From Trichobilharzia regenti (lineage: Eukaryota; Platyhelminthes; Trematoda; Strigeidida; Schistosomatidae), in contig OX235263.1 of assembly GCA_944472135.2 (NCBI GenBank), positions 29,379,379 through 29,443,378 on the forward strand: DNA of 64,000 nt. The letters are read 5' to 3'. This document shows, piece by piece, positions 1-64,000 of the stretch. The translations under genes were made by a program, and so were the position numbers. How positions within the stretch are numbered: position 1 is the first letter of the stretch; every line of letters begins with the position of its first letter. Under the pieces are notes generated by a model, which was not told the DNA's origin, made no database searches, and saw nothing but the letters and a program-made list of their open reading frames with translations.

Positions 1-199
1 TAAACACATGGACAAGGAAGTAGAAAAGAATTCTTCTTTGTCTGTTAAGAAAAAGCCTCTACACAGACGACCACAACGCAAAGATGATATACCAAGGGAA
101 ATAGTAATCATTAAGTCCAGAATATACAACCAAAGAACGTTTGATTCTTGTAAGCTGTAGCTTGTATTTTTCACGTAACCGGTTGCGAATCCGAAACTG

Positions 200-600
200 A
201 AAGACAAAGTACCCAGACTAGCCACCTCTAGATGTATCTATCAGTTCAACTGCTCTTATGAAGGCGGTTTTATTGGCCGCTGCTTTAGGAACTAAATTTC
301 ACGTGCTCGGAACACCTACCAGTTTAGTTAAATAAAGGTGATTTTAAATCCATCAACAGTTCTTCATTGGACCATTCCGTTGAAACAGACCACAAATCTA
401 GCAGCACTGAAGAGTTGTTCTTTATCAACTATCGCGTATCGAATGAATTGCAAAAGGCCTTTAGATACAGAGGACTGCAAACCACAGAGGCTACTGCAAT
501 TCGCTTGTATCAACTGGAGCTCTGAGTGGAAAAGAAACAGGTCCAGCCACTGTTGCGACTCTGGCCTTCGGTCGAGCCTATAAATTCATAAATTATGTGT
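200..600 (+). pseudogene. Penelope-like element, GIY-YIG endonuclease relic
   Basis: Reads through, with stops and frame changes, as the C-terminal GIY-YIG endonuclease of a Penelope-like retroelement. Visible parts are PRLATSRCIYQFNC, then FIGRCFRN (the YIG-R block), followed about 85 codons later by a stretch matching the sister copy at 9455-9895 (the CIYQFNC...YIGRCSRN block and the later AEA-I--KQP-L-like helix region). The RT domain is missing, so this is a 5'-truncated dead copy. In intact PLEs this nuclease nicks the target for target-primed reverse transcription. An in-frame stop directly after GRCFRN and a frame change near 330 exclude function. The family call rests on the paired Cys block plus YIG-R and on agreement with the second copy. 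Confidence 0.65.
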
Positions 601-1159
601 TATTTCCTTCAGTTTATCTGGTATTCAGTTTAGTGTTATATTGAAGCATATTGTCTCTTACTGACGCTTTTGAAATGTAATCTGTCGAGACTACATTAAT
701 GTCTTACATACCTCGACACATTTTAAGAAAACACTGAGATATAATAGAGAACTATCAGTTCCAGATGAATAAGAGATGGGAGCATGACATTTTTATAGTC
801 ATTAGTAGTAAACATATATTTGGTTCTATACTAAGAAGGTTTGCCCGTAGCTATCATTCTGTTAACTTTATGGTAGGAGTGAAAAACAACTCTGAAGTGT
901 ATTTTGGTGATGCGATAAGTCCGTAAAAAGAAGTCATTATAAAATACACACATCATAATCATGCCGATAACTGAATACACTGGGCACAAATATGTATTGC
1001 GGTCTATGAACATTCCTTGCAAAAATCACGAATGTCTATGAATGTCAGACTGCGTCACAGACCTAGAAATATTTAAGAAATTTTAGAAAATAAACGACTT
1101 CCAAAAATCAACATAGAGAATATTTTTCCGGAACTTATTATTACAATTTTTCTATTTTA
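601..1159. other. AT-rich spacer, no gene seen
   Basis: No coding, RNA or repeat signature that I can support. The first ~180 bases may still be the 3' part of the preceding PLE relic. Confidence 0.5.
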
Positions 1160-1334
1160 GCTTGACTCCACACAGTATTTTGATACAGGTATGGAATTTT
1201 TAGCATGTGATATCGATAGCCCACATTTCAGCACCCCGACCATTGATATCAAGTGTGTGTCGGCCGGGGATCGAACCCCGAACCATGTGCATAGTCGGCG
1301 ACAGTCCTAACCGCTGTGCCTACGACGCCCAGTA
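1160..1334 (-). mobile_element. SINE-E copy (tRNA-like head, minus strand)
   Basis: Reverse complement starts with a tRNA-like head (GGCACAGCGG box A type, then GGTTCGATCCCCGG box B at about 1262-1280) and continues with the SINE-E body containing TTGATATC, a CCATAC block and a GTGGA-TCAAG tail. Matches the copies at 1944, 46952 and 63149. The head is shared with SINE-D but the body differs. Non-coding; transcription would be by RNA polymerase III from the internal boxes. Confidence 0.75.
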
Positions 1335-1943
1335 GTGAAGTTATTATTAATGTTAATAGTTAAGATAGCATTCCTATTCTTCTATCCATGCATCATGAGT
1401 CTTGTTCACTGGCTTGCGAAACAGATCGTCTTAGACAATAAATCAATAAAAGACTTCAGATACACAAAATGAAATGAATTCACTACATTTCATAATGTAT
1501 TTTAGCATTACCTTATATGAATTCATAAAGGAAACTAGCCGCGTAAATGATTTTAATTTTTAAAAAACATGGATTCTATGATACACTTCTGAATAGCACC
1601 GGAGGATAAATGGAATTTCATTAAAGACTGGATTTACCAACCTAATCAAGCTGTATCAAATCTGCTGTTCTGAAGTGTATGTGATTACTGATTAAAGTGA
1701 TAGTTTTGATCTTAGATTTGTCAGTATCTCGTAAATATTTAGTTAGTGAGCTTTTAGGCGATCAATTAACTTCTCAAGATAATCAGGAATTTCAACTCCT
1801 TATATATGTATAAGAACACATTTTTATGATAATAGATATTAGGCGGAAAGAATTGATTATCCCTGTGAATTTGTTATTCGACATCTCAGCAAAGTGGCGT
1901 CTAAGCAGTTATGCAGTCATATGATACCGATCAGAATGAATAT
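1335..1943. other. spacer, no gene seen
   Basis: AT-rich, without long open frames or recognisable repeats. Confidence 0.5.
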
Positions 1944-2127
1944 GTGCGTCGGTGGCACAGTGGTTAGGACCCTCGCCGGCCATGCACATAGTCCGAGGTT
2001 CGAGCCCACGCCAACGCACACCTGATATCTATGGTTGGCCTGCAAAAATTGGGCTACCGATATCCATGCTGAAAATTCCATACTTGTACAGTGGAATCAA
2101 GCTGTAATCAAAAAGTAATAAAAAAAA
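1944..2127 (+). mobile_element. SINE-E copy (plus strand)
   Basis: Head begins GTGCGTCGGTGGCACAG (box A region), box B is AGGTTCGAGCC at about 1997, then the body TGATATCTATGGTTGGCC and the tail GGAATCAAGCTGTAATC followed by an A-rich run to about 2127. The A-rich end is typical of a retroposed pol III transcript. Confidence 0.78.
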
Positions 2128-2933
2128 ATTAACAAATTGAATAATCTAAAATAGTCAAACTGCAAACATTGTTAGAATCTGCGATGATATCTATATATAC
2201 AAATATTTGTGGAGACTCTTAAAATTGTACATATTTTATTCCTTAAGGTAAAAACAAGACCATTGTCTCCTACAGGCGTCAACTCCAAAAAGATAGAATA
2301 AATGTAACATTTTCCGCCGTCTAACCATTAACACTGGGTATTAATGTAAAGTGGTCTATAGTGTTGTACTGTTTCAGAGAAGAAAGTATTTTTGGGTGGT
2401 AAGAGCGCTTCTTGTGTCTTTGAACCACATGGATTTTAATTGCTAAAATAGTATTCATATTTTACTTTTAAAAGTTGTAGAAAGCAACATATTACATCAG
2501 GTTTATTCCAAAAGATTTTATAAGAAGGTAAACCTGCGTATTAAACTATGATTAAGATGAAGGGAGATCAAGATTATTCTTAAATTGAACAGGTTATTTC
2601 GAATAATTTTATAACTATAAATATACAAATACATAAGCATAGTTGTATTTACTACGAATAATAACACTGCGCTACTATGCACTGTACCATTCGATTATTA
2701 GTGCTAATCAAAGTCTACAAGTCAAGTGTATAAAGCGTTTGACACAATACTGGAGCATACTTTTGAATGTATCAAATGTTAACAACCTATTGGCTGGAGA
2801 CTCCTGAATTCAGCAGTTTCTACCTACAAGAAGAGTGCATGTGAGACTTTGGCGAAGCTTCTTCTCAGTTCTAGAGTTCACATAATTCAGTGCTTATCTT
2901 AGATTACTCAAAATCGATCGTCTGATAGCCATA
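2128..2933. other. spacer, no gene seen
   Basis: AT-rich DNA with no supported gene or repeat. Confidence 0.5.
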
Positions 2934-3100
2934 TGTGCGTCTTTGGCTCGACTTTAGAATGGTTACCAACCATATAGGGGGTTCGAGTTCAATTCCCAGA
3001 CGACAAACTGACAGTTTAAGAGCCTATAGCAAGCTGGAAAAACGGGGAGGAGGTTGGGTGTAAGACTAGTAATCTTACTTCATAATAACAACACCACTAC
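2934..3100 (+). mobile_element. decayed SINE-D-like relic
   Basis: GTGCGTCTTTGGCTCGAC resembles the SINE-D/E head and GGGGTTCGAGTT resembles box B; about 60 bases later GGGGAGGAGGTTGGGTGTAA matches the SINE-D/RTE 5'-UTR-like body (GAGGGAGGGTTGGG...). Strongly diverged and therefore old; assignment is tentative. Confidence 0.4.
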
Positions 3101-3251
3101 TAAAAGAACTTTGAAAACTGAGGCCCTGTTTTCCAAGTGAAAAGAAAAGGAATAAAAAATAATAGTAAATTATTTATTGATATCTTTCTATGATTACCAT
3201 TTCGTGTTTAAAAGGAAACAAATTGGTTTCAAAGAATGTTATCACTCGTTA

Positions 3252-4250
3252 TCAGACAAAGGTGCTCATTATTACCAATGATATTCCTAATTGTGGTGGA
3301 CTGGATTATGCGTCAGACAGTAGGAAACGAGAAGACAGGGAGGGATATCCTGGGCCGACTGACGTGAAGAACCTAGAAGACCTGGATTTCGCACGTGGAT
3401 GATTTACGTTTGATGTCACACAAAATCAAAGACTTACAAGTGAAAACCGACCGAAAAACTGGTCGAAGAAGCAGTCGGCGAAGATAGTACTCCAGGGGAA
3501 CACAGACAAGACGGAAGTTATGAAAATAACCAACCAAAAAAACAACGGGAGATATTTGAACGAGGTTACTTCATTCATTCGCTTATCTAGCACTGAGCAT
3601 TGTCTCAACTACAGGATGTCGGAACGAACGAGGATGTCAAATCGGGCAAGAATCAGGAGGCGAGCGAGAAACACATTCATCAACCTGAAACAATCAATCT
3701 GGAAATCTTCGTCACTCAGCCAACATCAACAAGAAAATTCAGTCGGATTTTCAATACAAACGTCAAGTCTGTACGGATCAGGAACTTTGCGGGTGGGTCA
3801 CAAAGAACATTTTCAACAGCCTGTTGCAGACCAGAGCTTTTTCAACAACTGTATTTGCTGGATCTATAGTGAAGATCAGATGGCCGGGCCGGAAAAAATC
3901 ACCAATAAGGAACTATGGGCACAAACAAACAAAACAAGAACCAGTCGCTCGCCCAAGAAATATGCAGGAGAAAGTGGAGATTGATTGGATACTCGCCGAG
4001 GAGGCCGCTGGGTGACATCGCGCGCGCGTCAGGGCATCTCTCGAGTGGAACCAGGCCGAAAGGGAAGCGGTGAGTGGGACGTCAGTGCAAGGGCAGGTGA
4101 CATGGAAGAGATGGTGTGAAGAGGAGTTGATAGAGTATGAACTAATATGGATGCAGGTGGAAAGTACAGCAGAAGACGGAAGTGGCAAGTGGAGACGTGC
4201 AGTTGAAGCCCTACGTTCTACTAGGAACCTGAGAGAACAATAATAATAAT
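3252..4250 (+). mobile_element. RTE-I retrotransposon, 5'-truncated copy with TSD
   Basis: Only the 3' part of the RT gene and the 3' tail remain. Readable pieces in shifting frames include IPNCGGLDYASD (following RT motif B), NLEDLDFARG (disrupted motif C), RTRMSNRARI, QSIWKSSSLSQH and the tail motif family WIG-T-R. The copy ends in (TAA)n, as RTE elements do. It is bounded by an 11-bp TSD, ATCACTCGTTA, at 3241-3251 and 4251-4261. Compared with other RTE-I copies it lacks 4-bp insertions at about 3302 and about 3995, which makes it a useful ancestral-state reference. Not functional. Confidence 0.85.
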
Positions 4251-4261
4251 ATCACTCGTTA

Positions 4262-5129
4262 GCTGTACATGAGAAACTCCTATTAAGAAACAGACGTATA
4301 TCTTCACTGTAAAGTTAACGTACTTCCCAGCTGTGTGTGATATGCTTCTATTTTTTTAAAAACGCTTATTTATTTATGTTTTCTCAGTTGCATTGTGAGT
4401 GTATACCTTACGTCATGGAACATTACAAACGATTCTGTCACATTTGACAGTTTTGCGAATACAAATAAGTAGGAAGCAAATAGGACATTTCATGTCAACA
4501 GCCGCAGTCGGTAGAAATTCTCAGACTTATCTACTACGAATAAGAATGTAAACATTATATTAAATAATCAGCCTTTATAATTAAAATATACAATAAAAAG
4601 TTTGGTGTAGATTTGTAGAGTAAACGATACATGTAAGCATAACCCACTCAAGACTACTGAAATATTGTAACATTAGAAACGTAAATGAAGTATTTCTGAC
4701 AGATATTGCATTCTGAAGACAGCATTTTACTTGATCATCTTTCACTTGTGAGGTATATTGTTGATGTTTGACTGGACTGAAGGAATATACCACGACAAAA
4801 GGATATCCGTTTAAAAATAAATGAAAAACATAGAGTACTAGGCAACCAAACAGCCCTAAATAAATAATAAATCTAACAGTCTTAATATGACATTTCATGT
4901 GTTGTTGGGTGTAGCACAGAAATTCCTAAACTAATAAAAAAAAGTTCTATTTGTTTCCATGGTGTTCTCCAAAACACTTGGGAATACAGTGAAAAATATG
5001 TTGATGTTAGCCATTATTCATGGGCATAATTTTACTGCTTCACAAGTCATGGGAATACCGGTTATTGCTCTTGTTTATCCTTACACAAAACAGCTTAAGT
5101 GTACTGAATAACAATCTGAGGAAATATTT
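4262..5129. other. spacer, no gene seen
   Basis: A 105-codon open frame lies on the minus strand (4581-4898), but in DNA this AT-rich such lengths occur by chance, and it shows no domain or codon pattern that I recognise. Confidence 0.45.
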
Positions 5130-5452
5130 GTTTAGTTACAGGATTTTATCATGAGATGAGACTGGCTAGACAACCAGTGGAAAACCAACAGGGAGTACTG
5201 GACGGCTGTTTCCTCTGACTTAGTTTGGGACTCTCCAGCAGTACGCACCCACCGCCAGGGCTCGAACCCAAGACTTTCTGGTTACAAGAATAGTGAGCTC
5301 TTAGACCATTAAACCACTGGGAACCAGTCCAATGGCCTATGAGTTCCAACTTCTGTCAACTGACAACATGGGGCGACCACTAGTCAATATCTTCAGAGAG
5401 TGTCTTTCCTCACACCCGACCTACTGTACCCTACTGGTTACGACTTCCCACT
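5130..5452 (-). mobile_element. SINE-B, minus arm of inverted pair 1
   Basis: Reverse complement gives the tRNA-like head (GTGGTTTAATGGTCTAAGAG box A region; GGGTTCGAGCCCTGG box B) followed by a hammerhead relic: GTACTG, then CTGGAGA in place of CTGANGA, a widened stem II, GAAA, then CCGTC and CAGTAC. The core A6 is changed to G, so self-cleavage is not expected. The 5' extension (GTGTGAGG-type sequence) faces the plus arm that follows directly. Confidence 0.75.
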
Positions 5453-5690
5453 AGAAGTTGGAATTCATCGGCCGTGGGGTCGGGCCCCAGTGGCTTAGTG
5501 GTCTACGAGCTCTCTAGCCTTGTAACCAGAAGGTCCTGGCTTTAAACCCCGATGGGGTGGGTGCGTACTGATGAAGAGTCTCAAAATAAGCTGACGAAAC
5601 AGTTGTGCAGTACTGCTTGTTGGTTTTCCAATGATGTAATCCTGTAGCCAATCAATCAAATCCCTACAAACCAATACTTAAATATTTGTT
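5453..5690 (+). mobile_element. SINE-B, plus arm of inverted pair 1
   Basis: Begins AGAAGTTGGAATTCATCGG, box A region CAGTGGCTTAGTGGTC, box B CTGGCTTTAAACCCCG (mutated), then GTACTG ATGAAGA GTCTC and, after an extra trinucleotide, ACGAAACAG. The C3 position of the hammerhead core is A. The 3' end carries AATCCTGTAGCCAATC and ACCAATACTT, as in other SINE-B copies. Confidence 0.75.
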
Positions 5691-7429
5691 TAAGAAAAAC
5701 ACTTAGTTATATTTCAATCATATCTATCCTGTATAATTCACCATGAATAACAAAACATTGCCATAATATTCCTGTGCCCATCATTACATTGCACATCTAC
5801 TTCATAATTTTTTTGATAAAATTGTCTAAAGAACACTTTACTCTTAGGCAGGCGTACTACTTCAAACTGAAATTATTTAGTGTAGTATATCTTTCCCCCG
5901 TCTAACATACGAAAAAACATATTAGTGAGGAGCATTGGTCACTTGTTTTATTTCATTTAGTCATATAAGAAAATCTGAGGGAGCAAGAGAGAGAAGAGGA
6001 AATCGACTTCATTGATATTTCCCATTTCTTCTATATTTCATAGATTAAACTAAATTCAGATGTATCGTACACTTGGTGGCTATTTTAATCGAGTTAAATG
6101 ACTGGGGTTGAAGAGAATGATTTTTAAGAAAAAATTAAGTAGAACGTTTAAAGAATAAAATCATTGACACATTTAATAATTTTTTTTCATAAAACATAAT
6201 CTCATAAGGGTTAAATTCATTTTTATTACTCAGTATGGTGGCCAGCGGATTTTATTCTTAACTTGTTTGACCTTTCTACCCCTAAAAAAGAATTAACTGC
6301 ATGACCTTGTATATGCGACGCCTTTCGTGTGTCAGCATGTGCGTCTGTCTGTGTATTTTAGTGTGTGTGTGTGTGGGTGTCTGTGAGTTAACAGACTGGA
6401 GTATACGCGTGCTCTAAAGACTGCTTGATACTTAACTTCAATCGTTAAGACTACTTAAGTTAACGAAATGATTCATTCTATGATGATTTTACAAGTCTAC
6501 CTAATCAAATTAAGTGGACAAATAAATATGAGCCAAATATGAGAATTTAGTAAGATGGTTAGTTAAAAAGCATATTAAAACTTTGTGTATAATTCAGAAA
6601 ATAAAATTCATAGGACACTGGTTAACAAACATAGAGTAGGCGCAGTTTGAATTATGTCATCTCAATGATTGCTAGTATATGCAAATTAAAAAATTGAGAT
6701 ACTTGAGTTTAGTTTTAAATTAAATATGTAAACAAAAAATCATTTCTGATACATTAAAAGAAATAATTGCTTAATTTTGATAGAATTGTATGCTCTGTCT
6801 ATCGATAAACGACAAGTTAATACAAACAGGTGGAGCCTCTGAGACCTGATTGTTTTTCATCGTATACAAAGTAAGACAAATGTTGACTAGTCAATGTACA
6901 ATAGAATACAATTCTTCATTTACAATTTATGCATTTACAGGTCTAAATTCTTTATAGTTTCTTTTAGAAATCTGGTAAATACCTTCTTGTAATGATCTCA
7001 TTATTGGGATTGTAAGGCAGTTTCTAGTGCAAAGTAGAGCAATTTCATCAGGCTTACATACCATAATCCTCAGAAGACATTTGGATTCAGACATTTTTCA
7101 CTCTTTTGACCTCACATGGGTCTAATTTTCAAATCACAACTTTTTAGGTTTCATTGTCCATTTGTATGGTTTTGTAAAGCATCACTTTTAATTGAAGTTA
7201 TTCTGTCTAAGGTGGCAAGAATTGTAGTAAACCCATGTAAGCAGCAATATACAGTATGTAGATTTAAAATGGCTCTTGGGTGGGAATTAGTACCTTAGGT
7301 AAGTTAAGCAGAAGCCATATGATGATGAATTATTTGCTTAGTTTAACTCATAAAATTGGTGGTTAAAATTTCTGTTATGACTGTAGACTCACTTAAATTA
7401 AGTTAATGGATTCTAATAGTTTGTACATC
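5691..7429. other. spacer with a (GT)n tract
   Basis: No gene seen over 1.7 kb. A short TG/GT microsatellite lies at about 6361-6389. The 60-codon frame at 7116-7298 shows no recognisable domain. Confidence 0.5.
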
Positions 7430-7671
7430 ATTTTTTGCCTTCACGTTCCCCAGTGGAACATAGGGCTTCAACCAAGTGGCTTGAAGTTTCTGTAGCAGTG
7501 TTTATTTTACAGGATGGGGTTGCTAGCCTCATGCTCAACCTTTCCGCTTTACCAGCATTATTTCTGGCTTAGGGAGGTAAAGGAGTGCGTCCAGTGGCCG
7601 GGGGATCGAACCCCGGACTATATGCATGATCGGCGAGCATCCTAACCGCTATACCGTCAACACACTTTTTT
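7430..7671 (-). mobile_element. SINE-D copy (minus strand)
   Basis: Reverse complement: tRNA-like head with GGTATAGCGGTTAGGATGCT and box B GGGGTTCGATCCCCC (about 7603-7618), then the body with GGTAAAG, AGGTTGAGCATGAGGCTAGC and TGCTACAGAAACTTCAAGCC, ending GAAGCCCTATGTTCCACTGG. The body resembles the RTE-I 5' UTR and the end resembles the RTE-I 3' tail. Confidence 0.85.
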
Positions 7672-7920
7672 TGCTGAACCCCAGTTTGGATACGCAGTGC
7701 CAGCATCGGTTGGGGGGGCACTATGCCACAATCCGCCGTACCCCTTACCCTCTGCCTTAGCTGTTTCTCTACCCTGTGATTGCAAATGCAGATGTTTTCG
7801 CCCAGTTCATCATTAGTCAGGTGTAATGGTCCAGGATAATCAAAAGAACTTATTGTGGATTCTTGACACATGACACCGATTACACCCCAGTGATTAATTA
7901 GTATGTTCATCACAACCCTA
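7672..7920 (-). other. GC-richer open stretch, identity unknown
   Basis: About 80 codons open on the minus strand, joined in frame to the adjacent SINE-D. The local base composition is clearly richer in G+C than the flanks and includes a GGGGGGGC run near 7712. The translation contains IGVMCQESTISSFDYPGP and DCGIVPPQPMLALRIQTG. I recognise no family. It could be a repeat fragment carried beside the SINE-D or an old coding fragment; there is no evidence of splicing or a start. Confidence 0.25.
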
Positions 7921-8134
7921 CAAAATAGGTCAACAGCTCAGTGGTAATGTTTCTATCTACAACACTGGTCGAGACGGACTATATTCTCTAAAAATACATT
8001 ACTTCCCTAGAGATTGTCGATGTTAATTAGTGCCGATAAGGCTGAAACATAGGTACACGTTGGCTTGATAGCTTTTCTTATGAAAGTGAACTCTTGATAT
8101 GCTGTAATTGACTGATGCGTGAGATACACCACTA

Positions 8135-8458
8135 AATTTTGATTGGACACTAGTAACTAGTGTGACGTGTCTAGTCCTTTCTTTGGTGCAGACTTAATTC
8201 TGTCAGTCAGGTTGTAATGTGGCCACCATTCTAGGTAGCTCGTCATCATGGTTCACATTGATTTGATGATATTAGATGGTTGGAGGCAATCGTCCACAGG
8301 AAGCCTTCGACCTAGGTTTCGTGCTAGTTGGCACTCACCAGTCAGCAAGGTGTATCTGCAACCTAGAAGGAATTCATGTCCCTTCTGAGATTCGAACCCG
8401 CGTCAGCCAATGAGTACTGCAGACAGAGACGTTACCACCGAGCTATTCGGGGTGGCTC
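8135..8458 (-). mobile_element. SINE-C copy with hammerhead relic (minus strand)
   Basis: Reverse complement starts with a tRNA-like head (AATAGCTCGGTGGTAACGTC box A; GGGTTCGAATCTC-type box B near 8390-8400), then a hammerhead relic: GCCTTG-like stem I, CTGACTGGTGA where CTGANGA is expected (4 extra bases inside the core), GTGC/GCAC stem II at 8321-8334, GAAA (8317-8320), CCTAGGTC, then the 3' strand of stem I. The 3' body ends at ACTAGTTACTAGTG near 8150. The core insertion should abolish cleavage. Confidence 0.75.
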
Positions 8459-8493
8459 TCTACTGACCTCCAGTAGGACTGTAGTGGATATTT

Positions 8494-8606
8494 TGATGTG
8501 ACACTAGTAACTAGTGTGATGTGTCTAGTCCTCTCTTTGGTGTAAACTGAATTCTATCAGTCAGGTTTTGCAATGTGACCACCATTCTAGGTAGCTCACC
8601 ATTCTA
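8494..8606 (-). mobile_element. SINE-C 3'-body fragment
   Basis: Repeats the 3' body of the copy just upstream (TTTTGATGTGACACTAGTAA, then TCTAGTCCTCTCTTTGGTG and ACCATTCTAGGTAGCTC). Either a second truncated copy or a local duplication of the 8145-8245 segment. Confidence 0.7.
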
Positions 8607-8611
8607 AGCAA

Positions 8612-8800
8612 GCCCAAATAGCTCAGTGGTAACGTCTCTGACTGCAGTACTCATTGGGTGACGCTGGTTCGAATCTCATAAGGGACATGAGTTTCTTCAT
8701 GGTTGCAGATAAGCCAACTAGCACGAAACCTAGGTCGAAGGCTTCCTGTGGCCGATTGTCTCCAACTATCTAATATCATTATACACCACTAGATTACCCA
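8612..8800 (+). mobile_element. SINE-C copy (plus strand)
   Basis: Head GCCCAAATAGCTCAGTGGTA (box A TAGCTCAGTGG), box B GCTGGTTCGAATCTC at about 8659-8673. The hammerhead is truncated: from GCAGATAAG it jumps to GCCAACTAGCACGAAACC, losing CTGANGA and one strand of stem II. It lies head-to-head with the minus copy at 8135-8458, so the pair forms an inverted repeat. Confidence 0.75.
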
Positions 8801-8913
8801 TCAGTTTATTAATAGTGTTAGGCATCATAGTTCTAGTTGGTTGGAGTCTAATTGGACCAGTAGAAACAATTAGAAATTCTTGTTAGCCATAAATTAAAAG
8901 ACTGAAGAATATC

Positions 8914-8916
<3 letters not shown>

Positions 8917-8963
<47 letters not shown>
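8917..8963. repeat. (TA)n microsatellite
   Basis: About 23 AT dinucleotides in a row. Confidence 0.97.
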
Positions 8964-8966
<3 letters not shown>

Positions 8967-9454
8967 CGTAAGTCAATTTAATAATTACAAAGAAACCTTA
9001 TCAGTTTTTCTTAATTTCAATCTTCACAATTATCTCAGTATATATATAATACAATATCATGTAACATCAATGAAGGACTAAAATCTCTTAAATAAGATAA
9101 ATGAAAACATCAATCACTTTGGCTGTATCATAATACATAATACAATGGTTAATTCTTGAGTGAATAGCATCATCAATATATGTGTATACCATTTGTTACC
9201 ATGACAACCCGTCAGCCAATTAACTACAACCGGTATTATTACCATCGTTACTATTGTTATTATTATTATTATCATCAATATTATTAACTGGAACAGTCTT
9301 CTTTTACTTTACTATGTTTTGTGTTTCAGTGTCATTCTTTCACTAGTTAACATGATAAGAAAATAATTATTTCTTATTTTCTTATGTTATCTAATCAGCG
9401 ATGGTATACTTCAAAGAGTAAAGTTTCTTTGTTCAATATGTTATATAAACTAGT

Positions 9455-9895
9455 ATTTTCTAGAAAGATGAAGTACCTAGACTAGCCACTTCTAATTGTA
9501 TCTATCAATTCAATTGCGCTTGTGGAGCCAGTTATATTGGCCGTTGCTCTAGGAACTTGATTTTTCGTGCTCACTCGAGAACATCTCCCAGCATGGCTAA
9601 GTAAAGGTGTAGTGAAAACTATTAACAGCTCGATATTGGAACATCTGGTGCAAACAGGACACAAAGCCAGCGTAGGTGAATCCTTCTCTACATTATACCG
9701 GGTGCCAAATAAATTACCAAAAACATCGAAGCACCGCAGGCTCCAAACAGCAGAGGCTATTGCGATTCACCTCAAACAACCAGCGCTCTGTATCCAAAAG
9801 AAGCAAGTCCAGCCAGCCCGTACTATTGCCCTGGCCTTCAGAAGAAACTATAAACTCATGAATTCGTACTATTATATTTCCGAATTCTTCTGACA
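9455..9895 (+). pseudogene. Penelope-like element, GIY-YIG endonuclease fragment
   Basis: The best preserved GIY-YIG copy in the window. It reads VPRLATSNCIYQFNCACGAS, then YIGRCSRNLIFRAH; after one frame change near 9565 it continues REHLPAWLSKGVV, SSILEHLVQTGHKA, then TLYRVPNKLPKTSKHRRLQT and AEAIAIHLKQPALC. The IYQ-N-C, YIG-R and R-EH motifs are those of the PLE nuclease with its upstream Cys pair. RT sequence is absent upstream, so the copy is 5'-truncated. One frameshift separates the two halves; otherwise about 130 codons stay open, suggesting a younger insertion than the relic at 200-600. Confidence 0.8.
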
Positions 9896-10321
9896 TTCAG
9901 CTTATTCTATGTTGATGCTTCTGAGCTGTAATCTATCAATATTACTGATTCGATGTTATTTAAATGGCATTAATGTAGTTCATAACACTAATTCATTCAT
10001 TCTCTATAATGTATGTATAAATGTAGAGCCTGATGATAAATTTATCGAAAAAAGTACTCTTTGTCCAGTATCCATTCTTTTGTTGAATTCCTTATCGATA
10101 TAAGTTACAGGTAGGTGAATTGTGAATTACATAACCGTAATTAATCAGTGCAGTATCTTTTAATTCTTTGCTTTTAGTTCAATACTGAATTTCCCACGGA
10201 CCAGTTGGACTGGAATATTCGATCTCTGCTGACATACCGGATCCTAGTACTATCCATTGACGTAGTTTGGTGGTCCAGTTAATCAGCAGGAAATTCAAAA
10301 TTGAATTAACAACAAGTAACT

Positions 10322-10525
10322 AATGTCCGTTGCATAAGATGTGGCCCTTGGGAGTCGAGTGATTTTGTGGATGACAACTTAGCCTTTGAAACAACGGGTA
10401 ATGAGTTCGAGTCCCAGTGGAAAACACCATCACTGTCTCACTGTGGAATGCTGGTACATCCAGATGACAAGTTACAAACAGGGAGATGTGTGTATCCTGC
10501 ATTCCAATGCTAGTCTCTTTCTTTG
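10322..10525 (+). mobile_element. SINE-A (Sm-alpha-like) relic
   Basis: Aligns by eye with the Sm-alpha monomer at 36.2-36.4 kb: TCCGTTGCATAAGATGTGGC, a decayed box A, GAGTTCGAGTCCCAGTGG (box B), then GGTACATCCAGATGACAAGT and TATCCTGCATTCCA. The hammerhead core is ATGACAA (C3 and A9-side changes) and the GAAA box is lost (GGAGATG), so this ribozyme is dead. Confidence 0.65.
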
Positions 10526-10692
10526 TTATCCAACTCCATCACCGACACTAGTAAGATCAAATAAAAGTCTAGTAAAAACAAATACCCCTTGTGGCATTTA
10601 TGCGTTTATATTCGAAAACACATAACAGGCAGAATACAGCTTTCATTAAAGAATATTAGACGGATATATATCTATATATATAAAATAATTTT

Positions 10693-10795
10693 TCCTTCAC
10701 GTTCCCCAGTGGAACATAGGGCTTCAAGCTAGTGACCGGGGAATCGAACCCCGGACTATGTGCATGATCGGCGAGCATCCTAACCGCTATGCCAC

Positions 10796-10797
<2 letters not shown>
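10693..10797 (-). mobile_element. internally deleted SINE-D (minus strand)
   Basis: Contains the SINE-D 3' tail (CCAGTGGAACATAGGGCTTC) joined directly to the tRNA-like head (GGGGAATCGAACCCCGG, GATCGGCGAGCATCC); the ~130-bp RTE-like middle is missing. It abuts a (TA)n tract. Confidence 0.8.

Positions 10798-10844
<47 letters not shown>
10798..10844. repeat. (TA)n microsatellite
   Basis: About 23 TA units directly beside the SINE-D head. Confidence 0.97.
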
Positions 10845-10845
<1 letters not shown>

Positions 10846-11199
10846 CGAAGTATTAAGATTGTGGGGAGATAATCAAACAGGTAGATTGGGAATATAAAAT
10901 GCGAAGATATGAGGACGATCTGGAAATTAAATATGCATGTACATTAAGAATCAGTTTAAAAAGAAATGTACAATCAACCTATGTAGATGACACATGAAGT
11001 CATTAGATTTCATTCACTTCTCCTCAAAATTGTTTTGGCGTTAAATTTTAGAGGAACCAATATTATTATAGCCTCAGTGGGTATATTTCAGTCAGAGTTA
11101 CTGTGACGTTTATGAGTGACTTTACAAAATGGGCCGCGATATCCTGAGGTAATAGTAAACTTAGTTGAATACTCATATGTATTCTATCTGTCTGTTTTC

Positions 11200-12262
11200 G
11201 ACATAGAACTTTGCACCGATGTGCAACAGTTCAAGTCACCATACTCCATGTAGAACACAAAGCAAGAGAAGAAAGTAGAAGAAATGCATAATAGAGACAG
11301 TAAACAGAGGTGTGAGAAAAAGGAAGAGTAATAACGAAGAACAATACAGTTTCATTGGAAATTATAAGTCACAAGGAGTGGATACATCTGCTCTAGCCAT
11401 TGAGAACGATTTTTAGTCATGTCTTCGATTGTCTCCAACCATTGGTTTTTACCGCCCCGAGGACCCCAACCAGCCAGGAGGTCTAAACCTTCCTACGTGG
11501 CTTAAACTAACTGTTGTAGATTTTATTGACTGGTGCCATGTTTTTGTTTGACCTCCGCTAGCTCTTTTCCAGCCTGACCCTATATCCGCGAACACTACTC
11601 GTCGAGGAAGGCAATGACTAGGCATTCATTCGTAACACATGTCCTAACCATCTCAGTCGATGTAACTTCACAACCTCGTCGATTGATTTCCCCTCCTTAC
11701 CTACCTACCACTCGACCTAACCCTAACCTCAAAATTGCTCACCTTATTATACCACTCAACACAGGAGATAGAACGCAGGCACATATAATCAAAGACATTT
11801 AATCTTTTCATGTCTTCCACTCTCAATGGCCAGGTCTCACAGCCATAAACGAGGGTGGAGTGGATTGATGAGCAGTACATACGTCCTTTGGTCGATAGCC
11901 GGACATCAAGTCTACGCCAGAGACGGCGTAAACTGGCATATGCGAAACGAGCCCTCTGTATCCGTGCTGAGATTTCGTTAGAGATCAACCCATTGGCTTT
12001 GGCTGATGGTACTTCTCAAATAAGTGAAGCGGTCAACGTGCTCTACCATTTCACCCCTATTTCCAAACCAGGAGTCAGTGTAGTCCAGTCCTGTAGCATT
12101 ATCTTACATTTGGCGGCAGCGAATCACATACCAAACATTCGTAGATTGCAGCTCAAGGTGTTCAGAAGACTCTACATTTTGTCAGCATCTTCACCTTGGA
12201 TGAAGGACTATATCATCTGCATATTCTAAGTCAACGAGATTATTCTTTGGTAACAAGTAAAT
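11200..12262 (-). mobile_element. RTE-clade retrotransposon 3' fragment with YADD
   Basis: On the minus strand the RT catalytic motif reads LEYADDIV (YADD at 12212-12223). After a frameshift comes a stretch ending in RFAAAKCKIML, then an open frame 11988-11701 with ARIQRARFAYASLRRLWRR, VYGCETWPLR and MKRLNVFDYMCLRSI, the thumb/C-terminal signature of RTE-like elements. Further down, out of frame, AGKELAEVKQKHG and AGWGPRGGK continue the C-terminal tail. Family clearly differs from RTE-I and RTE-II (different CETW block). Broken by at least two frame changes. The 3' limit near 11200-11340 is approximate. Confidence 0.8.
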
Positions 12263-12896
12263 CCCTAAGTCTCTGAAGTTCATATTTATTCAGTTGATGA
12301 CGTACCAACCAAAAAGCGTTGAGAAGTCAATGTGAGTAAATTTATGGTGCAGTTGTGTAAGTCCCATTCTAAAAATCAAATAAACTCATTAAGAGAACGA
12401 TAATTCAACTTAAAACGATCAAGCGTCCCACATATATTGATGAATGAATTTTTGTACACGGAATCCTGTTTAATGATTTGAAGGGTCAATTATTTCAGTT
12501 ACCTAGAATAGGATTCGGTATTTAAGAAATTCACTCAGGCGTCTTGTGAAAACTGAAAATATTCATATCACACTCTGTGATCTACTTCATGTCACAAATG
12601 TTAATGAAGAAGTCAAGCACTGTTATCTGAAAGTATATACTACTAAATGATATTGGGGGTTTGAACTAATTCGACTATATAAGACGAATCGAACCAAGAG
12701 CACTATTAATGAGGTAGGCCAAAAACAAGTGGGAGGTTCATTCAGTGTTAAATCACTTAAATGTGGATAATAAGTATCACTGCCTTCCAACTACTCATTT
12801 CCGTCAGTAGTATAAAACATCATGCATATTCATTATCCGTCTGTATAATAATTATAAAGTAATTAAAGAGTGACTTAACGAATATATGAATAACTC
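12263..12896. other. spacer, no gene seen
   Basis: AT-rich, no supported feature. Confidence 0.5.
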
Positions 12897-13130
12897 AGCA
12901 ATTCGTGAATTGGCAGAAGTTGGAATTCATGGGCCATTGGATCGGGTCCAAGTGGCTTAATGGTATACGAGCTTGCCTTGTAACCAGAAGGTCCTGGATT
13001 CGAACCGCAATGGGGTGGGTGCGTACTGATGAAGAGTCTCAAACTAGGACGAAACGGCTACCCAGTACTCCCAGGTTTTCCAATGGTTCTCTAACAAATG
13101 TCAACGCATGATGATATCCTATAATCAAAT
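12897..13130 (+). mobile_element. SINE-B, solitary plus copy
   Basis: GGCAGAAGTTGGAATTCATG, box A region AAGTGGCTTAATGGT, box B GGATTCGAACCGC, hammerhead relic, then AGGTTTTCCAATGGTTCTC and a degraded 3' end. In the head it reads GAGCTTGCCTTG, lacking the CTAG tetranucleotide present in several other copies (GAGCTCGCTAGCCTTG). Confidence 0.8.
13023..13073 (+). ncRNA. hammerhead ribozyme relic in SINE-B
   Basis: GTACTG (13023-13028) can pair with CAGTAC after the cleavage position; core box 1 is ATGAAGA (13029-13035; C3 is A instead of C), stem II GTC/GAC with loop AAACTAG, GAAA at 13051-13054. All elements are in order, but C3 normally pairs with G8 in the active site, so activity is not expected. 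Confidence 0.65.
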
Positions 13131-14479
13131 AATAACTGAATCCGCACTCAAGTCAACAACCTTTTATTCTAAACCTAAAATTAAAATCAGGTTCGGTAAA
13201 TTATTCTATTGAAATACTTAGGCTTATGTACATATATATTGCCTGAAAAATGTTAGAAATCCTTAGATCTCCGAAATTCATTAGCAGAAAAGTACAAAGT
13301 TGACTACTTCAAAAAAAAACTGAGTATCTTTTTTGAATAACTGATAAGTTTCTTTATTTAAATTTGAATGCCGCCTATTTCAATCGTCTGAAAATGAATA
13401 AAGCATTTGATCGGAGCCTATAGGTAGACAACTTTAATGCCGATGAAAATCTCAAGAAAGGCATGGAAATATATTGTCATAGTAACAACAACTGAAAAGT
13501 TTAAACACCAGTTTTTCAACAGTTTAAACTATGCTTAAAGTTGAAATTGACTATTCTTTGAGTCTTTGGTTTATACTTTTCATTTGTTGATGTTCATTTC
13601 AATAGATCCTATTGATCAATCTCTATTGACATATGAGTGTCAAGATATTATTCTGTGAGTTCCGACTTAATATTGTTTGATTGATATCGAAGAGCGCTTC
13701 CCGACTATATGGTGGGATATTGATACAGTAATGCGGAATTCCACTGCTGGTCATTGTTAAACTAGTGGCACCAAGTAGACACCAGGTCTAGGTTTTGTTT
13801 ACAAAATGATACTGAACTCACTGAGAATTACGCAGTGGTTATAAAGCAACTTACACTGTTTTACTTTGTAAGCACGCACAAATTAGGAAATATGGTTTTT
13901 ACCAGCGACTACTGAAATTTGAAATATATGTTAACTTAATTCATACATTAGATTTTTAGATATCTTACTGAAAAAGACTTATGGAATCTTAACATAATAC
14001 TGCATGAACAAAACTTTTACCGTCTTTATAGTTTCAGTCAAATACTGATACAACATTGTCATTGTTGGGGCTCTTTCATTTATGAGCTACACGAGGGGCA
14101 AGACATATAATCAGATGTTGTTTTCTTTCTGTAGGCCCCCACCCCTAGCAATTTGTCAGTTGACTACTCTATGCATGTTTCTTGTCAGATGTACCTCCAC
14201 GCCTGACGCTCTAGAAGAAGGATAAAACCTTCTGGAAGACTTCTTCATCTGAAATATGGAACTTGCAAGATTTGTTGACAAGAATATAGACGGAGAATTC
14301 AGAGACAAAAGACATGGTTCCCGCCAAAACAGAAATATTACATGAACCCCGATTTCAAGGGTGACCTATCACGTGATTTACTTAAGAGAAAAATTTAAAG
14401 TTCTTTGAGAATAAGACTTTTCGCAGCAACCCTAAGAATACTGTCCTCCAGTCGCGTACTTTTCTGCAGAGGTCCGAAA
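13131..14479. other. spacer, no gene seen
   Basis: No gene. ATTCCACTGCTGGTC near 13738 resembles the stretch after the Sm-alpha cleavage site, but the match is too short to call. Confidence 0.45.
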
Positions 14480-14790
14480 GACAAAACTTTGTGTATAACC
14501 ACTTCTCTGTGCATAGATTAAGTCATCTGTCACTGTAGAGCCAGATATATTAGTCGTTCTGTGCGTATCTTGTCCAGTAAGGTTCACGGAAACTGTTTCA
14601 CATGGTTGTGCAAAGGTAGTGTTGACTCTATAAGGAGTGGGATGGTTGGACATCTTGTCGACAGAGACCAGTATATCCTGGCAAACTCCTCATTCAGCGT
14701 GATCCGCAAAGTGAAGAGCAGCTTGCCAGAGCCGACACGATTTCGTATTTTTTTTTATTGCTGAAGCTATAGCTATCCAGATAAAGTAAG
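14480..14790 (+). pseudogene. Penelope-like element, GIY-YIG relic
   Basis: Plus-strand frame reads CHCRARYISRSVRIL (a degraded C-x-C and YIG-R block), then TWLCKGSVDSIRSGMVGHLV and SFSVIRKVKSSLPEPTR, collinear with AWLSKGVVKTINSSILEHLV and the following block in the copy at 9455. YIG is mutated to YIS. Upstream RT sequence is not seen. Confidence 0.6.
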
Positions 14791-15600
14791 CGAAGCTCTG
14801 AATACAAAACAGAAGTATTCAATAATTTCTGTCAACGTGATAATGATTCTGGTACTTTCAGCTAACAGATTTTTTTTGGTTTAAACTCTTCGTGACCTTT
14901 CTATTTTTCTGAATTCTTACGTAATATCACATCTTCCCTCGTTTCTATGTTCATTCTGATTACAACTCATTCATGAAGTTATTTATCTCAATACGTAACT
15001 TTACCACCTACATTCAAATTCCCTGATTTAATGATTAATATTAGCCACTTTGATTGTAACGGTTTACCCCTTCTTATAATCTTCTTCCGTGAAAAATGCA
15101 AATAAACGTGGTTGTATAGCTAAATAAGACGAATTCTCCAAAAAAGAGCCTAATGCCTATATGGGCATTATTCACGACACAACTATTTCTCTCAGGCACG
15201 ATTTGGTTTTTTTTTGCAACCAAACGCAACGCATAGAAATCGATATTATTTATCCAATCATTTCGTAGGACAGAACCAAATTTTTTTTCTTTAGTTATAA
15301 CTCAGTTGGTCTTCCGGAAAGCGTATAATGGCTGATTGGTGATTTCACGATTCACCTGCTCAAACTCAAATTAGGTGTACAACACTCAAATTCAAGATTC
15401 ATTGACTTGAAGTCGAGTGCTTTCATCAACAAGTTATATCTTCATCAGAACAGAGCACTAGACCACTAATAATCCACAGGTCAGTTATTTTTATTTCAAA
15501 ATACGATGAGTATGTAATGCACTACAGTCTGAATTATAATTTACATACTGTGATAAACAATCCAGAATAAAGTAATCTAAAAAAATTATTATTTTTTTTC
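14791..15600. other. spacer with a possible tRNA-like relic
   Basis: TAACTCAGTTGGTC at about 15298 resembles a pol III box A, but no convincing box B follows. Nothing else supported. Confidence 0.35.
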
Positions 15601-16025
15601 ACATATTGGTTTTTGTAGGGATTTTGTTTGATTGGTTGGAGGATTTCATCATGGGCTGACATCAGTTGCAGAACCACTGGAAAACCTGGGAGTACTGGAC
15701 AGCTGTTTCGTCCTAGTTTGGGACTCTTCTACAGTACTCACCCACCTCCAGGGCTCGAACCCAAGACCTTTTGGTTAAAAAGCTAGCGAGCTCGTAGACC
15801 ATCAAGCCACTGGGGCCGAATCCAATGGCCCATGAATTCCAACTTCTGCCAATTCACTAAATAGCACGACCACTTCTCATTGCCTTTGATGAATAACTTT
15901 CCTCACCTACAACTTACTGCACCCCACTGGTCACAGCCTCCTACTAGAATCTCAGGCCACTACTGCCTAAATAGGGCCAGTCGCTAGTGATCATCAGATA
16001 AATTTTCAGGTATTGGTTTATAAGG
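15601..16025 (-). mobile_element. SINE-B, minus arm of inverted pair 2
   Basis: Reverse complement carries the long 5' extension (ACTAGCGACTGGCCC, then the AGGTGGGGTG region), head with GTGGCTTGATGGTCTACG, box B GGGTTCGAGCCCTGG, hammerhead relic GTACTG TAGAAGA GTCCC AAACTA GGAC GAAA CAGCTGTC CAGTAC, then the 3' end TGATGAAATCCTCCAACC. Stems are preserved; core C3 and U4 are lost (TA for CT). Confidence 0.8.
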
Positions 16026-16039
16026 ATTTAGTTTGATTT

Positions 16040-16320
16040 TGAAGAAGACATTTCGAAGTAGTCGCGCCATGTCGTGAATCGGTAGAAGTTAGAATTCACT
16101 GACTGGCCATCGCGTCAGGTCCCAGTGTCTTAATGATCTACAAGCTCGCTAGCCTTGTAACCAGAAGGCTCTGGGTTTGAGCCCTGGCGGTGGATATGTA
16201 CTGATGAGGAGCCCTAAACCTGGCTGATGAAACGGTTGTCTCGCAGTATTCTAGTGGTGGTTTTCCAATGGTTCTCTAACTGATGTCAGCTCATGATGAA
16301 ATCCTCCAACCAATAAAAAG
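16040..16320 (+). mobile_element. SINE-B, plus arm of inverted pair 2
   Basis: GGTAGAAGTTAGAATTCACT, box A region CAGTGTCTTAATGATC, box B GGGTTTGAGCCCTGG, then GTACTG ATGAGGA GCCCT and GGCTGATGAAACGG with the same extra trinucleotide as the plus arms of pairs 1 and 4, and the standard 3' end. Confidence 0.78.
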
Positions 16321-16996
16321 AAAATTAACCTGATTAAGCCTATCTCATTGCTTCAGTGAACAGTTTCAGTGTTAATAATTCTCAACCTATAATAAACTGT
16401 CTGTTTCGTTTACTTTAACAAAACAGAAATAATGAAAAGAATAACATAAACATGAATACAATTGAAATAATAGAGAGAGAGTTTTAAGTAAGTAATAATG
16501 TATACAGTAGGATTATATATATATATTGATTAACGCGTATCTGTACGCATGCATCTTTAGTGGGAAAAGTTATTGTGTATGTTAGTCTGTAGACAATTTT
16601 AAAATGATCTTACACTCTTCAATGTCTATTTCTATTATTTCTATTCAGAGTGTGTGTAACTTAGTTACCAAAGTAAACAAGTATGCAGAGAAATTCTAGT
16701 AACACATATAGTTTAGACTATTGAGGGAAATAGTAATTAAAAGAAGAAGAAAAGACAGATCATTCTAACAGCATATATGCATATGAATAATATGCTGAGA
16801 TTTTGGCTCATTTTACAAACATACAGCAGTCGAGTCCTACATAGGACGAAATATCCGTTCTGAATTGCACTGCACTCACAGACACCTTCAAGTAACAGGG
16901 AAAAGATGTCAACAGAACTTTAGATTGTTAAAATCAAGAGGTGTTTGTACACAGAAAAGATTAATTATTGATTATAAAACAGTCCTACGAGTTTGC
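16321..16996. other. spacer, no gene seen
   Basis: AT-rich, a short (TA)n near 16515; nothing else. Confidence 0.5.
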
Positions 16997-18118
16997 AGCT
17001 ACTACTGTTGATACTACCGGGTGCCATCGACAATAATACATCTCATCCAACGGTTATACGACAATGTTGCATGTAAAGTATTCCACAACGGGAAACTTAC
17101 GGAAGCCTTCGAAGTGGGGACGGGAGTGCGACAAGGCTGTCTACTATCACCAATGATCTTCCTGATCGCAGTAGACTGGATAATGTGACAGACAGACAAC
17201 GGGAGATGAGGAAACAGGCATAAGATGAACTCACACAAAAAGAGACTTGGAGGATCTGGACTTCGGCGATGATATGCATATGTCTGATTTCCCACAGACT
17301 GGAAGATATGCAAGTGAAAAGCAACAAGCCGGCAGAAGATGCATCCAGAGAAGATAGGACACCATTCAGGTGAACATAGATAAAACAGAGGTGATGAAGA
17401 TTCCTGGCCAACACCAACAACCACAGCAACAACAACAGACAACAATCAGCCAGCATAAATGGGAGGAACCTGAAAGAAACAACCTCCTCCTACACCTACC
17501 TACCTAACTACCTGGGAAGCATCGTTTCAACTACAGGCCAGCGGAACTGACGAGGATATCAAAGCCAGAATCGGAAAAGCAAGACAAGCTTTCATTACTC
17601 TCAAGTCTGTGTGGAGGTCAACACTCAGCACTCAGCATCAAAAATAACATCCGTCCGGATTTTCAACTCCAATGTGAAGTCAGTCAGTGCTACTCACCGT
17701 ACGGATCAGAGACTTGTCCAGTGCGTCATAAAGAGCATCTCAAACAAACTTCAGACATTCATCAACAGCTAGCTGTCTTCGCTCAATACCACTCAAGATC
17801 AGATGGCCGGCCAGAAAAGATCAGGAACAGGGATCTCTGGCAACGAGCGAACTAACCAACCAGGAACCGATTGTGAAACAAATAGGCGGGAAGAAATGGA
17901 GATGGATTGGCTGGCCATACGCTGAGGAAATCATCAAGTGACATCACCAGACAAGCCATCACTCGAGTGGAACCCGAAAGGGAAGCGGGCGGCGAGTTGG
18001 TCGTCCAGTGGTGGGGTGACTTGGAGGAGGTCATGTGAAGAGAAGATGAAAGCATGTGGGCAGACTTTGAGCAGGGTGAAAAAGTTGGCAGAAAACCGAA
18101 GGCAATGGAGACCACTAT
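16997..18118 (+). mobile_element. RTE-II retrotransposon, 5'-truncated copy
   Basis: Starts inside the RT palm: HNGKLTEAFEVGTGVRQGCLL then SPMIFLIAVDWIM (motif B region, GVRQGCLLSP), motif C as LEDLDFGDDMH (FGDD; a 4-base insertion follows GATGAT), VNIDKTEVMK, then the thumb and tail in changing frames (KARIGKARQAF, LKSVW, EHLKQT, RWPARKDQEQ, MDWLAI, TRQAIARVEP). Ends near AATGGAGACCACTATATA without the usual tail. Contains 4-bp insertions CTAG at 17769 and TCCG at 17655. Family II differs from RTE-I throughout but is collinear with it. Confidence 0.85.
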
Positions 18119-18399
18119 ATATTTTTTTCTAAGTATAAATACGACTGTTCATTCTCTGAAGATGATTTCGTCGATAAAGCGAATTTTATTCGCCGAATCT
18201 GTCTTTTATATCATCTGTCTAATGATGCCTTATATCATTTAGTCGTTAGATATCAGTTAAGAGATACTTTTATCGAGTTACATATTCTTAAAATAATTTT
18301 ACTCCAGATTCTGCTATTTTATACGTTGCTTTAGGACAAAACCAAGGCTGGATTGACAAATACAGGTTGTTATATAAGAGGTGTTTGTAATAACCCTTT

Positions 18400-18628
18400 T
18401 TTCCTTCACGTTGCCGGTGGAACAAATGGCTTCAAGCTAGTGCCTTGAAGTTTCTGTAGCAGTGTTTAATTTTTACAGGATGGGGTCGCTAGCCTCATGC
18501 CCAACCTTTCCGCTTTACCAGCATTATTTCTGGCTCAGCGAGGTAAAGGAGTGCGTCGGTGAACGGGGGGTCGAACCCCGGACTATGTGCATGATCGGCG
18601 AGCGTCCTAACCGCTATACCACCGACGC
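18400..18628 (-). mobile_element. SINE-D copy with TSD (minus strand)
   Basis: Complete SINE-D on the minus strand: head GGTATAGCGGTTAGGACGCT and box B GGGGTTCGACCCCCC (about 18566-18580), RTE-5'UTR-like body, tail CTTGAAGCCATTTGTTCCAC. Flanked by the 11-bp TSD TAATAACCCTT at about 18389-18399 and 18630-18640. Relatively young. Confidence 0.9.
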
Positions 18629-18640
18629 GTAATAACCCTT

Positions 18641-19439
18641 AGTCTGGTGTATTTCAATAAGATTCTTGAAGTGGTACTGAGTTCGACTCTCCATGGGAAA
18701 TCTAACCCAGCTTGGTACAACTAGGTCCAAATATTGTATTTCTATTAAACAGAATTCAGCAAAGCAGTCTTTCTTTTTCTTCGTCTAAATATATACGTGA
18801 TATTGTCAACTTAGTGGTGTCAATTTAGGATTTATTCGGCAAGCATATGTTTTAAAATTTCTAGAAAGTTTCTGTTCTTAGATTTACAGCCAAACGTAAT
18901 CTAAAAATACTTATTATGAAAACGTCATGAAAGAATAATAACTAGAAGTCACTAGGTAATCTTTTCCACCGAATATCCAATTTCAAAAGCAATTTTGATG
19001 CTTTCCAGCGCTTCTTGACATATCTGTAGTCTCCTGAGAATCGCAGTGTATATAAAACTCTGTAAGTGCATGTCTTAATGGATGTAATCCAACAAAGGAT
19101 AAGATCCAAGTTGTATGGTGGGCTTTTGACTTAGTCGTATTCTCTGAGCTGGTTGACTTAACTGCAAAGCTTTTGTCGCCCCCCTTTTAGACAGCATTCC
19201 GCTTCAGCGCAGGTTTTTAATATGAAATGAACTTATTTGAATTCTCCATAAATGAAAAAGATTGTGTCTCCTGACGACCACTGTCGTAACTGGTTGTTAA
19301 CTTACGTCTCTGTTGATCATATTTTTTTGATTGACTTGGAATTCAAACTTTCTTATCATGTGATTTACTTTTCATTAGCTGGTAAATTAAGTTTGTAGTA
19401 ATATGTTTGTTAACTGCTGATTCACTTGAGTACCAGGCT
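18641..19439. other. spacer, no gene seen
   Basis: No supported gene or repeat. Confidence 0.5.
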
Positions 19440-19472
19440 TCTGGCATTCTCGGTGGTTCCTCTATTTAAAAT

Positions 19473-19694
19473 TTATACATTCTTCCAATCAGACTGATGT
19501 CCATAATTATCTTTATGCATTGATATGAAAGAATATATATCATGTCTTTCTAGAGCCGATTTGTGTTCTTGGATTCGGATCCGAAGGAGACGCCCACTGT
19601 GACCAATGTAATGGCTGTTACAGTTCATACAATTTATTTGGTAAATGATATTAACTGTATTTTCTTTTCCTGTTAGATCTTTTGCTTTGCACAA
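19473..19694 (-). pseudogene. PLE GIY-YIG endonuclease domain
   Basis: 73 codons open: KDLTGKENTVNIIYQINC, MNCNSHYIGHSGR, LLRIRIQEHKSALERHDIYS. The IYQI (GIY strand), C-x2-C, HYIG (YIG strand), the following Arg and the R-QEHK block are those of the Penelope nuclease. The usual catalytic Glu region further downstream ends at a stop after WKNV. Upstream frames are broken, so it is not expressed as part of a full protein. Confidence 0.8.
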
Positions 19695-20171
19695 TACAGA
19701 ATGAATTGATTGGGCTGGCTTGTGTGCTATATCTATTTCAAACGGTTTTAATATTCCAGCTGTTTTTTCAGAGATCTTTTATGTATGGTAGAATGACTTT
19801 TCTTTGATGATGGTTTCTTGTTAGTGTTATGAATCGAATTCAAACACTTCTTGATGAAATTGTGGGAGTATTCATTCTGTTTGAAGAAACGGTTAGTAGG
19901 TATTTTTCCTCCATTCTCTTCAACAACGGAGTGCTACAGCGTGTTTAAACTCTATTAAACAATGTCTGCACACAGTTTCTTTCCTGGGTAATTAAGTTAT
20001 TGTTATTATGGTTGAGTATTTGGTCTGTGTGCGTCGATTTTCCATATACTTGTGTTTCTAAATCTCCTGTTAGTTCTCTTGATTAAGAATTGACTAAGAA
20101 TTTTGTGGTCTAATTCTTGATCTTTCGTAAATTCGATATATTCAAATATGTTGTTTACTAATTTGTGGGTG

Positions 20172-20406
20172 CGTCGGTGGTATAGCGGTTAGGACGCTCG
20201 CCGATCATGCACATAGTCCGGGGTTCGACTCCCCGTTCACCGACGCACTCCTTTACCTCGCTGAGCCAGAAATAATGCTGGTAAAGAGGAAAGGTTGGGC
20301 ATGAGGCTAGCGACCCCATCCTGTAAAAATTAAACACTGCTACAGAAACTTCAAGGCACTAGCTTGAAGCCCCATGTTCCACTGGGGAACAAGGAAGGAA
20401 AAAATG
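20172..20406 (+). mobile_element. SINE-D copy nested in PLE, with TSD
   Basis: Complete SINE-D: CGTCGGTGGTATAGCGG head, box B GGGGTTCGACTCCCC (20220-20234), body with GGTAAAGAGGAAAGGTTGGG, GCTACAGAAACTTCAAGG, tail TTGAAGCCCCATGTTCCACT. A 9-bp TSD TTGTGGGTG lies at 20163-20171 and 20407-20415. The insertion separates the PLE RT from its nuclease, so it post-dates the PLE. Confidence 0.92.
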
Positions 20407-20468
20407 TTGTGGGTGTATTTCAAATCATTTCTTTTAATTGCTACTATTGTATCATGAAACTAACGGAC

Positions 20469-20830
20469 CTAAATTTTTGGTTTAATCATAAGTAAGGTTA
20501 TTAAGTCTAATCTCTGCATAGCAGCTTCAGCTATTAATCCTGATATCGGCGATTCCCTCGGTGTTCCTTTTACCTGTTCATATATTTGATTACTGAATTG
20601 GAGGTAAGTTGTGAGAAATAATTCTATGAGTGCTATCCAAATTGAACATTGCGTTTTTGTGTTTTTGTCGTTGTAAAATAGTTGTTCTATAGTTTCTTTT
20701 GCCAGTTTTAAATTAATTGAAGTATATAATGCTGTGACATCACATGACGCCATTATTTCATTGTCATCCACCTGAATATTTTCGATTTTTATCTGGCGAA
20801 TTGTACGGTCCCTTTATGACTTATTTCCTA
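20469..20830 (-). pseudogene. PLE reverse transcriptase fragment
   Basis: Reads CDVTALYTSINLKLAKETI (RT motif A, catalytic Asp followed by the aromatic ALYTSI typical of PLE/TERT-like RTs), TTYLQFSNQIYEQVKG then TPRESPISGLIAEAAMQRLD (motif B; the usual MGSP is RESP here). Motif C (YMDD in PLEs) lies downstream of the stop after MIKPKI and is lost. The N-terminal RT motifs are missing, with a stop at about 20812. Confidence 0.8.
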
Positions 20831-20840
20831 ATAGATGGAT

Positions 20841-21568
20841 CTAAGCACTGACTGGTGAAATATGAAGTTTAAAAAAAGAAGCTCTAGTATTTCAAAACAG
20901 TGCAGAAGTTTTGTAGGTCAGGTGGATGTTTTCATTATTTTTACATTCTGAAATGAATGCTTTAACAGCGGAAGTGTCATTATTCGCCTAGACAACATCT
21001 TCATCACTGAGAATCAAGGTTTCAGAGTCAAAACAACCACCCAGTTCAGAGAATTTTTAGCATTCTATCAGAATACCGTAATCGGAGAGCTCCAGATATG
21101 GCAATATTTCACTCAATAAACGTCTAAAATATAATGCACAAAAACTGTCTCATCTCTAAGTACTGTACGCCAAAAGTGTTTTTTCGTTCTCTACTACAAC
21201 TGAAGATAGGTGTGGCCGTAAAAGCACTAGTAAATAATAATAATAATAAAATGTCTTAAATACTGAAAATTAATAATAATTTATTGTTCAATTAATAAAC
21301 ATTACTCATTCAATCACTTATTCGTTGACTCACTCCTTAGTCTAATGAAAACGTTTACTGGAAATTTCATTTATCTAAAGTGATTCATGTTTTATAATAA
21401 CTTACATCTTGACCTATATACTTCAAACGCATAGGCTTGTTTGCTTACTTAATTAAACTTATCAGTTATTCAGCTCATTCATTGAGTTGTCACATCAATT
21501 GGATGTAATTTATTAAAATTCAAGTAGCACTAATAAGAATTATAATAAAAGAAATTAAATAATTGTTC
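20841..21568. other. spacer, no gene seen
   Basis: No supported feature apart from a short (TAA)n at about 21236-21249. Confidence 0.5.
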
Positions 21569-22905
21569 TGACCAAATTGAAACTCTACGCATCATCATCA
21601 CAGAACAAAGCATGGAATGGCAATCAAACCTCTACTTCAACTTTATAGACTTCGAGAAGGCCTTCAACAGAAAGCGTTAGCCGAGAAGCAATTTGGAAAC
21701 TACTCGAATACTACGGCGAGCAGCGCCCAAATATCCATCAATCTTATTCAACAGCTGTACGACAACGGAGGCACATGTCAAGTCATCCACAACGGAAAAC
21801 TCAGCGAGGCGTTTGGAGTCAACACAGGAGTCAGACAAGAGTGCATATTATCTATCACCCATGATGATATTCCTAATTGTCGTGGACTGACTGTATTATG
21901 CGTCAGACAGTGCAGTGGGAAACGAGAAGACAGGGAGGGATATCCTGGACCGACCGATGTGAAGAACCTAGAAGACCTGGATTTAGCGCGTGGATGATTT
22001 ATGTTTGATGTCACTGTCACAAAATCGAAGACTTACAAGCAAAAACCGACCGACAAACTGGTCGAAGAAGCAGCCGGCGAAGACAGGACTCCAAGTGAAC
22101 ATAGACAAGACGGATGTGATGAAAATAACCAACCACCACCAACAACAACAGCAACCACAGAAACATCCAGCATCAATCGCCTACCATCAACGGGAGGGAT
22201 TTGAAAGAGATTACTTCATTCACTCACTTATCTAGCACTGAGCATTGTCTCAACTACAGGATGTCGGAACGGACGAGGATGTCAAATCGAGCGAGAATCG
22301 GGAAGGCGAACGAGAAACACATTCATCAACCTGAAACAATCAATTTGAAAATCTTTGTCACTCAGCCAACATCAACAACAAAATTCGGTCAGATTTTCAA
22401 TACAAACGTCAAGTCAGTCAGTTCTTCTATACGGATGAGAATCTTGGCGGGCGGGTCACAAAGAATGTTTCCAACAGCCTGTTGCAGACCCTTATCAACC
22501 AACGACTGTCTTCGCTGGATGTATACTGAAGATCAGATGGCCAGGCCGGAAATAATCACCAACAAGGAACTATGGCTGGAAACAAACAAAACAAGAACCA
22601 ATCGCCCAACAAATATGCAGGAGAAAGTGGAGATGGATTGGACACTCGCTCGCTGAGGAGGCGGCTGGGTGACATCGCGCGAGCGTCAGGCCATCACTCG
22701 AGTGGAACCAGGACGAAAGGGAAGCGGCGAGTGGGACGTCAGTGCAAGGGTAGGTGACATGGAGGAGATGGTGTGAAGAGGAGTTGAATGAGTATGGACT
22801 AACATGGATGCAGGTGAAAAGTACAGCTGAAGGAAGACAGAAGTGGCAGGTGGGGACGTGCAGTTGAAGCCCTATGTTCCACCAGGAACCTAAGGGAACA
22901 ATAAT
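21569..22905 (+). mobile_element. RTE-I retrotransposon, 5'-truncated copy
   Basis: Starts in the RT fingers (LRIIITEQSMEWQSNLYFNF then IDFEKAF, motif A with catalytic Asp), passes motif B (VRQECILS) and the disrupted motif C (LEDLDLARG, stop), and continues through DKTDVMKITN, RTRMSNRARIGKANEK, INLKIFVTQ, YTEDQMARPE, to the tail GAAGCCCTATGTTCCACC and (TAA)n. The frame changes by one at almost every 4-bp insertion: after GGCCTTCAACAG, at TACGGCG (21714), at ACTG (21886), CGAG (22288), CAAC (22499), CTCG (22645). Confidence 0.88.
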
Positions 22906-23908
22906 AATAAGATAGTCCAATCCACTCTGCTCTCTTTAGACTTTGATAATTTTGTGACGTAATTCTAATGATTAATCCAGCTCAGAGATCTCAACTACGT
23001 AAAAATCATCCAAATGAGCTACAAATCTCCATCATAACTAACGATTATCTCTTATCATGGTACATACATTATTAGATAATAATAATAATAATAAAGATAA
23101 TTTAAGGCGTTACACTAAACTATTTCTGGCTGCAGTTATATTTTGTTATTGTATTCTATCATGACTCAGTAAAATGAAATTACTAAACATTTTTAAAGGA
23201 TTTTCAATGTTTAATCAGGCACTGTGTTATGTTATATAACATAATGTATGTAGAGATAAGTGTAATTCGTTTATATTACTACGAAAAAGTTTGATACAGA
23301 TACATACATACACACACACACACTTAGAGACCGGTGGCTAACATACGCCTACACTACACTACACACAAAGCACCAGAGCATTATTCTCTTTTTTTTCAAC
23401 CAATCATATCTCTCGTAGAATAAACAGTTTCATAATTTTGGCTTGCTGATTACTAACTAAAACATGTCCATATATAGGACTAATACGTGCGATGAATATT
23501 TAAGACTGACTAATGGTTTGTTTTCTTAAAGAATTCAGTATAACTGACTGAATATGGTGGTGTAAGTAAATAGCCATCACCACCAACACCACCAAAACAA
23601 TAACGGCAACAACAACGACAGTGCCAACAGCTACTCACATTGAAAAAAACACAACAACTTATCACGACAAAACAGCAATAATCAAAATAAGACTAACATT
23701 TTTATTGTATAATACGGATGTGAATGACTCATGAAAAATGTTATATTTAAAAGGATTTTATATAACTTATTATTATTATGTTTAAATGTTTCAAATTGTT
23801 CTGTTTCTTTTACAAATTGTACAGAGTCAACTATAGCAAAATTTAATTACACGTATTTGCGTCAAACGTATTCACTTTACAGTTGTATCAAGCATATCAC
23901 AACCTTTA
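22906..23908. other. spacer with short microsatellites
   Basis: (TAA)n near 23077 and (CA)n near 23308-23323; no gene. Confidence 0.5.
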
Positions 23909-24168
23909 GATGACTGCAGGATTTCATCATGAGCTGACATCAGTTAGAGAACCACTGGAAAACCTAGGAGGACTGCACAGCTGTTTCGTCCTAGTCTGGG
24001 ATTCTTCGGCAGTACACACCCACCAGGGTTCGAACCAAGGACCTTCTGGTTACAAGGCTAGCGAGCTCGTAGACCATTGAACCAGTGGGACCCAATCCAA
24101 TGACCAGCCTGTGAATTCTAACTTCTGACAATTCACGGTATAGTGCGACCGTTTCACAAATGTCTTCT
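23909..24168 (-). mobile_element. SINE-B, minus arm of inverted pair 3
   Basis: Reverse complement: head GGTTCAATGGTCTACGAGCT, box B CTTGGTTCGAACCCTGG, hammerhead relic GTACTG CCGAAGA ATCCC AGACTA GGAC GAAA CAGCTGTG CAGTCC (core U4 changed to C; stem I and II mostly kept). Confidence 0.8.
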
Positions 24169-24275
24169 GTCCAATACTCCCAGGTTTTCCAGTGGTTCTC
24201 TAAATGATGTCAGCTCATGATGAAATCCTCCATGCAATCAAACACAATATCCCTACAGAACCAATACTTGAAGAT
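24169..24275 (+). mobile_element. SINE-B 3' half, plus arm of inverted pair 3
   Basis: TCCAATACTCCCAGGTTTTC through TCATGATGAAATCC to ACCAATACTTGAA. It begins exactly at the hammerhead cleavage position of the family (the base after GTC), so it could represent a fragment that started at a ribozyme-generated end. Confidence 0.75.
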
Positions 24276-24411
24276 TACAGGATTGCTATTCGATAAAGTG
24301 GAAAGAGAGTTTCCATTAAGAGTTAATATTCATCATTCATGTATCACTATGTTGTCAGCATTTTTGACAGCTGGATGGTTAGAAATAATAGGCAGGAAGG
24401 CATGCACCAGG

Positions 24412-24570
24412 ATTTAGTGCCTATTAGTACTTAGTGGCAATGTCTCTGATTGCACCAGCGAGTAACACAGTTTCGAATCATATTTAGGTGATCACTTCTT
24501 TTATGGTCTAGGATGACAAGTGTCAAGAGGCATGAAAACTAAGTGCAGGTCTTCCACTGGACGTTATTCC
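24412..24570 (+). mobile_element. SINE-C relic
   Basis: TAGTACTTAGTGGCAATGTC (box A region), CAGTTTCGAATCA (box B), then GGATGACAAGTGTCAAGAGG and CATGAAAACTAAGTGCAGG, collinear with the SINE-C head and hammerhead but heavily mutated. Confidence 0.5.
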
Positions 24571-26124
24571 AAAACTTGCACCACAGTGTCGAACCCGCTA
24601 AACAGGTGACCATATCTCAATCAATCATGACCACTAAAAACTAGACACATGACACTGATCATACCACAATGGTTAGACAACGCAATTGTAATTAGTAGAT
24701 TAAGAGTGAATTCTTCAGTTTGGGACTGTCAATTAAATCTATTTCCTCCATTATGCTTTTCATTTGATAAGAATACACTGGTCAACTGCAGACTTCATAT
24801 TACTTAGTTATAAATCTGAAGACAGACTATCTTTTGCAACATGTAGTAGTGAATTGAATAACTAAGTGATACAGCCTCTGACTGATGTACTTTAGGATTT
24901 TTCAGGTAGCATAAGCTTCCTCTAGCTTACAAACAACACTTAATGATGTCTGCTAATAACCAAGAGGATTAAATCAATCAGTACTCTTTATCATTTGATA
25001 TCTAAGAATTAACATGTTTAGTTGCACGTGTTTACGGAGGGAATCGTAGATATTGTCAGAGAATTTAGTTTGTTAGTTTCAATAACTAAAGTATCCTAGT
25101 GAATCGCAGATGATGAGACATTCCTACTAATTAACACCAAATATGCAATCTTGTTTTCAGTAGCTAAATGAGTTTTACAGTTGAAGTGTCACTCGCATCA
25201 GTACTCAAAAACTGAAGTTTAGTAAGGCATTCTAATCTATACCATAAAATGGGAATTCGTTAACCGGGTATTAGGTAAGTTTATGTCTTCACTGACCACT
25301 CTTAACAATACTTAAAACTGCAATTACACCAACTCTGAAGAGAAGTCAGACGGCGATTGCGACACATTTTCTTAGGGCTTATGAGGAGTCTCTGTAGTGG
25401 ACAAATAGACTGGAAAATCTCTCCTGGACTATCTATTTATAATATCTAAACTTATTTAGACATTTCAACTAACCTTCGAATTATTATATGCATTTCCCCT
25501 AGAGTGTGTATGATTACTTTGAAACTCGTATATCACATGCTAATTTCGACTTGTACTATTTACCTCTGTCCTTGTTTAATCTTTAATTGTAATTCTTCTT
25601 TTTGTGATCACGTGTGCATTGACAGTGTGGTTGAGTGCATGAAGGTCATTCTGATGCTGAATTATCTCCGGGAGGCCTTGGTGTGTGATTCTTATGGACA
25701 AAGCTCTTGATCTCACCTTGTTGGGAATATTTTTCCTCGATTCTAAGTATATTTTACAGCTGAACTTTGGTTAACTAATTTTTGTTTTACAGTACTTGTT
25801 TTGTATTTAGAAACCTTCACTACTTGTGTAGTTGCCTCACAGCACTGTTGAGGTAAATTTTAGTTTTGATGTTATTATTGTTTAATAGAATCGCTAAAAT
25901 ATTGAAGAATAATCGTCTTTTCCTTGTATTTGGAACATTAATGTGGTAAAAAGGGTATTAGGTGTACTATGTGCACTACAATTTTAACCACTATATTTTA
26001 AGTTAAAGAATACAGTGTTATATCTTATATCCATATCCACCCTGTTGAAATTTTTTATCCGAACTCAGCTATCGGATTCATTAATCAGTAGTCTTCGGGG
26101 ATCACTAAGAATTGATTCGTTTCA
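24571..26124. other. spacer, no gene seen
   Basis: Open frames up to 68 codons (25504-25710) show no recognisable domain and are within chance length. Confidence 0.45.
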
Positions 26125-26260
26125 AGTTAGATCACAATTTGATATCATTTAGAGAACCTTTGAAAACCACAGAGTACTTGATAACTTTTTCGTTCCTGTA
26201 CGGGATTCACCACTACTGAGCACCGATGATCCCATGGGACCTTCAGATCATGAGGCGAGC
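26125..26260 (-). mobile_element. SINE-B-like relic
   Basis: Reverse complement has ATCCCGTACAGGAACGAAAA, a decayed stem II plus GAAA, followed by CAAGTACTC and GGTTTTCAAAGGTTCTC as in SINE-B. Head not recognisable. Confidence 0.45.
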
Positions 26261-26446
26261 CTGTTGACGGTTCTCTTAATGATATCGGTTTGCACTCGAA
26301 CCTAAAATAATTTATTTCCCTTACGAACATTCTGATCGGTAGACTAATTATTTTGCTTGTTTAAAATCTACTTATAATTAGAATAAACACATTGAATTAT
26401 TGTTTATTGAGATGTTGAAGCCTTGTTGCCAGTGTATTTACATGTA

Positions 26447-26514
26447 TCTCAGTCAGTGAAACATTATGTCTGAAATTCAAAGGTCACTAGTTTGAATCGT
26501 GTAGTTATTTTCTT
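26447..26514 (+). repeat. isolated tRNA-like promoter relic
   Basis: TATCTCAGTCAGTGAAAC resembles box A and AGTTTGAATCG 40 bases later resembles box B. No body can be attached; directly followed by an RTE-II copy. Confidence 0.3.
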
Positions 26515-26515
26515 T

Positions 26516-27150
26516 ACCTACCTGGGAAGCATCGTTTCCACTACAGACGGACGGAACTGATGAGGATATCAAAGAAAAGATCGAGAAAGTAAGACAAGCT
26601 TTCATTACTCTCAAGTCTGTGTGGAGGTCAACAGCACTCAGCATCAAAAATAACATCCGTCCGGATTTTCACCTCCAATGTGAAGTCAGTCAGTGCTACT
26701 ATACGATTGGATCAGAGACTTGTCGCGTCATAAAGAGCACCTCAAACAAACTTCGGAACTTCATTAACAGTTGTCTTCGCTCAATACCTTGCTCGAGATC
26801 AGATGGCCGGCCAGAAAAGATCAGGAACAGGGATCTCTGGCAACGAGCGAACCAACACAGCAGGGACCGATTGTGAAACAAATAGGCAGGAAGAAATGGA
26901 GATGGATTGGCTGGCCATACACTGAGGAAACCATCAAGTGACATCACTGGCGAGCCATTGCTCGAGTTGAACCCGAAAGGGAAGCGGGCGGCGAGTTGGT
27001 CGTCCGAGAGTGGGGTGACTTAGAGGAGGTCATGTGAAGAGAAGATGAAAGCATGTGGGCAGACTTGGAGCGGGGTGAAAACGTTGGCAGAAAACAGAAG
27101 TCAGTGGAGAAGGGCAGCTGAAGCCCTATGTTCCTCTAGGAATTAAAGGA
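26516..27150 (+). mobile_element. RTE-II retrotransposon, 3' copy
   Basis: Begins TACCTGGGAAGCATCGTTTC (YLGSIV), then thumb and tail coding sequence: LKSVW, the GSET region, CLRS, RWPARKDQEQGSL, TRQ/ARVEP, ending GAAGCCCTATGTTCCTCTAG and AATTAAAGGATA. It lacks the 4-bp insertions seen in the copies at 17713 (GCCA type) and 17769 (CTAG), so it shows the uninserted state at both sites, but has GGAC at about 26551 and TCCG at about 26660. Confidence 0.85.
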
Positions 27151-28034
27151 TATACTAATAATAATGATTTGAGTTGTTCTTCTAAACTTTAATCAATAAA
27201 CTCTTCGTTTAAGATCAGTCTAGTATATTTAGTATAAATCGTATAGTATAGTTAATAAAAAAAAGTTTTCAATAACTAACATTAATACTTCAGAACAGGC
27301 AAAACAAAGGTATAAAATAAAACACAAAAAAGTGTATAGCACTGCATTACACGTTCATACAACATGTATATATGTATATATAAGTAATCAGGTAACTAAA
27401 TCAGATTTCACCTGAGTCTATTTCAGAATCGTTTGCCAGAGAGAAAACCAAAATACTCATTTCAATATCATCCTGTTGAAACATGAAAATTTGTTTACTA
27501 CAAAACTAGAAAAGTCCAGATAAATAGTATTTTTTCTAAACTAAAGATTTACATAAGAGGAAAGAAGTAGTAAATAGACTATTTAGAGATTGAGTTTCAT
27601 TGAAGGTATGTAATTTTACTTGCAAGTGTCTGTGTGTGCCTGTGTGTCTGTGATGCACATGTTTCTGCTGTTGAATAAAAATGTTTTTAATGTATAAATT
27701 AGTTAGAATCATCCTTGAACTTAAAGTATTAGATCATGAACTCTGTTGTTCAGTGTATTGTTTAGACATATATATAAAAGGATAATTTTTGCATATGTAA
27801 TGCTTTAAACAATGTACTCTTTACAGGTAAAGTAGACAAACATTACAGCATAAATAAAAAGAACCTGTTATGCATAGTATAACCTTGAATAGAGTGTAAA
27901 AATAATATTATATGGGGTAGATTTTAGCTAGATAGTATTGACGATTGCTTCTGTCATCGATACTTTTTCAACTGACTACTTATCATTTGCTTACTTATCA
28001 TCACATGTTGTTTATTTCATTTCTTGAGTTTCGA
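27151..28034. other. spacer, no gene seen
   Basis: AT-rich; short GT-rich run near 27625. Confidence 0.5.
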
Positions 28035-28240
28035 ATGGAGTGAGGCTTGAGGCCTTGCGGTTGCAGTGGTGTTGTCCTTTTTACAGGGTAAAGGTGCTAA
28101 TCTCATATCTAACAGTCTCTCTTTTTCAGGTTTAATATGGGCCTGTAAACGACGCGAGGTTTAGGAGTGCGTCAGCCGAGAATAGATCCTCAGACCACAT
28201 GAGTGATGGGCAGCATTCTACCTTCGAACCACCGATTCAT
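28035..28240 (-). mobile_element. old SINE-D relic
   Basis: Reverse complement retains a GACGCACTCCTAAACCTCG block, a body similar to GAGAGACTGTTAGATATGAG, and GCAAGGCCTCAAGCC near the tail. Strongly diverged. Confidence 0.5.
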
Positions 28241-28727
28241 ATAACTGTTAGTAACACATGACAGATTCAATCTACCGTACTACTCCGAGTACGTCAGTAC
28301 AGTTTTTGGAAGGTGGGGATTTCCGTTCATTACAAATCCTTAAGGGGCATAAAATATAATTAATAATAATAATAGTGGTAAAGCTTTATTTAAGACAGTA
28401 TGCTGGTATACGGTACAAAAGTTTTCAGCATACTCAGTTCCAAAGTACTCTTTTCTTCACACAGGACTCACATGTAAAGTAATAATCTGAAGTATATCTT
28501 CATTTCGTTGAAGAATTCTACAGCGTTTACTTGGGAGAAAGTTAAATCATCGCGCAAGTTTATGTATAGGTCATTTGATATAACTGGAAGATTAAAACAA
28601 CGATAAATCCAGATGAAACTAAGCATTTTGGAGGAAAGTAATTTCGGTAGCCCAATGATTTGGGCAGGCCGCCAGTAAATTTATCATTAGAACAATATCA
28701 GTTATAATAAAGTGAACTGGTATTGGT

Positions 28728-28974
28728 TATAGGATTTCATCATGAGCTAACATCAGTTAGAGAACCATTGGGAAACCTGGGAGTACTGGAAAGCTGTTTC
28801 GTCCTAGTGTGGGACTCTTCATCAGTACGCACCCACCCAGGACCTTCTGGTTACCAGGCTAGCGAGCTCGTAGACCATTAAGCCACTGGGACCAGATCCA
28901 ATGACCAATCCATGAATTCTAACTTCTGACAGTTCACGATATAGCGCGACCGTTAGTCAATGTCTCCTTAAAGG
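28728..28974 (-). mobile_element. SINE-B, minus arm of inverted pair 4
   Basis: Reverse complement: head with GTGGCTTAATGGTCTACG; box B is lost in a deletion at the AAGGTCCTGGGTGGG junction; hammerhead relic GTACTG ATGAAGA GTCCC ACACTA GGAC GAAA CAGCTTTC CAGTAC (C3 is A); 3' end CATGATGAAATCC. Confidence 0.8.
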
Positions 28975-29232
28975 CATTCGAAGTTGAAATTCATGGGGTG
29001 GTCATTGGATCGGGTCCCAGTGGCTTTATGGTCTACGAGTTTGCCTTGTAACTACAAGGTCCTGGGTTCAAACCCTGGCGGTGGGTGAGCACTTTCGAAG
29101 AATCCAAAACTAGGCTGACGAAACAGATGTCCATTACTCCCAAGTTTCCCAATGGTTCTCTAACTGATGTCAGCTCATGATGAAATCCTGTAACCAATTA
29201 ATCAAATCCCTACATACCAATACTTGAACTGG
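28975..29232 (+). mobile_element. SINE-B, plus arm of inverted pair 4
   Basis: GAAGTTGAAATTCATGGGG, box A region CAGTGGCTTTATGGTC, box B GGGTTCAAACCCTGG, decayed hammerhead (TTCGAAGAATCC then AGGCTGACGAAACAG, with the extra trinucleotide), full 3' end to ACCAATACTTGAA. Confidence 0.8.
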
Positions 29233-30433
29233 TATTCTTCGTTTTATTTTTCTATAGCTTAGTATTTCCTGAAAATTTCTCATTCTTTTCATACTCGATT
29301 TCGTAAAACGTTTCTGATTGAAAACAAAATTAGAAGATGAGTACAAAATCATTAGGATTTTCTGTGTATTGTCAGCGTATTTATTATTCACCTGTTCATC
29401 TAATTCATCTTATACTGATGATGTCTGCAAAAAACTTTTCTTCTGAAGGCAAAATTAGTTGGAAAAGTTTTATGAACAGATGTTACAAAATGGATGCCCT
29501 TCATCATCAGTTCATTTTGTAATTAGTTGTTTTTTTTTCATTTACTTCACAAACTCACATACATAATGTAAGCACAGAATTTTTTATTTTGAAAAGCAAA
29601 GCAAACAGAACGGTTATTAAAGTCAACTAAGAGGCAAATGATAACTATAGCCTTACCGTTGTAATCTAATCTTATCCCCACTACTATTACTTGACTAGTC
29701 ATTGTGTGGACTATAATTGGAGGAAGAACAAAACAATGTGCAGAATAATGCAGGTCCATTTTATCTTATGCGCTTTCTTCAGCTACGTACAGCCCACAAC
29801 AATCAGTACAACGTGTTACAATACAGTTGTAGCTTTTTTTTTTTAAAGTTCATCAATAGAAATCGGACACCAAGTATTGAACAGTTTGATAGGGTCAAAG
29901 TCAAGTAAAACATGAGCATGACAAGTTGAGTTATTTTATTCTGCCACCCACAACAATATTTTCTTAAGACAACTCTCTTTCCTTCTCTAATTAGGTATGT
30001 ATTTAAACCAATTTAACAGAACTTATCATTCTTATGTTTTACTTAACTGTGACTGTGTTACAATCTTCATTATTGGATAGCTGATCCCTATTAATGAACT
30101 GAAACATTGTTAAAATTTTTGGTCACAATACGTCGTACTGAGTGTTATGAGCTATTAACAGCTGAAAATCATCCACGAAATAGAAGGAATCCATGTTATT
30201 CTGCTGCAGTGTTTTGTTCTTGCTCTTTTCATGGTTGCACATTTACGAGTTAAGGAGAGAAAATGAATGCGAAGATGCAGTCAGACTGCCAAAGATATAT
30301 TGCGAAAATATATCACATTTTCCAGATAAGCTCCAACTTTTTAGTTATGTTATCCAAATAATAGCTTTACTGTTTGAAAGCAAGGGAAATTTCCGCTATA
30401 CCTGTGATGGCGTTTAATTTTAAAAATGAATAT
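29233..30433. other. spacer, no gene seen
   Basis: Several 60-75 codon frames; none has a recognisable domain. Confidence 0.45.
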
Positions 30434-30539
30434 CATTATTATTAATTGCTCCCTTGGGTTCCTAGTGGAACATAGGGCTTCAACTCCACGTCCCCACCTA
30501 TCACTTCTGTCTTCCTTCTGCTGTACTTTTCACCTGCAT

Positions 30540-32633
30540 TCATGTTAGTCCATACTCATTCAACTCCTCTTCACACCATCTCCTCCATGTCACCCTTGGA
30601 CGTACCACACGCCGCTTCCCTTTCCGCCTGGTTCCACTCGAGCGATGGACTGACGCTCGTGCGATGTCACTCAGCCGCCTCCTCAGCGAGCGAGTGTCCA
30701 ATCCATCTCCACTTTCTCCTGCATAATTATTTGTTGTTTGGCGATTAGTTCTTGTTTTGTTTGTTTCCAGCCATAGTTTCTTGTTGGTGATTGTTTCCGG
30801 CCCGGCCATCTGATCTTCAGTATACATCCAGCGAAGACAGTTGTTGATAAAAGTGAGGTCTGCAACAGGCTGTTGGAAATATTCTTTGTCACCCACCCGC
30901 CAAGCTTGTGATCCATATAGAATAGCTGACTGACTTGACGTTTGTATTGAAAATCTGACCGAATTTTGTTGTTGATGTTGGCTGAGTGACGAAGATTTCC
31001 AGATTGATTGTTTCAGGTTGATGAATGTGTTTCTCGTTCGCCTTCCCGATTCTCGCTCGATTTGACATCCTCGTCCGTTCCGACTCCTGTAGTTGAGACA
31101 ATGCTCAGTGCTAGATAAGTGAGTGAATGAAGTAATCTCTTTCAAATCCCTCCCGTTGATGGTGGCGATTGATGCTGGATGTTTCTGTGGTTGCTGTTGT
31201 TGATGTTGGTGGTTGGTTATTTTCATCACCTCCGTCTTGTCTATGTTCACTTGGAGTCCTGTCTTCGCCGACTGCTTCTTCGACCAGTTTGTCGGTCGGT
31301 TTTCGCTTGTAAGTCTTCGATTTGACAGTGACATCAAACATAAATCATCCACGCGCGAAATCCAGGTCTTCTAGGTTCTTCACGTCGGTCGGTCCAGGAT
31401 ATCCCTTGTCTTCTCGTTTCCCACTGCACTGTCTGACGCATAATCCAGTCAGTCCACGACAATTAGGAATATCATTGGTGATAGATAATATGCACTCTTG
31501 TCTGACTCCTGTGTTTACTCCAAACGCCTCGCTGAGTTTTCCGTTGTGGATCACTTGACATGTGCCCCGTTGTCGTACAGCTGTTGAATAAGGTTGATGA
31601 ATATTTGGGGTACGCCGTAGTACTCGAGTAGTTTCCAAATTACTTCACGGTCAACGCTGTCTGTCGAAGGCCTTCTCAAAGTCTATAAAGTTGAGGTAGA
31701 GGTTTGATTGCCATTCCATGCTTTGTTCTGTGATGATGATGCGTAGAGTTGCAATTTGGTCAGTACATGATTTGCCTTTCCTGAATCCAGCTTGTTCTGG
31801 TCGGAGTTCTGTCTCCAGTGCGTCCTTTAATCTCTCCAGGATGATGCGACTCAGGATTTTACTTGGCGTCGACAGGAGCATGATTCCTCGCCAGTTCTTG
31901 CAGAGTGGTAGTTTCACGAGGTAACCTTTCTTCCTTAGACTTTCCTCCAGTCAGTAGGCACCTTTCCCTCCTTCCAGACCTTTTGCAATAATGGAGTCAG
32001 CATGTCTGCTGTAGTCTCTGGGTCTGCTTTCAGTGCTTCAGGGGGTATTCCATCTGGTCCGGCTGCTTTTCCAGCTTTCAGAAGCTTGATTGCGTTCAAG
32101 ACTTCAGCTCTCGTTGGAGGATTGGTGTCAACTTGCAGTTGTGTGCGCGCTGTTGTTGGTATTTCTGGACGGGTTGCAGGTGATGGTCGGTTCAAGAGTC
32201 CTTTGAAGTGATCCGCCCATTGTTTAATCTGTTTTTCTTCCTTGGTAATTGGGTTCCCTTGGCTGTCTTTTATAGGTTTCGCTTGTGTTGATCTCTTCCC
32301 GGATAGAGATTTGGTTATCTGATATAGTGTCCTCAGGTCCCTTTTGCCTGCTGCCTTCTCAGCTTCAGTGGCCAGGTTGTCGTAGAATCGTCTTTTGTCC
32401 TTCCTAGCACTCTTCTTCACTTCTTTGTCCAGTGCTGTGTAAGTTGAGCTCGTCTCCTTCTCCTGTCCGTCCTTGCATTGAATCATTTTCTCTTTCACCA
32501 TTCTCCTCTCTTCTATTAATTTCCAAGTGTCCGTTGAGAGCCATTCTTGTCTTGTCTCTTCTTTCTTCCTAGAACCGTTGAACACGTTTCGTTGAGAATC
32601 GCCTTCAGAGACTTCCAATGTTCTTCCACGCAT
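30540..32633 (-). pseudogene. RTE-I reverse transcriptase, frameshifted
   Basis: Segments in order: 32633-31935 (EWLSTDTWKL, ending AGKAAGPDGIPPEALKAD and VWKEGKVPTDW), 31917-31651 (KNWRGIMLLSTPSKILSRI, EQAGFRKGKSCTDQIATLRI, IDFEKAFD with the motif A catalytic Asp), 31638-31345 (VNTGVRQECILS motif B; NLEDLDFARG), 31352-30540 (DDLCLMSL, then VNIDKTEVMKIT, RRWCEEELNEYG). Each joint is a small insertion: a 5-bp repeat at about 32551, a 14-bp gain near 31945, GACA duplicated at about 31660, TATC duplicated at about 31475, ACTG duplicated at about 31446, and four extra bases inside FADD at 31353. No functional RT can be made from one frame. Confidence 0.88.
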
Positions 32634-33595
32634 GATTCTTCAGTGATGTCGCGTAGTGTTTCCTGCTTTGCTCTGACAGTTGCAGTGAAAGTGTCTTTTG
32701 TGGTTGTGTCCTTCAGTAATTGAGTGTTGAACTTGCATTGTGGCCTATCCCCAGCTATCCTCGAGGCTTTTAGTTTCACCTTGAAAGTCCCTTCTACTAG
32801 ATAGTGGTCTGAACCCACATCTGCTCCTCTCCTTGACCTTGTGTCCAGTAGGCTCCGTCTCCACTTTCTTGAAATTGAGATGAAGTCTATTTGGTTCTTG
32901 GTGTTTCCATCTGGTGAAATCCATGTCGTCTTGTGTATATCCTTGTGTTTGAACACACTACCACCAATCACCAAATCATTGAAGGCGCAGAAGTCTGAGA
33001 AGAGTTCACCATTGTCGTTCATTTCGCCGAGGGCCTCACGACCCATGGTGAGTTCTCTTCCTGTGTTGTCTCCTCCCAGCTTCGCATTCATGTCGCCCAT
33101 CAGGATTTTGATATCGCCATTTGGGACGTTGTCCATTATTGCTTGTAGTTGTCTGTAGAACGCCTCCTTCTTCTCTTGTTCTGAGACGTTTGTAGGCGCA
33201 TAGCATTGAATGACTGTAACTTTCCTTCCTTTTGAGTTGAACCTGGCTGTCATTATCCTGGAGGAGATTGGTTCCCACTGCATGAGAGCTTTGGTTGCTG
33301 TTGGTGACATCATGATGGCCACTCCCTCGGTGTGCTCGTGGTTGTCCTCTGGGTGGCCGGAAAAGATTACTGTCTCTCCAGTAGGTAGTTGGCACCTTCC
33401 AGTTCCGTTCCATCTGCTTTCGCAGATTCCCAACACTTCTATTCTGTACCTTCTCATTTCAGCGGCTATCTGGGCAGCCTTTCCAGTTTCGTACATTGTA
33501 CGAACATTCCAGGTACCCATCCTTACTTTTGCTTTCATCGAAAGAAGGCACATCGGCTGACTGGCTTCCCGAAGGCTTTCACCAGCCTGCGTCAT
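32516..33595 (-). CDS. RTE-I AP-like endonuclease ORF
   Basis: 359 codons from an ATG (MTQAGESLRE) to a premature stop caused by a frame change into the RT. It is an exonuclease-endonuclease-phosphatase fold nuclease that nicks target DNA to prime reverse transcription. Visible catalytic blocks: GTWNVRT (Asn30), ICESRWNG (Glu59), IQCYAPT (Tyr132), LMGDMNAKLG (Asp168, Asn170), NQIDFI (Asp237) and GSDHYLV (Asp263, His264); all canonical residues are present, so the domain could be active if translated. In an intact element it would continue directly into the RT in one polyprotein. The same N-terminus occurs in the deleted copy at 49358-50595. Confidence 0.9.
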   Translation of the reverse strand: MTQAGESLREASQPMCLLSMKAKVRMGTWNVRTMYETGKAAQIAAEMRRYRIEVLGICESRWNGTGRCQLPTGETVIFSGHPEDNHEHTEGVAIMMSPTATKALMQWEPISSRIMTARFNSKGRKVTVIQCYAPTNVSEQEKKEAFYRQLQAIMDNVPNGDIKILMGDMNAKLGGDNTGRELTMGREALGEMNDNGELFSDFCAFNDLVIGGSVFKHKDIHKTTWISPDGNTKNQIDFISISRKWRRSLLDTRSRRGADVGSDHYLVEGTFKVKLKASRIAGDRPQCKFNTQLLKDTTTKDTFTATVRAKQETLRDITEESCVEEHWKSLKAILNETCSTVLGRKKRQDKNGSQRTLGN

Positions 33596-34040
33596 TTCAC
33601 TTCCCCGATTCCAGCGAAAAATAAGGCTATTGTTTATATTTTTAGAATTTTTAATATATTTATTCGTTGAAGTTTCTGTAGCGATTTGGTTGTTTTACGG
33701 GGGTGGAGTTGCTAGCACCACACCCCAACCCTCCCTCTTTATCCGGGCTTGGGACCGGCTAGAAAACTAGGAAGCTAGTAGCCTAGCAAGCTGGTATCTG
33801 GCGGGGTTTTTAAATACGAGTAAAACATAAATATGCATTTCATAGAAATCAGAACGAGTGAAACGACCATCTGGTGGGCAGATCACTTCTGTTTGACCAG
33901 CAAGCGGTATTAAATGGTATCAGCAGTTTACAATTGCTCATAACAATCAATACTATATACCATCATAAATATTATTTTTACGCCGTACTTAATGAGATAA
34001 AATAGATCAAGAGAATAAATTTTAGAGGAAAGATTTCTGT

Positions 34041-34475
34041 TAAGGGTTTCATCATGAATTGACATCGGATAGAGAACCAATGGAAAAGCCCTAGTTTGGG
34101 ACTCTTCAGCAGTGTTATAAATTTCCACTGGGTTCGAACCTAGGACCTTCACGATATAAGGCCAGCTCGTAGACCATTAGGCCACTGGTACTCGATCCAT
34201 TGGTCCATGAATTCCAACTACTGCCAATTTTACGATTTGGCGCGGCCATTAGCGAATATCACTGGCGAGTATTTGTCCTGACACCCAACCTGCTCTACCC
34301 TACTGGCCACGACTTCTCATTAGAACCTAGATAACCACCTACCTGAATAAGGCCAGTTACTAGCAAGCATCAGATTGATACTCAGGTGTTGGACTGCAGG
34401 GATTTTATTAATTTTGAGATTTCATCATGAACTGACATTGGTTAGAGAACCATTGGAAGACCTGGGAGTACTAGT
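34041..34475 (-). mobile_element. SINE-B, minus copies of inverted cluster 5
   Basis: First copy 34041-34395: head GTGGCCTAATGGTCTACG, box B TAGGTTCGAACCCAG; the hammerhead 5' half CACTG CTGAAGA GTCCC is intact in the core (CTGANGA), but the GAAA half is deleted. After the 5' extension (ACTAGTAACTGGCC), a second truncated minus copy runs 34395-34475. Tandem then inverted order resembles a rearranged satellite-like array. Confidence 0.75.
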
Positions 34476-34617
34476 ATTCCCAGAACCGTTAAGGAATCCC
34501 GAACTAGAACGAAACAGCTGTCTAGTACTCTCAGGTTTTCTAACGATTCTCTGACAGATGTTAGTTCATGATGAAATCCTGAAACCAATCAAATTCCTGC
34601 ACACTAAAACTTGAATT
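34476..34617 (+). mobile_element. SINE-B 3' part, plus arm of inverted cluster 5
   Basis: GGAATCCCGAACTAGAACGA (decayed stem II), GAAACAGCTGTC, TAGTACTCTCAGG, then CATGATGAAATCC and CACTAAAACTTGAA. Head absent. Confidence 0.7.
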
Positions 34618-34963
34618 TCTGTTAAGTTTGACAGAAAACTCAAGTTTCAGGAAGCCTCGAATTATAAGTCTGTTTATAACTGACTCCTAGATTTTCAGCC
34701 CCAAATAATTTGCTAAAACATAAGCTCATTCTTCATTTGAATAGATAAGCCATACTTTTACCTATTTTCCTCACATCGGCCGCCTAATTATATATTACTG
34801 TTTCATACCTGACTGATCATATATTGGTAAACGCATCCATTTACCTAAGAATATGTATTATAGCTTAAATCTCAATAAATTTGTTCAAGCTACACAATGA
34901 ATTATGCATACGTTTTGTAATTGCTAGTAATTTTCTAATTAAAACAGTGAAACTTAGAGATAG

Positions 34964-35182
34964 ATTTATAAAGCGCACTTGGATAGCCTTATTAAAAAAC
35001 GGAGTTTATCTGAAAAATGTGGTGTATTCGGGCGAGCTATTCCGAAAGATCTCATTACATATTTACTTGTCAAATCAGTTTGTGTGGAAAATGACAGGTC
35101 AATTAAAATAAACGAAATGATATGGGATTTAGAATTCAGGAGGATAGTAATTTTCCCTTCTGTTGATAATACAATCAGATAA
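34964..35182 (+). other. unassigned open frame
   Basis: About 73 codons open from a stop; contains DSLIKKRSLSEKCGVFGRAI and IWDLEFRRIVIFPSVDN. The composition looks protein-like, but no family is recognised, no splice sites are convincing and the length is compatible with chance. It ends just before a SINE-D insertion. Confidence 0.15.
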
Positions 35183-35203
35183 GGACTACTATTGTGGGTT
35201 AAG

Positions 35204-35451
35204 TGCATCGGTGGCATAACGGTTAGGACGGTCGCCGACCATGAACATGGTCCGGGGTTCGATCCCCGGCCACTGGACGCACTCCTTCACCTCGATAAAC
35301 CAGAAGTAATGCTGGTAAAGAGGAAAGGTTGGGCATGAGGCTAGCAACCCTCTCCTGTAAAAATAAACACTGCTACAGAAACTCCAAGCCTCCAGCTTGG
35401 AGCCCTACGTTCCACTGGGAATGTGAAGGAAAAATTATTATTATTATTATG
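35204..35451 (+). mobile_element. SINE-D copy with TSD
   Basis: Complete: CATCGGTGGCATAACGGTTA head, box B GGGGTTCGATCCCCGG (about 35254-35269), RTE-like body, tail AGCCCTACGTTCCACTGG and (TTA)n. TSD GTGGGTTAAG at 35194-35203 and 35452-35461. The (TTA)n end parallels the (TAA)n end of RTE-I. Confidence 0.92.
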
Positions 35452-35461
35452 GTGGGTTAAG

Positions 35462-35897
35462 GGTAAATGTAAATTATTTTCGTAAACAAAAGGGAGGGGT
35501 AATTTTATGGATGACTGTTGTCTCGGAGTATTTCAGTATGCGCCCAGGAAGGACGTTTCATGTATAATCTTGAAAGCTTTTTTCATATTATTCTTACAAT
35601 TCATAGCAGTGATGTGTTTTGCTGTAGACAAGGTTGGAAGTATGTCATCTGCATTTATCGAGGTTTCGGAGTATAATTGTTCTCAAGCCATCTGGATATA
35701 TGTTCTTCCGCCCTCATGTGAAAGGAACATATTATTATAATGAAAAAGATATTCATTCCTTCTTAACAGCTGTGAAACCAGGCCTGAAGCATGTTGTGAT
35801 TAAAGATGGATGCAATAACCAAACTTTTCCTTAACACATAAAACAGAGAATAAAAATTGATTCTAAAAAACAGACAAAAGTAAATTGTTCTAGAATG
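35462..35897. other. spacer, no gene seen
   Basis: A 77-codon frame (35507-35740) has a hydrophobic stretch but no other support. Confidence 0.4.
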
Positions 35898-36193
35898 TTA
35901 TTGAATGGAATTCTTGATTCTCCCGTCGATTGATTGGACCGAAGTGCTCGGTCTCAGGTTGACATGTCGGCTTCTTGTGCAGATGCTTCGACGATGTCTG
36001 GGGATTTGATTTGTGGTGGCTAGCAGTGGAATCCAGGATGCGCATTCCACTGCTAGCCACCATCCACCAATTGTATACAAATCAAATCCCCAGACATCGT
36101 CGAAGCATCTGCACAAGAAGCCGACATGTCAACCTGAGACTGAGCACTTCGGTCCAATCAATCGACGGGAAAATCAAGAATTCAATTCAATAA
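35898..36193. repeat. ~296-bp near-perfect palindrome of Sm-alpha sequence
   Basis: The left arm (35898 to about 36040) is the reverse complement of the right arm (about 36044-36193): TTATTGAATGG at the left edge answers CCATTCAATAA-like sequence at the right edge, and CCCCAGACATCGTCGAAGCA answers TGCTTCGACGATGTCTGGGG. The centre, ATGCGCAT, is itself a palindrome and corresponds to stem III of the Sm-alpha hammerhead. The right arm lacks about 7 bases just after that centre, and the left arm lacks a small piece near 36015. As a result both strands show nearly the same 72-codon open frame, a by-product and not a gene. Confidence 0.95.
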
Positions 36194-36410
36194 TTAATAT
36201 GACCCGTTGCACAAGAGGTGGCTCTCGTGGCCCAAGTGGTCTAGTGGATAACGCTTTGGCGTTTGAAACTATGGGCACTGGGTTCGAGCCTCGGTGGGAA
36301 CATCATCACTCACTGAGAAATGCAGGTACATCCAGATGACGAGTCCCAATTAGGACGAAATGCGCATCCTGGATTCCACTGCTAGCCACCATCCACCAAT
36401 TGTGTTTTAG
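36044..36410 (+). mobile_element. SINE-A / Sm-alpha monomer
   Basis: From ATTCCACTGCTAGCCACC (just after a hammerhead cleavage position) to the next identical ATTCCACTGCTAGCCACC at 36373 is 329 bp, in the range remembered for the schistosome Sm-alpha repeat. The unit contains box A TGGCCCAAGTGGTCTAGTGG (36227-36246) and box B GGTTCGAGCCTCGG (about 36282-36295), then the ribozyme. Pol III transcription of such units and multimer cleavage are established for Sm-alpha. Confidence 0.88.
36325..36377 (+). ncRNA. Sm-alpha hammerhead ribozyme, core C3 changed to A
   Basis: Stem I CCAG (36332-36335) pairs with CTGG (36369-36372); core box 1 is ATGACGA (36336-36342), consensus CTGANGA; stem II GTCC (36343-36346) pairs with GGAC (36353-36356) around CAATTA; GAAA is 36357-36360; the minimal stem III TGCGCA leads to ATC and the cleavage position after C36368. 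Upstream GGTACAT and downstream ATTCC match the loop-loop tertiary region of the schistosome ribozyme. Everything is intact except C3, which forms a base pair with G8 in the active site, so cleavage is expected to be lost or very slow. Confidence 0.85.
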
Positions 36411-36489
36411 AATGTATTCAGCCTAAGAATACATTTGTCAGAAAATTATGAACACAAGTTTTGTGCTTTTGAATTAAATTATTCTTGGT

Positions 36490-37080
36490 ACTTCTCTCTT
36501 GGATTCCGAGTGAAACACAGGGTTTCAGCAATGCATCTCCATTTCACTCTGTTCTCTGGTGTAATTTTCTGTTGGCTTCATGATTGCCCATAAACTTTCA
36601 TTCCCGCCACACACGATCTCTTACGTATCACCCTAAGACACTCAACTCGTAGTTTCTCATTCCTATTCCAGCAGACAGTTTAATGTTTGATGCCACTCAA
36701 TGGTCTCCTCAGTGTTTTTCCAATGTATCTCAATTTTCTTCTACATAATTATTGGGCAATAAATTCTTCGTTAGTTGGCTAATTGAGTTCATTTTTGATT
36801 ACTCCTCCCAAACAGCCACCTGATCTTCTGAATGAAAGGAAGACAGTTGTTGATAAAATTCTGAAGTATGTTCGAAAGTATGCGTTTCGTAACATGCCGT
36901 CTCTGAATCACACGAAAGAATTGACTTTACATTAGTGTCAAGAATTCGAATCTGGTCCCGCATGCTAAGTGCAGTAGACTTCCATACAGATTTCAAGTTA
37001 ATGAAATTTTGTCTTGCTTTTCCGATCCTTCCTTTGATATCTTTGTCTGCGCCATCAGTAGTTGTAACAACACTGCCATT
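36490..37080 (-). mobile_element. old RTE retrotransposon relic
   Basis: Minus strand reads GADKDIKGRIGKARQNFINL, KSVWKSTALSMRDQIRILDT and NVKSILS, collinear with RTE-II. Unlike the younger copies it has no extra bases between IR and I (TCCG site) or between KS and I (AGTC site), so it shows the uninserted state. Further tail sequence decays to the CTCTTGGATTCCGAGTGAAA end near 36500. Confidence 0.75.
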
Positions 37081-38320
37081 TTATCCAATTGATTACTTAA
37101 AACATTTTAAATACTAGTGTTTTCTTGATCGCCCATTACACTGACGACACCACAGAGTCAAGAACTGGATTCCCGTTCCATAAATAATCAGCATTAAAAT
37201 ACACACAATATCTGAAGAGGAGATTTTACTGTCAGTCAGTTCGACTGTTACAAGTTCTGTTCAATGAGAATTTAGTTCGGTCAAAGTTATAAAAATCAGG
37301 CAATCTGGATTCCGCAATTTGTATTGTATAACTGTCTGCATGTAACAGTAAGACAATTTCGTCGGAGTACAGAGTAGTGTTGCCTCACCTAGCTTTAGGT
37401 TGTAAATTTTAGCATTGGTGATTCAGCAGCGATATTGGTGATCACTTCATATGCCTGGAAATGTGAGCATGACTGTTTAATCGTTCATCACAGCATCGTT
37501 ACTTAGACCAGGCTTCTAATGCTCCAGCTTATTAGTCAAATTTATCCTGCAAGGGGTAAATATATTGCCTGGATATGTAGACCGAGGAAGATAAGGCAGG
37601 ATTCGAAGTCAAAATCAACCGGTCGGAAGTAAAGTCCTTAAATCGGTCAGTCGCATGACCACAATCAAACATTTCATTTAAAATGATTAATATAAGAGAA
37701 TAAAAAATCACAATATAACCATGTAAGGCATAGAAGTAAAACATTTTGGTTAAGTCACTATGAGAATGACTAAGTACACAAGTCTACATTTCACTGTGTA
37801 TTACTAATTTTTCTATCATATTAAGCACTTACACTAAGTTTTGCATATTTACATACTGATAAGTAAATCGTTCATTTATGTGTTTTGAAATGAAAACAAA
37901 TGTCGAAGAATTTTACGCTTAAAGTGTAATCCTACACATTTTGAATAAAATTTTGGATACTTTCCAAAGAAATTATCAAAGAAAATGGACTAGAAAACAA
38001 AAATATAAACAAACATTTTGCATAAAATACAAAATATTTTCAGTTGAAGTGTTTGTCCCCAACAGAATTAGATTGTTGTAATTTTATTTGTCGGTATTAT
38101 AGTCATGAGAAATTATATAACAATCAGAAATGATATGAGATTGTAAAAAGTAAATTAAGTTTGAATTTGGTTATGACAAGAATCAAGGTAATGTCTTAGG
38201 TTTTCCTAAATCTCTGTAACACTTGGCAAAATTCACTCCAGTTGTTTAAGTTTTAGATGCTAGTGATTTGAGTCTCAAAAGTGACAAACATTTCCTTGAA
38301 TATTGTGAGGTGAGAAATAT
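37081..38320. other. spacer, no gene seen
   Basis: No supported gene; GGATTCGAAGTC near 37600 resembles a box B but has no partner. Confidence 0.45.
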
Positions 38321-38332
38321 ACTACAGTTTAT

Positions 38333-39845
38333 TATTATTATTATTGTTCCCTTGGGTTCCTAGTGGAAGATAAGGCTTCCACTGCACGTCTCCATTTGCT
38401 TCTGTCCTCTGCTGTACTTTTCACCTGCATCCATGTTAGTCCATAGTGACTGTTTCAACTCCTCTTCACAACATCTCCCCATGTCACCCTTGGACGTCCC
38501 ACACGCCGCTTCCCTTTCCGCCTGGTTCCACTCGAGCGACGGACTGACGCTCGTGCAATGTCACCCAGCCGCCTCCTCAGCGAGAGAGTGTCCGATCCAT
38601 CTCCACTTTCTCCTGCATTCTTATTTATTGTTTGGCGATTAGTTCTTGTTTAGTTTGTTCCCATAGTTTCTTGTTGGTAATTGTTTCCGGCCCGGCCATC
38701 TCATCTTCACTATACATCCAGCGAAGACAGTTGTTGATAAAGCTCTGATCTGCAACAGGCTGTTGGAAATATTCTTTGTGACCCACCCGCCAAGCTTGTG
38801 ATCCGTATAGAATAGCTGACTGACTTGACGTTTGCATTGAAAATCCGACTGAATTTTGTTGTTGATGTTGGCTGAGTGACGAAGATTTCCAGATTGATTG
38901 TTTCAGTTGATGAATGTGTTTCTCGTTCGCCTTCCCGATTCTTGCTCGATTTGACATCCTCGTCCGTTCCGACATCCTGTAGTTGGACAATGCTCAGTGC
39001 TAGATAAGTGAGTGAATGAAGTAACCTCTTTCAAATCCCTCCCGTTGATGGTGGGTGATTGACGCTGGATGTTTCTGTTGTTGTTGTTGGTGTTGTTGTA
39101 GGTTGGTTATTTTGATCACCTCCGTCTTGTCTATGTTCACTTGGAGTCCCGTCTTCGCCGGCTGCTTCTTCGACCAGTTTGTCGGTCGGTTTCGCTTGTA
39201 AGTCTTCGATTTTGTGACAGTGACATCAAACATAAATCATCCACGCGCGAAATCCAGGTCTTCTAGGTTCTTCACGTCGGTCGGTCCAGGATATCCCTCC
39301 CTGTCTTCTCGTTTCCCACTGCACTGTCTGACGCATAATCCAGTCAGTCCAGGACAATTAGGAATATCATCGTTCGTGATAATAGGCAGGCAGCCTTGTC
39401 TGACTCCTGTGTTGACTCCAAACACCTCGCTGAGTTTTCCGTTGTGGATGACTTGACATGTGACGCCGTTGTCGTGCAGCTGTTGAATAGTGTTGATGAA
39501 TATTTGGGCGCTGCTCGCCGTAGTATTCGAGTAGTTTCCAAATTGCTTCTCGGCCAACGCTGTCTGTCGAAGGCCTTCTCGAAGTCTATAAAGTTGAAGT
39601 AGAGGTTTGATTGCCATTCCATGCTTTGTTCTGTGATGATGATGCCTAGATTTGCGATTTGGTCAGAACATGATTTGCCTTTCCTGAATCCAGCTTGTTC
39701 TGGTGGGGCGGAGTTCTGTATCCAGTGCGTCCTTTATTCTCTCCAGGATGATGCGACTCAGAATTTTACTTGGCGTCGCCAGGAGCATGATTCCTCGCCA
39801 GTTCTTGCAGACTGGTAGTTTCACGATGTAACCTTTCTTCCTGAA
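38333..39845 (-). mobile_element. RTE-I retrotransposon, 5'-truncated copy with TSD
   Basis: Minus strand from the RT fingers (GYIVKLPVCKNWRGIMLLA-like, ending IDFEKAFDRQR) to the tail and (TAA)n. A 12-bp TSD ACTACAGTTTAT lies at 38321-38332 and 39846-39857. It shares the FADD-disrupting insertion (about 39246), the GACA duplication (about 39561), the 4-base gain at TACGGCG (about 39513) and ACTG (about 39344), and has a private CTGC duplication near 39388 where other copies have TATC. Confidence 0.9.
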
Positions 39846-39857
39846 ACTACAGTTTAT

Positions 39858-41529
39858 AGTTGAAATTAAATAGAAAGAAGCTCTTAGTGCTTAACATAAG
39901 AAGTCTGCGATTCCATGGATATACAGCAACAGACTAGATGTATTCAGCATTCTCTCGTGTTTAAAAACAAACTTATGATGAACTTTATAATACTGATTAA
40001 TTCATGTGAAAAATAGGGTGTACAAGAATAATTGAATTGAGAAGGAATTTTTGGTTTGTTGGTCAATGCTATGAAACCACATTATTTTAACTTATCTCCA
40101 GTCACTGGTGTACTCTGGTTTTGATAATTTGTTTAACGTTTCTCACACATACAATATATCCATTCCGCTTAATGGTAAAACGAGTTCAACATGCGAACTA
40201 CCGGTTATAGAAAGACTGATTTGCGTGCCCATACGTGACACGTATATATATATGCCTTTGTGTATTTGCATAAGTGTAGCTGGAACCACATGGTGAAATA
40301 TAATAGACGCTAGGCAGTGAAGTAACGGTAAACATTTGCGGTGTTTTACGGGTGATTGATTTGATTTTAATGCTTCAGATGTTCGCACTTGTCTATATAT
40401 GCTTCATAAAACCTTAGCGACATCTAAGAATAACTTAAATTTCAAACGTGAAAAATTTTTTTTTAATACTTGTAGGATATCCTTGATGAAAGGAGATTAC
40501 TAGGCAATTCTACAAATCCTTTGTGAAACCAATTCAATTAGCAGATGAAAATAATGCAAAAAAAAGTTGATAGCGTTATCAGCTTTAATGTGAGGGGATG
40601 ACAAACTAGGTCTCTAGCACCTGGTTTGCTGTACAGCGATGAATCATGCTTGAGTGTGTAAACGACAGACACTTTGAAATACAAAATATATAATGCTTCA
40701 GTAGAAGAGCTTAATTGGGAAAGAAAATCGTGTTACACATGCATGAAACATTCGTAAGCTATTAGTATTAGTTATAGGTACTGAGTTAAGCAACATCGAG
40801 TCAGCAGGTAAGTTTCATAAAGCTGATCATGTGAAAAATTCGTATGAAATATTTCATGAGCTAGATTACGTAAATTCAAACTTATTTCTGGGTTTTCACT
40901 CAGGATAATTCCGATAATAATAATAATAGTGATAATAAAGACCAGATTTCTATGCTAAGTCCAGACATAATAAAGTTTATGTCCTATTAAAATGTTGTTA
41001 CCTGGCGTTAACCGAAAAAAGAACTAACAGTATGACAGAAATAACAGGCTAACTGAAATGTTTTGACTCACAAAGCAAACAAAATATTAGTTGGAAAAAG
41101 GATAGTTGTAAGAGCCAAACTTAAAAGAGTAGTTTAAATAGAATAGGTTGATTCCTTCTTTGGACTGTTTTACAATATCTATCCACTGATCGAATCCTCC
41201 CTTCATTGAGTAATTCACTGCTGAGTTTATAGACTTTCAGATAAATCAGTCAATCAAAGAATGAATGATGAAGGAAAATGTCATTTATTTCCAAAATTAA
41301 ATGTCATCATGGCTTGTTATTTTTGACTAATGAGAAAATGAGATAAGATAGACAGAGGGTTCGATAAGTTGTACTTGTAAAACTTTGGTGCAAAAGACGG
41401 GTTTCATCTGATGCGACAACTGCTTCCACCTGAAGTACATTTCAATTCGTTCAAATTTTCCTCCCTAACTGGTAATGTCCAGATTTATCTTCGTTAAGAA
41501 AAAAAATAATAATTAACTTATCCGTAACA
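39858..41529. other. spacer, no gene seen
   Basis: 1.7 kb without a supported gene or repeat; the longest frame (40143-40388, minus) has no recognisable domain. Confidence 0.45.
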
Positions 41530-41740
41530 GTACTATTGACGAGTGCCAACTAGCACGAAACCTAGGTCGAAGGCTTCCTATAGCCGATTGCCTCCAACCA
41601 TCTAATATCGTCAAATCAACGTGCACCGTGACGGCGAGCTGCCCAGAATGATGGCCACATTACAAAACCTGACTGATAGAATTCAGTCTGCACCAATGAG
41701 AGGACTAGGCATATCACACTAGTTACTAGTGTAAATCAAA
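41530..41740 (+). mobile_element. SINE-C copy starting at its hammerhead
   Basis: Head missing. Hammerhead: TTGACGA (41536-41542; C3 is T), stem II GTGC/GCAC around CAACTA (41543-41556), GAAA (41557-41560), CCTAGGTC (41561-41568), then GAAGGC. The body continues CTCCAACCATCTAATATCGT to the 3' end ACACTAGTTACTAGTG. Confidence 0.75.
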
Positions 41741-43989
41741 ATAGCGTAGAATTTTCAGCATGTAGTACAATATTGCATCTAATTCTGTCTCTTACATTAT
41801 ATGTTACGGAGAGAGGGAAGAAAATAGGAGGGTATTTACAGTGATAATAATGTCAATATGAATGTGAATGTAAAATGAGAAATTTAACTGGAAATATTAC
41901 CTACAGTATTTTAATAAAAAAAGAATAAAAAGAGTAGTTAACTTTGTTTTTCACAGTAATTTAGTAGTTCCATATCTTAGACATTTCTCATCACATAAAA
42001 TGTGTGCCGAATAAGGGTATCGTAAAGTCTTCATACTTAGTAGGCATCCGAACATAAAGTCTTTCATAATCGCTTCCAGTCCCATCTGATGAGACACAAG
42101 GAGGGATATGCGTACAGATAGAATGCTCACAGCCTGACGAGATAACATTAGCTAATTTCTCGCATAATTTCAAGTGCATATCTACAACCTCATTAACAAG
42201 TGGGTTTAGCCGTCGAATATTTACTCGAACAAGTGTTTTTCTTCCAGAAACTTCGATACAAAGTTGAAGATAATGCAACGGATGTCAGCAAACCTGCTGA
42301 TCAAAGTTTAGAGAATGTCAAATGTACACTTTTCTCATGTAATAGTTAATGAATATAACGATGATCTGCGAACCTCAACCACATAACTAGGATTTTATAA
42401 AATATCGAAAGTATTTCTAGACTGACAAAGCTCTATGAGTTTCTGAAATTGTTCTGTCCAAGTTTGTCAAACTCACCTAGGTAAACTGAAATTTCAGTGA
42501 TACATAAAAATAAATTTGGATATAAGTGAACAGGATTTATCTGAAATACTGGACGATAAGTCGGGTTATTTCAGTTACTCAGAAATAATATAAGTATTTT
42601 CATACGTCTCAATTCTACCTGGTAGTTTAAAAAAAACTTTCATGATGTTTTAATGAGTAAGCATATTCACAAGTGTTTTTGTTGTACAGTCACTATACCC
42701 GGTGTGTACAGTTTTCCAGCGATTTACAGACACCTACACTTAGGTGGAGTGAATGAAATGAAAGAGTACATTTTAGATGCTGCTGCTATACAATAATGAA
42801 GAGATAATGCCTGAGTCAAAATAAGAGTAATAAGTCTTTAGTTGTATGTATGAGTTCTCTAGACCAGTAGAAGAAGCAACCTTAAAGATGTTGAATCGTC
42901 TCAGAATTAATTCAGATGGCTGATGACAACTTGATGATTAGTTAATACGGTGTTGAATTAACCAGTCTATTGCAGTAATATTACTATTATGATTATTATT
43001 AGTAACAGTATTCTGATAGTAGTACAACTGAAAACAGATACCCCTGAGCTACCAACTGTTGTTCTTCATCGTCTGAGATATGTTTGCTATCTAGGTATCT
43101 GTTCCATGCTAACCATAAAGGAATTCGCCCACTTTATAGGTGATGCCTCTTTATACATCTAAGTAGGTCTTAGCATTCAAACAAAGGTTAACTCAGATAA
43201 ATTAAAAACGCATGAACTATGAAATTTTTCTGTGATTATGAACAGTTAAATACAGCAATCAAAGGTCTGATATAGACTTAGTGTGCGTATAAATAAAATT
43301 TTATTCAGAGTATGTTAGACTTTTGTTAAAATAATATTTATTTTTCCATATTCATTTAAAATGGTGATTTCTTATTGTTTTTCCTAATGTGGGCTTGAAA
43401 AATCGATAGCTTTGCATATATTATTTGCATATATATTATGCAATACAACTTAGTTTTACCATGTAGAGATTATTTTAGGTTACTACTATTGAGTGATCTG
43501 TTGAGTGAACGACCTTTTATAATTCTATCTGCCTAACATTAACTAATTTCGCTTTGTATGGATGTCGGTTATCTGTTATCTCTTCTTATAAGAAAACTTG
43601 GTGTGGAACACCCTGGTATTCATTTCAAAATATATAAAGTCAACCAACACTCCAATTCCAGCGTATAACAGTCGCAAATGTTTGTCTGTGTATACTGTTT
43701 TAAGGTTCAGATCAACCTGTCTGTAGTTTAAGGTACCTTAAATTACCTTTGTTACAACCGATTCATATAAAAAAAAATCCCATTTTACAGCACAGTAGTT
43801 TCAGTTTGAAAGGTATCAAGTTACTAAGTATAAGTGGGTCTAACAAATTTCTTGAAGTTTACCTTAATAAAGAATATTAGTTAAATACTATAACGAGTTT
43901 ATTTAACTATCAGCTTTTCCCTTACAACAAAAAATTTATGATTTCTGTACGCAGTTAACAATGGTGATAAAGTAGGCAAGCTGAAGGTT
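41741..43989. other. spacer, mostly without features
   Basis: 2.2 kb AT-rich DNA. Apart from one protein-like frame at 41991-42278 (listed separately) nothing is supported. Confidence 0.45.
41991..42278 (-). other. candidate coding exon, unidentified
   Basis: About 95 codons open on the minus strand, preceded in frame by a stop 2 codons upstream and with no ATG at the start. It contains TLVRVNIRRLNPLVNEVVDM, HLKLCEKLANV and DYERLYVRMPTKYEDFTIPL, ending GTHFM then TGA. Composition is more protein-like than most chance frames here and no TE family fits. An acceptor could be CAG at about 42294 or AAG at about 42249. It might be a terminal exon of the minus-strand gene whose first exon is at 47615-48365, but I see no sequence link to that family. 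Confidence 0.2.
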
Positions 43990-44235
43990 CAAAGGGAGAG
44001 AGAGCTCGCTGAACACATCAGATGTCCTGGTTCGATTCACGGATAGACACTTATGAACAAACCTCGCCTAGTTTACTAGTCAATAGAAAGCCTAGTAAAG
44101 AGGGAAGGTTGAGTGTGAGGCTAGCGACTGTACACCCTACAAAAACAAGACCACGGGTACTGAAACTTTATACCTTGAAGCCCACCTTGTTCCAGCTAGA
44201 TCACAAAGGAATGAAAAAGAAATCAAGTTTGTGGA
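43990..44235 (+). mobile_element. old SINE-D-like relic
   Basis: CCTGGTTCGATTCACGG is a box B; about 60 bases later AGTAAAGAGGGAAGGTTGAG, GTGAGGCTAGCGAC and CTGAAACTTTATACCTTGAA, then GAAGCCCACCTTGTTCCAGC follow the SINE-D body and tail. An early SINE-D relative. Confidence 0.6.
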
Positions 44236-44589
44236 ATATTTCTGAATCTAATAGGACTAACTTTCATTAAAATACTGAGCTACAGTTTTATGTCACTTCT
44301 TATTCAAGTTTATCTTTCTCATTGTCTTCTTTGTTTGAATACACTGACCAAAATATACGTACGTCTGCATTATAGCTTTGTTAAAATGTTTTTGTCTCTT
44401 ATCTGGTTTCATTTTGTTGTAAATCATTGCATCGCAGTCTAACTTTGTGCTTTTACTTAAGATTTGAACATAATTCAAGAGAGAGAGAATAAAGCCTTCA
44501 CTGGCAAAAATAAATGGCTTCATGTGGTATCAGTTTGCATGTATAACTTAGGTGGTATCCTCCACCAGGTTAAATTTTACTTTGTGATA

Positions 44590-45205
44590 AATATATTAGT
44601 TCCTTCACTTATCTAGGAAGACAGCCAGCCAGAATCGGAAAGGCAAAATACACCGTCATCAACCTGAAAGCAGTGCGGAAATCTTCTGCACTCCATGGCA
44701 TAGAAAACAGGATTCGGATTTCCAACACAAATATCAAGTCTGTCAGTTTTTCTATACGGGTCAGAAACTTTGACCAGTGTGTCATGAAAAAGATTTTCAA
44801 CAGGTTGCAGACGACTTTTATCAACAGCTGCCTTCGCTTCGTAATAAACATCAAATGGCCTGCTAGAAAGAAGTGGTAACAAGAAATTCTGACAACAAAC
44901 CAACCAAGAGCCAATCGCTCAACAAATATGTTGGAGAAAATGGATATAGTTGGGGCCATACGTTGAAGACGCCGTCGAATGAAGTCGCCATCATCAGGCC
45001 ATGTAAGGGAGTCGCATTGGGAAGCAATGAGTCGGTCGTCTCTTCGAGAGTGACATAGAGAAGATCGTGCGAGTTTGCTGGAGATGAGAGATAGTGGGTA
45101 ATCATGAACCCAGCTGAAGAGGATGGTATAAAATAGAAGAAACAGGAGATGTGTTGTTGAAGCCCTATGTTCCACTCAAAGACCAAGGGAATATTAATAA
45201 TAATA
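44590..45205 (+). mobile_element. old RTE retrotransposon relic
   Basis: Reads ARIGKAKYTVINLKAV, SSALHGIENRIRISNTNIKS, INSCLRFVINIKWPARKKW, ending GAAGCCCTATGTTCCACTC and (TAA)n at about 45192. Collinear with RTE-I/II tail regions but diverged. It has four extra bases at the KS|V site (TCTGTCAGTT) and near GACCAGTG. Confidence 0.75.
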
Positions 45206-46127
45206 ATAATAATAACCACATTGAAAATGTATAGGTGTTTAAACACTAACAAATTAAACAATTCCAACAGCTTACGTGATCACAGGCAGTAATTTTACTC
45301 GAAATATTACCAAAATTAAAAAAAATACTTATCAGTTTGTTTAAACTATTGAAATATTATAATTATTCTGATCTACTCCAACTTTGAAGATCAGGCTGAA
45401 GAGTCCCAAACCGAGATGAAACATTTATTAAGTCGTTGTTGGTCTTTAATAGTTCTCTCACTGCTATATGTAAGTAATTTAACGTGGAATTAATTAAATC
45501 TTTTTAAACCAACACTTAAAGATTTAAATTTATTAAAACAAATATAAGACTTAAATATCTATGGAATAACAAACTTTTCTTAATATAAACCAGTAGTTAA
45601 TAAAGTTAAAGTAGGTTCTGGTTCCGTACAAATTTTTAAACAATATCTCCTGAATTATTAGCAGAGATTTCAAATCCAGCTGAAACTAAGTCTTTACAGT
45701 GTTATTCTTTATTTTAAACTAGATCCGTTTGACTTATTAAAGTTTTATTCAGAAGGAAAATTAATAATTGAAGAGAGAGAGAGAACAAATATTGATGCAG
45801 AATAGGATGGATCTATTTTATTTTGTTGTTTCTCGTTAACTGTGTGCAACCTGTAAGATTTCAGCAAACAAGTTATGATACGATTTTAACATACATTTTT
45901 CACTTAACTTTTATATTAGACTTAATTTTTGATTCTTTGAATTCTATTTCTCACTAGATTATATCGTCCTGTTTTAATTCGACTTCCTATACACCCAATA
46001 TTGATCTTTCCACTTTTATGAATTCTAATCAGTATATATTTTATTATACCTGTTCATGCAAATATCACTGACTTATCCCCATCCTAATAACCAGTTGATT
46101 CATTTCCTTACGGTAAACTTTGCTCTT
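45206..46127. other. spacer with a SINE-B hammerhead fragment
   Basis: 45395-45480 contains AGG CTGAAGA GTCCC AAACC GAGAT GAAAC, a SINE-B hammerhead 5' half with an intact CTGANGA core and GAAA but no cleavage site. Otherwise no gene; a GA-rich run near 45773. Confidence 0.5.
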
Positions 46128-46260
46128 ATTATATACTGCTGAAGAATCGCAAACTAGGACGAAACAGCTGTCCAGTACTCTCAGGTTTTCCAATGGTTCT
46201 CTAACCAATGTCAGCTCATGATGAAATCCTGAAACCAATCAAAACCCTACAAACCAACAC
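46128..46260 (+). mobile_element. SINE-B 3' half with best-preserved ribozyme core
   Basis: Starts just at the hammerhead (TATACTGCTGAAGA) and runs through AGGTTTTCCAATGGTTCTC and TCATGATGAAATCC to ACCAACAC, followed by (TA)n. The tRNA-like head is missing. Confidence 0.8.
46134..46178 (+). ncRNA. SINE-B hammerhead with intact CTGANGA/GAAA core
   Basis: Stem I TACTG (46134-46138) pairs with CAGTA (46173-46177); core CTGAAGA (46139-46145); GAAA (46161-46164); minimal stem III CAGCTG then TC with cleavage predicted after C46172. Stem II is weakened: ATCGC against GGAC gives only two good pairs and A-C instead of G-C next to the core. All catalytic positions are consensus, so residual activity is possible. 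Confidence 0.65.
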
Positions 46261-46305
<45 letters not shown>

Positions 46306-46306
46306 A
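46261..46306. repeat. (TA)n microsatellite
   Basis: Nearly pure TA repeat at the 3' end of the SINE-B copy. Confidence 0.95.
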
Positions 46307-46854
46307 TTACTTTAAGATAACTTATCCTTATGTTTTTTTCACGATGACTTCCTTACAACTCTCCTTACTGGAGGACTGACTCCTGATGTTAAACAAAATG
46401 CATGTTAAAATTCCAGTATAGATACAGATTGTACTCAGCTGACCGGAAGTAACAAAATAAAATGGATCCAAGTTATTCTACACCAGTGTTTTTTCTTTCT
46501 CTCCTCTCATATTTATAAAAGGAAACTTGTGTAGGGAAATTAATATTATTCAGCAAAGAAATCGCATACAATAGAGTCAATTTTTAGTCACAATAATCTC
46601 TGAAACGCAAAGGTCGTTACATTTGTAATAAATTCATTTGTAAGCTGACTGAATATAATTAATCCCATTTTGATTGATAAGGAGCAGACACATCATGGTG
46701 TACATGAGGTACATATGTATGAATAGATTTATTCAAAATACACAATGCAGTGTGAAAGACAACTAAATAATTATTTTCACCCTAGTTGAATTAATCTGAA
46801 AAATCAACAAATCAATTGATCATCTTCATTTCTGTTGATCGAACAGTTAGAATA
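46307..46854. other. spacer, no gene seen
   Basis: No supported feature. Confidence 0.5.
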
Positions 46855-46951
46855 TTACATGGTCGGAAGCAATCGGCCACAGGATGCCCAGTCTTGGACC
46901 TAGGTTTTGTCCTAGTCGGCACTCGCCAGCAAGGCGTATCTGCAGCCTTGA
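46855..46951 (-). mobile_element. SINE-C hammerhead and body fragment
   Basis: Minus strand: GCCTTG CTGGCGA GTGCC GACTA GGAC, AAAA (GAAA lost), CCTAGGTC CAAGAC. Stem I CTTG/CAAG is preserved, which shows the ancestral stem I of this family. Core A6 is changed to G. It directly follows a SINE-E tail in the same orientation. Confidence 0.75.
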
Positions 46952-47108
46952 TTACAGCTTGATTCCACTGTACAAGTATGGAATTTTCAGCATGGATATC
47001 GGTAGCCCAAGTTTTGCAGGCCGACCATAGATATCAAGTGTGCGTCGGCAGTGGATCGAACCCCGGACCATGTGCATGGTTGGCGAGAGTCCTAACCTTT
47101 GTATCACC
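46952..47108 (-). mobile_element. SINE-E copy, fused to SINE-C
   Basis: Minus strand: box B GGGGTTCGATCCACTG (about 47046-47061), head GGTTAGGACTCTCGCCAACC, body TTGATATCTATGGTCGGCC, tail AGTGGAATCAAGCTGTAATC running straight into the SINE-C ribozyme. Either a chimeric retroposon or one element inserted in the other. Confidence 0.75.
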
Positions 47109-47614
47109 CACGAACATATAGTACCAGGTTAAAAGGATATCGGAGTAATAATTTACGATCTCATAAGAGCAATAATAACAAAAAGCGTATATGATAATTT
47201 TAAGAAATTAATAACATTCAGGAGTAAAAACACCTGTGATATTGTAACCCTTGAAGTATTCATTTGTAATATTACAGAAATTGTAAGCACACAGACCTTA
47301 GCTTTATAACCTGAGAATAAAAAAGCAATGAAAGACATTCAGATTATCATTTCAGAAAGTATTAAGACCAAATATATGACCAAATCCACTTCCCTGTAGA
47401 AAGGAAGTGAATACACGTATGATTTGGGTCGTGATGTAGATAATTTTAGGTTAGAAATGGTTCAACTATGGGTAAAATTTTACGCACTGACAAAATATTT
47501 ATGGTTTCCAGCTTTATAAGTAACAACTCAAAGGAAATACATACTACCTTCGATATTTATAATCTTGTAATAAAACTATAATAAATTTTTAACATCTTCA
47601 ATGTAATGACTTAC
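47109..47614 (-). other. presumed start of intron 1 of the Tincar-like gene
   Basis: Begins at 47614 with the consensus donor GTAAGT (47614-47609). No second exon is recognisable in the ~47 kb further down the minus strand, so the first intron is probably very long or the locus is a partial copy. Confidence 0.5.
47609..47614 (-). promoter_or_regulatory. splice donor of the Tincar-like exon
   Basis: GTAAGT on the minus strand directly after GATCCAC, a perfect donor consensus. It is placed just after the third membrane segment and four codons before the read-through stop. Confidence 0.7.
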
Positions 47615-48365
47615 GTGGATCGATCGCCTCATTTTTGATCTGTTCAGCTTCCATAATACATATAGGCAAGAGAAACAAATAAGTGATAAGAACATATAGT
47701 ATAGAGGAAAATGGTCTAAAATGACTTGATAATTGTTCATAAAAATCTTCACCACGACGTTTTAAGATGAATGGATCTAATGTCTCCTCTTCAAATGATG
47801 AATGTTCACGTGGACGTGTAACTCCGTTGACACAAACACTACCATTAGGAATTGTAGTACTATTGTTATTATTATTATGGTAACGATTAGATGTATTTCC
47901 ATAGCCATTTGAAGAATACGCTGTAGTGAACTTTTGTAAAGCAGGAAAGGATAATAGTAAATTTTGTAAGTGCAGTATATCTTTACCAAGAATAACAGAA
48001 TCATTCGCTGAATGACCAACTCGACATAAAGCAGAATATATTAGTAAAGGTAATAAGCATAGACTACAAATTATTGAACCCAGCTGGAAGTACAGTGTAT
48101 TATTCTCATCCCAATTATTTCCAAAGCGTGGATTATATGCTTGTGCTTTAAAATCTTTATACCTCCATATAGCTCGTACCAACAGCCATGAAATACTTGA
48201 TGTAGTAAAGACCACATACCAAACATTACCTAATGATGTGCAATTGGAACCTAGGCCAATATTTTGTATAAATCGCCAAAAACATGATACTTTATTCGTT
48301 GATAAGGTAGCCCATAACTGTCTACGTGAAGCGTAAAATGCTGGATGCATTTGACTTTCAGGCAT
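47615..48365 (-). CDS. Tincar-like multi-pass membrane protein, first coding exon
   Basis: 250 codons plus one base, from ATG (in-frame TAA two codons upstream fixes this start) to a GTAAGT donor, giving a phase-1 junction; reading on adds only KSLH and a stop. Hydrophobic segments at residues about 46-66 (VWYVVFTTSSISWLLV), 91-113 (FQLGSIICSLCLLPLLIY) and 218-239 (ILYVLITYLFLLPICIM). Between segments 2 and 3 lies a polar loop of ~100 residues with an Asn run (RYHNNNNNST) and acidic FEEE. The block CRVGHSANDS after segment 2 and LLPICIMEAEQI after segment 3 resemble, from memory, VGN-ANDG and the following membrane segment of Drosophila Tincar, an eight-pass protein of developing heart and eye. 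Length fits the N-terminal third. The family call is by eye; the gene being host and spliced is much safer. Confidence 0.7.
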
Positions 48366-49347
48366 GATTTAATTAGTTCCAAGTGTAATAGATAAAAATC
48401 TCATGTTCTCATATTTCTAAAATTTTCCACTATGGAATGATCATTATTACTATTGTTGGTGAAATAAATCATAATTAGAAAGAAGTTTGATATTGTTATG
48501 CCTATTTTGTGAATTAAATGATTGTCATTTTAGAGCTATGCATTATTTAACCAATCAGAATACAAGACACAAGTGAGTCATTAATACAAAAAACTATAAT
48601 TTCATTGGTTAAAATCACTTAAGACCAGTAATCATCATGTCGTTCACGTAGGTGTGTACTGGTAACTGGTAATAACAATGACATTTTAAACTGTAACAAT
48701 TACAACCCTAAAGGAAAATCAAGAGAGAAAGAGAGAGTGGAGGAACGAACGAGTTTAAGCATTACACTGCCTCGGAGTAATAAACATATTTTTAAGGGGC
48801 GTCAACCAAAAAAGAGAACCAGTATAAAATATTGAAAATCAATTTAAATTTAAAAAGCGTTTCCCTATGTCTACCTTCCCGTCTTCAATGATAAATAAAA
48901 TAAAATTAACAGATGAAGAATAGACGTGATGATTAATCTCTGTATAGGAAGTAAATTAATTTTTTATTCAATGTGATGGATAGGTAATTCTGTGCAAATA
49001 TTTCGAGCAATTTTCTCCAAAGACACTAGCCCAACATATTTCAGATATATTAAGACGGAAATGGTAAAATGAGTTTAAAAATATATATTACTAGTGATTC
49101 ACGCCATTTAGGGGAAACAAGTTATCTGTGTAACGTTTAATCTGATTATAGTAACACAATGATAGGTAGGAAAAATACATCCAAATCATGATTTTTAACA
49201 TGCACACATGTAGAACTATTTGAAGATGAAATTTAGATGTCTGTGAAGAAACGTTAGAGACTAATTAAAAGCACGACAGATGATTAGTTGGTGATCCTGT
49301 TCACCTGTGTCTCTAAACAAGTTTGTAAAAAGTAAACAATGGCTGAC
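48366..49347. other. upstream region of the Tincar-like gene
   Basis: AT-rich. Presumably holds 5' UTR and promoter, but I cannot point to a TATA box or start site with support. A GA-rich run AGAGAGAAAGAGAGAG lies at about 48722-48738. Confidence 0.35.
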
Positions 49348-49357
49348 TTTTCATAAA

Positions 49358-50595
49358 ATCATTATTATTATTGCTCCTTTGGGTTCCTAGTGGAACATAA
49401 GGCTTCAACTGCACGTCCCCACCTGCCACTGCTGTCTTCCTTCTACTGTACTTTTCACCTACATACATGTTAGTCCATACTCATTCAACTCCTCTTCACA
49501 CCATCTCCTCCATGTCACCTAACCTTGCACTGACGTCCCACTCGCCGCTTCCCTTTCGACCTGGTTCCACTCGAGCAATGGCCTGACGGGAGTGCGATGC
49601 CTCCTCAGCGAGTCTCCATCCAATCCATCTCCGCTTTCTCCTGCATATTTGTTGAGCGATTGGTTCTTGCACGCCGGTTTGTTCCCATAGTTTCTTGTTG
49701 GTAATTGTTTCCGGCCCGGCCATCTGATCTTCAGTATACATCCAGCGAAGACAGTTGTTGATAAAGCTCTGGTCTGCAACAGGCTGTTGGAAATATTCTT
49801 TGTCACCCGCCCGCCAAGCTTGTGATCCGTATAGAATAGCTGACTGACTTGACGTTTGCATCGAAAATCCGACCGAATTTTGTTGTTGATGTTGGCTGAG
49901 TGACGAAGATTTCCAGATTGATTGTTTCAGTTTGATGAATGTGTTTCTCGCTCGCCTTCCCGATTCTTGCTCGATTTGACATCCTCGTCCGTTCCGAGTG
50001 GTTGTGGTTGACACAGTGCTCCCTAGATAAGTGAGTGAATGAAGTAATCTCTTTCAAGTCCCTCCCGTTGATGGTGATTGGCGCTGAATGTTGCTGTGGC
50101 TGTGGTTGGTTGGTTATTTTCATCACCTCCGTCTTGTCTATGTTCACTTGGAGTCCTGTCTTCGCCGGCTGCTTCTTCGGTGAGTTTGTCGGTCAGTTTT
50201 CGCTTGTAAGTCTTCGATTTTGTGTGACATCAAACCTCTTTAATTCGACGGCTATCTGGACAGCCTTTCCAGTTTCGTACATTGTACGAACATTCCAGGT
50301 ACCCATCCTTACTTTTGCTTTCATCGAAAGAAGGCACATCGGCTGACTGGCTTCCCGAAGGCTTTCATCAGTCTGCGTCATTTCACTTCCCCGAATCCAG
50401 AGAAAAATAAGGCTATTGTTTATGCTTTTAGAATTTTTATTATATTTATTCGTTGAAGTTTCTGTAGCGATTTAGTTGAGTTTTACGGGGGTGGAGTTGC
50501 TAGCACCACACCCCAACCCTCCCTCTTTATCCAGGCTTGGGACCGGCTAGAAAACTAGGAAGCTAGTAGCCTAGCAAGCTAGCAATCTGGCGAGG
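49358..50595 (-). mobile_element. RTE-I internal-deletion derivative with TSD
   Basis: Both RTE-I ends are present but the middle is gone. Minus strand: 5' UTR (from 50595, GGGAGGGTTGGGGTGTGG and GCTACAGAAACTTCAACG), the first ~47 endonuclease codons (MTQTDESLREASQPMCLL, GTWNVRTMYETGKAV), then a direct jump at about 50236 to the region after RT motif C (QNRRLTSEN), thumb, tail and (TAA)n. TSD TTTTCATAAA at 49348-49357 and 50596-50605 shows that it moved as a ~1.24-kb unit or was deleted after insertion. It lacks both nuclease and RT, so if mobile it needs a helper RTE. Confidence 0.88.
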
Positions 50596-50836
50596 TTTTC
50601 ATAAATTTAAGTTTGGCTTAACTACTAGCGTACATAAAAACACATTTACTGCCAACAATATTATAAACAAATCTCCTTCCACATATGACCAATGAGTAAT
50701 CAGAGACTGACTAATCATCAAACAGAAAATAGTGGGAAAATGTTGTGAGAAATTTTCAAACTGCCTACAGATGAATTATTTGTCAACATTTACCCCGAAA
50801 CATAACTTGAAAATCACTCGGCACACTACGTCAAAC

Positions 50837-51063
50837 TTTTTTCCTTTACATCCCAAGTGGAACATAGGGCTTCAAGCTAAAGGCTTAAAGTTTCGGTAGC
50901 AGTTATGTTTAATTTTACGCGATGGGATTGCTAGCCTCATGCCTAACCCTCCCTCTTTACCAATCTTATTGATGGTTTAGCGAGGTAAAGGAGTGCGTTG
51001 ATGGCCGGGGATCGAATCCCGAACCAAATGTGTGGTTGGCGAGGATTTTACCGCTGACGCACC
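50837..51063 (-). mobile_element. SINE-D copy with TSD (minus strand)
   Basis: Head and box B GGGATTCGATCCCCGG (about 51005-51020), body with GGTAAAGAGGGAGGGTTAGG (closer to the RTE-I 5' UTR than other SINE-D copies), tail GAAGCCCTATGTTCCACTTG. TSD ACGTCAAAC at 50828-50836 and 51064-51072. Confidence 0.88.
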
Positions 51064-51072
51064 ACGTCAAAC

Positions 51073-52504
51073 CTTAATGCAACATAATTCTGAAATAGAC
51101 AATCTTAAGAGTACTATTTATACAAATCTAAATTTATTCATTCAAAATGAATACAGTAAATCACTTGCTGGTAGTTATTGAAAGCATTAATAATACGCAG
51201 TGGTTCGATGTCAACGTCTGATGCTGTCAATGATTTACGGTTGTGATAAAATCAATCGACTAGGTACTCACTGCTCCTTACCGGGTTGTGGTTGGAAGCT
51301 TCAACTTCCTATTAAGAGAAATATTTTTCATATTGCGCATTTCAAGCTTGAGGAGAGTCGCTCAATAGTGGAAGATTGTGACATTATCACCAATTAATCA
51401 AAAAAGTAAAGCGTAAGGTTCAAATCTATTGGTTGAGTGTAAACTTAAAAAGAGATTTGAGTTCCCCTGGCCATATTTTATGTGACATTTTCTGTCATGA
51501 CTGTTAATAACTCCTAGTCTAGAAAGAAATCACTATTTAGTGACTCCTAATTCATAATTTGTCTCTCGAAGATCTCGATTTATTTTGAAAAGCAATTAGC
51601 ACAAAGCGGTAGAAAATAATCACTTGTGAATAAGGCACACTCTATTGTCTTAATTTCAAAGAATGTATAAATATAACATGCAGAATAAACAGACTGACTA
51701 CGTACAAAGTACAGTGACTGTTCACTAGTGAGTATACGGTATCATGCTTTTACGGTAATTGTATAGACTGAAATTTATCCCACAAGTTAGAAATATTCTC
51801 ACCAAGCCAGAAAAATCGTCCTTCCGCTACGCTACAGTTTATATCGATTGGTTGAAATCAATACGTGAGACACTGGTTTTGTATCCATAAGCCAGGTACG
51901 TCATCTAACATGGTATAACTGATGACCCTTGAAAGTGCCGAATACATATCATTCGATGCTGCAGCCAGAGACGTTACCGACAGTGCATTTGAGCCCAAAC
52001 CATCAAAAGAAAATCGGGCCCGATGAGAATGAAGATCCGTTTAGCCAATTAGTAATATTGAGCACAAAATATAGATCCAGAGGTTCCCGCTAACAACCAT
52101 GAATCAAACAGGGTGGTTTCTAGCGTATATTTATAGTCGTTTGTTAATAAGCTTCTTAAATTATGAAAACTGGTTTTTTTTAAAACTATTTTTAACTATT
52201 CTCATCTAACCATCGAATAGTGAAGTGAATAATTCTGAAAGAACGAGAAATTCCTCGCTATCATCCATTTCAATGTCACTAATTTATGAGAAGGATGAAC
52301 CATAGGAAATGAAATGAAATCGAAAATGTATGGAAATCCCTTTCTGCACTCCTCATTTCGTATAGAGTGGACGTTTTTAGAGATTTACCTTTTTTTCTGG
52401 TGATTACTTTGGTTCAACAATATTCCGTTTGTTACAGATAACTGGCATATCCTCACGTGGTACTAAAATTGGACACATTGAGAAAATATTCCAAAGACAA
52501 GAGA
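51073..52504. other. spacer with a SINE-C head relic
   Basis: Around 51955-52005 the minus strand reads GGGCTCAAATGCACTGTCGG and TAACGTCTCTGGCTGCAGCA, a SINE-C-like tRNA head without body. No gene otherwise. Confidence 0.4.
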
Positions 52505-52860
52505 GAGAAGAGTGTTCAGTAATTCAGCTTAATAAATTTTCGCCCCAGTTCAGGACCCCTAAACATTACACACTCATCACTCTACCAAGGATCGGAACCA
52601 GGATCTTCATGATATGAGGCCAGTCGGTCGACTATTTAGCCACTGGGATGGGACTCAATAACCCTTCTACCGATATGAAATAAATAGATTCACCGCCAAC
52701 CAACTTCATTAGCGACTATTTGTTTTCACAACCGATCTGGTAGGCTTCACTAGTCACCACTTCTTAACAGAACTGCAGGCAGTTAAATTATGTAACCAGT
52801 CACTAGTGAGCGTTAAGTTAATTTTCAAGTGTTAATTGACGAGGATTTGGTTTACTTTAA
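52505..52860 (-). mobile_element. diverged SINE-B, minus arm of inverted pair 6
   Basis: Minus strand: GTGGCTAAATAGTCGACCG (box A region), CTGGTTCCGATCC (box B), and the 5' extension CACTAGTGACTGG, AAGTGGTGACTAGTG. Diverged but collinear with 55058-55460. Confidence 0.65.
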
Positions 52861-52904
52861 GTTAATTCATCTATTGATGCTAATTAGATTTAGAGATGGC
52901 GCTG

Positions 52905-53165
52905 CATAGAGCAAAATAACAGAGGGTAGCATTTACAGGCTATTGGATCCCATCCTAATAGCTGAATGGTCAACGACCTGGAATCATAACCTCAAGAGTC
53001 TGTGCCTAATCCCCTGTGGGCTCGTTGTTGTGTATTCCTGAGGCGTCCCAAACTAGGACGAAACGACTATCCAGTACTTCCTGGTTGCCAGTGGTTATCC
53101 AGTTGATATCGATCTGTGATTTATACTAAAACAAACCAAATCTATGCAAACCAAAATTTAAATAT
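52905..53165 (+). mobile_element. diverged SINE-B, plus arm of inverted pair 6
   Basis: AATAGCTGAATGGTCAACG (box A region) but box B is decayed. Hammerhead: TATTC CTGAGGC GTCC CAAACTA GGAC GAAA CGACTATC CAGTACTT: C3, U4, G5, A6 and stem II are intact, A9 is changed to C and stem I is weak. The 3' end runs to AAACCAAATCTATGCAAACC. Confidence 0.65.
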
Positions 53166-53744
53166 TCTAGTTACAATTAGATGACAAAACTTTCAGTGGT
53201 ATATGAAGTTTGCACGACTAATTTTGATACGGTATTGAGACAGTAATATCTAAAAGAAGTTTATTTCAATAATAAAATTACTTTAGTTACTTCGGAAATG
53301 AAAAGTGACGGATATTTAGGTCATGTTTAGATATATATATGTATGTAATTCTGTATTGCTTCCTTGGTGATTTATGTTGTGTAAAGTCTTTTTTTATTTT
53401 CCGATGATTGTCTTTGGTCAATGTTTGCCTTGAAAACTGTTATCCATAGATACCTCCATAGTTTTAAACAAGAAATGAATAAGTGAGATGAATCCGTTCA
53501 ACACTTCAGCAGTTTAGCCGGTGTATTCAATCAGAGAAAGCAGATTTAAAATCGATATTTGATTTCATCTGTTAATGAATTCATCTGAAAACTGCTATCA
53601 AAAGGGATTGTTATCACATATAATGAATATTAGGCCTTTAGGGATCTGATTGTTTTTATTCTATTCTAACTGATTTCTCACTTAGAGGTGAACACTTCTA
53701 AGTACTACTCACTATACCATAACGTTTTCTTTCGATTAACATCA
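53166..53744. other. spacer, no gene seen
   Basis: No supported feature. Confidence 0.5.
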
Positions 53745-53885
53745 GTTAAAGAACAATTTTAACACAAAACAAAATAAACTAGTGGAACAATTGGAGAAAA
53801 AGGATCACTGAATGACTGTTTCTCCTCAGTTTGGGACTGTCAGGAGACACTTATGACCCCGTGAATAAAAAGACCTTTGAATCAG
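53745..53885 (-). mobile_element. SINE-B relic (minus strand)
   Basis: Minus strand: CTCCTGACAGTCCCAAACTG, GGAGAAACAGTCATTCAGTG, i.e. decayed core (CTGACA), stem II and GAAA in order, followed by ATTGTTCTTTAACTGATGTT as in the 3' part. Confidence 0.6.
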
Positions 53886-55057
53886 CTAAATTTCTATAAA
53901 TTTCTATAACTCCGCTTATTTGTGTGGAATAAAGAATTCTTTTGTAATATATATATATATATATCATAAAAAGTGCAAGTGATCATAGACAAACCAATTC
54001 AACAGTGTAACATATACAGGAGTAAAACTGTGGCATTGTGAGAGTTTACCTGTAAGCTAATTTGTTTATCTATTACGGAACATACTCATATAATCTGATC
54101 TGCTGGATGACTTTTTGAGTACACCTTCCTGCTCATAAACTCATTAAGAACAAGAAAATCATTCATCTTGTATTTGGATCCATGAAGGGGAAAATAAGCT
54201 CAAAGTTAGATATTAGCTTAGACGGAGAAGACTCTGAACATTCAAAACTTATCATTTGTAACAACCAGAACCGACTCGTTTCGGTCTGAACTCAGGAAAC
54301 CGGTCTCTACGTCCTACTGTATGGCTGACGAAACTTATTTCAGAGATGCGCAGTCACAAAACACTCCAAAGACAACAAGAAGACATATTCGTGGTTAGAT
54401 CTGCATGGTTCTATTCAACAGTAATAACATCAGAAACTAAAAATTACCTCAACAGTGCCGCTAAGTAGCTATGAAGACAAGGTCATGTTCTTACTACAAA
54501 ATGAGAAGTACACTAGAATCAAGTAGTAAGTTCCCAACAAGTTGGGATTAAATCTCTGTCCTCTATCCCGAAAACAATCCTAGGTCAGAATAACCTTTGT
54601 TCACTGAAACAAAATGATACCATAAAACAGCTCGACATCAATATATCACACAATCACAAAGAAAAGCATTAAAACTAGAAGTTAAACAGGGACGAAGACA
54701 AATAATTAATAAGGATCAAATCAACTTATAGTATGATATGCAGATGTTAGGATGATATACAGAAAACGGATAATAATTACAAAGTCGTTTGGAACATCCA
54801 AATAAGTATAAATATTGTGATTAGATTCTCTAGGAAGGATTTTTCAAACAATCATTCCATTGCATCACTCGATTACTGGCAAAATTTCATTTAAAAGATA
54901 ACAGTGAACTCTGCAGAAGACTTTATAAAAAAACAACTCGAGTATAGAACACTGAATGTTGACCTTCTAATAATTTATGCACAGAATCCCACAATTTTCC
55001 TTTCATATTCAGATAAATGATGGATAGCAATGCAAGTAAAAAACAATAATGGCCTAT
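53886..55057. other. spacer, no gene seen
   Basis: 1.2 kb without a supported gene; (TA)n at about 53948-53964. Confidence 0.5.
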
Positions 55058-55460
55058 TCAAGTGTTGGTTTGTAGGGATCTGATTAGTTACAGGATTTCA
55101 TCATGAGCTGACATTGGTTAGAGAACCATCGGAAAACCAGCGGCAAGTACTGGGCAGCTGTTTCGTCCTAGTTTGGGGCTCCTCTTCAGTACGCACCCCC
55201 CCGTCAGTGTTCGAACTCAGGATATTCTGGTTACAAAGCTAGTGAGCTCGTATGCCATTAAGCGACTGGGACCCGATCCAATGACCAGCCCATGAATTCT
55301 AACTTCCGTCAATTCACGACATAGCGCGACCCCTAGCCAATGTCTTCGGTGAGTATTTGTCCTCACACCCGACCTGCTGCACCCTACTGGTCACGAATTC
55401 TTACTAGAACCGTAGGTAACTACCCACCTGAATAGGGCAAGTCGCTAGTGAGCATCTCAT
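55058..55460 (-). mobile_element. SINE-B full unit in tandem (minus strand)
   Basis: Complete ~400-bp unit on the minus strand with the long 5' extension (GATGAGATGCTCACTAGCGA, AGGTGGGTAGTTACC, GTGTGAGGACAAATACTC), head GTCGCTTAATGGCATACG, box B GAGTTCGAACACTGACGG, hammerhead relic GTACTG AAGAGGA GCCCC AAACTA GGAC GAAA CAGCTGCC CAGTAC (C3/U4 lost), and 3' end to CAAACCAACACTTGAATA. It abuts a second unit in the same orientation. Confidence 0.8.
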
Positions 55461-55560
55461 CGATATTCAAGTGTTGGTTTGGTTACAGGATTTCATCATG
55501 ATCTGACATTAGTTAGAGAACCATTGGAAAACCTGAGAGTACTGGACAGCTGTTTGATTG
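55461..55560 (-). mobile_element. SINE-B second tandem unit, truncated
   Basis: Minus strand: AACAGCTGTCCAGTACTCTC, AGGTTTTCCAATGGTTCTC, TCATGATGAAATCC, ending where the previous unit starts. Head-to-tail order is as in Sm-alpha-like satellites. Its 5' end lies at the hammerhead. Confidence 0.75.
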
Positions 55561-55589
55561 ATGATGATTAACAGTTGAATCAAAGATGA

Positions 55590-55700
55590 GCATTTGATCT
55601 TATTTGAGGCTCATCAGCTGGGTTTTCAGTGTTAGTAGAGACACCGTCATTCACTTGGAATGCAGGTATATCCAGGCTGAAAAGTTCCAAACAGGATTCC
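55590..55700 (+). mobile_element. SINE-A-like relic
   Basis: GGTTTTCAGTGTTAGTAGAG, CACTTGGAATGCAGGTATAT, CCAGGCTGAAAAGTTCCAAA and ATTCCACTTC follow the Sm-alpha hammerhead region; GAAA and stem II are lost. Confidence 0.4.
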
Positions 55701-56148
55701 ACTTCAAGTCATACTCAACCAAAATGGTCCATATTTTAATTTCATGAGAATTGTAAAATTGTCAGCTTTTAATCAATCGTCTTCGATTTACACAAAATAA
55801 GCAAATAATATTCAGCTCTGTCAAATATTACTTACTTCCTCTTATTCATTTTTTTAATAGTTTTCCAATGATACAAGTTTATTTGCATGATGTTTACATG
55901 TATTCAAAAAAAAGAAGGTATCATTTAAACCATCTTTCATTGATTAATTCATGTGAGTTATAAATTGTTCAAACTGTGAACAGCTTGAAGGGGTATGATA
56001 GTGCCATCACACTGCAAAACAGAACATACTACTACCGGTATTTCCTGTTTATAAATAAATCTACTCCCATGTGTAATAGCAAGGTAAATAGTACATGTAT
56101 AGAATCACGATTATTTTTGCACATCAGTTTTGTTTTAATTAAATATTT

Positions 56149-56220
56149 GTCAATCTGAACAAAGAATATTTTTTTCAATTTCTCTTCAGGTTCTTATAAT
56201 TATAAAATATAATATAAAAT
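56149..56220 (+). repeat. left inverted repeat of PLE
   Basis: About 70 bases matching the reverse complement of 57765-57837, with a few indels in the middle. Confidence 0.9.
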
Positions 56221-56226
56221 AGTCCG

Positions 56227-56598
56227 TTGAAAGAGGAAATAGCAAAAATGAAAATGTATTGTCGTTACATGGATGACACTTTTGTAGTGTACGATGAAGG
56301 GTTAAGTAGTGATGTGATTTTGAACAACAACAATAATGCTCACCCAGCGGTCCATTTCACCTACGAAGAAGAAGAATACAACGACTCTCTACACCTCCTT
56401 GACGTCCTACTAACGAGAAGAGAGGATGGTTTCGTCAAAATAACCATATTTAGAAAGCTAGAGACCAAAGGTCAGTATACACACTTCCTTAGCTTCGTAC
56501 CGATGAAATACAAACGTAATCTATTCAGGTGCTTAGCATTTAGAGCGAGGTCTATTTGTTCCGAAGACTGCGTAGAGAGAGAGCTCCAGATCATCTGA
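56227..56598 (+). pseudogene. PLE reverse transcriptase, motif C to thumb
   Basis: 123 codons open: KMYCRYMDDTFVVYDEG (motif C YMDD at 56266-56277, the catalytic Asp pair), HPAVHFTYEEEEYNDSLHLL, DVLLTRREDGFVKITIFRK (motif D/E region, LDV-V-R--DG pattern), THFLSFVPMKYKRNLFRCLA. The last part is the conserved PLE block before the nuclease (where PT--yl-f-S-HP---K----L--RA is typical; RARSIC here). N-terminal RT motifs are missing, so no activity is expected. Confidence 0.85.
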
Positions 56599-56929
56599 GA
56601 CATTCTAAGCGAGAACGGATATCCAAAGAAGTCCATGAAAGCCAACATGGGTTACAATAGTCGTAAACATGAACTGGCAGCGGTGGAGAAAAATCCCTTG
56701 TTTTTACGTCTCCAATTCAAGGGAGATACTGCTACGGAGATTCTTTCGCAATGTTGAACCAGAACGATCAAGAAAACTTTTTACTCTGCACGTCTGTGTC
56801 TATCCTTCACTAGCCGTCCAATTTTCACCCACCAACTCAAAGATGTCTTACCTAACCTTAGCTCTTCTTCATGCATATACCATTTCAACTGTTCCTGTGG
56901 TTCAAGTTAAATAGGGCGCACGATTAGGC

Positions 56930-57250
56930 AGGTTCGTCTACGGGTTTGAGAACACTTACAAGCTTGGTTCAGCAAGAGGGAAATTAAGTGCATAAAAAGC
57001 TCGATCCTGTCACACTTGGTCGATACTGGACATCGCATCGACGTCAACACAGCTTTCAGGGTTATATACCGAATTCCGAAGTCGTTATCACGTACAGTTC
57101 ACTTACGTCTCCTACACATAGCTGAAGCTGTTGCAATAAGATCGACTTAACTTGGACTTTGTATCCAAAAAGAACACGTCCAGACGCTTTTTTTAACCGT
57201 GGCCAAACTTAGATTGGTGATTCTTTTTCTCACCAAGAGTGCTCCTTCCC
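56930..57250 (+). pseudogene. PLE GIY-YIG nuclease relic
   Basis: Frames read IGRTIRQVRLRV then, after a stop, EHLQAWFSKREIKCIKSSIL, SHLVDTGHRIDVNTAFRVIY, RIPKSLSRTVHLRLLHIAEA, collinear with the nuclease at 9455 (YIGRCSRN, EHLPAWLSKG, LEHLVQTGHKA, LYRVPNKL). The Cys block upstream is degraded. At least one stop interrupts it. Confidence 0.7.
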
Positions 57251-57764
57251 CTTAACCTCATGGTTTTTTTTTACTTTGCTTATTATTACAAATATTATTA
57301 TTAGAATTATTATTATTACTATTCCTCATAATATATACCCTTCATGCAAACATTCTCCCAGTACTATCGAATTCTCCATTTATACTACCTCGACTTATTA
57401 CTGGTGATATTATCTCTTTTCTCAATATATGCCTTCACCTATTTCATTTCACACATTCATTATTTCATGATGAACCTCTCATTGTAGTCTTACTAAACAT
57501 ACCGCTTTGTACTATCCACTCACCTGACACCTTTTATAACCTTGAACTGACTTGTCGACTTTCCTACCTCACACTCTACAAATCTTTTGCAACTAATCAC
57601 CACCACTAATCACCCACTTTACGATATTTTGTAATCGATTTCAGCCAACTAGCACGTTTGTCACACAAATACGACTATTTATTTTGACACCCCATAACAA
57701 GTCTGTTATTCTACGTTAAAAAATGTATCCACCGCATAACTGGCCTTTAATGTAACGATATTAA

Positions 57765-57837
57765 ATATTATATTTTATAATTGTAAGAACCTGAAGGAGA
57801 GAAATTATTGAGAGGAATATTCTTTGTTCAGATTGAC
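57765..57837 (-). repeat. right inverted repeat of PLE
   Basis: Inverted copy of 56149-56220. Confidence 0.9.
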
Positions 57838-58064
57838 TTTTAATTCATGATATGGGAATATTTCACATTATTAAATACTTATGTTGTACTAGTATTTCAA
57901 CTATATCATTTCTTCATTTGGAATTCCGCAAGTTACATTACCTTTCAATAGAAGTATAGATTAAACTGGAATGACTTAGAAAATATTAACTACTAAGTTC
58001 CAGTTTTGCGACTGTGTATCAACTTGCTATTCGGGCTCAGTTGTACACATAACTACTTGTGTAC

Positions 58065-58530
58065 AGTGTTATATTATTACTCCCTTAGAGTCCGAGTAGG
58101 ACATAAGGCTTCGACGGAATGTTTGTACTTCATCCTGTTCTATGCAGGATGAGTTGACTTCACTATTATCCATAGGCCCTCATCTCCGCCTCACACTGTC
58201 TCATCCACATCACCTTCCGACGTCCAGCTTGTCGTTTCCCATTCGAGTTTCACTTGACGTTATGCCTGGTGCGTGAAGTCATTCATTGGTATCCATAAAG
58301 TGTATCAAATTCACCCTCATTTCCTTCGGGATATTTGTTGGACAGTAGGTTATTGATCAGTTCGTTCCCACAGTCCTTTGTTGCTGATGATGAAATTCTC
58401 AAGTCCGTTGGAGATGCTTTTGGTGATGCACCAAATCTCTGAATCATATTGAAGAACTCATTCGTCACTGATGTTAAAATCTAAATCTTGTGATTTATGT
58501 TTAATCGAGTAGAATTCCAGACTGATTTCA
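58065..58530 (-). mobile_element. old RTE retrotransposon tail relic
   Basis: Minus strand ends with CGAAGCCTTATGTCCTACTC next to an open ATT-rich end, preceded by CGACAAGCTGGACGTCGGAA (RRTS/GR-like tail region) and a decayed thumb (SLENFIISNKGLWERTDQ, NLLSNKYPEGNE). Diverged from RTE-I and RTE-II. Confidence 0.55.
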
Positions 58531-58733
58531 GTGTTGTAAAACTTCAAATTAGGACAAAAGGTTTGTTCAGTACTCCAGATCACCTAAAAAGTAACGTTAA
58601 TTTCTACGAAATTATTGCTACACACACGTTGGTAACAGTTTAAAATATGTCAATTGCCAATGGATACGTAATGGATGTATTACATTTTTGGATGCAGTTC
58701 CTCAGAAATATGCGCCTTTATGCCTTTGTAGTG

Positions 58734-58964
58734 CGCGTCGGTGGCACAGCGGTTAGGACGCTCACCGATCAGGCACGCGATCCGGCGTTCGATTCCCGGC
58801 CGACGTACTCCTTTACCTCGCTAAGCTAGAAATAATGCTGGTAAAGAGGAAAGGTTAGGCATATGAGGCTAGCAACCCCATCCTGTAAAATTAAACACTG
58901 CTACAGAAACTTCAAGCCACCAGCTTGAAGCCTTATGTTCCACTGGGAACGTGAATAAAAAAAA
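58734..58964 (+). mobile_element. SINE-D copy with TSD
   Basis: CGCGTCGGTGGCACAGCGG head, box B GGCGTTCGATTCCCGG (about 58783-58798), RTE-like body with GGTAAAGAGGAAAGGTTAGG, GCTACAGAAACTTCAAGCC, tail GAAGCCTTATGTTCCACTGG and A-rich end. The TSD TGCCTTTGTAGTG (58721-58733) reappears as TGCTTTTGTAGTG (58965-58977). Confidence 0.9.
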
Positions 58965-58977
58965 TGCTTTTGTAGTG

Positions 58978-59850
58978 GACTTACTCCCATCAATTATGCG
59001 TAAGGTAATTACACCACGTTCTTCAATAATTGATTTTTAGAAAACCCATATCCTATATGTTGACTTGTGTCGTTCACCATCAAGCCTGAGTTATTTGAAC
59101 AGATCTTTATGTGTAACTCCGGGTTCATCTTTAATTCACTATACCTTTGTGTACTTGTGATACATTTCTTCCTGAAATAAACGGTTTGTCTTTTTCTTCA
59201 TGTTTGGTCAAATTTTTGAGGTTTGATTTCTTTGACTACTGATTACTGAAAATTACTTTCAATTATAAATTTTTCAATTACGTGACAATAAATTTGAATA
59301 AAAAAAATCTGAAGATCTTAGGACAAATCGGTTCAAGGAATGAATGAAAGGTAATTCTAAAAGTCAAGTTGTTCAGACAAAAAAAAATATCTGTAAATCG
59401 ATTAAATTGTTCAGCAGGCTAGTTTTTAGCTTTTACTGCTTTTCTGAGGATAGTTTTTCAAGATAACGTGATTTCCCCGAGTAAGTGATATTGTAGTGGT
59501 GTAATACAGACAGTGTGTTCCAAAGAGAATATGATTCTCACATATTTCCACAGATCATTTCCGCGTTAGCAAGAGAATACTATGTATATATGAAAATTCT
59601 AGTTTCATGTAGTCTAATATAAACCAAAATCACACACTCAGTGATTGGTCAACGAATATAGACTGTATACACATAAGTAAGGGTTTGTTTAATGAACAAT
59701 ATACCTTGGCTTCTGTGTCTTGCCTTCTGTTTTTACAATATTAACATCGTCTGAAAAACGGACAGTTGCATTCTCAAAGTAATCATTTTTCATCAAAAAA
59801 AAATTCTATGCGTGTCACCAAAAAGAGAATGGTGAAGGAAAAGAGAATTT
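58978..59850. other. spacer, no gene seen
   Basis: No supported feature. Confidence 0.5.
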
Positions 59851-60000
59851 TCAAGTATTGGTTTATAGGGATCTCTTCGTTCGATTGGTTGAAGGATTTC
59901 ATCATGAGCTAACATCATTTAGAGGACCATTGGAGAACCTGAGAGTACTGGACAGCTGTTTCATCCTAGTTTGGGACTCTTTACAGTACGCCCCCACGGG
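59851..60000 (-). mobile_element. SINE-B 3' half, minus arm of inverted pair 7
   Basis: Minus strand: GTACTG TAAAGA GTCCC AAACTA GGAT GAAA CAGCTGTC CAGTAC, then AGGTTCTCCAATGGTCCTC and the 3' end to CAATACTTGA. The head is lost at the centre of the pair; the core has lost C3/U4. Confidence 0.8.
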
Positions 60001-60165
60001 CTCGCCTTGTAACGAGAAAGTCCTGGGTTCGGACCCTGGCGGTGGGCGCGGGTTGATGAAGAGTCTCAAACTGGGACGAAACAGCTCTCTGGTACTCCCA
60101 GGTTTTCCAATGGTTCTCTAACTGATGTCAGTTCATGGCGAACCCCTCCAACGAAAAAAAGAATT
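60001..60165 (+). mobile_element. SINE-B, plus arm of inverted pair 7
   Basis: CTCGCCTTGTAACGAGAAAG, box B GGGTTCGGACCCTGG, then GGGTTG ATGAAGA GTCTC AAACTG GGAC GAAA CAGCTCTC TGGTAC and the 3' end. With the minus arm it forms a ~300-bp fold-back with almost no spacer. Confidence 0.8.
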
Positions 60166-60585
60166 GGTATAACAAATATATCAATTGAAATGCGAGGATC
60201 AAAAAGTAGACAACCGGGCATTCATAGAGTAAAAGAAGATCACTAAAAAATGACCTCAGATCATACAACAGAACTACGCTGCGTATTCATATTTAAGCGT
60301 TTTCTGAATAAAATAAACATAAGCAGTCAATCTTAAACAGTTTAGCAATATGAATCAGAGTTTATGAAGTAATCTTATGTTGAAGAGACTAAATCTACAG
60401 GTGAACACCGAGAAAAAATAAGAGAAGTAAGAAACATGGTGTACAAAGAAGTGATCAATGAACACAGATGAACATTATGTAGGACTAATTTCCCTATGAA
60501 GCATCAAGATGAACAGGGATGTGAAGCTGTATTGAAAGATCTTAGTAATCTCACGTTTAGCCAGAATAAAAGTGTGTACATATAA
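60166..60585. other. spacer, no gene seen
   Basis: No supported feature. Confidence 0.5.
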
Positions 60586-62112
60586 CAGCGGACTTGATGA
60601 CGCCACTACTGGAGAAGGTGTGGAAAGAAGGCAAAGTACCTTAGGATTGGAAGAAAGGATACTTATTCAAACTACCAAAGAGAGTAAACATAAGTAAATG
60701 TAAAAACTGGCGCGGAATTATGCTCCTATCCATTCGAAGCAAAATACTAAGCCGAATCATCCTGGGGAGAATCAAACATCCACTGGAACAGGCTGGATTA
60801 AGGAGAAACAAAGCATGTATTGATCAAATTGCCACTCTACGAATCATCATTGAACAAAGCTTAGAATGGCAGTCACCTCTCGAACTCAGCTTCATCGACT
60901 TTGAAAAGGCCTTCGAAAGCGTCAATCGAGAAGTGATTTGGCAACTACTTCTCTACTTCGGGGTGTCATCGATAATTATACATCTCATCCAACAGTTATG
61001 CGACAATGCTGCATGCCAATTAATCTACAACGGGAAACTTACGGAAGCCTTAGAAGTGAGGACGAAAGTGAGACAAGGCTGTCTATTATCGCCAATGATA
61101 TCCCTGATTGCAGTAGACCGGATGATGCGACAGACAGACAACAGGAGATGAGGAAACAGGTATAAAATAGACTCACACAAAAAGAGACTTGGAGGATCTG
61201 GACTTCGCCCATGATATATATATATATATATATTTCTGATTCCCCACAAACTGGAAGATACGCAAGTGAAAAGAAACAGCCTGGCAGAAGAATCATCCAG
61301 AGAAAATATGACTTCAGGTGAACATAGATAAAACAGAGATGATGAAGATTTATGGCCAACATCAACAGCAACAACAACAGACAGCAATCAGCCAGCATAA
61401 ATGGGGGGAACCTGAAAGAAACAACCTCCTTTACCTACCTACGTACCTACGTACCTGGGTAGCATCGTTTCAACTACAGGCCAGCGGAACTGACGAGGAT
61501 ATCAAAGCCAGAATCGGAAAAGCAAGACAAGCTTTCATTACTCTCAAGTCTGTGTGAGGTCAACACTCAGCACTCACCATCAAAAATAAGATCCGTCCGG
61601 ATTTTCACCTCCAATGTGAAATCAGTCAGTGCTACTCGCTATACGGATCAGAGACTTGGCCAGCGCGTCATAAAGAGCATCTCAAACAAACTTCAGACCT
61701 TCATCAACAGCTAGCTGTCTTCGCTCAATACTTCGCTCAAGATCAGATGGCCGGCCAGAAAAGATCAGGAACAGGGATCCCTGGCAATGAGTGAACTAAC
61801 CAACACACCAGGAACCGATTGTGAAACAAATAGGCGGGAAGAAATGGAGATGGATTGGCTGACCATACGCTGTGGAAACCATCAAGTGAGTGACATCACT
61901 AGACAAGCCATCGCTCGAGTGGAGCCCGAAAGGAAGCGGGCGGCGAGTTGGTCATCAGTGCAAGAGTGGGGTGACTTGGAGGAGGTCATGTGAAGGGAAG
62001 GAAATGAAAGCATGTAGGCAGACTTGGAGCGGGTGAAAACGTTGGCAGAAAACAGAAGGCAATGGAGAAGGGCATCTAAGGCCCTATGTTCCTCTAGGAA
62101 TTAAAGGATATA
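60586..62112 (+). mobile_element. RTE-II retrotransposon, longest copy
   Basis: 5'-truncated within the RT fingers. The 143-codon frame 60720-61151 covers KILSRIILGRIK, EQAGLRRNKACIDQIATLRI, FIDFEKAFESVNREVIW (motif A, catalytic Asp), VRQGCLLSPMI (motif B). Motif C should be FADD but reads FAHD at about 61204 and is followed by an AT repeat (61213-61233) in place of the next codons. The thumb and tail follow in shifting frames (VNIDKTEMMK; ARIGKARQAFITLKSV; ITRQAIARVEPER), ending GCCCTATGTTCCTCTAGG. At motif A it has no GACA duplication, unlike RTE-I. Confidence 0.88.
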
Positions 62113-63148
62113 ATAACAATAAAAGAATAGTTACAGAGGTAATTTGAATTTTGCCTATCAAATCATATCAGAGTATCATTCAGTTGATAAGTACATTTTC
62201 TCCCTAATAATAATAATAATAATAATAAAATCAACTCAAATTATATAATTATTGGTATTTAATGTGAACCTTTTACGCATACATCATCAAATTTAATCTT
62301 TTTCCGTATTATCGTTTACATTTTTAGGAAAGAAGATATTAAATATGCATAATTCACAGATTGTTCTTAAATAGTGTTTCTTTTTAGCAATTCATGAAAC
62401 CCACTTCTAATCACAGATAAAATTTCTTTGAGAATTGTGAGAATTTCTTCTCACTGACAATTTTCTTCATTGTCTTAACAATTATGCTGTTGTCATGGTG
62501 ACTTTGGTGACAGTATAAAAAAGTCAAATAAAATAAACAGTAGTCAGTAATATTCTGACATTCTTGCGTCATCTATCTTATGCATTAATAAAGAAAACGG
62601 TAGTAGTAGTAGTAGTAGTAAGTAAATGGGGTAAGGAAACAGAGAAAAGCTACGAAAAATGGTGAACACTGTTTTAATAGACATAAAATATTCTCACTTT
62701 CACAGTTAATGTGGGTTGCTTATTGAACAAAAAATGGAGTTACGCATCAAAAATGAGAAGAAAAAGCCTATAAGCTAACCTCTCCTTTTGTCACTTAATA
62801 ATAATGTTTCCTTTTTTAAACAAAAAACCACAGGACCACTACTTATTAATTAGAGATATTAATCAATTTAATGTTTTTAAACAACTAACTAGTTTCTTCT
62901 ATTACATTCTAATGCCGAGTAAAATGATTGCGCTAAATTTAAAATAATAGCAAGATGAATTTTTTCTTATTTTCTGTATTAATTTACGCATTAATGTCAT
63001 TTACCTATGAGTTTCCTTTATCAATATTTTGTCTTTAAGGTGAGCGTGAAGCTAAAGTAGATAACTTGAGTAATTAACTGGAAGGTGAACTCAATTAGCA
63101 ATCTGTAGTCTTATACCTGTTAAACTATATTTAGCTGGTGTAAGTATT
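62113..63148. other. spacer with microsatellites
   Basis: (TAA)n at about 62205-62229 and (GTA)n at about 62600-62621; no gene. Confidence 0.55.
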
Positions 63149-63332
63149 GCGTCGGTGGCACAGTGGTTAGGACTCTCGCCAACCATACATATGGTCCGGG
63201 TTCGATCCCCTACCGACGCACACCTTGATATCTATGGTCGGCCTGCAAAATTTGGGCTACCGATATCTATGCTGAAAATTTCATACTTTTACTAAAAATA
63301 CAGTGTGGAATCAAGCTGTAATAAAAAAATTT
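63149..63332 (+). mobile_element. SINE-E copy
   Basis: GCGTCGGTGGCACAGTGG head, box B GGGTTCGATCCCC (about 63197-63209), body TTGATATCTATGGTCGGCC, tail GTGGAATCAAGCTGTAAT and A run. Confidence 0.8.
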
Positions 63333-63596
63333 AGTAGTAGTACATTTAGAGCGAAATTTTTGTTCATTTTCTTGTCGACATTGGAGGAGAAACAGTGACA
63401 GAGCTTTAAATCGGAGTATTTTGTGAATAACTAACATTGTTCTTCTATCATTTTAGTAGTATATATGTGTATATATTTTTAAGATAAAACGTCAAGTGAA
63501 GTGTCAGGACGCATTCAAAATAAGAAGTCATTTTTAGAGACAAAGTGTGTTGCACATTTGAATTACTGAGTTGGTGAAACACAGTGTATATTATTA

Positions 63597-64000
63597 TTGT
63601 TTCCTCTAACTCCAAGAGGAACATATGGCTTCAGCTGCGCGTCTCCATTGCCTTCTGTTTTCTGCCAACGTTTTCACCCGCTCCAAGTCTGCCTACATGC
63701 TTTCATCTCCTTCCCTTCACATGACCTCCTCCAAGTCACCCCACTCTTGCACTGATGACCAACTCGCCGCCCGCTTCCCTTTCGGGCTCCACTCGAGCGA
63801 TGGCTTGTCTGGTGATGTCACTTGATGGTTTCCACAGCGTATGGCCAGTCAATCCATCTCCATTTCCCCGCCTATTTGTTTCACAATCGGTTCCTGGTGT
63901 GTTGGTTAGTTCACTCATTGCCAGGGATCCCTGTTCCTGATCTTTTCTGGCCGGCCATCTGATCTTGAGCGAAGTATTGAGCGAAGACAGCTAGCTGTTG
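63597..64000 (-). mobile_element. RTE-II retrotransposon, 3' end, runs off window
   Basis: Minus strand from the window edge: CAGCTAGCTGTCTTCGC (with the CTAG insertion), RWP-ARKDQEQGS-like, ELTNTPGTDCETNRR, GHTLWKPSSDITRQ then AIARVEPER, and a terminal GAAGCCATATGTTCCTCTTG at 63605-63635. Shares private variants with the copy at 60586-62112 (TGTGGAAACCATCAAG), with which it is tail-to-tail. Confidence 0.85.

What the first reader, a model, noticed from the sequence alone, without database searches (positions are those of the whole stretch)
16997..64000. Recurrent exact 4-bp tandem duplications across unrelated repeat families
Seen directly: copies of the same element differ by exactly 4 bp at many sites, usually a perfect tandem duplication. 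Presence/absence pairs: CAG[CTAG]CTGTC at 17766 and 61708 but CAGTTGTC at 26768; CTTG[GCCA]GCGCG at 61655 (similar at 17713) but CTTGTCGCG at 26719; GGACTG[ACTG] at 21884, 31444 and 39340 but GGACTGGATT at 3299; CTCG[CTCG]CTGAGG at 22645 and 30681 but single at 3992 and 49602; a 4-base gain after TACGGCG at 21714 and 39513 but not at 31612. Others are fixed in all copies seen: TCCG at 17655, AGTC at 17688, CGAG at 22288, TGGC at 17906, GACA at 31660. Removing 4 bases each time restores the frame expected of RTE proteins, so these are insertions in a once intact ORF. Most lie in the RT half of RTE-I/II, but a 4-base insertion also sits in the SINE-C ribozyme core (8335-8345) and CTAG is variable in SINE-B heads. 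Ordinary decay gives mixed 1-3 bp indels. Possible sources (inference): fill-in of 4-nt staggered breaks, footprints of an element with a 4-bp TSD, or tetranucleotide slippage by the element's own RT.
Basis: partly seen in the sequence, partly recalled or inferred. Interest (0 to 1): 0.85.

Follow-up and report, generated by a model that had tools for sequence, protein, structure and literature searches.

The report
Jumping gene riddled with four-base duplications
In a blood-fluke-type genome, copies of two families of a jumping gene carry up to about two dozen four-base insertions, many of them tandem duplications, in one half of the element, while its other half carries almost none, which points to an unusual damage process tied to that element.

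Summary
The 4-bp duplications are real. Aligned to an intact relative's reverse transcriptase, 13 RTE copies need 175 frameshifts: 122 of +4, 19 of +8, 12 each of +5 and +7, and 10 of +-1 or +-2; a control with known indels shows no +4 bias. Of 134 +4/+8 sites in 10 copies, 55 lie in exact 4-base repeats, against 10.6% by chance. Two parts of the claim do not hold: a clear excess of exact tandem repeats is seen only in the RT half of RTE-I/II, not in the endonuclease half, SINE-like repeats, hammerhead family or 42 kb of other DNA, although the hammerhead family does have variable 4-bp indels; and between copies 1-bp indels remain commoner (35 sites to 29). In family II most +4 insertions are shared by two or more copies while private changes are mixed; family I lacks this contrast. 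Two riddled copies have 12-bp target-site duplications, so riddled versions moved. Best explanation, inferred: fill-in and end joining of 4-nt staggered breaks (topoisomerase II type) during the mobile phase of passenger RTE lineages; copying error is the main rival. The genome search did not complete.

The parts
30428..31941 (-). RTE-II copy, riddled 3' (RT) unit of a full-length element
   Evidence: 17 +4 and 3 +8 shifts against P0122, one of the +8 being the irregular join near 31946
31942..33815 (-). Endonuclease and linker half of the same element, without +4 insertions
   Evidence: PF03372 in the first ORF; one -1 shift with rulers P0012, P0003, P0001, P0009; P0005 needs two further small shifts (+2, +1); a +8 or +5 at the join
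38330..39848 (-). RTE-II copy, 5' truncated, riddled, 12-bp target-site duplication
   Evidence: 20 +4, 2 +8; flanks read by eye
21545..22917 (+). RTE-II copy, riddled
   Evidence: 19 +4, 3 +8
3250..4252 (+). RTE-II copy, riddled, 12-bp target-site duplication
   Evidence: 11 +4, 4 +8; flanks read by eye
49355..50235 (-). RTE-II copy, riddled, joined to an endonuclease 5' piece (50249-50606)
   Evidence: 13 +4, 2 +8
17012..18111 (+). RTE-I copy, riddled
   Evidence: 12 +4, 3 +8
60590..62122 (+). RTE-I copy; no frameshift over the first 183 ruler codons, then riddled
   Evidence: 11 +4, 1 +8, 3 +7
26515..27170 (+). RTE-I copy with fewer insertions; empty state at several sites
   Evidence: 7 +4, 1 +8; pairs
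63589..64000 (-). RTE-I copy, cut by window end, riddled
   Evidence: 4 +4, also +5, -2, -1
44580..45210 (+). Third, more distant RTE copy with several +4 shifts
   Evidence: 5 +4, 1 +5, 1 +2

Best explanation
Shown: RTE-I and RTE-II copies descend from coding elements whose RT half gained many 4-bp (sometimes 5-bp) insertions, about 40% of them in exact 4-base repeats today; in family II most are shared by two or more copies, and riddled copies went on to retrotranspose. Inferred: the RT-dead 3' parts moved as passengers of intact elements. While source copies were mobile or expressed, their DNA suffered two-strand breaks with 4-nt 5' overhangs that were filled in and re-joined, each leaving a 4-bp tandem copy; topoisomerase II is a known eukaryotic source of such scars. 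Clean 5' parts would have been picked up from intact elements by template switching.
For: +4 dominance with an unbiased aligner. Exact 4-base repeats at 55 of 134 sites, 25 of them with no extra matching base, which fits de novo duplication. Some 5-bp tandem events (CAGTG, GGCCG), as PMC11477040 passages report for a hyper-cleaving yeast Top2. Family II shifts in two or more copies: +4 x20, +8 x3, none of +-1 or +-2; private: 7 of +4/+8, 4 of +-1/2 (ruler P0122; p 0.007). Shared +4/+8 to amino-acid differences of the majority 19:17, private 2:62 (ruler P0128, p 9e-9) and 21:15, 2:73 (P0123, p 4e-11). Between-family substitutions show purifying selection, within-family ones are near neutral. 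12-bp TSDs on two riddled copies. T. regenti P0126 aligns in one frame to a riddled-copy ORF through shifted stretches, suggesting similar copies there.
Against: A general break process should mark other DNA; 42 kb of other sequence shows no clear tandem excess. 2- and 3-bp duplications, also part of the Top2 signature, are not conspicuous (4 of 13 and 2 of 20 exact). Only 5 to 7 of the +4 groups are in all covering family II copies (P0122 5, P0123 7, P0128 6, P0124 4). Rulers P0128 and P0124 each give one shared -1 in family II. The shared-private contrast weakens with the more distant rulers (odds about 14 with P0124 and 5 with P0122, my arithmetic) and is absent in family I (11:36 to 9:23, p 0.79). 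The hammerhead family also has 4-bp indels (4 of 8 informative indels). Enzyme, expression and passenger status are not observed; template switching rests on irregular joins read by eye near 31940 and 50240.
Confidence: 0.4

Rival explanations
1. The duplications are errors made while the element is copied (reverse transcription or processing of the insertion intermediate), so rounds of movement add them; riddled lineages are those that passed many rounds.
For: Family II insertions are mainly shared; the tandem excess is confined to RTE-I/II in this window; copies share insertions in conflicting combinations and show odd joins, as template switching would give.
Against: 25 of 55 exact repeats lack any extra matching base, hard for slippage; the pooled SINE-like class, which includes a SINE with an RTE-II-like tail, has 5 runs against 2.7 (sd 2.4); the first 2 kb of the full-length copy has no +4.
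Confidence: 0.25
2. Ordinary genome-wide indel decay with a high 4-bp class, seen often because copies are related.
For: Pairwise there are more 1-bp than 4-bp sites (35 to 29); private changes are mixed; the hammerhead family has variable 4-bp indels too. Odds raised from 0.12 to 0.15 on re-checking that last point.
Against: +4 dominates shared shifts; no clear tandem excess in the rest of the window; unbiased aligner.
Confidence: 0.15
3. A host response that cuts active RTE copies in the RT region and leaves duplications, comparable in effect to repeat-induced mutation.
For: Two families hit in the same half, at positions that do not coincide beyond chance (4 of 19 against 5.4), so probably independently.
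Against: No guide, enzyme or timing evidence; I recall no such system in flatworms.
Confidence: 0.1
4. The insertions are tolerated because the element is still translated by skipping 4 nt at each duplication.
For: Few amino-acid differences of the family II majority from an intact relative (17 of 230 columns) and no stop (P0128).
Against: Substitutions shared by two or more family II copies look neutral (5 synonymous of 20 with P0122, 9 of 28 with P0124; expected 21-27%); no known mechanism.
Confidence: 0.02
5. Sequencing or assembly artefact.
For: None found; reads could not be checked.
Against: Insertions are shared by copies and partly decayed, two copies have clean TSDs, and shifted stretches appear in T. 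regenti protein P0126.
Confidence: 0.03

Closest known systems
Topoisomerase II de novo duplication signature (yeast top2-FY,RG and top2-K720N; cancer signature ID17)
   Same: Tandem duplications of up to 4 bp where no repeat stood before, some of 5 bp with one mutant (PMC11477040, passages read).
   Different: Here tied to part of one transposon lineage and inherited; 2-3 bp duplications not conspicuous; the tumours described also carry deletions; enzyme untested.
RTE-clade non-LTR retrotransposons (SR2, SR3, Perere-3 of schistosomes)
   Same: EN and RT, about 3.2-3.4 kb, 10-12 bp TSDs (PMC1291365, passages read; here).
   Different: RT half riddled with +4 insertions yet copied onward; the passages of PMC1291365 that I read mention nothing of the kind.
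Repeat-induced mutation of transposons (RIP in fungi; recalled)
   Same: Dense damage restricted to a repeated element.
   Different: 4-bp duplications, not C-to-T changes; no evidence of a dedicated system.

Membership tests
RTE-clade retrotransposon | Apurinic-type endonuclease and reverse transcriptase | tested here: met
   PF03372 (2.3e-10) in the EN ORF; PF00078 in ORFs of the 31k and 61k copies (9.6e-13, 1.3e-17); relatives. No tree was built
RTE-clade retrotransposon | Target-site duplication of about 10-12 bp and short 3' repeat tail | tested here: met
   12-bp TSDs read by eye on two of the copies examined (3.2-4.2 kb, 38.3-39.8 kb), TAA-rich tails; none worked out for the others
Topoisomerase II duplication signature | De novo tandem duplications of 2-4 bp | tested here: inconclusive
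   4 bp met; 2 and 3 bp not conspicuous
Topoisomerase II duplication signature | Dependence on end joining and trapped topoisomerase II | not testable with these tools
   needs genetics
RT slippage | Pre-existing matching bases at the slip distance | tested here: inconclusive
   25 of 55 exact repeats have run length exactly 4, i.e. no extra match, but later decay can shorten runs
Footprint of a transposon with 4-bp TSD | Inserted elements at some of the sites | not tested
   no dedicated search made

The most novel reading that the evidence does not exclude
A process acting only on mobile RTE copies adds 4-bp tandem duplications to their RT half at a rate that, relative to substitution, is several to tens of times that of resident copies; it may be a host defence that kills reverse transcriptases by cut, fill-in and re-joining, and the number of inherited duplications would count rounds of movement since the last intact ancestor.
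Probability: 0.15. Interest if true: 0.85.

Novelty: new variant of a known kind. Interest (0 to 1): 0.6.

Why it matters
Indel scars are usually read as slow decay after a transposon lands. Here family II has about 20 insertions of one size shared by two or more copies, in one half of one element only. If this holds genome-wide it gives a natural, countable record of a specific break-and-fill or copying error in the germ line, and a way to tell passenger from autonomous transposon lineages. I saw no paper on it in four searches (0 papers; 0; 1, on cotton genes; 10 listed of 189); most subscription journals are not in that library.

Tried and rejected
IMG/VR scan for the EN protein: 12 pattern matches, none a relative. 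Positional hot spots shared by families I and II: not supported (4 of 19 sites within 1 codon, 5.4 expected). Regular spacing of insertions: looked suggestive in one copy, no formal test, dropped. Translation by 4-nt skipping: disfavoured. Window-wide mutational process: disfavoured, run first on the whole window with a heavier mask (28.8 kb masked), had shown a lag-4 excess (43 runs >=5, other lags about 20), which (6.2 kb masked) places in the RTE copies. A paper on T. szidati RT-like sequences (PMC4465651; abstract and passages) concerns Penelope-like elements and mentions no 4-bp insertions in what I read. PMC7604471 was not held.

The direct alignment count within families has only one informative 4-bp indel each in RTE-I and RTE-II (singletons 7 and 8); an insertion present in every copy does not show there at all. 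The shared-private argument therefore rests on protein rulers, merges events within 3 codons, and its counts differ by ruler. In family I the majority codons include 1 stop in 77 columns with P0128 (none with the other three rulers). Shift rates of T. regenti proteins on riddled copies (2.3-4.2 per 100 residues for P0126 and P0133, 3.7-5.3 for P0134 and P0135) are lower than for P0123 and P0124 (6.5-9.4), but the short T. szidati P0136, which reads mostly in the normal frame, has 3.6-5.4, so these rates alone are weak evidence.

Full report
What was checked. I merged indels between all repeat copies in the window into homologous sites: 1:35, 2:13, 3:20, 4:29, 5:7, 6:3, none of 7-8 (one of nine settings; 4 above 2, 3 and 5, and 1 above 4, hold in all nine). 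Seven of 29 four-base sites are exact tandem copies, against 2 of 20 three-base sites. In the listing at >=75% identity (26 four-base sites) I count 19 in RTE copies, 5 in the hammerhead family and 2 in SINE-like repeats; the 6 marked exact are all RTE.

Ruler test. An intact C-terminal RTE protein from Heterobilharzia americana (P0122) was aligned to 13 RTE copies with a frameshift-aware aligner. Needed shifts: +4 122, +8 19, +5 12, +7 12, +1 1, +2 3, -1 4, -2 2; with other costs 116, 22, 11, 9, 4, 2, 3, 2. As a control, EN-half DNA was mutated with known indels: true against called were +1 49/48, +2 19/24, +4 24/23, +5 16/15, -1 40/45, -2 29/22; the 23 true -4 events have no class of their own and show as codon losses and -1 shifts. 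So the +4 peak is not made by the method. Of 134 +4/+8 sites in 10 copies (three distant copies left out), 55 lie at an exact 4-base repeat; the null from 6153 positions more than 16 bases from any site is 10.6%. Thirty of the 55 have at least one extra matching base, 25 none.

Where it is. Without any alignment, runs of five or more matches at lag 4 number 52 in the RTE RT halves (mean of lags 6-30: 11.6), 1 against 2.7 in the EN half, 3 against 1.4 in other RTE copies, 4 against 2.9 in the hammerhead family, 5 against 2.7 in SINE-like repeats and 45 against 39.8 in the remaining 42 kb. At six or more the hammerhead family has 2 against 0.5, and 4 of its 8 informative indels are 4 bp, so a weaker 4-bp tendency there cannot be excluded. 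The full-length copy (33815-30428) has an endonuclease and linker with one -1 shift by four of five rulers (P0005 asks two more small shifts) and an irregular join near 31940, then 17 +4 and 2 +8 shifts besides the join. In the RTE-I copy at 60.6-62.1 kb no frameshift falls in the first 183 codons of the ruler. The insertions thus sit in roughly the 3' 1.0-1.25 kb; the one exception in longer copies is a non-tandem +4 near 39705.

When it arose. Differences between families I and II are mostly at third codon positions (17k against 31k: 90 of 161; 50 synonymous to 16 non-synonymous single changes), so both were coding lineages; within families the pattern is near neutral, also for substitutions shared by two or more family II copies (5 synonymous of 20, or 9 of 28 with another ruler). 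Family II shifts found in two or more copies are +4 20, +8 3, +7 3, +5 1, none of +-1 or +-2, besides six multiples of three; only 5 of the +4 groups are in all covering copies; private ones are mixed (P0122). Against T. szidati protein P0128 the family II majority differs at 17 of 230 columns with no stop, beside 19 shared +4/+8; private changes give 2 +4/+8 beside 62 amino-acid changes (p 9e-9). The contrast is smaller with more distant rulers, and family I does not show it (p 0.79), perhaps for want of a close ruler. Positions in I and II do not coincide beyond chance, so the two families were probably hit independently. Two riddled copies have 12-bp target-site duplications: they moved after being riddled, hence presumably with an enzyme supplied by intact elements. 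T. szidati proteins P0123, P0124 and P0128 are largely unshifted relatives, and T. regenti P0126 matches a riddled-copy ORF through shifted stretches, so both kinds seem to exist in related species.

Mechanism. No need for matching bases, a 4-base mode and a few 5-base events are what fill-in and end joining of 4-nt staggered ends produce; passages of PMC11477040 describe this for topoisomerase II. Why RTE RT halves? I infer that the DNA is exposed while source copies are active, and that clean 5' parts are recent captures. A SINE family whose tail matches RTE-II over about 25 bases is part of a SINE-like class without significant tandem excess, which speaks against a generic reverse-transcriptase error. 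Neither enzyme nor timing is shown; confidence 0.4.

Limits. One 64-kb window, few and related copies, protein rulers from other species, no genome-wide spectrum, no reads. The organism is a schistosomatid near Trichobilharzia and Heterobilharzia by protein relatives; the species is not known to me.

Noticed in passing
window 36330-36374, 28783-28828, 15692-15737, 46133-46178, 16821-16865, 5195-5244: Six type I hammerhead ribozymes above Rfam's gathering score; at least three lie in a repeat family of roughly 250-500 bp that also occurs as inverted pairs.
   Followed up: partly
window 58725-58966, 20162-20410, 7425-7655: A SINE family whose 3' end resembles the RTE-II 3' end over about 25 bases in the three copies compared, as in SINE/LINE partner pairs.
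   Followed up: partly
window 50235-50606 and 31941: Endonuclease pieces joined to riddled RT parts at two different places; between the two copies the endonuclease piece is 95% alike, the RT part 87%.
   Followed up: partly
window 19473-20813 (-) and 56218-56598 (+): ORF pieces that look like GIY-YIG endonuclease and reverse transcriptase of Penelope-like elements (from recall; no Pfam match at 0.001).
   Followed up: no
window 30540-31370 (-): A 276-codon open frame runs through the riddled region although the ancestral frame is broken many times; some T. szidati matches appear to read the RTE in another frame.
   Followed up: partly
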